64,000 nucleotides of DNA from Chamaea fasciata (Eukaryota > Chordata > Aves > Passeriformes > Sylviidae): NCBI GenBank assembly GCA_029207755.1, contig JARCOQ010000103.1, forward strand, positions 1 through 64,000, written 5' to 3'. Below are positions 1 through 64,000 of this stretch, in pieces. The translations under genes were made by a program, and so were the position numbers. The notes under the pieces are model-generated. The model had not been told where the DNA came from and ran no database searches. It saw only the letters and a program-made list of their open reading frames with translations. The stretch's first letter is position 1. Every line of letters starts with the position of its first letter.

Positions 1-969
1 GGTAAGTAAAGTCAGCTGCCCAGGTGCCTGATGTCAGTTTGTAGCAGGCCTTTGGCCCTCCATGGGAAGCCAGGCTTCCAGCTTGTGGCAGCTTGCATCT
101 GGAAGAAATCCTGTTCCGTTCGGGATTGTAGGTGGCCGAGGCCAGGTGCCCGGCAGAGGAAATTGGGCACAAAGGATGGCCTGTTTCCAGGGGTAAGTAA
201 AGTCAGCTGCCCAGGTGCCTGATGTCAGTTTGTAGCAGGCCTTTGGCCCTCCATGGGAAGGTAGGCTTCCACCTTGTGGCAGCTTGCATCTGGAAGAAAT
301 CCTGTTCCGTTCGGGATTGTAGGTGGCCGAGGCCAGGTGCCCGGCAGAGGGAGTTTGGCACAAATTATGGCCTGTTTCCAGGGGTAAGTAAAGTCAGCTG
401 CCCAGGTGCCTGATGTCAGTTTGTAGGAGGCCTTTGGCCCTCCAAGAGCAGCCAGGCTTCCAGCTTGTGGCAGCTTGCATCTGGAAGAAATCCTGTTCCG
501 TTTGGGATCGTAGGTGGCCGAGGCCTGGTGTCCGGCAGAGGGAGTTGGGAACAAAGGATGGCCTGTTTCCAGGGGTAAGTAAAGTTAGCTGGCCAGGTGC
601 TTAGTGTCAGTTTGTAGGAGGCCTTTGGCCCTCCAAGGGAAGCTAGTCTTCCAGTTTGTGGCTGCTTGCATCTGGAAGAAATCCTGTTCTATTTGAGAAT
701 GTAGGTGGCCGAGGCCTGCAGCCCGGCAGAGGGAGTTGGGCACAAATGATGGCCTGCTTCCAGGGGTAAGTAAAGTCAGCTTCCCATGTGCCTGATGTCA
801 GTTTGTAGGAGGCCTTTGGCCCTCTAAGGGAAGCTAGTCTTCCAGTTTGTGGCAGCTTGCATCTGGAAGAAATCCTGTTCCGTTCGGGATTGTAGGTGGC
901 CGAGGCCAGGTGCCCGGCAGAGGGAGTTGGGCACAAATTATGGCCTGTTTCCAGGGGTAAGTAAAGTAA

Positions 970-1922
970 CCTGCCCAGGTGCCTGATGTCAGTTTGTAGG
1001 AGGCCTTTAAGCCTCCAATTATGCCAGCCTTCCAGCTGGTGGCAGGTTGCATCTGGAAGAAATCCTGTTCCGTTCGTGACTGTAGGTGGCCGAGGCCGAG
1101 TGCTTGGCAGAGGGAGTTGTGCACAAAGGATGGCCTGCTTCCCGGGGTAAAAAAAGTCACCTACTCAGGTTCCTGATTTCAGTTTGTAGGAGGCCTTTGG
1201 TCCTCCAAGTTAAGCCAGCCTTCCAGATTGTGGCAGCTTGCATCTGGAAGAAATCCTGTTCCGTTCAAGATTGTAGGTGGCCGAGGCCGGGTGCCTGGCC
1301 GTGGGAGTTGGGCACAAAGGATGGCCTGTTTCCAGGGGTAAGTAAAGTCACCTACCCAGATACCTGATGTCAGTTTGTCGGAGGCCTTTGGCCCTCCAAG
1401 GGATGCCGGGTTTCCAACTTGAGGCAGCTTGCATCTGGAAGAAATACTGTTCCTTTCGGGATTGTCGGTGGCCGAGGCCGGGTGCCTGGTAGAGGGAGTT
1501 GGGCACAAATGATGGCCATTTTCCAGGAGTAAGTAAAGTCAGCTGCCAGGTGCCTGATGTCAGTTTGTAGGAGGCCTTTGGCCTTACAAGGGAAGCCGAG
1601 CTTTCAACATGTGGCAGCTTGCATCTGGAAGTAATCCTGTTCTGTTCGGGATTTTAGGTGGCCTAGACCGGGTGCCCAGCAGAGGGAGTTAGGCACAAAG
1701 GATGGCCTCTTTCCTGGGGTAAGTAAAGTCACCTGCCCACGTGCCTGATGTCAGTTTGTACGAGGCCTTTTGTCCTCCAAGGGATTCCAGTCTTCCTGCT
1801 TGTAGCAGCTTGCATCTGGAAGAAATCCTGTTCCGTTCGGGATTGAAGGTGCCATATGCCGGGTGCCCGCCACACGGAGTTGGGCACCAAGGATGGCCCT
1901 TTTCCAGGGGTAAGTAAAGTCA
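970..1922 (+). repeat. Five-monomer duplication, sub-copy 1 (953 bp)
   Basis: TTTAAGCCTCCAATTATGCC begins near 1007 here and 953 bp later in sub-copy 2. Diagnostic bases of sub-copy 1 are CAGGTTCCTGATTTC (near 1166), AAATACTGTTCC (near 1441), GAGCTTTCAAC (near 1589), AGGTGGCCTAG (near 1656), AGGTGCCATATGCC (near 1847) and GGCACCAAGGATGG (near 1883). Boundaries are approximate because the duplicated ends are themselves satellite. Confidence 0.85.
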
Positions 1923-2875
1923 GCTGCCCAGGTGCCTGATGTCAGTTTGTAGGAGGCCTTTAAGCCTCCAATTATGCCAGCCTTCCAGCTGGTGGCAGGT
2001 TGCATCTGGAAGAAATCCTGTTCCGTTCGTGACTGTAGGTGGCCGAGGCCGAGTGCTTGGCAGAGGGAGTTGTGCACAAAGGATGGCCTGCTTCCCGGGG
2101 TAAAAAAAGTCACCTACTCAGGTGCCTGATTTCAGTTTGTAGGAGGCCTTTGGTCCTCCAAGTTAAGCCAGCCTTCCAGATTGTGGCAGCTTGCATCTGG
2201 AAGAAATCCTGTTCCGTTCAAGATTGTAGGTGGCCGAGGCCGGGTGCCTGGCCGTGGGAGTTGGGCACAAAGGATGGCCTGTTTCCAGGGGTAAGTAAAG
2301 TCACCTACCCAGATACCTGATGTCAGTTTGTCGGAGGCCTTTGGCCCTCCAAGGGATGCCGGGTTTCCAACTTGAGGCAGCTTGCATCTGGAAGAAATCC
2401 TGTTCCTTTCGGGATTGTCGGTGGCCGAGGCCGGGTGCCTGGTAGAGGGAGTTGGGCACAAATGATGGCCATTTTCCAGGAGTAAGTAAAGTCAGCTGCC
2501 CAGGTGCCTGATGTCAGTTTGTAGGAGGCCTTTGGCCTTACAAGGGAAGCCGAGCTTCCAACATGTGGCAGCTTGCATCTGGAAGTAATCCTGTTCTGTT
2601 CGGGATTTTAGGTGACCTAGACCGGGTGCCCAGCAGAGGGAGTTAGGCACAAAGGATGGCCTCTTTCCAGGGGTAAGTAAAGTCACCTGCCCACGTGCCT
2701 GATGTCAGTTTGTACGAGGCCTTTTGTCCTCCAAGGGATTCCAGTCTTCCTGCTTGTAGCAGCTTGCATCTGGAAGAAATCCTGTTCCGTTCGGGATTGA
2801 AGGCGCCATATGCCGGGTGCCCGCCACACGGAGTTGGGCACCTAGGATGGCCCTTTTCCAGGGGTAAGTAAAGTC
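1923..2875 (+). repeat. Five-monomer duplication, sub-copy 2 (953 bp)
   Basis: Tandem partner of the preceding block, 5 x 191 minus 2 bp. It differs from sub-copy 1 by CAGGTGCCTGATTTC, AAATCCTGTTCC, GAGCTTCCAAC, AGGTGACCTAG, AGGCGCCATATGCC and GGCACCTAGGATGG. The corresponding stretch in the 30.5-kb and 34.3-kb HOR copies is single. Confidence 0.85.
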
Positions 2876-5800
2876 AGCTGCCCAGGTGCCTGATGTCAGT
2901 TTGAAGGGGCCTCTGGCCCTCCAAGGGAAGCCAGGCTTCCAGCTTGTGGCAGCTTGCATCTGGAAGAAATCCTTTTCCATTCGGGATTGTAGGTGGCCGA
3001 AGCCGGGTTCCCGCCACACAAAGTTGGGCACAAAGGATGGCCTTTTTCCAGGGGTAAGTAAAGTCAGCTGCCCAGGTGCCTGATGTCAGTTTGTAGGAGG
3101 CCTTTGGCCCTGCAAGGGAAGCTAGTCTTCCAGTTTGTGGCAGCATGCATCTGGAAGAAATCCTGTTCCGTTCGGGATTGTAGGTGGCCGAGGCCAGGTG
3201 CCCGGCAGAGGGAGTTGGGCACAAATGATGGCCTGTTTCCAGGGGTAAGTAAAGTTAGCTGCCCTGGTGCCTGATGTCAGTTTGTAGGAGGCCTTTGGCC
3301 CTCCAAGGGAAGCTAGTCTTCCAGTTTGTGGCAGCTTGCATCTTGAAGAAATGCTGTTCTACTCATGATTGTAGGTGATCGAGGCCAGGTGCCCGGCAGA
3401 GGGAGTTGGGCACAAATGATGGCCTGTTTCCAGGGGTAAGTAAAGTCAGCTGCCCAGGTGCCTGATGTCAGTTTTTAGCAGGCCTTTGGCCCTCCATGGG
3501 AAGCCAGGCTTCCAGCTTGTGGCAGCTTGCATCTGGAAGAAATCCTGTTCCGTTCGGGATTGTAGGTGTCTGGAGCCGGGAGGCCTGCTGAGGGAGTAGG
3601 GAACAAAGGATGGCCTGTTTCCAGGGGTAAGTAAAGTCAGCTGCCCAGGTGCCTGATGTCAGTTTGTAGGAGGCCTTTGGCCTCCAAGGGAAGCTAGTCT
3701 TCCAGTTTGTGGCAGCTTGCATCTGGAAGAAATCCAGTTCCGTTCGGGATTGTAGGTGGCCGAGGCCAGGTGCCCGGCAGAGGGAGTTGGGCACAAATGA
3801 TGGCCACTTTCCAGGGGTTAGTAAAGTCAGCTGCCCAGGTGTCTGATGTCAGTTTGTAGCAGGCCTTTGGCCCTCCATAAGAAGCCTTGCTTCCACCATG
3901 TTGCAGCATGCATCTGGAAGAAATGCTGATCCGTTCGGGATTGTAGGTGGCCGAGGCCAGGTGCCCGGCAGAGGGAGTTGGGAACAAAGGATGGCCTGTT
4001 TCCAGGGGTAAGTAAAGTCAGCTGCCCAGGTGTCTGATGTCAGTTTGTAGGAGGCCTTTGGCCCTCCAAGGCAAGCAAGTCTTCCAGATTGTGGCAGCTT
4101 GCATCTGGAAGAAATCCTGTTCCATTCGGGATTGTCGGTGGCCGAGGCCAGGTGCCCGGCCGAGGGAGTTGGGCACAAATTATGGCCTGTTTCCAGGGGT
4201 AAGTAAAGTCAGCTGCCCAGGTGCCTGATGTCAGTTTGTAGGAGGCCTTTGGCCCTCCAAGAGCAGCCAGGCTTCCAGCTTGTGGTAGCTTGCATCTTGA
4301 AGAAATCCTGTTCCGTTTGGGATCGTAGGTGGCCGAGGCCTTGTGCCCGGCTAAGGGAGTTGGGAACAAAGGATGGCCTGTTTCCAGGGGTAAGTAAAGT
4401 CAGCTGCCCAGGTGCCTGATGTCAGTTTGTAGGAGGCCTTTGGCCCTCCAAGGCAAGCAAGTCTTCCAGATTGTGGCAGCTTGCATCTGGAAGAAATCCT
4501 GTTCCGTTCGGGATTGTAGGTGGCCGAGGCCAGGTGCCGGCAGAGGGAGTTGGGCACAAATGATGGCCTGTTTCTAAGGGTAGGTAAAGTCATCTGCCCA
4601 GGTGCATGATGTCAGTTTGTAAGTGGCCTTTGGCCCTCCATGGGAAGCCAGGCTTCCAGCTTGTGGCAGCTTGCATCTGGAAGAAATCCTGTTCCGTTTG
4701 GGATTGTAGGTGGCCGAGGCCTGGTGCCCGGCAGAGGGAGTTGGGCACAAATGATGGCCTGTTTCCAGGGCTAAGTAAAGTCAGCTGCCCAGGTGCCTGA
4801 TGTCAGTTTGTAGGAGGCCTTTGGCCCTGCAAGGGAAGCTAGTCTTCCAGTTTGTGGCAGCATGCATCTGGAAGAAATCCTGTTCCGTTCGGGATTGTAG
4901 GTGGCCGAGGCCAGGTGCCCGGCAGAGGGAGTTGGGCACAAAGGATGGCCTGTTTCCAGGGGTAAGTAAAGTCAGCTGCCCAGGTTGCCTGATGTCAGTT
5001 TGTAGCAGGCCTTTGGCCCTCCATGGGAAGCCAGGCTTCCAGCTTGTGGCAGCTTGCATCTGGAAGAAATCCCGTTCCGTTCGGCGTTGTAGGTGTCCGG
5101 AGCCGGGTGGCCTGCTGAGGGAGTAGGGAACAAAGGATGGCCTGTTTCCAGGGGTAAGTAAAGTCAGCTGCCAGGTGCCTGATGTCAGTTTGTAGGAGGC
5201 CTTTGGCCCTCCATGGGAAGCTAGTCTTCCAGTTTGTGGCAGCTTGCATCTGGAAGAAATCCTGTTCCGTTCGGGATTGTAGGTGGCCGAGGCCAGGACC
5301 CGGCAGAGGGAGTTGGGCACAAATGATGGCCACTTTCCAGGGGTTAGTAAAGTCAGCTGCCCAGGTGTCTGATGTCAGTTTGTAGCAGGCCTTTGGCCCT
5401 CCATAAGAAGCCTGGCTTCCAGCTTGTTGCAGCATGCATCTGGAAGAAATGCTGTTCCGTTCGGGATTGTAGGTGGCCGAGGCCAGGTGCCCGGCAGAGG
5501 GAGTTGGGAACAAAGGATGGCCTGTTTCCAGGGGTAAGTAAAGTCAGCTGCCCAGGTGCCTGATGTCAGTTTGTAGGAGGCCTTTGGCCCTCCAAGGCAA
5601 GCAAGTCTTCCAGATTGTGGCAGCTTGCATCTGGAAGAAATCCTGTTCCATTCGGGATTGTAGGTGGCCGAGGCCAGGTGCCCGGCCGAGGGAGTTGGGC
5701 ACAAATGATGACCTGTTTCCAGGGGTAAGTAAAGTCAGCTGCCCAGGTGCCTGATGTCAGTTTGTAGGAGGCCTTTTGCCCTCCAAGAGCAGCCAGGCTT

Positions 5801-6540
5801 CCAGCTTGTGGTAGCTTGCATCTTGAAGAAATCCTGTTCCGTTTGGGATCGTAGGTGGCCGAGGCCTGGTGCCCGGCTAAGGGAGTTGGGAACAAAGGAT
5901 GGCCTGTTTCCAGGGGTAAGTAAAGTCAGCTGCCCAGGTGCCTGATGTCAGTTTGTAGGAGGCCTTTGGCCCTCCAAGGCAAGCAAGTCTTCCAGATTGT
6001 GGCAGCTTGCATCTGGAAGAAATCCTGTTCCATTCGGGATTGTAGGTGGCCGAGGCCAGGTGCCCGGCAGAGGGAGTTGGGCACAAATGATGGCCTGTTT
6101 CTAAGGGTAGGTAAAGTCATCTGCCCAGGTACATGATGTAAGTTTGTAAGTGGCCTTTGGCCCTCCATGGGAAGCCAGGCTTCCAGCTTGTGGCAGCTTG
6201 CATCTGGAAGAAATGCTGATCCGTTCGGGATTGTAGGTGGCCGAGGCCAGGTGCCCGGCAGAGGGAGTTGGGAACAAAGGATGGCCTGTTTCCAGGGGTA
6301 AGTAAAGTCAGCTGCCCAGGTGCCTGATGTCAGTTTGTAGGAGGCCTTTGGCCCTCCAAGGGAAGCCAGGCTTCCAGCTTGTGGCAGCTTGCATCTGGAA
6401 GAAATCCTGTTCCGTTTGGGATTGTAGGTGGCCGAGGCCTGGTGCCCGGCAGAGGGAGTTGGGCACAAATGATGGCCTGTTTCCAGGGGTAAGTAAAGTC
6501 AGCTGCCCAGGTGCCTGATGTCAGTTTGTAGTAGGCAATT

Positions 6541-8065
6541 GGCTTTTCAAGGGAAACTAGTCTTCCAGCTGTGGCCGCTTGCATCTGGAAGAAATCCTGT
6601 TCCATTCGGGATTGTAGGTGGCCGAGGCCAGGTGCCCGGCAGAGGGAGTTGGGCACAAAGGATGGCCTGTTTCCAGGGGTAAGTAAAGTCAGCTGCCCAG
6701 GTGCCTGATGTCAGTTTGTAGGAGGCCTTTGGCCCTCCAAGAGCAGCCAGGCTTCCAGCTTGTGGTAGCTTGCATCTTGAAGAAATCCTGTTCCGTTTGG
6801 GATCGTAGGTGGCCGAGGCCTGGTGCCCGGCTAAGGGAGTTGGGAACAAAGGATGGCCTGTTTCCAGGGGTAAGTAAAGTCAGCTGCCCAGGTGCCTGAT
6901 GTCAGTTTGTAGGAGGCCTTTGGCCCTCCAAGGCAAGCAAGTCTTCCAGATTGTGGCAGCTTGCATCTGGAAGAAATACTGTTCCATTCGGGATTGTAGG
7001 TGGCCGAGGCCAGGTGCCCGGCAGAGGGAGTTGGGCACAAATGATGGCCTGTTTCTAGGTGTAAGTAAAGTCAGCTGCCCAGGTGCCTGATGTCAGTTTG
7101 TAGGAGGCCTTTGGCCCTCCATGGGAAGCCAGGCTTCCAGCTTGTGGCAGCTTGCATCTGGAAGAAATCCTGTTCCGTTCGGGATTATAGGTGGCTGAGG
7201 CCAGGTGCCCGGCAGACGGAGTTGGGCACCAAGGATGGCCTGTTTCCAGGGGTAAGTAAAGTCAGCTGCCCAGGTGCCTGATGTCAGTTTGCAGGTGGCT
7301 ATTGTTCCTCCATGGGATGCCAGGCTTCCAGCTTGTGGCTGCTTGCATCTGGAAGTAATCCTGTTCCGTTCGGGATTGTAGGTGGCCGAGGCCTGGTGTC
7401 CGGCTAAGGTAGTTGGGCACAAAAGATGGCCTGTTTCCAGGGGTAAGTAAAGTTAGCTGCCCAGGTGCTTGGTGTCAGTTTGTAGGAGGCCTTTGGCCCT
7501 CCAAGGGAAGCTAGTCTTCCAGTTTGTGGCTGCTTGCATCTGGAAGAAATCCTGTTCTATTTGGGTATGTAGGTGGCCGAGGCCTGGTGCCCGCAGAGGG
7601 AGTTGGGCACAAAGGATGGACTGTTTCCAGAGGTAAGTAAAGTCAGCTGCCCAGGTGCCTGATGTCAGTTTGTAGGAGGCCTTTGGCCCTCTAAGGGAAG
7701 CTAGTCTTCCAGTTTGTGGCAGCTTGCATCTGGAAGAAATCCTGTTCCGTTCGGGATTGTAGGTGGCCGAGGCAGGTGCCCGGCAGAGGGAGTTGGGCAC
7801 AAGTGATGGCCTGTTTCCAGGGGTAAGTAAAGTCAGCTGCCCAGGTGCCTGATGTCAGTTTGTAGCAGGCCTTTAGCCCTCCAAGGGAAGCCAGGCTTCC
7901 AGCTTGTGGCAGCTTGCATCTTGAAGAAATCCTGTTCCGTTTGGGATTGTCGGTGGCCGATGCCTGGTGCCCGGCAGAGGGAGTTGGGCACAAATGATGG
8001 CCTGTTTCCAGGGGTAAGTAAATTCAGCTGCCCAGGTGCCTGATGTCAGTTTGTAGTAGGCATTT
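6541..8065 (+). repeat. HOR unit B-1, 8 monomers (1525 bp)
   Basis: Bounded by successive GGCTTTTC phase markers. It is two bases shorter than its 41,077 paralogue because of 1-bp losses in GCCCGCAGAGG (near 7,590) and GAGGCAGGTGCC (near 7,771). Confidence 0.82.
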
Positions 8066-9972
8066 GGCTTTTCAAGGGAAACTAGTCTTCCAGCTGTGGC
8101 AGCTTGCATCTGGAAGAAATCCTGTTCCATTCGGGATTGTAGGTGGCCGAGGCCAGGTGCCCGGCAGAGGGAGTTGGGCACAAATGATGGCCTGTTTTCA
8201 GGGTAAGTAAAGTTAGCTGCCCAGGTGCCTGATGTCAGTTTGTAGGAGGCCTTTGGCCCTCCAAGGCAAGCAAGTCTTCCAGATTGTGGCAGATTGCATC
8301 TGGAAGAAATCCTGTTCCATTCGGGATTGTAGGTGGCCGAGGCCAGGTGCCCGGCAGAGGGAGTTGGGCACAAATGATGGCCTGTTTCCAGGGGTAAGTA
8401 AAGTCAGCTGCCCAGGTGCCTGATGTCAGTTTGTAGGAGGCCTTTGGCCCTCCAAGGCAAGCAAGTCTTCCAGTTTTTGGCGGCTTGCATCTGGAAGAAA
8501 TCCTGTTCCGTTCGGGAATGTAGGTGGCCGAGGCCAGGTGCCCGGCAGAGGGAGTTGGGCACAAATGATGGACTGTTTCCAGGGGTAAGTAAAGTCAGCT
8601 GCCCAGGTGTCTGATGTCAGTTTGTAGCAGGCCTTTGGCCTCCATGGGAAGCCTGGCTTCCAGCTTGTGGCAGCTTGCATCTGGAAGAAATGCTGATCCG
8701 TTCGGGATTGTAGGTGGCCGAGGCCAGGTGCCCGGCAGAGGGAGTTGGGCACAAAGGATGGCCTGTTTCCAGGGGTAAGTAAAGTTAGCTTCCCAGGTGC
8801 CTGGTGTCAGTTTGTAGGAGGCCTTTGGCCCTCCAAGGGAAGCTAGTCTTCCAGTTTGTGGCAGCTTGCATCTTGAAGAAATGCTGTTTTGCTCGGGAGT
8901 GTAGGTGGCCGAGGCCTGGTGCCTGGCAGAGGGAGTTGGGCACAAATCATGGACTGTTTCCACGGGTAAGTAAAGTCAGCTGCCCAGGTGTCTTATGTCA
9001 GTTTGTAGCAGGCCTTTGGCCCTCCATGGAAAGCCTGGCTTCCAGCTTGTGGCAGCTTGCATCTGGAAGAAATCCTGTTCCATTCGGGATTGTAGGTGCC
9101 GAGGCCAGGTGTCCGGCAGAGGGAGTTGGGAACAAAGGATGGCCTGTTTCCAGGGGTAAGTAAAGTCAGCTGCCCAGGTGCCTGATGTCAGTTTGTAGGA
9201 GGCCTTTGGCCCTCCAAGGGAAGCCAGGCTTCCAGCTTGTGGCAGCTTGCATCTGGAAGAAATCCTGTTCCGTTTGGGATTGTAGGTGTCCGAGGCCAGG
9301 TGCCCGGCAGAAAGAGTTGGGCACAAAGGATGGCCTGTTTCCATGGGTAAGTAAAGTCAGCTGCCCAGGTGCCTGATGTCAGTTTGTAGCAGGCCTTTGG
9401 CCCTCCATGGGAAGCCTGGCTTCCAGCTTGTGGCAGCTTGCATTTGGAAGAAATGCTGATCCGTTCGGGATTGTAGTTGGTCGAGGCCAGGTGCCCGGCA
9501 GAGGGAGTTGGGAACAAAGGATGGCCTGTTTCCAGGGGTAAGTAAAGTCAGCTGCCCAGGTGCCTGATGTCAGTTTGTAGGAGGCCTTTGGCCCTCCAAG
9601 GGAAGCCAGGCTTCCAGCTTGTGGCAGCTTGCATCTGGAAGAAATCCTGTTCTGTTCTGGGATTGTCGGTGGCCGAGGCCAGGTGCCCGGCAGAGGGAGT
9701 TGGGCACAAATGATGGCCTGTTTCCAGGGGTAAGTAAAGTCAGCTGCCCAGGTGCCTGATGTCAGTTTGTAGCAGGCCTTTAGCCCTCCAAGGGAAGCCA
9801 GGCTTCCAGCTTGTGGCAGCTTGCATCTTGAAGAAATCCTGTTCCGTTTGGGATTGTCGGTGGCCGATGCCTGGTGCCCGGCAGAGGGAGTTGGGCACAA
9901 ATGATGGCCTGTTTCCAGGGGTAAGTAAATTCAGCTGCCCAGGTGCCTGATGTCAGTTTGTAGTAGGCATTT
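8066..9972 (+). repeat. HOR unit B-2, 10 monomers (1907 bp)
   Basis: Its paralogue at 42,604 has only five monomers. Several private 1-bp indels lie here: CTGTTTTCAGGGTAAG near 8,192, TTTGGCCTCCATGG near 8,635, TAGGTGCCGAGG near 9,092 and an extra base in GTTCTGTTCTGGG near 9,648. Confidence 0.82.
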
Positions 9973-11688
9973 GGCTTTTCAAGGGAAACTAGTCTTCCAG
10001 CTGTGGCAGCTTGCATCTGGAAGAAATCCTGTTCCATTCGGGATTGTAGGTGGCCGAGGCCAGGTGCCCGGCAGAGGGAGTTGGGCACAAATGATGGCCT
10101 GTTTCCAGGGGTAAGTAAAGTCAGCTGCCCAGGTGCCTGATGTCAGTTTGTAGGAGGCCTTTAGCCCTCCAAGAGCAGCCAGGCTTCCGGCTTGTGGTAG
10201 CTTGCATCTGGAAGAAATCCTGTTCCGTTCGGGATTGTAGGTGGCCGAGGCCTGGTGCCCGGCTAAGGGAGTTGGGAACAAAGGATGGCCTGTTTCCAGG
10301 GGTAAGTAAAGACAGCTGCCCAGGTGCCTGATGTCAGTTTGTAGGAGGCCTTTGGCCCTCCAAGGCAAGCAAGTCTTCCAGATTGTGGCAGCTTGCATCT
10401 GGAAGAAATCCTGTTCCATTCGGGATTGTAGGTGGCCGAGGCCAGGTGCCCTGCTGAGGGAGTTGGGCACAAATGATGGCCTGTTTCCAGGGGTAAGTAA
10501 AGTCAGCTGCCCAGGTGCCTGATGTCAGTTTGTAGGAGGCCTTTGGCCCTCCATGGGAAGCCAGGCTTCCAGCTTGTGGCAGCTTGCATCTGGAAGAAAT
10601 CCTGTTCCGTTCGGGATTATAGGTGGCCGACCAGGTGCCCGGCAGAGGGAGTTGGGAACAAAGGATGGCCTGTTTCCAGGGGTAAGTAAAGTCAGCTGCC
10701 CAGGTGCCTGATGTCAGTTTGTAGGTGGCTATTGTTCCTCCATGGGATGCCAGGCTTCCAGCTTGTGGCAGCTTGCATCTGGAAGTAATCCTGTTCCGTT
10801 CGGGATTGTAGGTGTCCGAGGCCTGGTGCCCGGCAGAAAGAGTTGGGCACAAAGGATGGCCTGTTTCCAGGGGTAAGTAAAGTCAGCTGCCCAGGTGCCT
10901 GAAGTCAGTTTGTAGCAGGCCTTTGGCACTCCATGGGAAGCCTGGCTTCCAGCTTGTGGCAGCTTGCATCTGGAAGAAATGCTGATCCGTTCGGGATTGT
11001 AGGTGGCCGAGGCCAGGTGCCCGGCAGAGGGAGTTGGGAACAAAGGATGGCCTGTTTCCAGGCGTAAGTAAAGTTAGCTGCCCAGGTGCCTGGTGTCAGT
11101 TTGTAGGAGGCCTTTGGCCCTCCATGGGAAGCTAGTCTTCCAGTTTGTGGCAGCTTGCATCTGGAAGAAATGCTGTTTTGCTCGGGAGTGTAGGTGGCCG
11201 AGGCCTGGTGCCTGGCAGAGGGAGTTGGGCACAAATGATGGACTGTTTCCAGGGGTAAGTAAAGTCAGCTGCCCAGGTGCCTGATGTCAGTTTGTAGCAG
11301 GCCTTTGGCCCTCCATGGGAAGCCAGGCTTCCAGCTTGTGGCAGCTTGCATCTGGAAGAAATCCTGTTTCGTTCGGGATTGTAGGTGGCCGAGGCCAGGT
11401 GCCCAGCAGAAGAAATTGGGCATAAAGGATGGCCTGTTTCCAGGGGTAAGTAAAGTCAGCTGCCCAGGTGCCTGATGTCAGTTTGTAGGAGGCCTTTGGC
11501 CCTCCAAGGGAAGCCAGGCTTCCAGCTTGTGGCAGCTTGCATCTTGAAGAAATCCTGTTCCGTTTGGGATTGTCGGTGGCCTATGCCTGGTGCCCGGCAG
11601 AGGGAGTTGGGCACAAATGATGGCCTGTTTCCAGGGGTAAGTAAAGTCAGCTGCCCAGGTGCCTGATGTCAGTTTGTAGTAGGCATTT
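9973..11688 (+). repeat. HOR unit B-3, 9 monomers (1716 bp)
   Basis: Colinear with 43,558-45,275, and shorter by a 2-bp loss in GGCCGACCAGGTGCC near 10,625 (paralogue: GGCCGAGGCCAGG). Confidence 0.83.
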
Positions 11689-13406
11689 GGCTTTTCAAGG
11701 GAAACTAGTCTTCCAGCTGTGGCAGCTTGCATCTGGAAGAAATCCTGTTCCATTCGGGATTGTAGGTGGCCGAGGCCAGGTGCCCGGCAGAGGGAGTTGG
11801 GCACAAATGATGGCCTGTTTCCAGGGGTAAGTAAAGTCAGCTGCCCAGGTGCCTGATGTCAGTTTGTAGGAGGCCTTTGGCCCTCCAAGGCAAGCAAGTC
11901 TTCCAGATTGTGGCAGCTTGCATCTGGAAGAAATCCTGTTCCATTCGGGATTGTAGGTGGCCGAGGCCAGGTGCCCGGCAGAGGGAGTTGGGCACAAATG
12001 ATGGCCTGTTTCCAGGGGTAAGTAAAGTCAGCTGCCCAGGTGTCTGATGTCAGTTTGTAGGAGGCCTTTGGCCCTCCATGGGAAGCCAGGCTTCCAGCTT
12101 GTGGCAGCTTGCATCTGGAAGAAATCCTGTTCCGTTCGGGATTATAGGTGGCCGAGGCCAGGTGCCCGGCAGAGGGAGTTGGGCACAAAGGATGGCCTGT
12201 TTCCAGGGGTAAGTAAAGTCAGCTGCCCAGGTGCCTGATGTCAGTTTCCAGGTGGCTATCGTTCCTCCATGGGATGCCAGGCTTCCAGCTTGTGGCTGCT
12301 TGCATCTGGAAGTAATCCTGTTCCGTTCGGGATTGTAGGTGGCCGAGGCCAGGTGCCCGGCAGAGGGAGTTGGGCACAAAGGATGGCCTGTTTCCAGGGG
12401 TAAGTAAAGTTAGCTGCCCAGGTGCCTGATGTCAGTTTGTAGCAGGCCTTTGGCCCTCCAAGGGAAGCAAGTCTTCCAGTTTGTGGCAGCTTGCATCTGG
12501 AAGAAATGCTGTTCTGCTCATGATTGTAGGTGGTTGAGGCCAGGTGCCTGGCAGAGGGAGTTGGGCACAAATGATGGCCTGTTTCCAGGGGTAAGTAAAG
12601 TCAGCTGCCCAGGTGCCTGATGTCAGTTTGTAGCAGGCCTTTGGCCCTCCATGGGAAGCCAGGCTTCCAGCTTGTGGCAGCTTGCATCTGGAAGAAATCC
12701 TGTTCCGTTCGGCGTTGTAGGTGTCCGGAGCCGGGTGGCCGGCAGAGGTAGTAGGGAAAAAAGGATGGCCTGTTTCCAGTGGTAAGTAAAGTCAGCTGCC
12801 CAGGTGCCTGATGTCAGTTTGTAGGAGGCCTTTGGCCCTCCAAGGGAAGCTAGTCTTCCAGTTTGTGGCAGCATGCATCTGGAAGAAATCCTGTTCCGTT
12901 CGGGATTGTAGGTGGCCGAGGCCAGGTGCCCGGCAGAGGGAGTTGGGCACAAATGATAGCCTCTTTCCAGGGGTTAGTAAAGTCAGCTGCCCAGGTGTCT
13001 GATGTCAGTTTGTAGCAGGCCTTTGGCCCTCCATGGGAAGCCTGGCTTCCAGCTTGTGGCAGCTTGTATCTGGAAGAAATGCTGTTCCGTTCGGGATTGT
13101 TGGTGGCCGAGGCCAGGTGCCCGGCAGAGGGAGTTGGGAACAAAGGATGGCCTGTTTCCAGGGGTAAGTAAAGTCAGCTGCCAAGGTGCCTGATGTCAGT
13201 TTGTAGGAGGCCTTTGGCCCTCCAAGGGAAGCCAGGCTTCCAGCTTGTGGCAGCTTGCATCTGGAAGAAATCCTGTTCCGTTTGGGATTGTCGGTGGCCG
13301 ATGCCTGGTGCCCGGCAGAGGGAGTTGGGCACAAATGATGGCCTGTTTCCAGGGGTAAGTAAATTCAGCTGCCCAGGTGCCTGATGTCAGTTTGTAGTAG
13401 GCATTT
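11689..13406 (+). repeat. HOR unit B-4, 9 monomers (1718 bp)
   Basis: Same length and monomer order as 45,276-46,993. It includes the monomer with GTGTCCGGAGCCGGGTGG near 12,721. Confidence 0.85.
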
Positions 13407-15124
13407 GGCTTTTCAAGGGAAACTAGTCTTCCAGCTGTGGCAGCTTGCATCTGGAAGAAATCCTGTTCCATTCGGGATTGTAGGTGGCCGAGGCCAGGTG
13501 CCCGGCAGAGGGAGTTGGGCACAAATGATGGCCTGTTTCCAGGGGTAAGTAAAGTCAGCTGCCCAGGTGCCTGATGTCAGTTTGTAGGAGGCCTTTAGCC
13601 CTCCAAGAGCAGCCAGGCTTCCGGCTTGTGGTAGCTTGCATCTGGAAGAAATCCTGTTCCGTTCGGGATTGTAGGTGGCCGAGGCCTGGTGCCCGGCTAA
13701 GGGAGTTGGGAACAAAGGATGGCCTGTTTCCAGGGGTAAGTAAAGACAGCTTCCCAGGTGCCTGATGTCAGTTTGTAGGAGGCCTTTGGCCCTCCAAGGC
13801 AAGCAAGTCTTCCAGATTGTGGCAGCTTGCATCTGGAAGAAATCCTGTTCCATTCGAGATTGTAGGTGGCCGAGGCCAGGTGCCCGGCAGAGGGAGTTGG
13901 GCACAAATGATGGCCTGTTTCCAGGGGTAAGTAAAGTCAGCTGCCCAGGTGCCTGATGTCAGTTTGTAGGAGGCCTTTGGCCCTCCATGGGAAGCCAGGC
14001 TTCCAGCTTGTGGCAGCTTGCATCTGGAAGAAATCCTGTTCCGTTCGGGATTATAGGTGGCCGAGGCCAGGTGCCCGGCAGACGGAGTTGGGCACAAAGG
14101 ATGGCCTGTTTCCAGGGGTAAGTAAAGTCAACTGCCCAGGTGCCTGATGTCAGTTTGTAGGTGGCTATTGTTCCTCCATGGGATGCCAGGCTTCCAGCTT
14201 GTGGCAGCTTGCATCTGGAAGTAATCCTGTTCCGTTCGGGATTGTAGGTGTCCGAGGCCTGGTGCCCGGCAGAAAGAGTTGGGCACAAAGGATGGCCTGT
14301 TTCCAGGGGTAAGTAAAGTCAGCTGCCCAGGTGCCTGATGTCAGTTTGTAGCAGGCCTTTGGCCCTCCATGGGAAGCCTGGCTTCCAGCTTGTGGCAGCT
14401 TGAATCTGGAAGAAATGCTGATCCGTTCGGGATTGTAGGTGGCCGAGGCCAGGTGCCCGGCAGAGGGAGTTGGGAACAAAGGATGGCCTGTTTCCAGGGG
14501 TAAGTAAAGTTAGCTGCCCAGGTGCCTGGTGTCAGTTTGTAGGAGGCCTTTGGCCCTCCAAGGGAAGCTAGTCTTCCAGTTTGTGGCAGCTTGCATCTGG
14601 AAGAAATGCTGTTTTGCTCGGGAGTGTAGGTGGCCGAGGCCTGGTGCCTGGCAGAGGGAGTTGGGCACAAATGATGGACTGTTTCCAGGGGTAAGTAAAG
14701 TCAGCTGCCCAGGTGCCTGATGTCAGTTTGTAGCAGGCCTTTGGCCCTCCATGGGAAGCCAGGCTTCCAGCTTGTGGCAGCTTGCATCTGGAAGAAATCC
14801 TGTTCCGTTCGGGATTGTAGGTGGCCGAGGCCAGGTGCCCAGCAGAGGAAATTGGGCACAAAGGATGGCCTGTTTCCAGGGGTAAGTAAAGTCAGCTGCC
14901 CAGGTGCCTGATGTCAGTTTGTAGGAGGCCTTTGGCCCTCCAAGGGAAGCCAGGCTTCCAGCTTGTGGCAGCTTGCATCTTGAAGAAATCCTGTACCGTT
15001 TGGGATTGTCGGTGGCCGATGCTTGGTGCCCGGCAGAGGGAGTTGGGCACAAATGATGGCCTGTTTCCAGGGGTAAGTAAATTCAGCTGCCCAGGTGCCT
15101 GATGTCAGTTTGTAGTAGGCATTT
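13407..15124 (+). repeat. HOR unit B-5, 9 monomers (1718 bp)
   Basis: Paralogous to the 7-monomer unit at 46,994. The CCAAGAGCAGCC and CCAAGGCAAGCAAG monomers present here (about 13,574-13,955) are missing there. Confidence 0.84.
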
Positions 15125-17033
15125 GGCTTTTCAAGGGAAACTAGTCTTCCAGCTGTGGCAGCTTGCATCTGGAAGAAATCCTGTTCCATTCGGGATTGTA
15201 GGTGGCCGAGGCCAGGTGCCCGGCAGAGGGAGTTGGGCACAAATGATGGCCTGTTTCCAGGGGTAAGTAAAGTTAGCTGCCCAGGTGCCTGATGTCAGTT
15301 TGTAGGAGGCCTTTGGCCCTCCAAGGCAAGCAAGTCTTCCAGATTGTGGCAGCTTGCATCTGGAAGAAATCCTGTTCCATTCGGGATTGTAGGTGGCCGA
15401 GGCCAGGTGCCCGGCAGAGGGAGTTGGGCACAAATGATGGCCTGTTTCCAGGGGTAAGTAAAGTCAGCTGCCCAGGTGCCTGATGTCAGTTTGTAGGAGG
15501 CCTTTAGCCCTCCAAGAGCAGCCAGGCTTCCGGCTTGTGGTAGCTTGCATCTGGAAGAAATCCTGTTCCGTTCGGGATTGTAGGTGGCCGAGGTCTGGTG
15601 CCCGGCTAAGGGAGTTGGGAACAAAGGATGGCCTGTTTCCAGGGGTAAGTAAAGTCAGCTGCCCAGGTGCCTGATGTCAGTTTGTAGGAGGCCTTTGGCC
15701 CTCCAAGGCAAGCAAGTCTTCCAGATTGTGGCAGCTTGCATCTGGAAGAAATCCTGTTCCATTCGAGATTGTAGGTGGCCGAGGCCAGGTGCCCGGCAGA
15801 GGGAGTTGGGCACAAATGATGGCCTGTTTCCAGGGGTAAGTAAAGTCAGCTGCCCAGGTGCCTGATGTCAGTTTGTAGGAGTCCTTTGGCCCTCCATGGG
15901 AAGCCAGGCTTCCAGCTTGTGGCAGCTTGCATCTGGAAGAAATCCTGTTCCGTTCGGGATTATAGGTGGCCGAGGCCAGGTGCCCGGCAGACGGAGTTGG
16001 GCACAAAGGATGGCCTGTTTCCAGGGGTAAGTAAAGTCAGCTGCCCAGGTGCCTGATGTCAGTTTGTAGGTGGCTATTGTTCCTCCATGGGATGCCAGGC
16101 TTCCAGCTTGTGGCAGCTTGCATCTGGAAGTAATCCTGTTCCGTTCGGGATTGTAGGTGTCCGAGGCCGGGTGCCCGGCAGAAAGAGTTGGGCACAAAGG
16201 ATGGCCTGTTTCCAGGGGTAGGTAAAGTCAGCTGCCCAGGTGCCTGATGTCAGTTTGTAGCAGGCCTTTGGCCCTCCATGGGAAGCCTGGCTTCCAGCTT
16301 GTGGCAGCTTGAATCTGGAAGAAATGCTGATCCGTTCGGGATTGTAGGTGGCCGAGGCCAGGTGCCCGGCAGAGGGAGTTGGGAACAAAGGATGGCCTGT
16401 TTCCAGGGGTAAGTAAAGTTAGCTGCCCAGGTGCCTGGTGTCAGTTTGTAGGAGGCCTTTGGCCCTCCAAGGGAAGCTAGTCTTCCAGTTTGTGGCAGCT
16501 TGCATCTGGAAGAAATGCTGTTTTGCTCGGGAGTGTAGGTGGCCGAGGCCTGGTGCCTGGCAGAGGGAGTTGGGCACAAATGATGGACTGTTTCCAGGGG
16601 TAAGTAAAGTCAGCTGCCCAGGTGCCTGATGTCAGTTTGTAGCAGGCCTTTGGCCCTCCATGGGAAGCCAGGCTTCCAGCTTGTGGCAGCTTGCATCTGG
16701 AAGAAATCCTGTTCCGTTCGGGATTGTAGGTGGCCGAGGCCAGGTGCCCAGCAGAGGAAATTGGGCACAAACGATGGCCTGTTTCCAGGGGTAAGTAAAG
16801 TCAGCTGCCCTGGTGCCTGATGTCAGTTTGTAGGAGGCCTTTGGCCCTCCAAGGGAAGCCAGGCTTCCAGCTTGTGGCAGCTTGCATCTGGAAGAAATCC
16901 TGTTCCGTTTGGGATTGTCGGTGGCCGATGCCTGGTGCCCGGCAGAGGGAGTTGGGCACAAATGATGGCCTGTTTCCAGGGGTAAGTAAATTCAGCTGCC
17001 CAGGTGCCTGATGTCAGTTTGTAGTAGGCATTT
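15125..17033 (+). repeat. HOR unit B-6, 10 monomers (1909 bp)
   Basis: Its second half repeats the second half of unit B-5 almost exactly (14,529 corresponds to 16,438, 14,911 to 16,820), giving a local 1909-bp periodicity. Confidence 0.84.
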
Positions 17034-17987
17034 GGCTTTTCAAGGGAAACTAGTCTTCCAGCTGTGGCAGCTTGCATCTGGAAGAAATCCTGTTCCATTC
17101 GGGATTGTAGGTGGCCGAGGCCAGGTGCCCGGCAGAGGGAGTTGGGCACAAATGATGGCCTGTTTCCAGGGGTAAGTAAAGTTAGCTGCCCAGGTGCCTG
17201 ATGTCAGTTTGTAGGAGGCCTTTGGCCCTCCAAGGCAAGCAAGTCTTCCAGATTGTGGCAGCTTGCATCTGGAAGAAATCCTGTTCCATTCGGGATTGTA
17301 GGTGGCCGAGGCCAGGTGCCCGGCAGAGGGAGTTGGGCACAAATGATGGCCTGTTTCCAGGGGTAAGTAAAGTCAGCTGCCCAGGTGCCTGATGTCAGTT
17401 TGTAGGAGGCCTTTGGCCCTCCATGGGAAGCCAGGCTTCCAGCTTGTGGCAGCTTGCATCTGGAAGAAATCCTGTTCCGTTCGGGATTATAGGTGGTCGA
17501 GGCCAGGTGCCCAGCAGAGTGAGTTGGGCACAAAGGATGGGCTGTTTCCAGGGGTAAGTAAAGTCAGCTGCCCAGGTGCCTGATGTCAGTTTGTAGGAGG
17601 CCTTTGGCCCTCCATGGAAAGCCAGGCTTCCAGCTTGTGGCTGCTTGCATCTGGAAGTAATCCTGTTCCGTTTGGGATCGTAGGTGGCCGAGGCCTGGTG
17701 TCCGGCTAAGGTAGTTGGGAACAAAAGATGGCCTGCTTCCAGGGGTAAGTAAAGTTAGCTGCCCAGGTGCTTGGTGTCAGTTTGTAGGAGGCCTTTGGCC
17801 CTCCAAGGGAAGCCAGGCTTCCAGCTTGTGGCAGCTTGCATCTTGAAGTAATCCTGTTCCGTTTGGGATTGTCGGTGGCCGATGCCTGATGCCCGGCTGA
17901 GGGAGTTGGGCAAAAATGATGGCCTGTTTCCAGGGGTAAGTAAATTCAGCTGCCCAGGTGCCTGATGTCAGTTTGTAGTAGGCATTT
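17034..17987 (+). repeat. HOR unit B-7, 5 monomers (954 bp)
   Basis: A shortened unit: the phase marker returns after only five monomers. A matching short unit occurs at 42,604-43,557, but at a different place in the colinear order. Confidence 0.82.
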
Positions 17988-19514
17988 GGCTTTTCAAGGG
18001 AAACTAGTCTTCCAGCTGTGGCAGCTTGCATCTGGAAGAAATCCTGTTCCATTCGGGATTGTAGGTGGCCGAGGCCAGGTGCCCGGCAGAGGGAGTTGGG
18101 CACAAATTATGGCCTGTTTCCAGGGGTAAGTAAAGTCAGCTGCCCAGGTGCCTGATGTCAGTTTGTAGGAGGCCTTTGGCCCTCCAAGGCAAGCAAGTCT
18201 TCCAGATTGTGGCAGCTTGCATCTGGAAGAAATCCTGTTCCATTCGGGATTGTAGGTGGCCGAGGCCAGGTGCCCGGCAGAGGGAGTTGGGCACAAATGA
18301 TGGCCTGTTTCCAGGGGTAAGTAAAGTCAGCTGCCCAGGTGCCTGATGTCAGTTTGTAGGAGGCCTTTGGCCCTCCATGGGAAGCCAGGCTTCCAGCTTG
18401 TGGCAGCTTGCATCTGGAAGAAATCCTGTTCCGTTCGGGATTATAGGTGGCCGAGGCCAGGTGCCCGGCAGACGGAGTTGGGAACAAAGGATGGCCTGTT
18501 TCCAGGGGTAAGTAAAGTCAGCTGCCCAGGTGCCTGATGTCAGTTTGCAGGTGGCTATTGTTCCTCCATGGGATGTCTGGCTTCCAGCTTGTGGCTGCTT
18601 GCATCTGGAAGTAATCCTGTTCCGTTCGGGATTGTAGGTGGCCGAGGCCAGGTGCCCGGCAGAGGGAGTTGGGCACAAATGATGGCCTGTTTCCAGGGGT
18701 AAGTAAAGTTAGCTGCCCAGGTGTCTGATGTCAGTTTGTAGCAGGCCTTTGGCCCTCCAAGGGAAGCAAGTCTTCCAGTTTGTGGCAGCTTGCATCTTGA
18801 AGAAATGCTGTTCTGCTCATGATTCTAGGTGGTCGAGGCCAGGTGCCCGGCAGAGGGAGTTGGGCCCAAATGATGGCCTGTTTCCAGGGGTAAGTAAAGT
18901 CAGCTGCCCAGGTGCCTGATGTCAGTTTGTAGCAGGCCTTTGGCCCTCCATGGGAAGCCAGGCTTCCAGCTTGTGGCAGCTTGAATCTGGAAGAAATCCT
19001 GTTCCGTTCGGCCTTGTAGGTGTCCGGAGCCGGGTGGCCTGCTGAGGGAGTAGGGAAAAAAGGATGGCCTGTTTCCAGGGGTAAGTAAAGTCAGCTGCCC
19101 AGGTGCCTGATGTCAGTTTTTAGGAGGCCTTTTGCCCTCCAAGGGAAGCTAGTCTTCCAGTTTGTGGCAGCATGCATCTGGAAGAAATCCTGTTCCGTTC
19201 GGGATTGTAGGTGGCCGAGGCCTGGTGCCCGGCAGAGGGAGTTGGGCACAAATGATAGCCTCTTTCCAGGGGTTAGTAAAGTCAGCTGCCCAGGTGTCTG
19301 ATGTCAGTTTGTAGCAGGCCTTTGGCCCTCCATGGGAAGCCTGGCTTCCAGCTTGTTGCAGCTTGTATCTGGAAGAAATGCTGTTCCGTTCGGGATTGTC
19401 GGTGGCCGATGCCTGGTGCCCGGCAGAGGGAGTTGGGCACAAATGATGGCCTGTTTCCAGGGGTAAGTAAATTCAGCTGCCCAGGTGCCTGATGTCAGTT
19501 TGTAGTAGGCATTT
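17988..19514 (+). repeat. HOR unit B-8, 8 monomers (1527 bp)
   Basis: Last complete unit before the tract fades into C. It aligns with the start of 49,857-51,574 at a constant offset of 31,869 bp. Confidence 0.82.
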
Positions 19515-20826
19515 GGCTTTTCAAGGGAAACTAGTCTTCCAGCTGTGGCAGCTTGCATCTGGAAGAAATCCTGTTCCATTCGGGATTGTAGGTGGCCGAG
19601 GCCAGGTGCCCGGCAGAGGGAGTTGGGCACAAATGATGGCCTGTTTCCAGGGGTAAGTAAAGTCAGCTGCCCAGGTGCCTGATGTCAGTTTGCAGGTGGC
19701 TATTGTTCCTCAATGGGATGCCAGGCTTCCAGCTTGTGGCTGCTTGCATCTGGAAGTAATCCTGTTCCGTTTGGGATCGTAGGTGGCCGAGGCCTGGTGT
19801 CCGGCTATGGTAGTTGGGAACAAAAGATGGCCTGCTTCCAGGCGTAAGTAAAGTTAGCTGCCCATGTGCTTGGTGTCAGTTTGTAGGAGGCCTTTGGCCC
19901 TCCAAGGGAAGCTAGTCTTCCAGTTTGTGGCTGCTTGCATCTGTAAGAAATCCTGTTCTATTTGGGTATGTAGGTGGCCGAGGCCTGGTGCCCGGCAGAG
20001 GGAGTTGGGCACAAAGGATGGTCTGTTTCCAGAGGTAAGTAAAGTCAGCTGCCCAGGTGCCTGATGTCAGTTTGTAGGAGGCCTTTGGCCCTCCAAGGGA
20101 AGCTAGTCTTCCAGTTTGTGGCAGCATGCATCTGGAAGAAATCCTGTTCTGTTCGGGATTGTAGGTGGCCGAGGCCAGGTGCCCGGCAGAGGGAGTTGGG
20201 CACAAATGATGGCCTCTTTCCAGGGGTAAGTAAAGTCAGCTGCCCAGGTGTCTGATGTCAGTTTGTAGCAGGCCTTTGGCCCTCCAAGGGAAGCTAGTCT
20301 TCCAGTTTGTGGCAGCTTGCATCTTGAAGAAATGCTGTTCTGCTCATGATTGTATGCGGCCGAGGCCAGGTGCCCGGCAGAGGGAGTTGGGCACAAATGA
20401 TGGCCTGTTTCCAGGGGTAAGTAAAGTCAGCTGCCCAGGTGCCTGATGTCAGTTTGTAGCAGGCCTTTGGCCCTCCATGGGAAGCCAGGCTTCCAGCTTG
20501 TGGCAGCTTGCATCTGGAAGAAATCCTGTTCCGTTCGGGATTGTTGGTGGCCGAGGCCAGGTGCCCGGCAGAGGAAATTGGGCACAAAGGATGGCCTGTT
20601 TCCAGGGGTAAGTAAAGTCAGCTGCCCAGGTGCCTGATGTCAGTTTGTAAGAGGCCTTTGGCCCTCCAAGGGAAGCCAGGCTTCCAGCTTGTGGCAGCTT
20701 GCATCTGGAAGAAATTCTGTTCTGTTTGGGATTGTAGGTGGCCGAGGCCTGGTGCCCGGCAGAGGGAGTTGGGCACAAATGATGGCCTGTTTCCAGGGCT
20801 AAGTAAAGTCAGCTGCCCAGGTGCCT

Positions 20827-22735
20827 GATGTCAGTTTGTAGGAGGCCTTTGGCCCTGCAAGGGAAGCTAGTCTTCCAGTTTGTGGCAGCATGCATCTGGA
20901 AGAAATCCTGTTCCGTTCGGGATTGTAGGTGGCCGAGGCCTGGTGCCCGGCAGAGGGAGTTGGGAACAAAGGATGGCCTGTTTCCAGGAGTAAGTAAAGT
21001 TAGCTGCCCAGGTGCCTGATGTCAGTTTGTAGGAGGCCTTTGGCCCTCCAAGGGAAGCTAGTCTTCCAGTTTGTGGCAGCTTGCATCTTGAAGAAATGCT
21101 GTTCTGCTCATGATTGTAGGCGGCCGAGGCCAGGTGCCCGGCAGAGGGAGTTGGGCACAAATGATGGCCTGTTTCCAGGGGTAAGTAAAGTCAGCTGCCC
21201 AGGTGCCTGATGTCAGTTTGTAGCAGTCCTTTGGCCCTCCATGGGAAGCCAGGCTTCCAGCTTGTGGCAGCTTGCATCTGGAAGAAATCCTGCTCCGTTC
21301 GGGATTGTAGGTGGCCGAGGCCAGGTGCCCAGCAGAGGGAGTTTGGCACAAATGATGGCCTGTTTCCAGGGGTAAGTAAAGTCAGCTGCCCAGGTGCCTG
21401 ATGTCAGTTTGTAGGAGGCCTTTGGCACTCCATGGGAAGCCAGGCTTCCAGCTTGTGGCAGCTTGCATCTGAATGAAATCCTGTTCCGTTTGGGATTGTA
21501 GGTGGCCGAGGCCTGGTGCCCGGCAGAGGGAGTTGGGCACAAATGATGGCCTGTTTCCAGGGGTAAGTAAAGTCAGCTGCCCAGGTGCCTGATGTCAGTT
21601 TGTAGGAGGCCTTTGGCCCTTCAAGGGAAACTAGTCTTCCAGATAGTGGCAGCTTGCATCTGGAAGAAATGCTGTTCCATTCGGTATTGTAGGTGGCCGA
21701 GGCCAGGTGCCTGGCAGAGGGAGTTGGGCACAAAGATGGCCTGTTTCCAGGGGTAAGTAAAGTCAGCTGCCCAGGTGCCTGATGTCAGTTTGTAGGAGGC
21801 CTTTGGCCCTCCAAGGGAAGCCAGGCTTCCAGCTTGTGGAAGCTTGCATCTGGAAGAAATCCTGTTCCATTCGGGATTGTAGGTGGCCGAGGCCAGGTGC
21901 CCGGCAGAGGGAGTTGGGCACAAATGATGGCCTGTTTCCAGGGGTAAGTAAAGTCAGCTGCCCAGGTGCCTGATGTCAGTTGGTAGGAGGCCTTTGGCTT
22001 TCCAAGGGAAGCAAGTCTTCCAGTTTGTGGCAGCTGGCATCTGGAAGAAATCCTGTTCCATTCGGGATTATTGGTGGCCGAGGCCTGGTGCCCGGCAGAG
22101 GGAGTTGGGCACAAAGATGGCCTGTATCCAGGGGTAAGTAAAGTCAGCTGCCCAGGTGCCTGATGTCAGTTTGTAGGAGGCCTTTGGCCCTCCAAGGGAA
22201 GCTAGTCTTCCAGTTTGTGGCAGCTTGCATCTGGAAGAAATCCTATTCCGTTCGGGATTGTAGGTGGCCGAGGCCAGGTGCCCGGCAGAGGGATTTGGGA
22301 ACAAAGGATGGCCTGTTTCCAGGGGTAAGTAAAGCTAGCTGCACAGGTGCCTGATGTCAGTTTGTAGCAGGCCTTTGGCCCTCCATGGGAAGCCAGGCTT
22401 CCAGATTTTGGCAGCTTGCATCTGGAAGAAATCCTGTTCTGTTCGGGATTGTAGGTGGCCGAGGCCTGGTGCCCGGCAGTAGGAGTTGGGCACAAATGAT
22501 GGCCTGTTTCCAGGGGTAAGTAAAGTCAGCTGCCCAGGTGCCTGATGTCAGTTTGTAGGAGGCCTTTGGCCCTCCAAGGGAAGCAAGTCTTCCAGTTTGT
22601 GGCAGCTTGCATCGCGAAGAAATCCTGTTCCGTTCGGGATTGTAGGTGGCCGAGGCCAGGTGCCCGGCAGAGGGAGTTGGGCACAAATGATGGCCTGTTT
22701 CCAGGGGTAAGTAAAGTCAGCTGCCCAGGTGCCTA
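20827..22735 (+). repeat. Ten-monomer tandem duplication, copy 1
   Basis: A ten-monomer block, 1908 bp from phase point to phase point, that is two bases short of 10 x 191 because it includes two GGCACAAAGATGGCC monomers (near 21,727 and 22,109). It is repeated immediately downstream with few differences. Confidence 0.88.
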
Positions 22736-24644
22736 ATGTCAGTTTGTAGGAGGCCTTTGGCCCTGCAAGGGGAAGCTAGTCTTCCAGTTTGTGGCAGCAT
22801 GCATCTGGAAGAAATCCTGTTCCGTTCGGGATTGTAGGTGGCCGAGGCCTGGTGCCCGGCAGAGGGAGTTGGGAACAAAGGATGGCCTGTTTCCAGGAGT
22901 AAGTAAAGTTAGCTGCCCAGGTGCCTGATGTCAGTTTGTAGGAGGCCTTTGGCCCTCCAAGGGAAGCTAGTCTTCCAGTTTGTGGCAGCTTGCATCTTGA
23001 AGAAATGCTGTTCTGCTCATGATTGTAGGCGGCCGAGGCCAGGTGCCCGGCAGAGGGAGTTGGGCACAAATGATGGCCTGTTTCCAGGGGTAAGTAAAGT
23101 CAGCTGCCCAGGTGCCTGATGTCAGTTTGTAGCAGTCCTTTGGCCCTCCATGGGAAGCCAGGCTTCCAGCTTGTGGCAGCTTGCATCTGGAAGAAATCCT
23201 GCTCCGTTCGGGATTGTAGGTGGCCGAGGCCAGGTGCCCAGCAGAGGGAGTTTGGCACAAATGATGGCCTGTTTCCAGGGGTAAGTAAAGTCAGCTGCCC
23301 AGGTGCCTGATGTCAGTTTGTAGGAGGCCTTTGGCACTCCATGGGAAGCCAGGCTTCCAGCTTGTGGCAGCTTGCATCTGAATGAAATCCTGTTCCGTTT
23401 GGGATTGTAGGTGGCCGAGGCCTGGTGCCCGGCAGAGGGAGTTGGGCACAAATGATGGCCTGTTTCCAGGGGTAAGTAAAGTCAGCTGCCCAGGTGCCTG
23501 ATGTCAGTTTGTAGGAGGCCTTTGGCCCTTCAAGGGAAACTAGTCTTCCAGATAGGGGCAGCTTGCATCTGGAAGAAATGCTGTTCCATTCGGTATTGTA
23601 GGTGGCCGAGGCCAGGTGCCTGGCAGAGGGAGTTGGGCACAAAGATGGCCTGTTTCCAGGGGTAAGTAAAGTCAGCTGCCCAGGTGCCTGATGTCAGTTT
23701 GTAGGAGGCCTTTGGCCCTCCAAGGGAAGCCAGGCTTCCAGCTTGTGGAAGCTTGCATCTGGAAGAAATCCTGTTCCATTCGGGATTGTAGGTGGCCGAG
23801 GCCAGGTGCCCGGCAGAGGGAGTTGGGCACAAATGATGGCCTGTTTCCAGGGGTAAGTAAAGTCAGCTGCCCAGGTGCCTGATGTCAGTTTGTAGGAGGT
23901 TTTTGGCTTTCCAAGGGAAGCAAGTCTTCCAGTTTGTGGCAGCTGGCATCTGGAAGAAATCCTGTTCCATTCGGGATTATTGGTGGCCGAGGCCTGGTGC
24001 CCGGCAGAGGGAGTTGGGCACAAAGATGGCCTGTATCCAGGGGTAAGTAAAGTCAGCTGCCCAGGTGCCTGATGTCAGTTTGTAGGAGGCCTTTGGCCCT
24101 CCAAGGGAAGCTAGTCTTCCAGTTTGTGGCAGCTTGCATCTGGAAGAAATCCTATTCCGTTCGGGATTGTAGGTGGCCGAGGCCAGGTGCCCGGCAGAGG
24201 GATTTGGGAACAAAGGATGGCCTGTTTCCAGGGGTAAGTAAAGCTAGCTGCACAGGTGCCTGATGTCAGTTTGTAGCAGGCCTTTGGCCCTCCATGGGAA
24301 GCCAGGCTTCCAGATTTTGGCAGCTTGCATCTGGAAGAAATCCTGTTCTGTTCGGGATTGTAGGTGGCCGAGGCCTGGTGCCCGGCAGTAGGAGTTGGGC
24401 ACAAATGATGGCCTGTTTCCAGGGGTAAGTAAAGTCAGCTGCCCAGGTGCCTGATGTCAGTTTGTAGGAGGCCTTTGGCCCTCCAAGGGAAGCAAGTCTT
24501 CCAGTTTGTGGCAGCTTGCATCGCGAAGAAATCCTGTTCCGTTCGGGATTGTAGGTGGCCGAGGCCAGGTGCCCGGCAGAGGGAGTTGGGCACAAATGAT
24601 GGCCTGTTTCCTGGGGTAAGTAAAGTCAGCTGCCCAGGTGCCTA
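22736..24644 (+). repeat. Ten-monomer tandem duplication, copy 2
   Basis: Near-identical to the preceding block. Differences seen are CTGCAAGGGGAAGC (one extra G near 22,768), AGATAGGGGCAGC near 23,550 instead of AGATAGTGGCAGC, and GGAGGTTTTTGGC near 23,895 instead of GGAGGCCTTTGGC. Its first monomer opens with CCTAATGTCAG, which elsewhere precedes a different variant. Confidence 0.88.
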
Positions 24645-26396
24645 ATGTCAGTGTGCAGGTGGCTATTGTTCCTCCATGGGAAGCCAGGCTTCCAGCTTGT
24701 GGCTCCTTGCATCTGGAAATAATCCTGTTCCGCTCGGGATTGTAGGTGGCCGAGGCCTGGTGCCCGGCAGAGGGAGTTGGGCACAAAGGATGGCCTGTTT
24801 CCAGGGCTAAGTAAAGTCAGCTGCCCAGGTGCCTGATGTCAGTTTGTAGGAGGCCTTTGGCTTTTCAAGGGAAATTAGTCTTCCAGTTTGTGGCAGCTTG
24901 CATCTGGAAGAAATCCTGTTCCATTCGAGATTGTAGGTGGCCGAGGCCAGGTGCCCGGCAGAGGGAGTTGGGCACAAATGATGGCCTGTTTCCAGGGGTA
25001 AGTAAAGTCAGCTGCCCAGGTGCCTGATGTCAGTTTGTAGGAGGCCTTTGGCCCTCCAAGGGAAGCCAGTCTTCCAGTTTGTGGCAGCTTGCATCTGGAA
25101 GAAATCCTGTTCCATTCGGGATTGTAGGTGGCCGAGGCCTGGTGACCGGCCGAGGGAGTTGGGCACAAAGATGGCCTGTTTCCAGGGGTAAGTAAAGTCA
25201 GCTGCCCAGGTGCCTGATGTCAGTTTGTAGGAGGCCTTTGGCCCTCCATGGGAAGCCTGGCTTCCAGCATGTGGCAGCTTGCATCTGGAAGAAATGCTGA
25301 TCCGTTCGGGATTGTAGGTGGCCGAGGCCAGGTGCCCGGCAGAGGGAGTTGGGAACAAAGGATGGCCTGTTTCCAGGGGTAAGTAAAGTTAGCTGCCCAG
25401 GTGCCTGGTGTCAGTTTGTAGGAGGCCTTTGGCCCTCCAAGGGAAGCTAGTCTTCCAGTTTGTGGCAGCTTCCATCTTGAAGAAATGCTGTTTTGCTCGG
25501 GAGTGTAGGTGGCCGAGGCCTGGTGCCTGGCAGAGGGAGTTGGGCACAAATGATGGACTGTTTCCAGGGGTAAGTAAAGTCAGCTGCCCAGGTGCCTGAT
25601 GTCAGTTTGTAGCAGGCCTTTGGCCCTCCATGGGAAGCCAGGCTTCCAGCTTGTGGCAGCTTGCACCTGAAAGAAATCCTGTTCCGTTTGGGATTGTAGG
25701 TGGCCGAGGCCTGGTGCCCGGCAGAGGGAGTTGGGCACAAATGATGGCCTGTTTCCAGGGGTAAGTAAAGTCAGCTGCCCAGGTGCCTGATGTCAGTTTG
25801 TAGGAGGCCTTTGGCCCTTCAAGGGAAACTAGTCTTCCAGATTGTGGCAGCTTGCATCTGGAAGAAATGCTGTTCCATTCGGTGTTGTAGGTGGCCGAGG
25901 CCAGGTGCCTGGCAGAGGGAGTTGGGCACAAATGATGGCCTGTTTCCAGGGGTAAGTAAAGTCAGCTGCCCAGGTGCCTGATGTCAGTTTGTAGGAGGCC
26001 TTTGGCCCTCCAAGGGAAGCCAGGCTTCCAGCTTGTGGCAGCTTGCATCTGGAAGAAATCCTGTTCCGTTTGGGATTGTAGGTGGCCGAGGCCTGGTGCC
26101 CGGCAGAGGGAGTTGGGCACAAATGATGGCCTGTTTCCAGGGGTAAGTAAAGTCAGCTGCCCAGGTGCCTGATGTCAGTTTGTAGTAGGCCTTTGGCTTT
26201 TCAAGGGAAACTAGTCTTCCAGTTTGTGGCAGCTTGCATCTGGAAGAAATCCTGTTCCATTCGGGATTGTAGGTGGCCGAGGCCAGGTGCCCGGCAGAGG
26301 GAGTTGGGCACAAATGATGGCCTGTTTCCAGGGGTAAGTAAAGTCAGCTGCCCAGGTGCCTGATGTCAGTTTGTAGGAGGCCTTTGGCCCTCCAAG

Positions 26397-26411
26397 GGAA
26401 GCCAGGCTTCC
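26397..26411. other. Inverted repeat 1 of the monomer (7-bp arms, 1-nt centre)
   Basis: GGAAGCC-A-GGCTTCC is a perfect palindrome apart from its single central base. It occurs in every monomer variant that reads GGGAAGCCAGGCTTCC. It is broken in variants reading GAAGCTAGTCTTCC or GCAAGCAAGTCTTCC, so it is present in only a subset of HOR positions. It could extrude as a small hairpin, though a 1-nt centre is sterically tight and the arms would have to open slightly. Confidence 0.85.
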
Positions 26412-26437
26412 AGCTTGTGGCAGCTTGCATCTGGAAG
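26407..26437. other. Inverted repeat 2 of the monomer (7-8 bp arms, 17-nt spacer)
   Basis: CTTCCAG and CTGGAAG are perfect reverse complements flanking a 17-nt spacer. In variants with AGTCTTCCAG the arms grow to 8 bp (TCTTCCAG/CTGGAAGA). The left arm shares CTTCC with the right arm of inverted repeat 1, so the two hairpins exclude each other. The right arm, in GCATCTGGAAGAAATCC, is among the best conserved parts of the array. The recurrent variant GCATCTTGAAG weakens it by one base pair. Confidence 0.85.
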
Positions 26438-26464
26438 AAATCCTGTTCTGTTCGGGATTGTAGG

Positions 26465-26476
26465 TGGCCGAGGCCA
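26465..26476. other. Inverted repeat 3 of the monomer (5-bp arms)
   Basis: TGGCC-GA-GGCCA, with a 2-nt centre. It is intact in monomers reading GGTGGCCGAGGCCAGG and shortened to GGCC/GGCC in those reading GAGGCCTGG, a very frequent alternative. It lies directly upstream of inverted repeat 4. Confidence 0.75.
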
Positions 26477-26477
26477 G

Positions 26478-26502
26478 GTGCCCGGCAGAGGGAGTTGGGC
26501 AC
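26478..26502. other. Inverted repeat 4 of the monomer (6-bp arms, 13-nt spacer)
   Basis: GTGCCC and GGGCAC are perfect reverse complements separated by 13 nt (GGCAGAGGGAGTT). Monomers that read GTTGGGAACAAA instead of GTTGGGCACAAA lose the pairing at one position. That two-state difference also marks HOR position. Confidence 0.8.
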
Positions 26503-27124
26503 AAATGATGGCCTGTTTCCAGGGGTAAGTAAAGTCAGCTGCCCAGGTGCCTGATGTCAGTTTGTAGGAGGCCTTTGGCCCTCCAAGGGAAGCAAGTCTT
26601 CCAGTTTGTGGCAGCTTGCATCACGAAGAAATCCTGTTCCGTTCGGGATTGTAGGTGGCCGAGGCCAGGTGCCCGGCAGAGGGAGTTGGGCACAAATGAT
26701 GGCCTGTTTCCAGGGGTAAGTAAAGTCAGCTGCCCAGGTGCCTAATGTCAGTGTGCAGGTGGCTATTGTTCCTCCATGGGAAGCCAGGCTTCCAGCTTGT
26801 GGCTCCTTGCATCTGGAAATAATCCTGTTCCGCACGGGATTGTAGGTGGCCGAGGCCTGGTGCCCGGCAGAGGGAGTTGGGCACAAAGGATGGCCTGTTT
26901 CCAGGGCTAAGTAAAGTCAGCTGCCCAGGTGCCTGATGTCAGTTTGTAGGAGGCCTTTGGCCCTGCAAGGGAAGCTAGTCTTCCAGTTTGTGGCAGCATG
27001 CATCTGGAAGAAATCCTGTTCCGTTCGGGATTGTAGGTAGCCGAGGCCGGGTGCCCGGCAGATGGAGTTGGGCACAAAGGATGGCCTGTTTTCAGGGGTA
27101 AGTAAATTCACCTGCCCAGGTGTT

Positions 27125-28645
27125 GATGTCAGTTTGTAGGAGGCCTATGGCCCTCCAAGGGTTTCCAGGCTTCCTGTTTGGAGCAGCTTGCATCTGGAAG
27201 AAATCCTGTTCCGTTCGGGATTGAATGTGTCATATGCCGAGTGCCCACCAGGCGGAGTTGCGCACAAAGGAGAACCGCTTTCCAGGGGTAAGTAACGTCA
27301 CCTGCCCAGGTGCCTGGTGACAGTTTGTAGGAGGCCTTTGGCCCTCCATGGGAAGCCAGGCTTCCAGTTTGTGGCAGCTTGCATCTGGAAGAAATCCTGT
27401 TTCGTTCGGGAATGTAGGTAGACGAGGCGTGGTGCCGGGCAGAGGGAGTTGGGCACAAAGGCTGACTTCGTTCCTGGGGTAAGTAAAGTCAGCTGCCCAG
27501 GTGCCTGATGTCAGTTTGCAGGAGGCCATTGGCCCTCCAAGGGATGCCTGCCTTCCAGCTTGTGGCAGCTGGCATCTGGAAGAAATCCTGTTCCGTTCTG
27601 GATTGTAGGTGGCCAAAGCGGGGTGCCCGCCACACGGAGTTGGGCACAAAGGATGGCTTATTTCCAGAAGGAAGTAAAGTCAGCTGGCCAGGTGCCTGAT
27701 GTGTGTTAGTAGGTGGCATTTGGCCCTCCAAGGGAAGCCAGCCATCCAGTTTGTGGCATCTTTAACCTCGAAGAAATCCTGTTTCGTTTGGAATTGTAGG
27801 TGCCCGTGGCCAAGAGCCCTCCACAGGGAGTAGGGTACAAAAGAATGGCGTGTTTCCAGGGGTTAGTGGAGTCACATGCCCACGTGCCTGATGTTAGTTT
27901 GTATTAGGACTTTGGCCCTCCAAGGGATTCCAGTCTTCCTGTTTAAAGCAGCCTGCATCTGGAAGGAATCCTGTTCCGTTCGGGATTGTAGGTGGCCGAG
28001 GCCGGGTGCCTGGCCGAGGGAGTTGGGCACAAAGGATTGCCTGTTTCCAAGGGTAAGTAAAGTCAGCAGCCCAGGTGCCTGATGTCAGTTTGTAGGAGGC
28101 CTTTGGCCCTCCACGGGAAGCCAGGCTTCCAGCTGGTGGCATCTGGAAGAAATCCTGTTCCGTTCGGGATTGTAGGTGGCCAAGGCCAGGTGCCCGCCAC
28201 ACAGAATTGAGCACAAAGGATCGCTTCTTTCCAGGGGAAAGTAAAGTCAGCTGCCCAGGTGCCTGATGTCTGTTAATAGGAGGCCTTTGGCCCTCCAAGG
28301 GAAGCCAGCCATCCAGTTTGTGGCAGCTTTAACCTGGAAGAAATCCTGTTCCGTTTGGGATTGTAGGTGGCCGAGGCCGGGTGCCCCGCAGAGGGAGTTG
28401 GGCACAAAGGATGGCCTGTTTCCAGGGGTAAGTAAAGTCAGCTGCCCAGGTGCCCAATGTCAGTTTGTAGGAGGCCCTTCGCCCTCCAAGGGAAGCTGGG
28501 CTTCCAACTTGTGGCAGCTTGCATCTGGAAGAATTCTGTTCCGTTCGGGATTGTAGGTGGCTGAGGCCGGGTGCCGGGCAGAGGGAGTTGGGCACAAAGG
28601 ATGGCCTGTTTCCAGGGGTTAGTAAAGTCAGCTGCCCAGGTGTCT
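27125..28645 (+). repeat. Tract D: eight degenerate monomers
   Basis: Monomer starts fall at 27125, 27316, 27507, 27698, 27890, 28081, 28265 and 28456, giving lengths of 191, 191, 191, 192, 191, 184, 191 and 190 bp. Divergence from the majority sequence is visibly higher than elsewhere. The 184-bp copy lost AGCTTGC near 28,140. Two copies carry TTTAACCT in place of TTGCATCT. Several share CCCGCCACAC or CCCACGTGCC with tract E. No second copy exists in the window. It lies exactly at the junction between C and the next E tract. Confidence 0.88.
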
Positions 28646-30174
28646 GATGTCAGTTTGTAGCAGGCCTTTGGCTCTCCAAGGGAAGCTAGTCTTCCAGCTT
28701 GTGGCAGCTTGCATCTTGAAGAAATGCTGTTCTGCTCGGGATTGTAGGTGGCCGAGGCCTGGTGCCTGGCAGAGGGAGTTGGGCACAAATGATGGACTGT
28801 TTCCAGGGGTAAGTAAAGTCAGCTGCCCAGGTGCCTGATGTCAGTTTGTAGCAGGCCTTTGGCCCTCCATGGGAAGCCAGGCTTCCAGCTTGTGGCAGCT
28901 TGCATCTGGAAGAAATCCTGTTCCGTTTGGGATTGTAGGTGGCCGAGGCCAGGTGCCCGGTAGAGGAAATTGGGCACAAAGGATGGCCTGTTTCCAGGGG
29001 TAAGTAAAGTCAGCTGCCCAGGTGCCTGATGTCAGTTTGTAGGAGGCCTTTGGCCCTCCATGGGAAGGTAGGCTTCCACCTTGTGGCAGCTTGCATCTGG
29101 AAGAAATCCTGTTCCGTTCGGGATTGTAGGTGGCCGAGGCCAGGTGCCCGGCAGAGGGAGTTTGGCAAAAATTATGGCCTGTTTCCAGGGGTAAGTAAAG
29201 TCAGCTGCCCAGGTGCCTGATGTCAGTTTGTAGGAGGCCTTTGGCCCTCCACGAGCAGCCAGGCTTCCAGCTTGTGGCAGCTTGCATCTGGAAGAAATCC
29301 TGTTCCGTTTGGGATCGTAGGTGGCCGAGGCCTGGTGTCCGGCAGAGGGAGTTGGGAACAAAGGATGGCCTGTTTCCAGGGGTAAGTAAAGTTAGCTGGC
29401 CAGGTGCTTAGTGTCAGTTTGTAGGAGGCCTTTGGCCCTCCAAGGGAAGCTAGTCTTCCAGTTTGTGGCTGCTTGCATCTGGAAGAAATCCTGTTCTATT
29501 TGAGAATGTAGGTGGCCGAGGCCTGCAGCCCGGCAGAGGGAGTTGGGCACAAATGATGGCCTGTTTCCCGAGGTAAGTAAAGTCAGCTTCCCATGTGCCT
29601 GATGTCAGTTTGTAGGAGGCCTTTGGCCCTCTAAGGGAAGCTAGTCTTCCAGTTTGTGGCAGCTTGCATCTGGAAGAAATCCTGTTCCGTTCGGGATTGT
29701 AGGTGGCCGAGGCCAGGTGCCCGGCAGAGGGAGTTGGGCACAAATTATGGCCTGTTTCCAGGGGTAAGTAAAGTCAGCTGCCCAGGTGCCTGATGTCAGT
29801 TTGTAGCAGGCCTTTGGCCCTCCATGGGAAGCCAGGCTTCCAGCTTGTGGCAGCTTGCATCTGGAAGAAATCCTGTTCCGTTCGGCGTTGTAGGTGTCCG
29901 GAGCCGGGTGGTCTGCTGAGGGAGTAGGGAGCAAAGGATGGCCTGTTTCCAGGGGTAAGTAAAGTCAGCTGCCCAGGTGCCTGATGTCAGTTTGTAGGAG
30001 GCCTTTGGCCCTCCAAGGGAAGCTAGTGTTCCAGTTTGTGGCACCTTGCATCTGGAAGAAATCCTGTTCCGTTCGGGATTGTAGGTGGCCGAGGCCTGGT
30101 GCCCGGCTAAGGGAGTTGGGCACAAATGATGGCCTGTTACCAGGGGTAAGTAAATTCAGCTGACAAGGTGCCTG
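28646..30174 (+). repeat. Truncated third copy of the 3.8-kb HOR start
   Basis: From 28,647 to about 29,770 this repeats 30,365-31,490 at a constant 1718-bp offset (28,647 to 30,365; 29,029 to 30,747; 29,450 to 31,168; 29,641 to 31,359). It then switches to a monomer with GTGTCCGGAGCCGGGTGG and one with GTGCCCGGCTAAGGG before the full HOR begins at 30,175. About six monomers of the unit are present. Confidence 0.82.
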
Positions 30175-33100
30175 ATGTCAGTTTGTAGGAGGCATTTGGC
30201 TTTTCAAGGGAAACTAGTCTTCCAGCTGTGGCAGCTTGCATCTGGAAGAAATCCTGTTCCATTCGCGATTGTAGGTGGCCGAGGCCAGGTGCCCGGCAGA
30301 GGGAGTTGGGCACAAATGATGGCCTGTTTCCAGGGGTTAGTAAAGTTAGCTGCCCAGGTGCCTAGTGTCAGTTTGTAGGAGGCCTTTGGCACTGCAAGGG
30401 AAGCTAGTCTTCCAGCTTGTGGCAGCTTGCATCTTGAAGAAATGCTGTTCTGCTCGGGATTGTAGGTGGCCGAGGCCTGGTGCCTGGCAGAGGGAGTTGG
30501 GCACAAATGATGGCCTGTTTCCAGGGGTAAGTAAAGTCAGCTGCCCAGGTGCCTGATGTCAGTTTGTAGCAGGCCTTTGGCCCTCCATGGGAAGCCAGGC
30601 TTCCAGCTTGTGGCAGCTTGCATCTGGAAGAAATCCTGTTCCGTTCGGGATTGTAGGTGGCCGAGGCCAGGTGCCCGGCAGAGGAAATTGGGCACAAAGG
30701 ATGGCCTGTTTCCAGGGGTAAGTAAAGTCAGCTGCCCAGGTGCCTGATGTCAGTTTGTAGCAGGCCTTTGGCCCTCCATGGGAAGGTAGGCTTCCACCTT
30801 GTGGCAGCTTGCATCTGGAAGAAATCCTGTTCCGTTCGGGATTGTAGGTGGCCGAGGCCAGGTGCCCGGCAGAGGGAGTTTGGCACAAATTATGGCCTGT
30901 TTCCAGGGGTAAGTAAAGTCAGCTGCCCAGGTGCCTGATGTCAGTTTGTAGGAGGCCTTTGGCCCTCCAAGAGCAGCCAGGCTTCCAGCTTGTGGCAGCT
31001 TGCATCTGGAAGAAATCCTGTTCCGTTTGGGATCGTAGGTGGCCGAGGCCTGGTGTCCGGCAGAGGGAGTTGGGAACAAAGGATGGCCTGTTTCCAGGGG
31101 TAAGTAAAGTTAGCTGGCCAGGTGCTTAGTGTCAGTTTGTAGGAGGCCTTTGGCCCTCCAAGGGAAGCTAGTCTTCCAGTTTGTGGCTGCTTGCATCTGG
31201 AAGAAATCCTGTTCTATTTGAGAATGTAGGTGGCCGAGGCCTGCAGCCCGGCAGAGGGAGTTGGGCACAAATGATGGCCTGCTTCCAGGGGTAAGTAAAG
31301 TCAGCTTCCCATGTGCCTGATGTCAGTTTGTAGGAGGCCTTTGGCCCTCTAAGGGAAGCTAGTCTTCCAGTTTGTGGCAGCTTGCATCTGGAAGAAATCC
31401 TGTTCCGTTCGGGATTGTAGGTGGCCGAGGCCAGGTGCCCGGCAGAGGGAGTTGGGCACAAATTATGGCCTGTTTCCAGGGGTAAGTAAAGTAACCTGCC
31501 CAGGTGCCTGATGTCAGTTTGTAGGAGGCCTTTAAGCCTCCAATTATGCCAGCCTTCCAGCTGGTGGCAGGTTGCATCTGGAAGAAATCCTGTTCCGTTC
31601 GTGACTGTAGGTGGCCGAGGCCGAGTGCTTGGCAGAGGGAGTTGTGCACAAAGGATGGCCTGCTTCCCGGGGTAAAAAAAGTCACCTACTCAGGTTCCTG
31701 ATTTCAGTTTGTAGGAGGCCTTTGGTCCTCCAAGTTAAGCCAGCCTTCCAGATTGTGGCAGCTTGCATCTGGAAGAAATCCTGTTCCGTTCAAGATTGTA
31801 GGTGGCCGAGGCCGGGTGCCTGGCCGTGGGAGTTGGGCACAAAGGATGGCCTGTTTCCAGGGGTAAGTAAAGTCACCTACCCAGATACCTGATGTCAGTT
31901 TGTCGGAGGCCTTTGGCCCTCCAAGGGATGCCGGGTTTCCAACTTGAGGCAGCTTGCATCTGGAAGAAATACTGTTCCTTTCGGGATTGTCGGTGGCCGA
32001 GGCCGGGTGCCTGGTAGAGGGAGTTGGGCACAAATGATGGCCATTTTCCAGGAGTAAGTAAAGTCAGCTGCCCAGGTGCCTGATGTCAGTTTGTAGGAGG
32101 CCTTTGGCCTTACAAGGGAAGCCGAGCTTTCAACATGTGGCAGCTTGCATCTGGAAGTAATCCTGTTCTGTTCGGGATTTTAGGTGGCCTAGACCGGGTG
32201 CCCAGCAGAGGGAGTTAGGCACAAAGGATGGCCTCTTTCCAGGGGTAAGTAAAGTCACCTGCCCACGTGCCTGATGTCAGTTTGTACGAGGCCTTTTGTC
32301 CTCCAAGGGATTCCAGTCTTCCTGCTTGTAGCAGCTTGCATCTGGAAGAAATCCTGTTCCGTTCGGGATTGAAGGTGCCATATGCCGGGTGCCCGCCACA
32401 CGGAGTTGGGCACCAAGGATGGCCCTTTTCCAGGGGTAAGTAAAGTCAGCTGCCCAGGTGCCTGATGTCAGTTTGAAGGGGCCTCTGGCCCTCCAAGGGA
32501 AGCCAGGCTTCCAGCTTGTGGCAGCTTGCATCTGGAAGAAATCCTTTTCCATTCGGGATTGTAGGTGGCCGAAGCCGGGTTCCCGCCACACAAAGTTGGG
32601 CACAAAGGATGGCCTTTTTCCAGGGCTAAGTAAAGTCAGCTGCCCAGGTGCCTGATGTCAGTTTGTAGGAGGCCTTTGGCCCTGCAAGGGAAGCTAGTCT
32701 TCCAGTTTGTGGCAGCATGCATCTGGAAGAAATCCTGTTCCGTTCGGGATTGTAGGTGGCCGAGGCCAGGTGCCCGGCAGAGGGAGTTGGGCACAAATGA
32801 TGGCCTGTTTCCAGGGGTAAGTAAAGTTAGCTGCCCTGGTGCCTGATGTCAGTTTGTAGGAGGCCTTTGGCCCTCCAAGGGAAGCTAGTCTTCCAGTTTG
32901 TGGCAGCTTGCATCTTGAAGAAATGCTGTTCTACTCATGATTGTAGGTGATCGAGGCCAGGTGCCCGGCAGAGGGAGTTGGGCACAAATGATGGCCTGTT
33001 TCCAGGGGTAAGTAAAGTCAGCTGCCCAGGTGCCTGATGTCAGTTTGTAGCAGGCCTTTGGCCCTCCATGGGAAGCCAGGCTTCCAGCTTGTGGCAGCTT

Positions 33101-33991
33101 GCATCTGGAAGAAATCCTGTTCCGTTCGGGATTGTAGGTGTCTGGAGCCGGGAGGCCTGCTGAGGGAGTAGGGAACAAAGGATGGCCTGTTTCCAGGGGT
33201 AAGTAAAGTCAGCTGCCCAGGTGCCTGATGTCAGTTTGTAGGAGGCCTTTGGCCCTCCAAGGGAAGCTAGTCTTCCAGTTTGTGGCAGCTTGCATCTGGA
33301 AGAAATCCAGTTCCGTTCGGGATTGTAGGTGGCCGAGGCCAGGTGCCCGGCAGAGGGAGTTGGGCACAAATGATGGCCACTTTCCAGGGGTTAGTAAAGT
33401 CAGCTGCCCAGGTGTCTGATGTCAGTTTGTAGCAGGCCTTTGGCCCTCCATAAGAAGCCTGGCTTCCACCATGTTGCAGCATGCATCTGGAAGAAATGCT
33501 GTTCCGTTCGGGATTGTAGGTGGCCGAGGCCAGGTGCCCGGCAGAGGGAGTTGGGAACAAAGGATGGCCTGTTTCCAGGGGTAAGTAAAGTCAGCTGCCC
33601 AGGTGTCTGATGTCAGTTTGTAGGAGGCCTTTGGCCCTCCAAGGCAAGCAAGTCTTCCAGATTGTGGCAGCTTGCATCTGGAAGAAATCCTGTTCCATTC
33701 GGGATTGTCGGTGGCCGAGGCCAGGTGCCCGGCCGAGGGAGTTGGGCACAAATTATGGCCTGTTTCCAGGGGTAAGTAAAGTCAGCTGCCCAGGTGCCTG
33801 ATGTCAGTTTGTAGGAGGCCTTTGGCCCTCCAAGAGCAGCCAGGCTTCCAGCTTGTGGTAGCTTGCATCTTGAAGAAATCCTGTTCCGTTTGGGATCGTA
33901 GGTGGCCGAGGCCTTGTGCCCGGCTAAGGGAGTTGGGAACAAAGGATGGCCTGTTTCCAGGGGTAAGTAAAGTCAGCTGCCCAGGTGCCTG
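30175..33991 (+). repeat. 3.8-kb HOR, full copy 1 (3817 bp, 20 monomers)
   Basis: Twenty monomers, 20 x 191 minus 3 bp, opening with a GGCATTTGGCTTTTC, CCAGCTGTGGC monomer. It is followed directly by a second copy in the same phase (30,175 to 33,992; 30,556 to 34,373; 31,611 to 35,428). In its divergent middle section it carries the AGGTGCCATATGCC and CACCAAGG markers of sub-copy 1 of the five-monomer duplication. Confidence 0.9.
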
Positions 33992-36900
33992 ATGTCAGTT
34001 TGTAGGAGGCATTTGGCTTTTCAAGGGAAACTAGTCTTCCAGCTGTGGCAGCTTGCATCTGGAAGAAATCCTGTTCCATTCGCGATTGTAGGTGGCCGAG
34101 GCCAGGTGCCCGGCAGAGGGAGTTGGGCACAAATGATGGCCTGTTTCCAGGGGTTAGTAAAGTTAGCTGCCCAGGTGCCTAGTGTCAGTTTGTAGGAGGC
34201 CTTTGGCACTGCAAGGGAAGCTAGTCTTCCAGCTTGTGGCAGCTTGCATCTTGAAGAAATGCTGTTCTGCTCGGGATTGTAGGTGGCCGAGGCCTGGTGC
34301 CTGGCAGAGGGAGTTGGGCACAAATGATGGCCTGTTTCCAGGGGTAAGTAAAGTCAGCTGCCCAGGTGCCTGATGTCAGTTTGTAGCAGGCCTTTGGCCC
34401 TCCATGGGAAGCCAGGCTTCCAGCTTGTGGCAGCTTGCATCTGGAAGAAATCCTGTTCCGTTCGGGATTGTAGGTGGCCGAGGCCAGGTGCCCGGCAGAG
34501 GAAATTGGGCACAAAGGATGGCCTGTTTCCAGGGGTAAGTAAAGTCAGCTGCCCAGGTGCCTGATGTCAGTTTGTAGCAGGCCTTTGGCCCTCCATGGGA
34601 AGGTAGGCTTCCACCTTGTGGCAGCTTGCATCTGGAAGAAATCCTGTTCCGTTCGGGATTGTAGGTGGCCGAGGCCAGGTGCCCGGCAGAGGGAGTTTGG
34701 CACAAATTATGGCCTGTTTCCAGGGGTAAGTAAAGTCAGCTGCCCAGGTGCCTGATGTCAGTTTGTAGGAGGCCTTTGGCCCTCCAAGAGCAGCCAGTCT
34801 TCCAGCTTGTGGCAGCTTGCATCTGGAAGAAATCCTGTTCCGTTTGGGATCGTAGGTGGCCAAGGCCTGGTGTCCGGCAGAGGGAGTTGGGAACAAAGGA
34901 TGGCCTGTTTCCAGGGGTAAGTAAAGTTAGCTGGCCAGGTGCTTAGTGTCAGTTTGTAGGAGGCCTTTGGCCCTCCAAGGGAAGCTAGTCTTCCAGTTTG
35001 TGGCTGCTTGCATCTGGAAGAAATCCTGTTCTATTTGAGAATGTAGGTGGCCGAGGCCTGCAGCCCGGCAGAGGGAGTTGGGCACAAATGATGGCCTGCT
35101 TCCAGGGGTAAGTAAAGTCAGCTTCCCATGTGCCTGATGTCAGTTTGTAGGAGGCCTTTGGCCCTCTAAGGGAAGCTAGTCTTCCAGTTTGTGGCAGCTT
35201 GCATCTGGAAGAAATCCTGTTCCGTTCGGGATTGTAGGTGGCCGAGGCCAGGTGCCCGGCAGAGGGAGTTGGGCACAAATTATGGCCTGTTTCCAGGGGT
35301 AAGTAAAGTAACCTGCCCAGGTGCCTGATGTCAGTTTGTAGGAGGCCTTTAAGCCTCCAATTATGCCAGCCTTCCAGCTGGTGGCAGGTTGCATCTGGAA
35401 GAAATCCTGTTCCGTTCGTGACTGTAGGTGGCCGAGGCCGAGTGCTTGGCAGAGGGAGTTGTGCACAAAGGATGGCCTGCTTCCCGGGGTAAAAAAAGTC
35501 ACCTACTCAGGTTCCTGATTTCAGTTTGTAGGAGGCCTTTGGTCCTCCAAGTTAAGCCAGCCTTCCAGATTGTGGCAGCTTGCATCTGGAAGAAATCCTG
35601 TTCCGTTCAAGATTGTAGGTGGCCGAGGCCGGGTGCCTGGCCGTGGGAGTTGGGCACAAAGGATGGCCTGTTTCCAGGGGTAAGTAAAGTCACCTACCCA
35701 GATACCTGATGTCAGTTTTCGGAGGCCTTTGGCCCTCCAAGGGATGCCGGGTTTCCAACTTGAGGCAGCTTGCATCTGGAAGAAATACTGTTCCTTTCGG
35801 GATTGTCGGTGGCCGAGGCCGGGTGCCTGGTAGAGGGAGTTGGGCACAAATGATGGCCATTTTCCAGGAGTAAGTAAAGTCAGCTGCCCAGGTGCCTGAT
35901 GTCAGTTTGTAGGAGGCCTTTGGCCTTACAAGGGAAGCCGAGCTTTCAACATGTGGCAGCTTGCATCTGGAAGTAATCCTGTTCTGTTCGGGATTTTAGG
36001 TGGCCTAGACCGGGTGCCCAGCAGAGGGAGTTAGGCACAAAGGATGGCCTCTTTCCAGGGGTAAGTAAAGTCACCTGCCCACGTGCCTGATGTCAGTTTG
36101 TACGAGGCCTTTTGTCCTCCAAGGGATTCCAGTCTTCCTGCTTGTAGCAGCTTGCATCTGGAAGAAATCCTGTTCCGTTCGGGATTGAAGGCGCCATATG
36201 CCGGGTGCCCGCCACACGGAGTTGGGCACCTAGGATGGCCCTGTTCCAGGGGTAAGTAAAGTCAGCTGCCCAGGTGCCTGATGTCAGTTTGAAGGGGCCT
36301 CTGGCCCTCCAAGGGAAGCCAGGCTTCCAGCTTGTGGCAGCTTGCATCTGGAAGAAATCCTTTTCCATTCGGGATTGTAGGTGGCCGAAGCCGGGTTCCC
36401 GCCACACAAAGTTGGGCACAAAGGATGGCCTTTTTCCAGGGGTAAGTAAAGTCAGCTGCCCAGGTGCCTGATGTCAGTTTGTAGGAGGCCTTTGGCCCTG
36501 CAAGGGAAGCTAGTCTTCCAGTTTGTGGCAGCATGCATCTGGAAGAAATCCTGTTCCGTTCGGGATTGTAGGTGGCCGAGGCCAGGTGCCCGGCAGAGGG
36601 AGTTGGGCACAAATGATGGCCTGTTTCCAGGGGTAAGTAAAGTTAGCTGCCCTGGTGCCTGATGTCAGTTTGTAGGAGGCCTTTGGCCCTCCAAGGGAAG
36701 CTAGTCTTCCAGTTTGTGGCAGCTTGCATCTTGAAGAAATGCTGTTCTACTCATGATTGTAGGTGATCGAGGCCAGGTGCCCTGCAGAGGGAGTTGGGCA
36801 CAAATGATGGCCTGTTTCCAGGGGTAAGTAAAGTCAGCTGCCCAGGTGCCTGATGTCAGTTTGTAGCAGGCCTTTGGCCCTCCATGGGAAGCCAGGCTTC

Positions 36901-37807
36901 CAGCTTGTGGCAGCTTGCATCTGGAAGAAATCCTGTTCCGTTCGGGATTGTAGGTGTCTGGAGCCGGGAGGCCTGCTGAGGGAGTAGGGAACAAAGGATG
37001 GCCTGTTTCCAGGGGTAAGTAAAGTCAGCTGCCCAGGTGCCTGATGTCAGTTTGTAGGAGGCCTTTGGCCCTCCAAGGGAAGCTAGTCTTCCAGTTTGTG
37101 GCAGCTTGCATCTGGAAGAAATCCAGTTCCGTTCGGGATTGTAGGTGGCCGAGGCCAGGTGCCCGGCAGAGGGAGTTGGGCACAAATGATGGCCACTTTC
37201 CAGGGGTTAGTAAAGTCAGCTGCCCAGGTGTCTGATGTCAGTTTGTAGCAGGCCTTTGGCCCTCCATAAGAAGCCTGGCTTCCACCATGTTGCAGCATGC
37301 ATCTGGAAGAAATGCTGTTCCGTTCGGGATTGTAGGTGGCCGAGGCCAGGTGCCCGGCAGAGGGAGTTGGGAACAAAGGATGGCCTGTTTCCAGGGGTAA
37401 GTAAAGTCAGCTGCCCAGGTGTCTGATGTCAGTTTGTAGGAGGCCTTTGGCCCTCCAAGGCAAGCAAGTCTTCCAGATTGTGGCAGCTTGCATCTGGAAG
37501 AAATCCTGTTCCATTCGGGATTGTCGGTGGCCGAGGCCAGGTGCCCGGCCGAGGGAGTTGGGCACAAATTATGGCCTGTTTCCAGGGGTAAGTAAAGTCA
37601 GCTGCCCAGGTGCCTGATGTCAGTTTGTAGGAGGCCTTTGGCCCTCCAAGAGCAGCCAGGCTTCCAGCTTGTGGTAGCTTGCATCTTGAAGAAATCCTGT
37701 TCCGTTTGGGATCGTAGGTGGCCGAGGCCTTGTGCCCGGCTAAGGGAGTTGGGAACAAAGGATGGCCTGTTTCCAGGGGTAAGTAAAGTCAGCTGCCCAG
37801 GTGCCTG
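33992..37807 (+). repeat. 3.8-kb HOR, full copy 2 (3816 bp, 20 monomers)
   Basis: Tandem partner of the preceding copy. It is one base shorter because of CAGTTTTCGG near 35,715 (copy 1: CAGTTTGTCGG), and the offset falls from 3817 to 3816 after that point. It carries AGGCGCCATATGCC and CACCTAGG, the markers of sub-copy 2, near 36,187 and 36,227. It leads into B' at the point where E0 leads into B. Confidence 0.9.
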
Positions 37808-40800
37808 ATGTCAGTTTGTAGGAGGCCTTTGGCCCTCCAAGGCAAGGAAGTCTTCCAGATTGTGGCAGCTTGCATCTGGAAGAAATCCTGTTCCGTTCGG
37901 GATTGTAGGTGGCCGAGGCCAGGTGCCCGGCAGAGGGAGTTGGGCACAAATGATGGCCTGTTTCTAAGGGTAGGTAAAGTCATCTGCCCAGGTGCATGAT
38001 GTCAGTTTGTAAGTGGCCTTTGGCCCTCCATGGGAAGCCAGGCTTCCAGCTTGTGGCAGCTTGCATCTGGAAGAAATCCTGTTCCGTTTGGGATTGTAGG
38101 TGGCCGAGGCCTGGTGCCCGGCAGAGGGAGTTGGGCACAAATGATGGCCTGTTTCCAGGGCTAAGTAAAGTCAGCTGCCCAGGTGCCTGATGTCAGTTTG
38201 TAGGAGGCCTTTGGCCCTGCAAGGGAAGCTAGTCTTCCAGTTTGTGGCAGCATGCATCTGGAAGAAATCCTGTTCCGTTCGGGATTGTAGGTGGCCGAGG
38301 CCAGGTGCCCGGCAGAGGGAGTTGGGCACAAAGGATGGCCTGTTTCCAGGGGTAAGTAAAGTTAGCTGCCCAGGTGCCTGATGTCAGTTTGTAGGAGGCC
38401 TTTGGCCCTCCAAGGGAAGCTAGTCTTCCAGTTTGTGGCAGCTTGCATCTTGAAGAAATGCTGTTCTACTCATGATTTAAGGTGATCGAGGCCAGGTGCC
38501 CGGCAGAGGGAGTTGGGCACAAATGATGGCCTGTTTCCAGGGGTAAGTAAAGTCAGCTGCCCAGGTGCCTGATGTCAGTTTGTAGCAGGCCTTTGGCCCT
38601 CCATGGGAAGCCAGGCTTCCAGCTTGTGGCAGCTTGCATCTGGAAGAAATCCCGTTCCGTTCGGCGTTGTAGGTGTCCGGAGCCGGGTGGCCTGCTGAGG
38701 GAGTTGGGCACAAAGGAAGGCCTGTTTCCAGGGGTAAGTAAAGTCAGCTGCCCAGGTGCCTGATGTCAGTTTGTAGGAGGCCTTTGGCCCTCCATGGGAA
38801 GCTAGTCTTCCAGTTTGTGGCAGCTTGCATCTGGAAGAAATCCTGTTCCGTTCGGGATTGTAGGTGGCCGAGGCCAGGACCCGGCAGAGGGAGTTGGGCA
38901 CAAATGATGGCCACTTTCCAGGGGTTAGTAAAGTCAGCTGCCCAGGTGTCTGATGTCAGTTTGTAGCAGGCCTTTGGCCCTCCATAAGAAGCCTGGCTTC
39001 CAGCTTGTTGCAGCATGCATCTGGAAGAAATGCTGTTCCGTTCGGGATTGTAGGTGGCCGAGGCCAGGTGCCCGGCAGAGGGAGTTGGGAACAAAGGATG
39101 GCCTGTTTCCAGGGGTAAGTAAAGTCAGCTGCCCAGGTGCCTGATGTCAGTTTGTAGGAGGCCTTTGGCCCTCCAAGGCAAGCAAGTCTTCCAGATTGTG
39201 GCAGCTTGCATCTGGAAGAAATCCTGTTCCATTCGGGATTGTAGGTGGCCGAGGCCAGGTGCCCGGCCGAGGGAGTTGGGCACAAATGATGACCTGTTTC
39301 CAGGGGTAAGTAAAGTCAGCTGCCCAGGTGCCTGATGTCAGTTTGTAGGAGGCCTTTTGCCCTCCAAGAGCAGCCAGGCTTCCAGCTTGTGGTAGCTTGC
39401 ATCTTGAAGAAATCCTGTTCCGTTTGGGATCGTAGGTGGCCGAGGCCTGGTGCCCGGCTAAGGGAGTTGGGAACAAAGGATGGCCTGTTTCCAGGGGTAA
39501 GTAAAGTCAGCTGCCCAGGTGCCTGATGTCAGTTTGTAGGAGGCCTTTGGCCCTCCAAGGCAAGCAAGTCTTCCAGATTGTGGCAGCTTGCATCTGGAAG
39601 AAATCCTGTTCCATTCGGGATTGTAGGTGGCCGAGGCCAGGTGCCCGGCAGAGGGAGTTGGGCACAAATGATGGCCTGTTTCTAAGGGTAGGTAAAGTCA
39701 TCTGCCCAGGTACATGATGTAAGTTTGTAAGTGGCCTTTGGCCCTCCATGGGAAGCCAGGCTTCCAGCTTGTGGCAGCTTGCATCTGGAAGAAATCCTGT
39801 TCCGTTTGGGATTGTAGGTGGCCGAGGCCTGGTGCCCGGCAGAGGGAGTTGGGCACAAATGATGGCCTGTTTCCAGGGCTAAGTAAAGTCAGCTGCCCAG
39901 GTGCCTGATGTCAGTTTGTAGGAGGCCTTTGGCCCTGCAGGGGATGCTAGTCTTCCAGTTTGTGGCAGCATGCATCTGGAAGAAATCTTGTTCCGTTCGG
40001 GATTGTAGGTGGCCGAGGCCAGGTGCCCGGCAGAGGGAGTTGGGCACAAAGGATGGCCCGTTTCAAGGGGTAAGTAAAGTTAGCTGCCCAGGTGCCTGAT
40101 GTCAGTTTGTAGGAGGCCTTTGGCCCTCCAAGGGAAGCTAGTCTTCCAGTTTGTGGCAGCTTGCATCTTGAAGAAATGCTGTTTTGCTCAGGAGTGTAGG
40201 TGGCCGAAACCTGGTGCCTGGCAGAGGGAGTTGGGCAAAAATGATGGACTGTTTCCAGGGGTAAGTAAAGTCAGCTGCCCAGGTGTCTGATGTCAGTTTG
40301 TAGCAGGCCTTTGGCCCTCCATGGGAAGCCTGGCTTCCAGCTTGTGGCAGCTTGCATCTGGAAGAAATCCTGTTCCATTCGGGATTGTAGGTGGCCGAGG
40401 CCAGGTGCCCGGCAGAGGGAGTTGGGAACAAAGGATGGCCTGTTTCCAGGGGTAAGTAAAGTCAGCTGCCCAGGTGCCTGATGTCAGTTTGTAGGAGGCC
40501 TTTGGCCCTCCAAGGGAAGCCAGGCTTCCAGCTTGTGGCAGCTTGCATCTGGAAGAAATCCTGTTTCGTTTGGGATTGTAGGTGTCCGAGGCCAGGTGCC
40601 CGGCAGAAAGAGTTGGGCACAAAGGATGGCCTGTTTCCAGGGGTAAGTAAAGTCAGCTGCCCAGGTGCCTGATGTCAGTTTGTAGCAGGCCTTTGGCCCT
40701 CCATGGGAAGCCTGGCATCCAGCTTGTGGCAGCTTGCATCTGGAAGAAATGCTGATCCGTTCGGGATTGTAGGTGGCCGAGGCCAGGTGCCCGGCAGAGG

Positions 40801-41076
40801 GAGTTGGGAACAAAGGATGGCCTGTTTCCAGGGGTAAGTAAAGTCAGCTGCCCAGGTGCCTGATGTCAGTTTGTAGGAGGCCTTTGGCCCTCCAAGGGAA
40901 GCCAGGCTTCCAGCTTGTGGCAGCTTGCATCTGGAAGAAATCCTGTTCCGTTTGGGATTGTAGGTGGCCGAGGCCAGGTGCCCGGCAGAGGGAGTTGGGC
41001 ACAAATGATGGCCTGTTTCCAGGGGTAAGTAAAGTCAGCTGCCCAGGTGCCTGATGTCAGTTTGTAGTAGGCAATT

Positions 41077-42603
41077 GGCTTTTCAAGGGAAACTAGTCTT
41101 CCAGCTGTGGCCGCTTGCATCTGGAAGAAATCCTGTTCCATTCGGGATTGTAGGTGGCCGAGGCCAGGTGCCCGGCAGAGGGAGTTGGGCACAAATGATG
41201 GCCTGTTTCCAGGGGTAAGTAAAGTCAGCTGCCCAGGTGCCTGATGTCAGTTTGTAGGAGGCCTTTGGCCCTCCAAGAGCAGCCAGGCTTCCAGCTTGTG
41301 GTAGCTTGCATCTTGAAGAAATCCTGTTCCGTTTGGGATCGTAGGTGGCCGAGGCCTGGTGCCCGGCTAAGGGAGTTGGGAACAAAGGATGGCCTGTTTC
41401 CAGGGGTAAGTAAAGTCAGCTGCCCAGGTGCCTGATGTCAGTTTGTAGGAGGCCTTTGGCCCTCCAAGGCAAGCAAGTCTTCCAGATTGTGGCAGCTTGC
41501 ATCTGGAAGAAATACTGTTCCATTCGGGATTGTAGGTGGCCGAGGCCAGGTGCCCGGCAGAGGGAGTTGGGCACAAATGATGGCCTGTTTCTAGGGGTAA
41601 GTAAAGTCAGCTGCCCAGGTGCCTGATGTCAGTTTGTAGGAGGCCTTTGGCCCTCCATGGGAAGCCAGGCTTCCAGCTTGTGGCAGCTTGCATCTGGAAG
41701 AAATCCTGTTCCGTTCGGGATTATAGGTGGCTGAGGCCAGGTGCCCGGCAGACGGAGTTGGGCACAAAGGATGGCCTGTTTCCAGGGGTAAGTAAAGTCA
41801 GCTGCCCAGGTGCCTGATGTCAGTTTGCAGGTGGCTATTGTTCCTCCATGGGATGCCAGGCTTCCAGCTTGTGGCTGCTTGCATCTGGAAGTAATCCTGT
41901 TCCGTTCGGGATTGTAGGTGGCCGAGGCCTGGTGTCCGGCTAAGGTAGTTGGGCACAAAAGATGGCCTGTTTCCAGGGGTAAGTAAAGTTAGCTGCCCAG
42001 GTGCTTGGTGTCAGTTTGTAGGAGGCCTTTGGCCTTTAAAGGGAAGCTAGTCTTCCAGTTTGTGGCTGCTTGCATCTGGAAGAAATCCTGTTCTATTTGG
42101 GTATGTAGGTGGCCGAGGCCTGGTGCCCGGCAGAGGGAGTTGGGCACAAAGGATGGACTGTTTCCAGAGGTAAGTAAAGTCAGCTGCCCAGGTGCCTGAT
42201 GTCAGTTTGTAGGAGGCCTTTGGCCCTCTAAGGGAAGCTAGTCTTCCAGTTTGTGGCAGCTTGCATCTGGAAGAAATCCTGTTCCGTTCGGGATTGTAGG
42301 TGGCCGAGGCCAGGTGCCCGGCAGAGGGAGTTGGGCACAAGTGATGGCCTGTTTCCAGGGGTAAGTAAAGTCAGCTGCCCAGGTGCCTGATGTCAGTTTG
42401 TAGCAGGCCTTTAGCCCTCCAAGGGAAGCCAGGCTTCCAGCTTGTGGCAGCTTGCATCTTGAAGAAATCCTGTTCCGTTTGGGATTGTCGGTGGCCGATG
42501 CCTGGTGCCCGGCAGAGGGAGTTGGGCACAAATGATGGCCTGTTTCCAGGGGTAAGTAAATTCAGCTGCCCAGGTGCCTGATGTCAGTTTGTAGTAGGCA
42601 TTT
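41077..42603 (+). repeat. HOR unit B'-1, 8 monomers (1527 bp)
   Basis: Begins with the GGCAATTGGCTTTTC form of the phase monomer, as does its paralogue at 6,541. Length is exactly 8 x 191 minus 1. Confidence 0.84.
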
Positions 42604-43557
42604 GGCTTTTCAAGGGAAACTAGTCTTCCAGCTGTGGCAGCTTGCATCTGGAAGAAATCCTGTTCCATTCGGGATTGTAGGTGGCCGAGGCCAGGTGCCC
42701 GGCAGAGGGAGTTGGGCACAAATGATGGCCTGTTTTCAGGGGTAAGTAAAGTTAGCTGCCCAGGTGCCTGATGTCAGTTTGTAGGAGGCCTTTGGCCCTC
42801 CAAGGCAAGCAAGTCTTCCAGATTGTGGCAGCTTGCATCTGGAAGAAATCCTGTTCCATTCGGGATTGTAGGTGGCCGAGGCCAGGTGCCCGGCAGAGGG
42901 AGTTGGGCACAAATGATGGCCTGTTTCCAGGGGTAAGTAAAGTCAGCTGCCCAGGTGCCTGATGTCAGTTTGTAGGAGGCCTTTGGCCCTCCATGGGAAG
43001 CCTGGCTTCCAGCTTGTGGCAGCTTGCATCTGGAAGAAATCCTGTTCCATTCGGGATTGTAGGTGGCCGAGGCCAGGTGTCCGGCAGAGGGAGTTGGGAA
43101 CAAAGGATGGCCTGTTTCCAGGGGTAAGTAAAGTCAGCTGCCCAGGTGTCTGATGTCAGTTTGTAGGAGGCCTTTGGCCCTCCAAGGGAAGCCAGGCTTC
43201 CAGCTTGTGGCAGCTTGCATCTGGAAGAAATCCTGTTCCGTTTGGGATTGTAGGTGTCCGAGGCCAGGTGCCCGGCAGAAAGAGTTGGGCACAAAGGATG
43301 GCCTGTTTCCATGGGTAAGTAAAGTCAGCTGCCCAGGTGCCTGATGTCAGTTTGTAGCAGGCCTTTAGCCCTCCAAGGGAAGCCAGGCTTCCAGCTTGTG
43401 GCAGCTTGCATCTTGAAGAAATCCTGTTCCGTTTGGGATTGTCGGTGGCCGATGCCTGGTGCCCGGCAGAGGGAGTTGGGCACAAATGATGGCCTGTTTC
43501 CAGGGGTAAGTAAATTCAGCTGCCCAGGTGCCTGATGTCAGTTTGTAGTAGGCATTT
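42604..43557 (+). repeat. HOR unit B'-2, 5 monomers (954 bp)
   Basis: Half the length of its positional equivalent at 8,066-9,972. It contains the GTGTCCGAGGCCAGG plus GCAGAAAGAGTTGG monomer that sits at 9,185 in the first copy. Confidence 0.83.
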
Positions 43558-45275
43558 GGCTTTTCAAGGGAAACTAGTCTTCCAGCTGTGGCAGCTTGCA
43601 TCTGGAAGAAATCCTGTTCCATTCGGGATTGTAGGTGGCCGAGGCCAGGTGCCCGGCAGAGGGAGTTGGGCACAAATGATGGCCTGTTTCCAGGGGTAAG
43701 TAAAGTCAGCTGCCCAGGTGCCTGATGTCAGTTTGTAGGAGGCCTTTAGCCCTCCAAGAGCAGCCAGGCTTCCGGCTTGTGGTAGCTTGCATCTGGAAGA
43801 AATCCTGTTCCGTTCGGGATTGTAGGTGGCCGAGGCCTGGTGCCCGGCTAAGGGAGATGGGAACAAAGGATGGCCTGTTTCCAGGGGTAAGTAAAGACAG
43901 CTGCCCAGGTGCCTGATGTCAGTTTGTAGGAGGCCTTTGGCCCTCCAAGGCAAGCAAGTCTTCCAGATTGTGGCAGCTTGCATCTGGAAGAAATCCTGTT
44001 CCATTCGGGATTGTAGGTGGCCGAGGCCAGGTGCCCTGCTGAGGGAGTTGGGCACAAATGATGGCCTGTTTCCAGGGGTAAGTAAAGTCAGCTGCCCAGG
44101 TGCCTGATGTCAGTTTGTAGGAGGCCTTTGGCCCTCCATGGGAAGCCAGGCTTCCAGCTTGTGGCAGCTTGCATCTGGAAGAAATCCTGTTCCGTTCGGG
44201 ATTATAGGTGGCCGAGGCCAGGTGCCCGGCAGAGGGAGTTGGGAACAAAGGATGGCCTGTTTCCAGGGGTAAGTAAAGTCAGCTGCCCAGGTGCCTGATG
44301 TCAGTTTGTAGGTGGCTATTGTTCCTCCATGGGATGCCAGGCTTCCAGCTTGTGGCAGCTTGCATCTGGAAGTAATCCTGTTCCGTTCAGGATTGTAGGT
44401 GGCCGAGGCCTGGTGCCCGGCAGAAAGAGTTGGGCACAAAGGATGGCCTGTTTCCAGGGGTAAGTAAAGTCAGCTGCCCAGGTGCCTGAAGTCAGTTTGT
44501 AGCAGGCCTTTGGCACTCCATGGGAAGCCTGGCTTCCAGCTTGTGGCAGCTTGCATCTGGAAGAAATGCTGATCCGTTCGGGATTGTAGGTGGCCGAGGC
44601 CAGGTGCCCGGCAGAGGGAGTTGGGAACAAAGGATGGCCTGTTTCCAGGGGTAAGTAAAGTTAGCTGCCCAGGTGCCTGGTGTCAGTTTGTAGGAGGCCT
44701 TTGGCCCTCCATGGGAAGCTAGTCTTCCAGTTTGTGGCAGCTTGCATCTGGAAGAAATGCTGTTTTGCTCGGGAGTGTAGGTGGCCGAGGCCTGGTGCCT
44801 GGCAGAGGGAGTTGGGCACAAATGATGGACTGTTTCCAGGGGTAAGTAAAGTCAGCTGCCCAGGTGCCTGATGTCAGTTTGTAGCAGGCCTTTGGCCCTC
44901 CATGGGAAGCCAGGCTTCCAGCTTGTGGCAGCTTGCATCTGGAAGAAATCCTGTTTCGTTCGGGATTGTAGGTGGCCGAGGCCAGGTGCCCAGCAGAGGA
45001 AATTGGGCATAAAGGATGGCCTGTTTCCAGGGGTAAGTAAAGTCAGCTGCCCAGGTGCCTGATGTCAGTTTGTAGGAGGCCTTTGGCCCTCCAAGGGAAG
45101 CCAGGCTTCCAGCTTGTGGCAGCTTGCATCTTGAAGAAATCCTGTTCCGTTTGGGATTGTCGGTGGCCTATGCCTGGTGCCCGGCAGAGGGAGTTGGGCA
45201 CAAATGATGGCCTGTTTCCAGGGGTAAGTAAAGTCAGCTGCCCAGGTGCCTGATGTCAGTTTGTAGTAGGCATTT
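43558..45275 (+). repeat. HOR unit B'-3, 9 monomers (1718 bp)
   Basis: Colinear with 9,973-11,688, without that unit's 2-bp deletion. Confidence 0.84.
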
Positions 45276-46993
45276 GGCTTTTCAAGGGAAACTAGTCTTC
45301 CAGCTGTGGCAGCTTGCATCTGGAAGAAATCCTGTTCCATTCGGGATTGTAGGTGGCCGAGGCCAGGTGCCCGGCAGAGGGAGTTGGGCACAAATGATGG
45401 CCTGTTTCCAGGGGTAAGTAAAGTCAGCTGCCCAGGTGCCTGATGTCAGTTTGTAGGAGGCCTTTGGCCCTCCAAGGCAAGCAAGTCTTCCAGATTGTGG
45501 CAGCTTGCATCTGGAAGAAATCCTGTTCCATTCGGGATTGTAGGTGGCCGAGGCCAGGTGCCCGGCAGAGGGAGTTGGGCACAAATGATGGCCTGTTTCC
45601 AGGGGTAAGTAAAGTCAGCTGCCCAGGTGTCTGATGTCAGTTTGTAGGAGGCCTTTGGCCCTCCATGGGAAGCCAGGCTTCCAGCTTGTGGCAGCTTGCA
45701 TCTGGAAGAAATCCTGTTCCGTTCGGGATTATAGGTGGCCGAGGCCAGGTGCCCGGCAGAGGGAGTTGGGCACAAAGGATGGCCTGTTTCCAGGGGTAAG
45801 TAAAGTCAGCTGCCCAGGTGCCTGATGTCAGTTTCCAGGTGGCTATCGTTCCTCCATGGGATGCCAGGCTTCCAGCTTGTGGCTGCTTGCATCTGGAAGT
45901 AATCCTGTTCCGTTCGGGATTGTAGGTGGCCGAGGCCAGGTGCCCGGCAGAGGGAGTTGGGCACAAAGGATGGCCTGTTTCCAGGGGTAAGTAAAGTTAG
46001 CTGCCCAGGTGCCTGATGTCAGTTTGTAGCAGGCCTTTGGCCCTCCAAGGGAAGCAAGTCTTCCAGTTTGTGGCAGCTTGCATCTTGAAGAAATGCTGTT
46101 CTGCTCATGATTGTAGGTGGTTGAGGCCAGGTGCCTGGCAGAGGGAGTTGGGCACAAATGATGGCCTGTTTCCAGGGGTAAGTAAAGTCAGCTGCCCAGG
46201 TGCCTGATGTCAGTTTGTAGCAGGCCTTTGGCCCTCCATGGGAAGCCAGGCTTCCAGCTTGTGGCAGCTTGCATCTGGAAGAAATCCTGTTCCGTTCGGC
46301 GTTGTAGGTGTCCGGAGCCGGGTGGCCGGCAGAGGTAGTAGGGAAAAAAGGATGGCCTGTTTCCAGTGGTAAGTAAAGTCAGCTGCCCAGGTGCCTGATG
46401 TCAGTTTGTAGGAGGCCTTTGGCCCTCCAAGGGAAGCTAGTCTTCCAGTTTGTGGCAGCATGCATCTGGAAGAAATCCTGTTCCGTTCGGGATTGTAGGT
46501 GGCCGAGGCCAGGTGCCCGGCAGAGGGAGTTGGGCACAAATGATAGCCTCTTTCCAGGGGTTAGTAAAGTCAGCTGCCCAGGTGTCTGATGTCAGTTTGT
46601 AGCAGGCCTTTGGCCCTCCATGGGAAGCCTGGCTTCCAGCTTGTGGCAGCTTGTATCTGGAAGAAATGCTGTTCCGTTCGGGATTGTTGGTGGCCGAGGC
46701 CAGGTGCCCGGCAGAGGGAGTTGGCAACAAAGGATGGCCTGTTTCCAGGGGTAAGTAAAGTCAGCTGCCAAGGTGCCTGATGTCAGTTTGTAGGAGGCCT
46801 TTGGCCCTCCAAGGGAAGCCAGGCTTCCAGCTTGTGGCAGCTTGCATCTGGAAGAAATCCTGTTCCGTTTGGGATTGTCGGTGGCCGATGCCTGGTGCCC
46901 GGCAGAGGGAGTTGGGCACAAATGATGGCCTGTTTCCAGGGGTAAGTAAATTCAGCTGCCCAGGTGCCTGATGTCAGTTTGTAGGAGGCATTT
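45276..46993 (+). repeat. HOR unit B'-4, 9 monomers (1718 bp)
   Basis: Same length and order as 11,689-13,406. Confidence 0.84.
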
Positions 46994-48329
46994 GGCTTTT
47001 CAAGGGAAACTAGTCTTCCAGCTGTGGCAGCTTGCATCTGGAAGAAATCCTGTTCCATTCGGGATTGTAGGTGGCCGAGGCCAGGTGCCCGGCAGAGGGA
47101 GTTGGGCACAAATGATGGCCTGTTTCCAGGGGTAAGTAAAGTCAGCTGCCCAGGTGCCTGATGTCAGTTTGTAGGAGGCCTTTGGCCCTCCATGGGAAGC
47201 CAGGCTTCCAGCTTGTGGCAGCTTGCATCTGGAAGAAATCCTGTTCCGTTCGGGATTATAGGTGGCCGAGGCCAGGTGCCCGGCAGACGGAGTTGGGCAC
47301 AAAGGATGGCCTGTTTCCAGGGGTAAGTAAAGTCAACTGCCCAGGTGCCTGATGTCAGTTTGTAGGTGGCTATTGTTCCTCCATGGGATGCCAGGCTTCC
47401 AGCTTGTGGCAGCTTGCATCTGGAAGTAATCCTGTTCCGTTCGGGATTGTAGGTGTCCGAGGCCTGGTGCCCGGCAGAAAGAGTTGGGCACAAAGGATGG
47501 CCTGTTTCCAGGGGTAAGTAAAGTCAGCTGCCCAGGTGCCTGATGTCAGTTTGTAGCAGGCCTTTGGCCCTCCATGGGAAGCCTGGCTTCCAGCTTGTGG
47601 CAGCTTGAATCTGGAAGAAATGCTGATCCGTTCGGGATTGTAGGTGGCCGAGGCCAGGTGCCCGGCAGAGGGAGTTGGGAACAAAGGATGGCCTGTTTCC
47701 AGGGGTAAGTAAAGTTAGCTGCCCAGGTGCCTGGTGTCAGTTTGTAGGAGGCCTTTGGCCCTCCAAGGGAAGCTAGTCTTCCAGTTTGTGGCAGCTTGCA
47801 TCTGGAAGAAATGCTGTTTTGCTCGGGAGTGTAGGTGGCCGAGGCCTGGTGCCTGGCAGAGGGAGTTGGGCACAAATGATGGACTGTTTCCAGGGGTAAG
47901 TAAAGTCAGCTGCCCAGGTGCCTGATGTCAGTTTGTAGCAGGCCTTTGGCCCTCCATGGGAAGCCAGGCTTCCAGCTTGTGGCAGCTTGCATCTGGAAGA
48001 AATCCTGTTCCGTTCGGGATTGTAGGTGGCCGAGGCCAGGTGCCCAGCAGAGGAAATTGGGCACAAAGGATGGCCTGTTTCCAGGGGTAAGTAAAGTCAG
48101 CTGCCCAGGTGCCTGATGTCAGTTTGTAGGAGGCCTTTGGCCCTCCAAGGGAAGCCAGGCTTCCAGCTTGTGGCAGCTTGCATCTTGAAGAAATCCTGTT
48201 CCGTTTGGGATTGTCGGTGGCCGATGCCTGGTGCCCGGCAGAGGGAGTTGGGCACAAATGATGGCCTGTTTCCAGGGGTAAGTAAATTCAGCTGCCCAGG
48301 TGCCTGATGTCAGTTTGTAGTAGGCATTT
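46994..48329 (+). repeat. HOR unit B'-5, 7 monomers (1336 bp)
   Basis: Two monomers fewer than 13,407-15,124. The phase monomer here reads TAGGAGGCATTTGGC rather than TAGTAGGCATTTGGC. Confidence 0.83.
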
Positions 48330-49856
48330 GGCTTTTCAAGGGAAACTAGTCTTCCAGCTGTGGCAGCTTGCATCTGGAAGAAATCCTGTTCCATTCGGGA
48401 TTGTAGGTGGCCGAGGCCAGGTGCCCGGCAGAGGGAGTTGGGCACAAATGATGGCCTGTTTCCAGGGGTAAGTAAAGTTAGCTGCCCAGGTGCCTGATGT
48501 CAGTTTGTAGGAGGCCTTTAGCCCTCCAAGAGCAGCCAGGCTTCCGGCTTGTGGTAGCTTGCATCTGGAAGAAATCCTGTTCCGTTCGGGATTGTAGGTG
48601 GCCGAGGTCTGGTGCCCGGCTAAGGGAGTTGGGAACAAAGGATGGCCTGTTTCCAGGGGTAAGTAAAGACAGCTTCCCAGCTGCCTGATGTCAGTTTGTA
48701 GGAGGCCTTTGGCCCTCCAAGGCAAGCAAGTCTTCCAGATTGTGGCAGCTTGCATCTGGAAGAAATCCTGTTCCATTCGAGATTGTAGGTGGCCGAGGCC
48801 AGGTGCCCGGCAGAGGGAGTTGGGCACAAATGATGGCCTGTTTCCAGGGGTAAGTAAAGTCAGCTGCCCAGGTGCCTGATGTCAGTTTGTAGGAGGCCTT
48901 TGGCCCTCCATGGGAAGCCAGGCTTCCAGCTTGTGGCAGCTTGCATCTGGAAGAAATCCTGTTCCGTTCGGGATTATAGGTGGCCGAGGCCAGGTGCCCG
49001 GCAGACGGAGTTGGGCACAAAGGATGGCCTGTTTCCAGGGGTAAGTAAAGTCAGCTGCCCAGGTGCCTGATGTCAGTTTGTAGGTGGCTATTGTTCCTCC
49101 ATGGGATGCCAGGCTTCCAGCTTGTGGCAGCTTGCATCTGGAAGTAATCCTGTTCCGTTCGGGATTGTAGGTGTCCGAGGCCGGGTGCCCGGCAGAAAGA
49201 GTTGGGCACAAAGGATGGCCTGTTTCCAGGGGTAGGTAAAGTCAGCTGCCCAGGTGCCTGATGTCAGTTTGTAGGAGGCCTTTGGCCCTCCATGGGAAGC
49301 CAGGCTTCCAGCATGTGGCAGCTTGCATCTGGAAGAAATCGTGTTCCGTTCAGGATTATAGGTGGCTGAGGCCAGGTGCCCGGCAGACGGAGTTGGGCAC
49401 CAAGGATGGCCTGTTTCCAGGGGTAAGTAAAGTCAGCTGCCCAGGTGCCTGATGTCAGTTTGCAGGTGGCTATTGTTCCTCAATGGGATGCCAGGCTTCC
49501 AGCTTGTGGCTGCTTGCATCTGGAAGTAATCCTGTTCCGTTTGGGATCGTAGGTGGCCGAGGCCTGGTGTCCGGCTAAGGTAGTTGGGAACAAAAGATGG
49601 CCTGCTTCCAGGGGTAAGTAAAGTTAGCTGCCCAGGTGCTTGGTGTCAGTTTGTAGGAGGCCTTTGGCCCTCCAAGGGAAGCCAGGCTTCCAGCTTGTGG
49701 CAGCTTGCATCTTGAAGTAATCCTGTTCCGTTTGGGATTGTCGGTGGCCGATGCCTGATGCCCGGCTGAGGGAGTTGGGCAAAAATGATGGCCTGTTTCC
49801 AGGGGTAAGTAAATTCAGCTGCCCAGGTGCCTGATGTCAGTTTGTAGTAGGCATTT
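48330..49856 (+). repeat. HOR unit B'-6, 8 monomers (1527 bp)
   Basis: Takes the place of the 10- plus 5-monomer pair at 15,125-17,987. A monomer with CAGCATGTGGC and TTCAGGATTATAGG (49,261) reappears at 53,651. Confidence 0.83.
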
Positions 49857-51574
49857 GGCTTTTCAAGGGAAACTAGTCTTCCAGCTGTGGCAGCTTGCAT
49901 CTGGAAGAAATCCTGTTCCATTCGGGATTGTAGGTGGCCGAGGCCAGGTGCCCGGCAGAGGGAGTTGGGCACAAATTATGGCCTGTTTCCAGGGGTAAGT
50001 AAAGTCAGCTGCCCAGGTGCCTGATGTCAGTTTGTAGGAGGCCTTTGGCCCTCCAAGGCAAGCAAGTCTTCCAGATTGTGGCAGCTTGCATCTGGAAGAA
50101 ATCCTGTTCCATTCGGGATTGTAGGTGGCCGAGGCCAGGTGCCCGGCAGAGGGAGTTGGGCACAAATGATGGCCTGTTTCCAGGGGTAAGTAAAGTCAGC
50201 TGCCCAGGTGCCTGATGTCAGTTTGTAGGAGGCCTTTGGCCCTCCATGGGAAGCCAGGCTTCCAGCTTGTGGCAGCTTGCATCTGGAAGAAATCCTGTTC
50301 CGTTCGGGATTATAGGTGGCCGAGGCCAGGTGCCCGGCAGACGGAGTTGGGAACAAAGGAAGGCCTGTTTCCAGGGGTAAGTAAAGTCAGCTGCCCAGGT
50401 GCCTGATGTCAGTTTGCAGGTGGCTATTGTTCCTCCATGGGATGCCAGGCTTCCAGCTTGTGGCTGCTTGCATCTGGAAGTAATCCTGTTCCGTTCGGGA
50501 TTGTAGGTGGCCGAGGCCAGGTGCCCGGCAGAGGGAGTTGGGCACAAATGATGGCCTGTTTCCAGGGGTAAGTAAAGTTAGCTGCCCAGGTGCCTGATGT
50601 CAGTTTGTAGCAGGCCTTTGGCCCTCCAAGGGAAGCAAGTCTTCCAGTTTGTGGCAGCTTGCATCTTGAAGAAATGCTGTTCTGCTCATGACTGTAGGTG
50701 GTCGAGGCCAGGTGCCCGGCAGAGGGAGTTGGGCACAAATGATGGCCTGTTTCCAGGGGTAAGTAAAGTCAGCTGCCCAGGTGCCTGATGTCAGTTTGTA
50801 GCAGGCCTTTGGCCCTCCATGGGAAGCCAGGCTTCCAGCTTGTGGCAGCTTGAATCTGGAAGAAATCCTGTTCCGTTCGGCCTTGTAGGTGTCCGGAGCC
50901 GGGTGGCCTGCTGAGGGAGTAGGGAAAAAAGGATGGCCTGTTTCCAGGGGTAAGTAAAGTCAGCTGCCCAGGTGCCTGATGTCAGTTTTTAGGAGGCCTT
51001 TGGCCCTCCAAGGGAAGCTAGTCTTCCAGTTTGTGGCAGCATGCATCTGGAAGAAATCCTGTTCCGTTCGGGATTGTAGGTGGCCGAGGCCTGGTGCCCG
51101 GCAGAGGGAGTTGGGCACAAATGATAGCCTCTTTCCAGGGGTTAGTAAAGTCAGCTGCCCAGGTGTCTGATGTCAGTTTGTAGCAGGCCTTTGGCCCTCC
51201 ATGGGAAGCCTGGCTTCCAGCTTGTTGCAGCTTGTATCTGGAAGAAATGCTGTTCCGTTCGGGATTGTTGGTGGCCGAGGCCAGGTGCCCGGCAGAGGGA
51301 GTTGGGAACAAAGGATGGCCTGTTTCCAGGGGTAAGTAAAGTCAGCTGCCCAGGTGCCTGATGTCAGTTTGTAGGAGGCCTTTGGCCCTCCAAGGGAAGC
51401 CAGGCTTCCAGCTTGTGGCAGCTTGCATCTGGAAGAAATCCTGTTCCGTTTGGGATTGTCGGTGGCCGATGCCTGGTGCCCGGCAGAGGGAGTTGGGCAC
51501 AAATGATGGCCTGTTTCCAGGGGTAAGTAAATTCAGCTGCCCAGGTGCCTGATGTCAGTTTGTAGTAGGCATTT
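49857..51574 (+). repeat. HOR unit B'-7, 9 monomers (1718 bp)
   Basis: Its first monomers match 17,988 onward at an offset of 31,869; it is one monomer longer than that unit. Confidence 0.83.
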
Positions 51575-53101
51575 GGCTTTTCAAGGGAAACTAGTCTTCC
51601 AGCTGTGGCAGCTTGCATCTGGAAGAAATCCTGTTCCATTCGGGATTGTAGGTGGCCGAGGCCAGGTGCCCGGCAGAGGGAGTTGGGCACAAATGATGGC
51701 CTGTTTCCAGGGGTAAGTAAAGTCAGCTGCCCACGTGCCTGATGTCAGTTTGTAGGAGGCCTTTGGCCCTCCAAGAGCAGCCAGGCTTCCGGCTTGTGGT
51801 AGCTTGCATCTGGAAGAAATCCTGTTCCGTTCGGGATTGTAGGTGGCCAAGGCCTGGTGCCCGGCAGAGGGAGTTGGGAACAAAGGATGGCCAGTTTCCA
51901 GGGGTAAGTAAAGACAGCTGCCCAGGTGCCTGATGTCAGTTTGTAGGACGCCTTTGGCCCTCCAAGGCAAGCAAGTCTTCCAGATTGTGGCAGCTTGCAT
52001 CTGGAAGAAATCCTGTTCCATTCGGGATTGTAGGTGGCCGAGGCCAGGTGCCCGGCAGAGGGAGTTGGGCACAAATGATGGCCTGTTTCCAGGGGTAAGT
52101 AAAGTCAGCTGCCCAGGTGCCTGATGTCAGTTTGTAGGTGGCTATTGTTCCTCCATGGGATGCCAGGCTTCCAGCTTGTGGCTGCTTGCATCTGGAAGTA
52201 ATCCTGTTCCGTTCGGGATTGTAGGTGTCCGAGGCCTGGTGCCCGGCAGAAAGAGTTGGGCACAAATGATGGCCTGTTTCCAGGGGTAAGTAAAGTCAGC
52301 TGCCCAGGTGCCTGATGTCAGTTTGTAGCAGGCCTTTGGCCCTCCATGGGAAGCCTGGCTTCCAGCTTGTGGCAGCTTGCATCTGGAAGAAATGCTGATC
52401 CGTTCGGGATTGTAGGTGGCCGAGGCCAGGTGCCCGGCAGAGGGAGTTGGGAACAAAGGATGGCCTGTTTCCAGGGGTAAGTAAAGTTAGCTGCCCAGGT
52501 GCCTGGTGTCAGTTTGTAGGAGGCCTTTGGCCCTCCAAGGGAAGCTAGTCTTCCAGTTTGTGGCAGCTTGCATCTGGAAGAAATGCTGTTTTGCTCGGGA
52601 GTGTAGGTGGCCGAGGCCTGGTGCCTGGCAGAGGGAGTTGGGCACAAATTATGGCCTGTTTCCAGGGGTAAGAAAAGTCAGCTGCCCAGGTGCCTGATGT
52701 CAGTTTGTAGCAGGCCTTTGGCCCTCCATGGGAAGCCAGGCTTCCAGCTTGTGGCAGCTTGCATCTGGAAGAAATCCTGTTCCGTTCGGGATTGTAGGTG
52801 GCCGAGGCCAGGTGCCCAGCAGAGGAAATTGGGCACAAAGGATGGCCTGTTTCTAGGGGTAAGTAAAGTCAGCTGCCCAGGTGCCTGATGTCAGTTTGTA
52901 GGAGGCCTTTGGCCCTCCAAGGGAAGCCAGGCTTCCAGCTTGTGGCAGCTTGCATCTGGAAGAAATCCTGTTCTGTTTGGGATTGTCGGTGGCCGAGGCC
53001 TGGTGCCCGGCAGAGGGAGTTGGGCACAAATGATGGCCTGTTTCCAGTGGTAAGTAAAGTCAGCTGCCCAGGTGCCTGATGTCAGTTTGTAGTAGGCATT
53101 T
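51575..53101 (+). repeat. HOR unit B'-8, 8 monomers (1527 bp)
   Basis: An additional unit with no equivalent at the end of tract B. The closing phase monomer at 53,102 carries the variant GGCCGATTACATCTGG. Confidence 0.83.
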
Positions 53102-55558
53102 GGCTTTTCAAGGGAAACTAGTCTTCCAGCTGTGGCCGATTACATCTGGAAGAAATCCTGTTCCATTCGGGATTGTAGGTGGCCGAGGCCAGGTGCCCGG
53201 CAGAGGGAGTTGGGCACAAATGATGGCCTGTTTCCAGGGGTAAGTAAAGTCAGCTGCCCAGGTGCCTGATGTCAGTTTGTAGGAGGCCTTTGGCCCTCCA
53301 AGAGCAGCCAGGCTTCCAGCTTGTGGTAGCTTGCATCTTGAAGAAATCCTGTTCCGTTTGGGATCGTAGGTGGCCGAGGCCTGGTGCCCGGCTAAGGGAG
53401 TTGGGCACAAAGGATGGCCTTTTTCCAGGGGTAAGTAAAGTCAGCTGCCCAGGTGCCTGATGTCAGTTTGTAGGAGGCCTTTGGCCCTCCAAGGTAAGCA
53501 AGTCTTCCAGATTGTGGCAGCTTGCATCTGGAAGAAATCCTGTTCCATTCGGGATTGTAGGTGGCCGAGGCCAGGTGCCCGGCAGAGGGAGTTGGGCACA
53601 AATGATGGCCTGTTTCTAGGGGTAAGTAAAGTCAGCTGCCCAGGTGCCTGATGTCAGTTTGTAGGAGGCCTTTGGCCCTCCATGGGAAGCCAGGCTTCCA
53701 GCATGTGGCAGCTTGCATCTGGAAGAAATCCTGTTCCGTTCAGGATTATAGGTGGCTGAGGCCAGGTGCCCGGCAGACGGAGTTGGGCACCAAGGATGGC
53801 CTGTTTCCAGGGGTAAATAAAGTCAGCTGCCCAGGTGCCTGATATCAGTTTGCAGGTGGCTATTGTTCCTCAATGGGATGCCAGGCTTCCAGCTTGTGGC
53901 TGCTTGCATCTGGAAGTAATCCTGTTCCGTTTGGGATCGTAGGTGGCCGAGGCCTGGTGTCCGGCTAAGGTAGTTGGGAACAAAAGATGGCCTGCTTCCA
54001 GGGGTAAGTAAAGTTAGCTGCCCAGGTGCTTGGTGTCAGTTTGTAGGAGGCCTTTAGCCCTCCAAGGGAAGCTAGTCTTCCAGTTTGTGGCAGCTTGCAT
54101 CTGGAAGAAATTCTGTTCTGTTTGGGATTGTAGGTGGCCGAGGCCTGGTGCCCGGCAGAGGGAGTTGGGCACAAATGATGGCCTGTTTCCAGGGCTGAGT
54201 AAAGTCAGCTGCCCAGGTGCCTGATGTCAGTTTGTAGGAGGCCTTTGGCCCTGCAAGGGAAGCTAGTCTTCCAGTTTGTGGCAGCATGCATCTGGAAGAA
54301 ATCCTGTTCCGTTCGGGATTGTAGGTGGCCGAGGCCTGGTGCCCGGCAGAGGGAGTTGGGAACAAATGATGGCCTGTTTCCAGGAGTAAGTAAAGTTAGC
54401 TGCCCAGGTGCCTGATGTCAGTTTGTAGGAGGCCTTTGGCCCTCCAAGGGAAGCTAGTCTTCCAGTTTGTGGCAGCTTGCATCTTGAAGAAATGCTGTTC
54501 TGCTCATGATTGTAGGCGGCCGAGGCCAGGTGCCCGGCAGAGGGAGTTGGGCACAAATGATGGCCTGTTTCCAGGGGTAAGTAAAGTCAGCTGCCCAGGT
54601 GCCTGATGTCAGTTTGTAGCAGGCCTTTGGCCCTCCATGGGAAGCCAGGCTTCCAGCTTGTGGCAGCTTGCATCTGGAAGAAATCCTGCTCCGTTCGGGA
54701 TTGTAGGTGGCCGAGGCCAGGTGCCCAGCAGAGGGAGTTTGGCACAAATGATGGCCTGTTTCCAGGGGTAAGTAAAGTCAGCTGCCCAGGTGCCTGATGT
54801 CAGTTTGTAGGAGGCCTTTGGCACTCCATGGGAAGCCAGGCTTCCAGCTTGTGGCAGCTTGCATCTGAATGAAATCCTGTTCCGTTTGGGATTGTAGGTG
54901 GCCGAGGCCTGGTGCCCGGCAGAGGGAGTTGGGCACAAATGATGGCCTGTTTCCAGGGGTAAGTAAAGTCAGCTGCCCAGGTGCCTGATGTCAGTTTGTA
55001 GGAGGCCTTTGGCCCTTCAAGGGAAACTAGTCTTCTAGATAGTGGCAGCTTGCATCTGGAAGAAATGCTGTTCCATTCGGTATTGTAGGTGGCCGAGGCC
55101 AGGTGCCTGGCAGAGGGAGTTGGGCACAAAGATGGCCTGTTTCCAGGGGTAAGTAAAGTCAGCTGCCCAGGTGCCTGATGTCAGTTTGTAGGAGGCCTTT
55201 GGCCCTCCAAGGGAAGCCAGGCTTCCAGCTTGTGGAAGCTTGCATCTGGAAGAAATCCTGTTCCATTCGGGATTGTAGGTGGCCGAGGCCAGGTGCCCGG
55301 CAGAGGGAGTTGGGCACAAATGATGGCCTGTTTCCAGGGGTAAGTAAAGTCAGCTGCCCAGGTGCCTGATGTCAGTTTGTAGGAGGCCTTTGGCTTTCCA
55401 AGGGAAGCAAGTCTTCCAGTTTGTGGCAGCTGGCATCTGGAAGAAATCCTGTTCCATCCGGGATTATAGGTGGCCGAGGCCTGGTACCCGGCAGAGGGAG
55501 TTGGGCACAAAGATGGCCTGTTTCCAGGGGTAAGTAAAGTCAGCTGCCCAGGTGCCTG

Positions 55559-57040
55559 ATGTCAGTTTGTAGGAGGCCTTTGGCCCTGCAAGGGAAGCTA
55601 GTCTTCCAGTTTGTGGCAGCATGCATCTGGAAGAAATCCTGTTCCGTTCGGGATTGTAGGTGGCCGAGGCCAGGTGCCCGGCAGAGGGAGTTGGGAACAA
55701 AGGATGGCCTGTTTCCAGGGGTAAGTAAAGTTAGCTGCCCAGGTGCCTGATGTCAGTTTTTAGGAGGCCTTTGGCCTGCCAAGGGAAGCTAGTCTTCCAG
55801 TTTGTGGCAGCTTGCATCTTGAAGAAATGCTGTTCTGCTCATGATTGTAGGTGGCCGAGGCCAGGTGCCTGGCAGAGGGAGTTGGGCACAAATGATGGCC
55901 TGTTTCCAGGGGTAAGTAAAGTCAGCTGCCCAGGTGCCTGATGTCAGTTTGTAGGAGGCCTTTGGCCCTTCAAGGGAAACTAGTCTTCCAGATTGTGGCA
56001 GCTTGCATCTGGAAGAAATGCTGTTCCATTCGGTATTGTAGGTGGCCGAGGCCAGGTGCCTGGCAGAGGGAGTTGGGAACAAAGGATGGCCTGTTTCCAG
56101 GGGTAAGTAAAGTCAGCTGCCCAGGTGCCTGATGTCAGTTTGTAGGAGGCCTTTGGCCCTCCAAGGGAAGCCAGGCTCCCAGCTTGTGGCAGCATGCATC
56201 TGGAAGAAATCCTGTTCCGTTTGGGATTGTAGGTGGCCGAGGCCAGGTGCCCAGCAGAGGGAGTTGGGCACAAATGATGGCCTGTTTCCAGGGGTAAGTA
56301 CAGTCAGCTGCCCAGGTGTCTGATGTCAGTTTGTAGTAGGCCTTTGGCTTTTCAAGGGAAACTAGTCTTCCAGTTTGTGGCAGCTTGCATCTGGAAGAAA
56401 TCCTGTTCCATTCGAGATTGTAGGTGGCCGAGGCCAGGTGCCCGGCAGAGGGAGTTGGGCACAAATGATGGCCTGTTTCCAGGGGTAAGTAAAGTCAGCT
56501 GCCCAGGTGCCTGATGTCAGTTTGTAGGAGGCCTTTGGCCCTCCAAGGGAAGCCAGTCTTCCAGTTTGTGGCAGCTTGCATCTGGAAGAAATCCTGTTCC
56601 ATTCGGGATTGTAGGTGGCCGAGGCCTGGTGACCGGCCGAGGGAGTTGGGCACAAAGATGGCCTGTTTCCAGGGGTAAGTAAAGTCAGCTGCCCAGGTGC
56701 CTGATGTCAGTTTGTAGGAGGCCTTTGGCCCTCCATGGGAAGCCTGGCTTCCAGCATGTGGCAGCTTGCATCTGGAAGAAATGCTGATCCGTTCGGGATT
56801 GTAGGTGGCCGAGGCCAGGTGCCCGGCAGAGGGAGTTGGGAACAAAGGATGGCCTGTTTCCAGGGGTAAGTAAAGTTAGCTGCCCAGGTGCCTGGTGTCA
56901 GTTTGTAGGAGGCCTTTGGCCCTCCAAGGGAAGGTAGTCTTCCAGTTTGTGGCAGCTTCCATCTTGAAGAAATGCTGTTTTGCTCGGGAGTGTAGGTGGC
57001 CGAGGCCTGGTGCCTGGCAGAGGGAGTTGGGCACAAATGA
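55559..57040 (+). repeat. Internal duplication in C', copy 1
   Basis: Monomers at 55,559 and 55,750 recur at 58,804 and 58,995 (offset 3245 bp). Those from 55,941 to about 57,040 recur at an offset of 3436 bp, one extra monomer having been gained in the later copy. Confidence 0.78.
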
Positions 57041-58803
57041 TGGACTGCTTCCAGGGGTAAGTAAAGTCAGCTGCCCAGGTGGCTGATGTCAGTTTGTAGG
57101 AGGCCTTTGGCCCTTCAAGGGAAACTAGTCTTCCAGATTGTGGCAGCTTGCATCTGGAAGAAATGCTGTTCCATTCGGTGTTGTAGTTGGCCGAGGCCAG
57201 GTGCCTGGCAGAGGGAGTTGGGCACAAATGATGGCCTGTTTCCAGGGGTAAGTAAAGTCAGCTGCCCAGGTGCCTGATGTCAGTTTGTAGGAGGCCTTTG
57301 GCCCTCCAAGGGAAGCCAGGCTTCCAGCTTGTGGCAGCTTGCATCTGGAAGAAATCCTGTTCCGTTTGGGATTGTAGGTGGCCGAGGCCTGGTGCCCGGC
57401 AGAGGGAGTTGGGCACAAATGATGGCCTGTTTCCAGGGGTAAGTAAAGTCAGCTGCCCAGGTGTCTGATGTCAGTTTGTAGTAGGCCTTTGGCTTTTCAA
57501 GGGAAACTAGTCTTCCAGTTTGTGGCAGCTTGCATCTGGAAGAAATCCTGTTCCATTCGGGATTGTAGGTGGCCGAGGCCAGGTGCCCGGCAGAGGGAGT
57601 TGGGCACAAATGATGGCCTGTTTCCAGGGGTAAGTAAAGTCAGCTGCCCAGGTGCCTGATGTCAGTTTGTAGGAGGCCTTTGGCCCTCCAAGGGAAGCCA
57701 GGCTTCCAGCTTGTGGCAGCTTGCATCTGGAAGAAATCCTGTTCCATTCGGGATTGTAGGTGGCCGAGGCCAGGTGCCCGGCACAGGGAGTTGGGCACAA
57801 ATGATGGCCTGTTTCCAGGGGTAAGTAAAGTCAGCTGCCCAGGTGCCTGATGTCAGTTTGTAGGAGGCCTTTGGCTTTCCAAGGGAAGCAAGTCTTCCAG
57901 TTTGTGGCAGCTGGCATCTGGAAGAAATCCTGTTCCATTCGGGATTATAGGTGGCCGAGGCCTGGTGCCCGGCAGAGGGAGTTGGGCACAAAGATGGCCT
58001 GTTTCCAGGGGTAAGTAAAGTCAGCTGCCCAGGTGCCTGATGTCAGTTTGTAGGAGGCCTTTGGCCCTGCAAGGGAAGCTAGTCTTCCAGATTGTGGCAG
58101 CTTGCATCTGGAAGAAATCCTATTCCGTTCGGGATTGTAGGTGGCCGAGGCCAGGTGCCCGGCAGAGGGAGTTGGGAACAAAGGATGGCCTGTTTCCAGG
58201 GGTAAGTAAAGCTAGCTGCACAGGTGCCTGATGTCAGTTTGTAGCAGGCCTTTGGCCCTCCATGGGAAGCCAGGCTTCCAGATTTTGGCAGCTTGCATCT
58301 GGAAGAAATCCTGTTCTGTTCGGGATTGTAGGTGGACGAGGCCAGGTGCCCGGCAGAGGGAGTTGGGCACAAATGATGGCCTGTTTCCAGGGGTAAGTAA
58401 AGTCAACTGCCCAGGTGCCTGATGTCAGTTTGTAGGAGGCCTTTGGCCCTCCAAGGGAAGCAAGTCTTCCAGTTTGTGGCAGCTTGCATCGCGAAGAAAT
58501 CCTGTTCCGTTCGGGATTGTAGGTGGCCGAGGCCAGGTGCCCGGCAGAGGGAGTTGGGCACAAATGATGGCCTGTTTCCAGGGGTAAGTAAAGTCAGCTG
58601 CCCAGGTGCCTAATGTCAGTGTGCAGGTGGCTATTGTTCCTCCATGGGAAGCCAGGCTTCCAGCTTGTGGCTCCTTGCATCTGGAAATAATCCTGTTCCG
58701 CTCGGGATTGTAGGTGGCCGAGGCCTGGTGCCCGGCAGAGGGAGTTGGGCACAAAGGATGGCCTGTTTCCAGGGCTAAGTAAAGTCAGCTGCCCAGGTGC
58801 CTG

Positions 58804-60476
58804 ATGTCAGTTTGTAGGAGGCCTTTGGCCCTGCAAGGGAAGCTAGTCTTCCAGTTTGTGGCAGCATGCATCTGGAAGAAATCCTGTTCCGTTCGGGATT
58901 GTAGGTGGCCGAGGCCAGGTGCCCGGCAGAGGGAGTTGGGAACAAAGGATGGCCTGTTTCCAGGGGTAAGTAAAGTTAGCTGCCCAGGTGCCTGATGTCA
59001 GTTTGTAGGAGGCCTTTGGCCCTCCAAGGGAAGCTAGTCTTCCAGTTTGTGGCAGCTTGCATCTTGAAGAAATGCTGTTCTGCTCATGATTGTAGGTGGC
59101 CGAGGCCAGGTGCCCGGCAGAGGGAGTTTGGCACAAATGATGGCCTGTTTCCAGGGGTAAGTAAAGTCAGCTGCCCAGGTGCCTGATGTCAGTTTGTAGC
59201 AGGCCTTTGGCCCTCCATGGGAAGCCAGGCTTCCAGCTTGTGGCAGCTTGCATCTGAAAGAAATCCTGTTCCGTTTGGGATTGTAGGTGGCCGAGGCCTG
59301 GTGCCTGGCAGAGGGAGTTGGGCACAAATGATGGCCTGTTTCCAGGGGTAAGTAAAGTCAGCTGCCCAGGTGCCTGATGTCAGTTTGTAGGAGGCCTTTG
59401 GCCCTTCAAGGGAAACTAGTCTTCCAGATTGTGGCAGCTTGCATCTGGAAGAAATGCTGTTCCATTCGGTATTGTAGGTGGCCGAGGCCAGGTGCCTGGC
59501 AGAGGGAGTTGGGCACAAATGATGGCCTGTTTCCAGGGGTAAGTAAAGTCAGCTGCCCAGGTGCCTGATGTCAGTTTGTAGGAGGCCTTTGGCCCTCCAA
59601 GGGAAGCCAGGCTTCCAGCTTGTGGCAGCTTGCATCTGGAAGAAATCCTGTTCCGTTTGGGATTGTAGGTGGCCGAGGCCTGGTGCCCGGCAGAGGGAGT
59701 TGGGCACAAATGATGGCCTGTTTCCAGGGGTAAGTAAAGTCAGCTTCCCAGGTGTCTGATGTCAGTTTGTAGTAGGCCTTTGGCTTTTCAAGGGAAACTA
59801 GTCTTCCAGTTTGTGGCAGCTTGCATCTGGAAGAAATCCTGTTCCATTCGAGATTGTAGGTGGCCGAGGCCAGGTGCCAGGCAGAGGGAGTTGGGCACAA
59901 ATGATGGCCTGTTTCCAGGGGTAAGTAAAGTCAGCTGCCCAGGTGCCTGATGTCAGTTTGTAGGAGGCCTTTGGCGCTCCAAGGGAAGCCAGTCTTCCAG
60001 TTTATGGCAGCTTGCATCTGGAAGAAATCCTGTTCCATTCGGGATTGTAGGTGGCCGATACCTGGTGACCGGCCGAGGGAGTTGGGCACAAAGATGGCCT
60101 GTTTCCAGGGGTAAGTAAAGTCAGCTGCCCAGGTGCCTGATGTCAGTTTGTAGGAGGCCTTTGGCCCTCCATGGGAAGCCTGGCTTCCAGCATGTGGCAG
60201 CTTGCATCTGGAAGAAATGCTGATCCGTTCGGGATTGTAGGTGGCCGAGGCCAGGTGCCCGGCACAGGGAGTTGGGAACAAAGGATGGCCTGTTTCCAGG
60301 GGTAAGTAAAGTTAGCTGCCCAGGTGCCTGGTGTCAGTTTGTCGGAGGCCTTTGGCCCTCCAAGGGAAGCTAGTCTTCCAGTTTGTGGCAGCTTCCATCT
60401 TGAAGAAATGCTGTTTTGCTCGGGAGTGTAGGTGGCCGAGGCCTGGTGCCTGGCAGAGGGAGTTGGGCACAAATGA
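58804..60476 (+). repeat. Internal duplication in C', copy 2
   Basis: Partner of 55,559-57,040, with one additional monomer near 59,186. It is followed by a different continuation from copy 1. The 57,277-57,659 monomers recur instead at 63,386-63,768. Confidence 0.78.
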
Positions 60477-63400
60477 TGGACTGTTTCCAGGGGTAAGTAA
60501 AGTCAGCTGCCCAGGTGCCTGATGTCAGTTTGTAGCAGGCCTTTGGCCCTCCATGGGAAGCCAGGCTTCCAGCTTGTGGCAGCTTGCATCTGGAAGAAAT
60601 CCTGTTCCGTTCGGGATTGTTGGTGGCCGAGGCCAGGTGCCCGGCAGAGGAAATTGGGCACAAAGGATGGCCTGTTTCCAGGGGTAAGTAAAGTCAGCTG
60701 CCCAGGTGCCTGATGTCAGTTTGTAGGAGGCCTTTGGCACTCCATGGGAAGCCAGGCTTCCAGCTTGTGGCAGCTTGCATCTGAATGAAATCCTGTTCCG
60801 TTTGGGATTGTAGGTGGCCGAGGCCTGGTGCCCGGCAGAGGGAGTTGGGCACAAATGATGGCCTGTTTCCAGGGGTAAGTAAAGTCAGCTGCCCAGGTGC
60901 CTGATGTCAGTTTGTAGGAGGCCTTTGGCCCTCCAAGAGCTGCCTGGCTTCCAGCTTCTGGTAGCTTGCATCTTGAAGAAATCCTGTTCCGTTTGGGATC
61001 GTAGGTGGCTGAGGCCTGGTGCCCGGCTAAGGGAGTTGGGAACAAAGAATGGCCTGTTTCCAGGGGTAAGTAAAGTCAGCTGCCCAGGTGCCTGATGTCA
61101 GTTTGTAGGAGGCCTTTGGCCCTCCAAGGCAAGCAAGTCTTCCAGATTGTGGCAGCTTGCATCGCGAAGAAATCCTCTTCCGTTCGGGATTGTAGGTGTC
61201 CGAGGCCAGGTGCCCGGCAGAGGGAGTTGGGCACAAATGATGGCCTGTTTCCAGGGGTAAGTAAAGTCAGCTGCCCAGGTGCCTGATGTCAGTTTGTAGG
61301 AGGCCTTTGGCCCTCCAAGGGAAGCCAGTCTTCCAGTTTGTGGCAGCTTGCATCTGGAAGAAATCCTGTTCCATTCGGGATTATAGGTGGCCGAGGCCTG
61401 GTGCCCGGCAGAGGGAGTTGGGCACAAAGATGGCCTGTTTCCAGGGGTAAGTAAAGTCAGCTGCCCAGGTGCCTGATGTCAGTTTGTAGGAGGCCTTTAG
61501 CCCTGCAAGGGAAGCTAGTCTTCCAGTTTGTGGCAGCTTGCATCTGGAAGAAATCCTGTTCCGTTCGGGATTGTAGGTGGCCGAGGCCAGGTGCCCGGCA
61601 GAGGGAGTTGGGAACAAAGGATGGCCTGTTTCCAGGGGTAAGAAAAGCTAGCTGCACAGGTGCCTGATGTCAGTTTGCAGCAGGCCTTTGGCCCTCCATG
61701 GGAAGCCAGGCTTCCAGCTTTTGGCAGCTTGCATCTGGAAGAAATCCTGTTCTGTTCGGGATTGTAGGTGGCCGAGGCCAGGTGCCCGGCAGAGGAAGTT
61801 GGGCACAAATGATGGCCTGTTTCCAGGGGTAAGTAAAGTCAGCTGCCCAGGTGCCTGATGTCAGTTTGTAGCAGGCCTTTGGCCCTCCTAGGGAAGCAAG
61901 TCTTCCAGTTTGTGGCAGCTTGCATCGCGAAGAAATCCTGTTCTGTTCGGGATTGTAGGTGGCCGAGGGCTGGTGCCCGGCAGAGGGAGTTGGGCACAAA
62001 TGATGGCCTGTTTCCAGGGGTAAGTAAAGTCAGCTGCCCAGGTGCCTAATGTCAGTGTGCATGTGGCTATTGTTCCTCCATGGGAAGCCAGGCTTCCAGC
62101 TTGTGGCTCCTTGCATCTGGAAATAATCCTGTTCCGCTCGGGATTGTAGGTGGCTGAGGCCTTGGGCCCGGCAGAGGGAGTTGGGCACAAAGGATGGCCT
62201 GTTTCCAGGGCTAAGTAAAGTCAGCTGCCCAGGTGCATGATGTCAGTTTGTAGGAGGCCTTTGGCCCTCCAAGGGAAGCTAGTCTTCCAGTTTGTGGCAG
62301 CATGCATCTGGAAGAAATCCTGTTCCGTTCGGGATTGTAGGTGGCCGAGGCCAGGTGCCCGGCAGAGGGAGTTGGGAACAAAGGATGGCCTGTTTCCAGG
62401 GGTAAGTAAAGTTAGCTGCCCAGGTGCCTGATGTCAGTTTGTAGGAGGACTTTGGCCCTCCAAGAAAAGCCAGGCTTCCAGCTTCTGGCAGCTTGCATCT
62501 GAATGAAATCCTGTTCCGTTTGGGATTGTAGGTGGCCGAGGCCTGGTGCCCGGCAGAGGGAGTTGGGCACAAATGATGGCCTGTTTCCAGGGGTAAGTAA
62601 AGTCAGCTGCCCAGGTGCCTGATGTCAGTTTGTAGGAGGCCTTTGGCCCTTCAAGGGAAACTTGTCTTCCAGATTGTGGCAGCTTGCATCTGGAAGAAAT
62701 GCTGTTCCATTCGAGATTGTAGGTGGCCGAGGCCAGGTGCCTGGCAGAGGGAGTTGGGCACAAATGATGGCCTGTTTCCAGGGGTAAGTAAAGTCAGCTG
62801 CCCAGGTGCCTGATGTCAGTTTGTAGGAGGCCTTTGGCCCTCCAAGAGCTGCCCGGCTTCCAGCTTCTGGTAGCTTGCATCTTGAAGAAATCCTGTTCCG
62901 TTTGGGATCGTAGGTGGCCGAGGCCTGGTGCCCGGCTAAGGGAGTTGGGAACAAAGAATGGCCTGTTTCCAGGGGTAAGTAAAGTCAGCTGCCCAGGTGC
63001 CTGATGTCAGTTTGTAGGAGGCCTTTGGCCCTCCAAGGCAAGCAAGTCTTCCAGATTGTGGCAGCTTGCATCTGGAAGAAATCCTATTCCGTTCGGGATT
63101 GTAGGTGGCCGAGGCCAGGTGCCCGGCAGAGGGAGTTGGGAACAAAGGATGGCCTGTTTCCAGGGGTAAGTAAAGTTAGCTGCACAGGTGCCTGATGTCA
63201 GTTTGTAGCAGGCCTTTGGCCCTCCATGGGAAGCCAGGCTTCCAGCTTGTGGCAGCTTGCATCTGGAAGAAATCCTGTTCCGTTCGGGATTGTAGGTGGC
63301 CGAGGCCAGGTGCCCGGCACAGGGAGTTGGGCACAAATGATGGCCTGTTTCCAGGCGTAAGTAAAGTCAGCTGCCCAGGTGCCTGATGTCAGTTTGTAGG

Positions 63401-64000
63401 AGGCCTTTGGCCCTCCAAGGGAAGCCAGGCTTCCAGCTTGTGGCAGCTTGCATCTGGAAGAAATCCTGTTCCGTTTGGGATTGTAGGTGGCCGAGGCCTG
63501 GTGCCCGGCAGAGGGAGTTGGGCACAAATGATGGCCTGTTTCCAGGGGTAAGTAAAGTCAGCTGCCCAGGTGTCTGATGTCAGTTTGTAGTAGGCCTTTG
63601 GCTTTTCAAGGGAAACTAGTCTTCCAGTTTGTGGCAGCTTGCATCTGGAAGAAATCCTGTTCCATTCGGGATTGTAGGTGGCCGAGGCCTGGTGCCCGGC
63701 AGAGGGAGTTGGGCACAAAGGATGGCCTGTTTCCAGGGGTAAGTAAAGTCAGCTGCCCAGGTGCCTGATGTCAGTTTGTAGGAGGCCTTTGGCCCTCCAA
63801 GGGAAGCTAGTCTTCCAGTTTGTGGCAGCTTGCATCTGGAAGAAATCCTATTCCGTTCGGGATTGTAGGTGGCCGAGGCCAGGTGCCCGGCAGAGGGAGT
63901 TGGGAACAAAGGATGGCCTGTTTCCAGGGGTAAGAAAAGCTAGCTGCACAGGTGCCTGATGTCAGTTTGTAGCAGGCCTTTGGCCCTCCATGGGAAGCCA

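What the first reader, a model, noticed from the sequence alone, without database searches (positions are those of the whole stretch)
1..64000. Colinear 30-34 kb super-repeat above the HOR level
The tract order E-B-C at 1-27,124 is repeated as E-B'-C' from 30,175 to the end. Local offsets run from 30,525 to 34,539 bp, and nearly all changes in offset are whole numbers of monomers. This is a third level of organisation above monomer and HOR, implying that tens of kilobases of satellite were copied as a block and then remodelled.
Basis: partly seen in the sequence, partly recalled or inferred. Interest (0 to 1): 0.75.

Follow-up and report, generated by a model that had tools for sequence, protein, structure and literature searches.

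The report
Recent 33-kb duplication inside satellite array
A stretch of repetitive satellite DNA about 27-33 thousand bases long occurs twice in the same order, almost letter for letter, which looks like a recent block duplication later edited by small gains and losses; it is a clear record of how such arrays change, but two copies do not show a regular higher level of repetition.

Summary
The whole window is one head-to-tail 191-bp satellite (335 monomers). Monomers of 1-26,332 pair in the same order with 30,526-59,919: 111 pairs, 99.1% identical, against about 91% for random cross-half pairs. No shuffle reached the observed score (0 of 300 at each of five block sizes). But the window has two copies only; nine divergent monomers between them (27,097-28,807) have no close partner, and the last 4 kb is not a third copy. 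Whole-monomer offset changes are no evidence, because the whole array is in register. This is best called a recent segmental duplication inside a satellite array, not yet a third level of periodicity. Out-of-register exchange or break-induced replication is the likely mechanism; the data do not choose, and the order of the smaller events in tract E is unresolved. Organism, flanks and centromere activity could not be tested: the genome search did not answer in nine tries.

The parts
1..27096 (+).
   Evidence: Colinear path of 111 monomers starts at monomer 0; monomers 138-141 still have partners at lags 151-167 with 1-5 differences, 142 has none close
30526..59919 (+). Copy 2 (E'-B'-C'), paired part, monomers 160-313
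   Evidence: Same path; 111 of its 154 monomers paired
59920..64000 (+). Tail after the path: resembles the third tract of copy 1 (mostly lags about 183-218) and, for many monomers, the tract 18 monomers earlier; no spacer and no run of E
   Evidence: Per-monomer best matches; 6 of 21 with <=2 differences at lag 140-215
27097..28807 (+). Divergent spacer, nine monomers (142-150, one of 184 bp) without a close partner in the window
   Evidence: Best match at |lag| 140-215 differs by 11-32, nearest anywhere by 8-25
28808..29762 (+). Five-monomer extra fragment of the start of tract E (monomers 151-155)
   Evidence: 0-3 differences from monomers 0-4 and 160-164
29763..30144 (+). Monomers 156-157, no close partner (4-8 differences)
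   Evidence: not part of the 20-monomer repeat (lag-20 differences 24 and 15)
30145..33961 (+). First unit (U1) of a 20-monomer tandem duplication in E', monomers 158-177
   Evidence: Lag-20 differences over the 20 monomers: 11 in all, each 0-3
33962..37777 (+). Second unit (U2) of that duplication, monomers 178-197
   Evidence: As above; the likeness stops sharply at 178/198 (14 differences)
1923..1949 (+). Place in copy 1 where the offset changes from 30,526 to 33,389 (15 monomers fewer than copy 2)
   Evidence: Breakpoint interval of least mismatch
956..2862 (+). Five-monomer tandem repeat in copy 1: monomers 5-9 and 10-14
   Evidence: 1-4 differences at lag 5
6181..6214 (+). Place in copy 1 where five monomers present in copy 2 are absent
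   Evidence: Offset 33,581 to 34,536; breakpoint interval
16217..17361 (+). Six monomers (85-90) of copy 1 without a partner on the path, part of a local 10-monomer repeat
   Evidence: Gap of 1,145 bp; lag -10 is a best local match for five of the six
20989..23851 (+). Local 10-monomer tandem repeat in the third tract of copy 1
   Evidence: Monomers 110-114 to 120-124, 0.2 differences per monomer

Best explanation
One fairly recent out-of-register copying event inside a 191-bp satellite array duplicated a block of about 27 kb or more, so that the two copies now lie 30-34 kb apart. Smaller in-register events then deleted or added runs of about 1 to 15 monomers in either copy, most strongly in the third tract. 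Shown: colinearity, low divergence of the well-aligned core, in-register indels, and local repeats shared by both copies. Inferred: that it was one event, and the mechanism (unequal sister-chromatid exchange, or break-induced replication restarting behind the fork). Not resolved: the order of the 20-monomer duplication in E' and the block copy. No function of the block is shown; it is most likely a by-product of array turnover.
For: Path of 111 monomers, 99.1% identical, against shuffles. Trimmed core (85 of the 111 path monomers): 42 substitutions in 16,215 bp, 0.26%, even across ten blocks (Monte Carlo p = 0.11). Near-identical runs of four or more monomers occur at lags <=60 (38 run-monomers) and 140-215 (123) but not at 61-139 or above 215 (a monomer may count more than once): a distinct event, not a smear. 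For monomers 0-101 the far partner is closer than the best relative within 60 monomers in 66 of 88 pairs, so most local repeats there look older than the block copy. Of 26 local duplicate pairs of copy 1 with both partners on the path, 22 are also similar (<=3 differences) in copy 2. Two rare bases (6 of 335 and 2 of 335 monomers) are carried together only by monomers 14 and 189, one in each copy, so two versions of that part of E probably existed before the block copy. Literature: unequal exchange and break-induced replication (BIR) as sources of duplications in arrays (PMC8997354, passages); [quoted passage not shown]
Against: Before trimming, ten core blocks (94 of 111 path monomers) were uneven (0.05% to 0.92%; chi2 26.6, 9 df, p = 0.0016); nine edge monomers were dropped after seeing this, and 17 poorly matching path monomers were never in the core. 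In the third tract the far partner is closer than the local relative in 5 of 23, equal in 5, farther in 13; seen from copy 2, closer in 57, equal in 26, farther in 28 of 111. 31 of 142 copy-1 monomers and 43 of 154 copy-2 monomers are off the path. A simple tandem copy that included the divergent spacer would show the spacer again left of 1 or right of 64,000; neither could be read. Monomers 10-13 of copy 1 mostly carry array-common bases where 5-8, 165-168 and 185-188 share rarer ones (5 of 6 sites), so E has a mosaic history that one copy event plus simple losses does not fully describe. Logsdon et al. [quoted passage not shown]
Confidence: 0.74

Rival explanations
1. A true super-HOR: a unit of about 160-181 monomers recurs periodically through the array, and the window shows two of many copies.
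For: Two colinear copies, and copy 1 is cut by the left edge of the window.
Against: No third copy inside the window: most of the tail of 21 monomers pairs with the third tract and not with the spacer or E; no near-identical runs of four or more monomers at lags above 215.
Confidence: 0.12
2. Assembly artefact: two haplotypes of one locus, or a misjoined repeat, laid end to end.
For: 0.26% divergence with monomer-scale indels is a range that alleles could also show (general knowledge); the substitutions are unusually rich in transversions (14 ts, 28 tv).
Against: No N in the window; a divergent spacer lies between the copies; 11 structural junctions separate them. No reads were available to test the join.
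Confidence: 0.1
3. Many smaller transfers (gene conversion or repeated small duplications) between two older blocks keep them alike.
For: Untrimmed blocks differ in divergence (0.05% at 1-1,908, 0.76% at 17,744-19,461, 0.92% at 25,569-26,332); the mosaic of rare bases in E suggests at least some conversion or exchange.
Against: Order is kept over 26 kb; trimmed divergence is even (p = 0.11).
Confidence: 0.04

Closest known systems
Unequal exchange and break-induced replication models of satellite arrays (Smith 1976 and Rice 2020 as described in PMC8997354; passages seen)
   Same: Head-to-tail array, duplications and deletions in monomer register, nested repeats
   Different: The copied block here (about 27 kb or more, about 142 monomers) is far longer than the local 5- to 20-monomer repeats of the same window
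Primate cascading HORs, up to the 59mer of orangutan chromosome 13 (PMC11276891; passages seen)
   Same: Long units with repeated monomer types inside; nearly identical copies (0.1% apart there)
   Different: The 59mer is listed in eight copies, six canonical; here two copies of a stretch two to three times as long, with large indels between them
Saltatory amplification in human centromeres (PMC11062924; passages seen)
   Same: Many gains and losses of units in a short time, new intermixed with old
   Different: There it is spread of new HORs over more than 1 Mb; here one colinear block copy
Avian ~190-bp satellites, including the zebra finch repeat that I recall as Tgut191A
   Same: Monomer length only (recalled, no sequence compared)
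   Different: Not tested; the name with 'centromere' gave 0 papers

Membership tests
Satellite DNA array | Head-to-tail tandem monomers of uniform length and strand | tested here: met
   335 monomers cut with a + strand consensus, 334 of 335 of 189-192 bp
Higher-order repeat (HOR) at about 33 kb | Copies much more alike than the monomers within them | tested here: met
   99.1% against about 91%
Higher-order repeat (HOR) at about 33 kb | Recurs in tandem, three or more copies at regular spacing | tested here: inconclusive
   Two copies in the window, no third inside it; flanks not readable (and eight earlier tries)
Segmental tandem duplication within an array | Two colinear near-identical blocks | tested here: met
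Segmental tandem duplication within an array | Divergence consistent with one time of copying | tested here: inconclusive
   Uneven before trimming (p = 0.0016), even after (p = 0.11)
Segmental tandem duplication within an array | Breakpoints at the ends of the block | tested here: inconclusive
   Left end lies at or beyond the window edge; right end is blurred by remodelling
Functional centromere satellite | CENP-A occupancy | not testable with these tools
   No chromatin data. The CENP-B box core (motif recalled) has 0 matches on either strand; absence does not exclude a centromere satellite
Avian 190-bp satellite (Tgut191A as recalled) | Sequence similarity to the published monomer | not tested
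   No reference sequence at hand; a paper search for six short stretches (three of the monomer, each on both strands) found 0 papers

The most novel reading that the evidence does not exclude
The array is built of a periodic unit of roughly 160-181 monomers (30-34 kb), about three times the 59mer that PMC11276891 calls the largest primate HOR unit, and it spreads by block copying (for instance break-induced replication tracts of that length) rather than by HOR-sized exchange.
Probability: 0.1. Interest if true: 0.72.

Novelty: new member of a known kind. Interest (0 to 1): 0.38.

Why it matters
Models of satellite turnover differ in how long a single copying event can be. A young two-copy block of about 27 kb or more, with its later edits still readable monomer by monomer, gives a size for one event and a set of smaller gains and losses around it. 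If flanking copies exist it would be an unusually long periodic unit.

Tried and rejected
A BLAST self-comparison gave no useful rows (3 rows, one off-diagonal of 260 bp) and was replaced by the monomer alignment. The first shuffle control (8 shuffles, all 37) was weak, because alignments within the unshuffled half could set the floor; it was replaced. Whole-monomer offset changes as evidence: rejected as trivial. 63,738-63,997 against 1-260 (95%) as a third copy: rejected, since that is far less alike than the block copies and the last monomer is closest to others at lags -218 and -208 (1 difference). Order of events in E: I first took the 20-monomer duplication to be older than the block copy, with a 15-monomer loss in copy 1 (diagnostic sites). 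One search does not bear this out: monomer 14 shares two rare bases with 189, but 10-13 mostly carry array-common bases where 5-8, 165-168 and 185-188 share rarer ones, and an ancestor like copy 1 that later gained and lost monomers in copy 2 fits as well or better. The order is left open. Breakpoint phase: four intervals usable, too few for a claim. Rfam on 1-8,000 only: 0 matches. Short conserved stretches: 0 matches in viral contigs and in genome contigs (bacteria and archaea), so no relative was found there. Passages of PMC5023761, PMC7713956, PMC4053949, PMC9859433 and PMC11157248 were also seen and did not identify it.
Full report
What is there. The window is a single 191-bp satellite from end to end: TRF reports 335.4 copies with 90% matches over 1-64,000. 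I cut it into 335 monomers: 279 of 191 bp, 48 of 190, four of 192, three of 189 and one of 184 (same cutting). Two monomers differ by a median of 17 of 195 alignment columns. GC is 55% (base counts), CpG observed/expected is 0.26, and the CENP-B box core (motif recalled) is absent on both strands. The CpG depletion fits a methylated vertebrate-like genome, but that is inference; the organism was not identified.

The duplication. A monomer-level local alignment limited to lags of 100 or more gives one long colinear path: monomers 0-137 against 160-313, that is 1-26,332 against 30,526-59,919, with 111 pairs in 12 blocks. Block offsets are 30,525, 33,389, 33,581, 34,536, 33,586, 33,205, 33,014, 31,869, 30,724 (one monomer, 5 differences), 33,396, 33,967 and 33,587. 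The mean difference is 1.64 per monomer (99.1%); 75 of 111 pairs differ by 0 or 1, against 0.7% of random cross-half pairs.

Controls. Reversing the second half gives 19 against 608. Shuffling it in blocks of 1, 5, 10, 20 or 40 monomers never reached 608 in 300 trials each; maxima were 28, 227, 402, 521 and 606. The last comes close because blocks of 40 keep much of the order. Of 1,484 24-mers occurring exactly twice, 1,019 are 30-35 kb apart. Monomers with a partner at two differences or fewer: 250 of 335 at |lag| 140-215 and 51 of 335 at |lag| 61-136, strips of equal width. Runs of four or more such pairs total 38 monomers at lags up to 60, none at 61-139, 123 at 140-215, none above (a monomer may be counted in several runs).

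What does not follow. Since the array is in register throughout, equivalent positions always lie a whole number of monomers apart; the observation carries no weight. That needs recurrence. Between the copies lie nine divergent monomers (27,097-28,807), whose best partner at |lag| 140-215 differs by 11-32 and whose nearest relative anywhere differs by 8-25, then a five-monomer fragment of the start of E (28,808-29,762; 0-3 differences) and two further monomers before the 20-monomer repeat begins at 30,145. After the second copy, the 21 monomers of 59,920-64,000 mostly resemble the third tract. No third copy is present.

Divergence. Ten core blocks hold 94 of the 111 path monomers; the other 17, poorly matched or next to such, were left out. 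Over these 17,934 bp there are 69 substitutions, unevenly spread (0.05% to 0.92%; p = 0.0016). Several sit at block edges next to breakpoints. After dropping nine edge monomers, 42 substitutions remain in 16,215 bp, 0.26%, and the blocks are even (p = 0.11). The trimming was decided after seeing the edges, so the evenness is suggestive only. For monomers 0-101 (1-19,461), 66 of 88 path monomers are closer to their far partner than to any relative within 60 monomers; for monomers 102-141, 5 of 23 are closer, 5 equal and 13 farther. Seen from copy 2 the figures are 57 closer, 26 equal and 28 farther of 111. So most local repeats in the first two thirds of copy 1 look older than the block copy, while the third tract was rebuilt around or after it.

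Order of events in tract E. E' holds a 20-monomer tandem duplication, 30,145-33,961 and 33,962-37,777, with 11 differences over 20 monomers, about as diverged as the two block copies. Copy 1 instead has a five-monomer repeat (monomers 5-9 and 10-14). Monomer 14 of copy 1 and monomer 189 of copy 2 are the only two of 335 that carry both of two rare bases, so two versions of this piece probably existed before the block copy, unless conversion moved them later. But monomers 10-13 mostly carry array-common bases where 5-8, 165-168 and 185-188 share rarer ones (5 of 6 sites). Either a copy-1-like or a copy-2-like ancestor can be made to fit, with conversion or extra losses. I leave the order open.

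Mechanism. Out-of-register sister exchange and break-induced replication both give in-register duplications and deletions (PMC8997354, passages). BIR is reported to copy more than 100 kb and to raise base substitution in yeast (PMC11034957, passages). The data do not choose. No function is shown for the block itself.

Known and new. Nested duplications in satellite arrays are well known. The largest primate HOR unit named in PMC11276891 (passages) is a 59mer in eight copies; the block here is about 142 monomers or more, in two copies. It is best filed as a new example of segmental duplication within an array. The bold reading, a periodic unit of 160-181 monomers, is open but lacks a third copy.

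Noticed in passing
window 1-26,141 against copy 2 (ten trimmed core blocks): Differences between the copies are rich in transversions: 14 transitions and 28 transversions; distinct variants seen once in the array show 28 and 55. Vertebrate germline change is usually transition-rich (recalled). Cause unknown: mutation process, conversion, or sequencing/assembly error.
   Followed up: partly
window 27,097-28,807: Nine strongly divergent monomers in the middle of a more homogeneous array, including the only 184-bp monomer; they may be a relic of an old array edge or an unhomogenised island.
   Followed up: partly
window 7,499-7,502; 18,576-18,578; 18,823-18,825: Some differences between the copies come as clusters of two or three within a few bases, which may be multi-base mutations or short conversion tracts.
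   Followed up: no
monomer boundaries, e.g. window 184-198: The junction reads TTTCCAGGGGTAAGT, which resembles a splice acceptor next to a splice donor (recalled motifs); 261 of 335 monomers begin GGTAAGTAAAGT. Probably chance.
   Followed up: no
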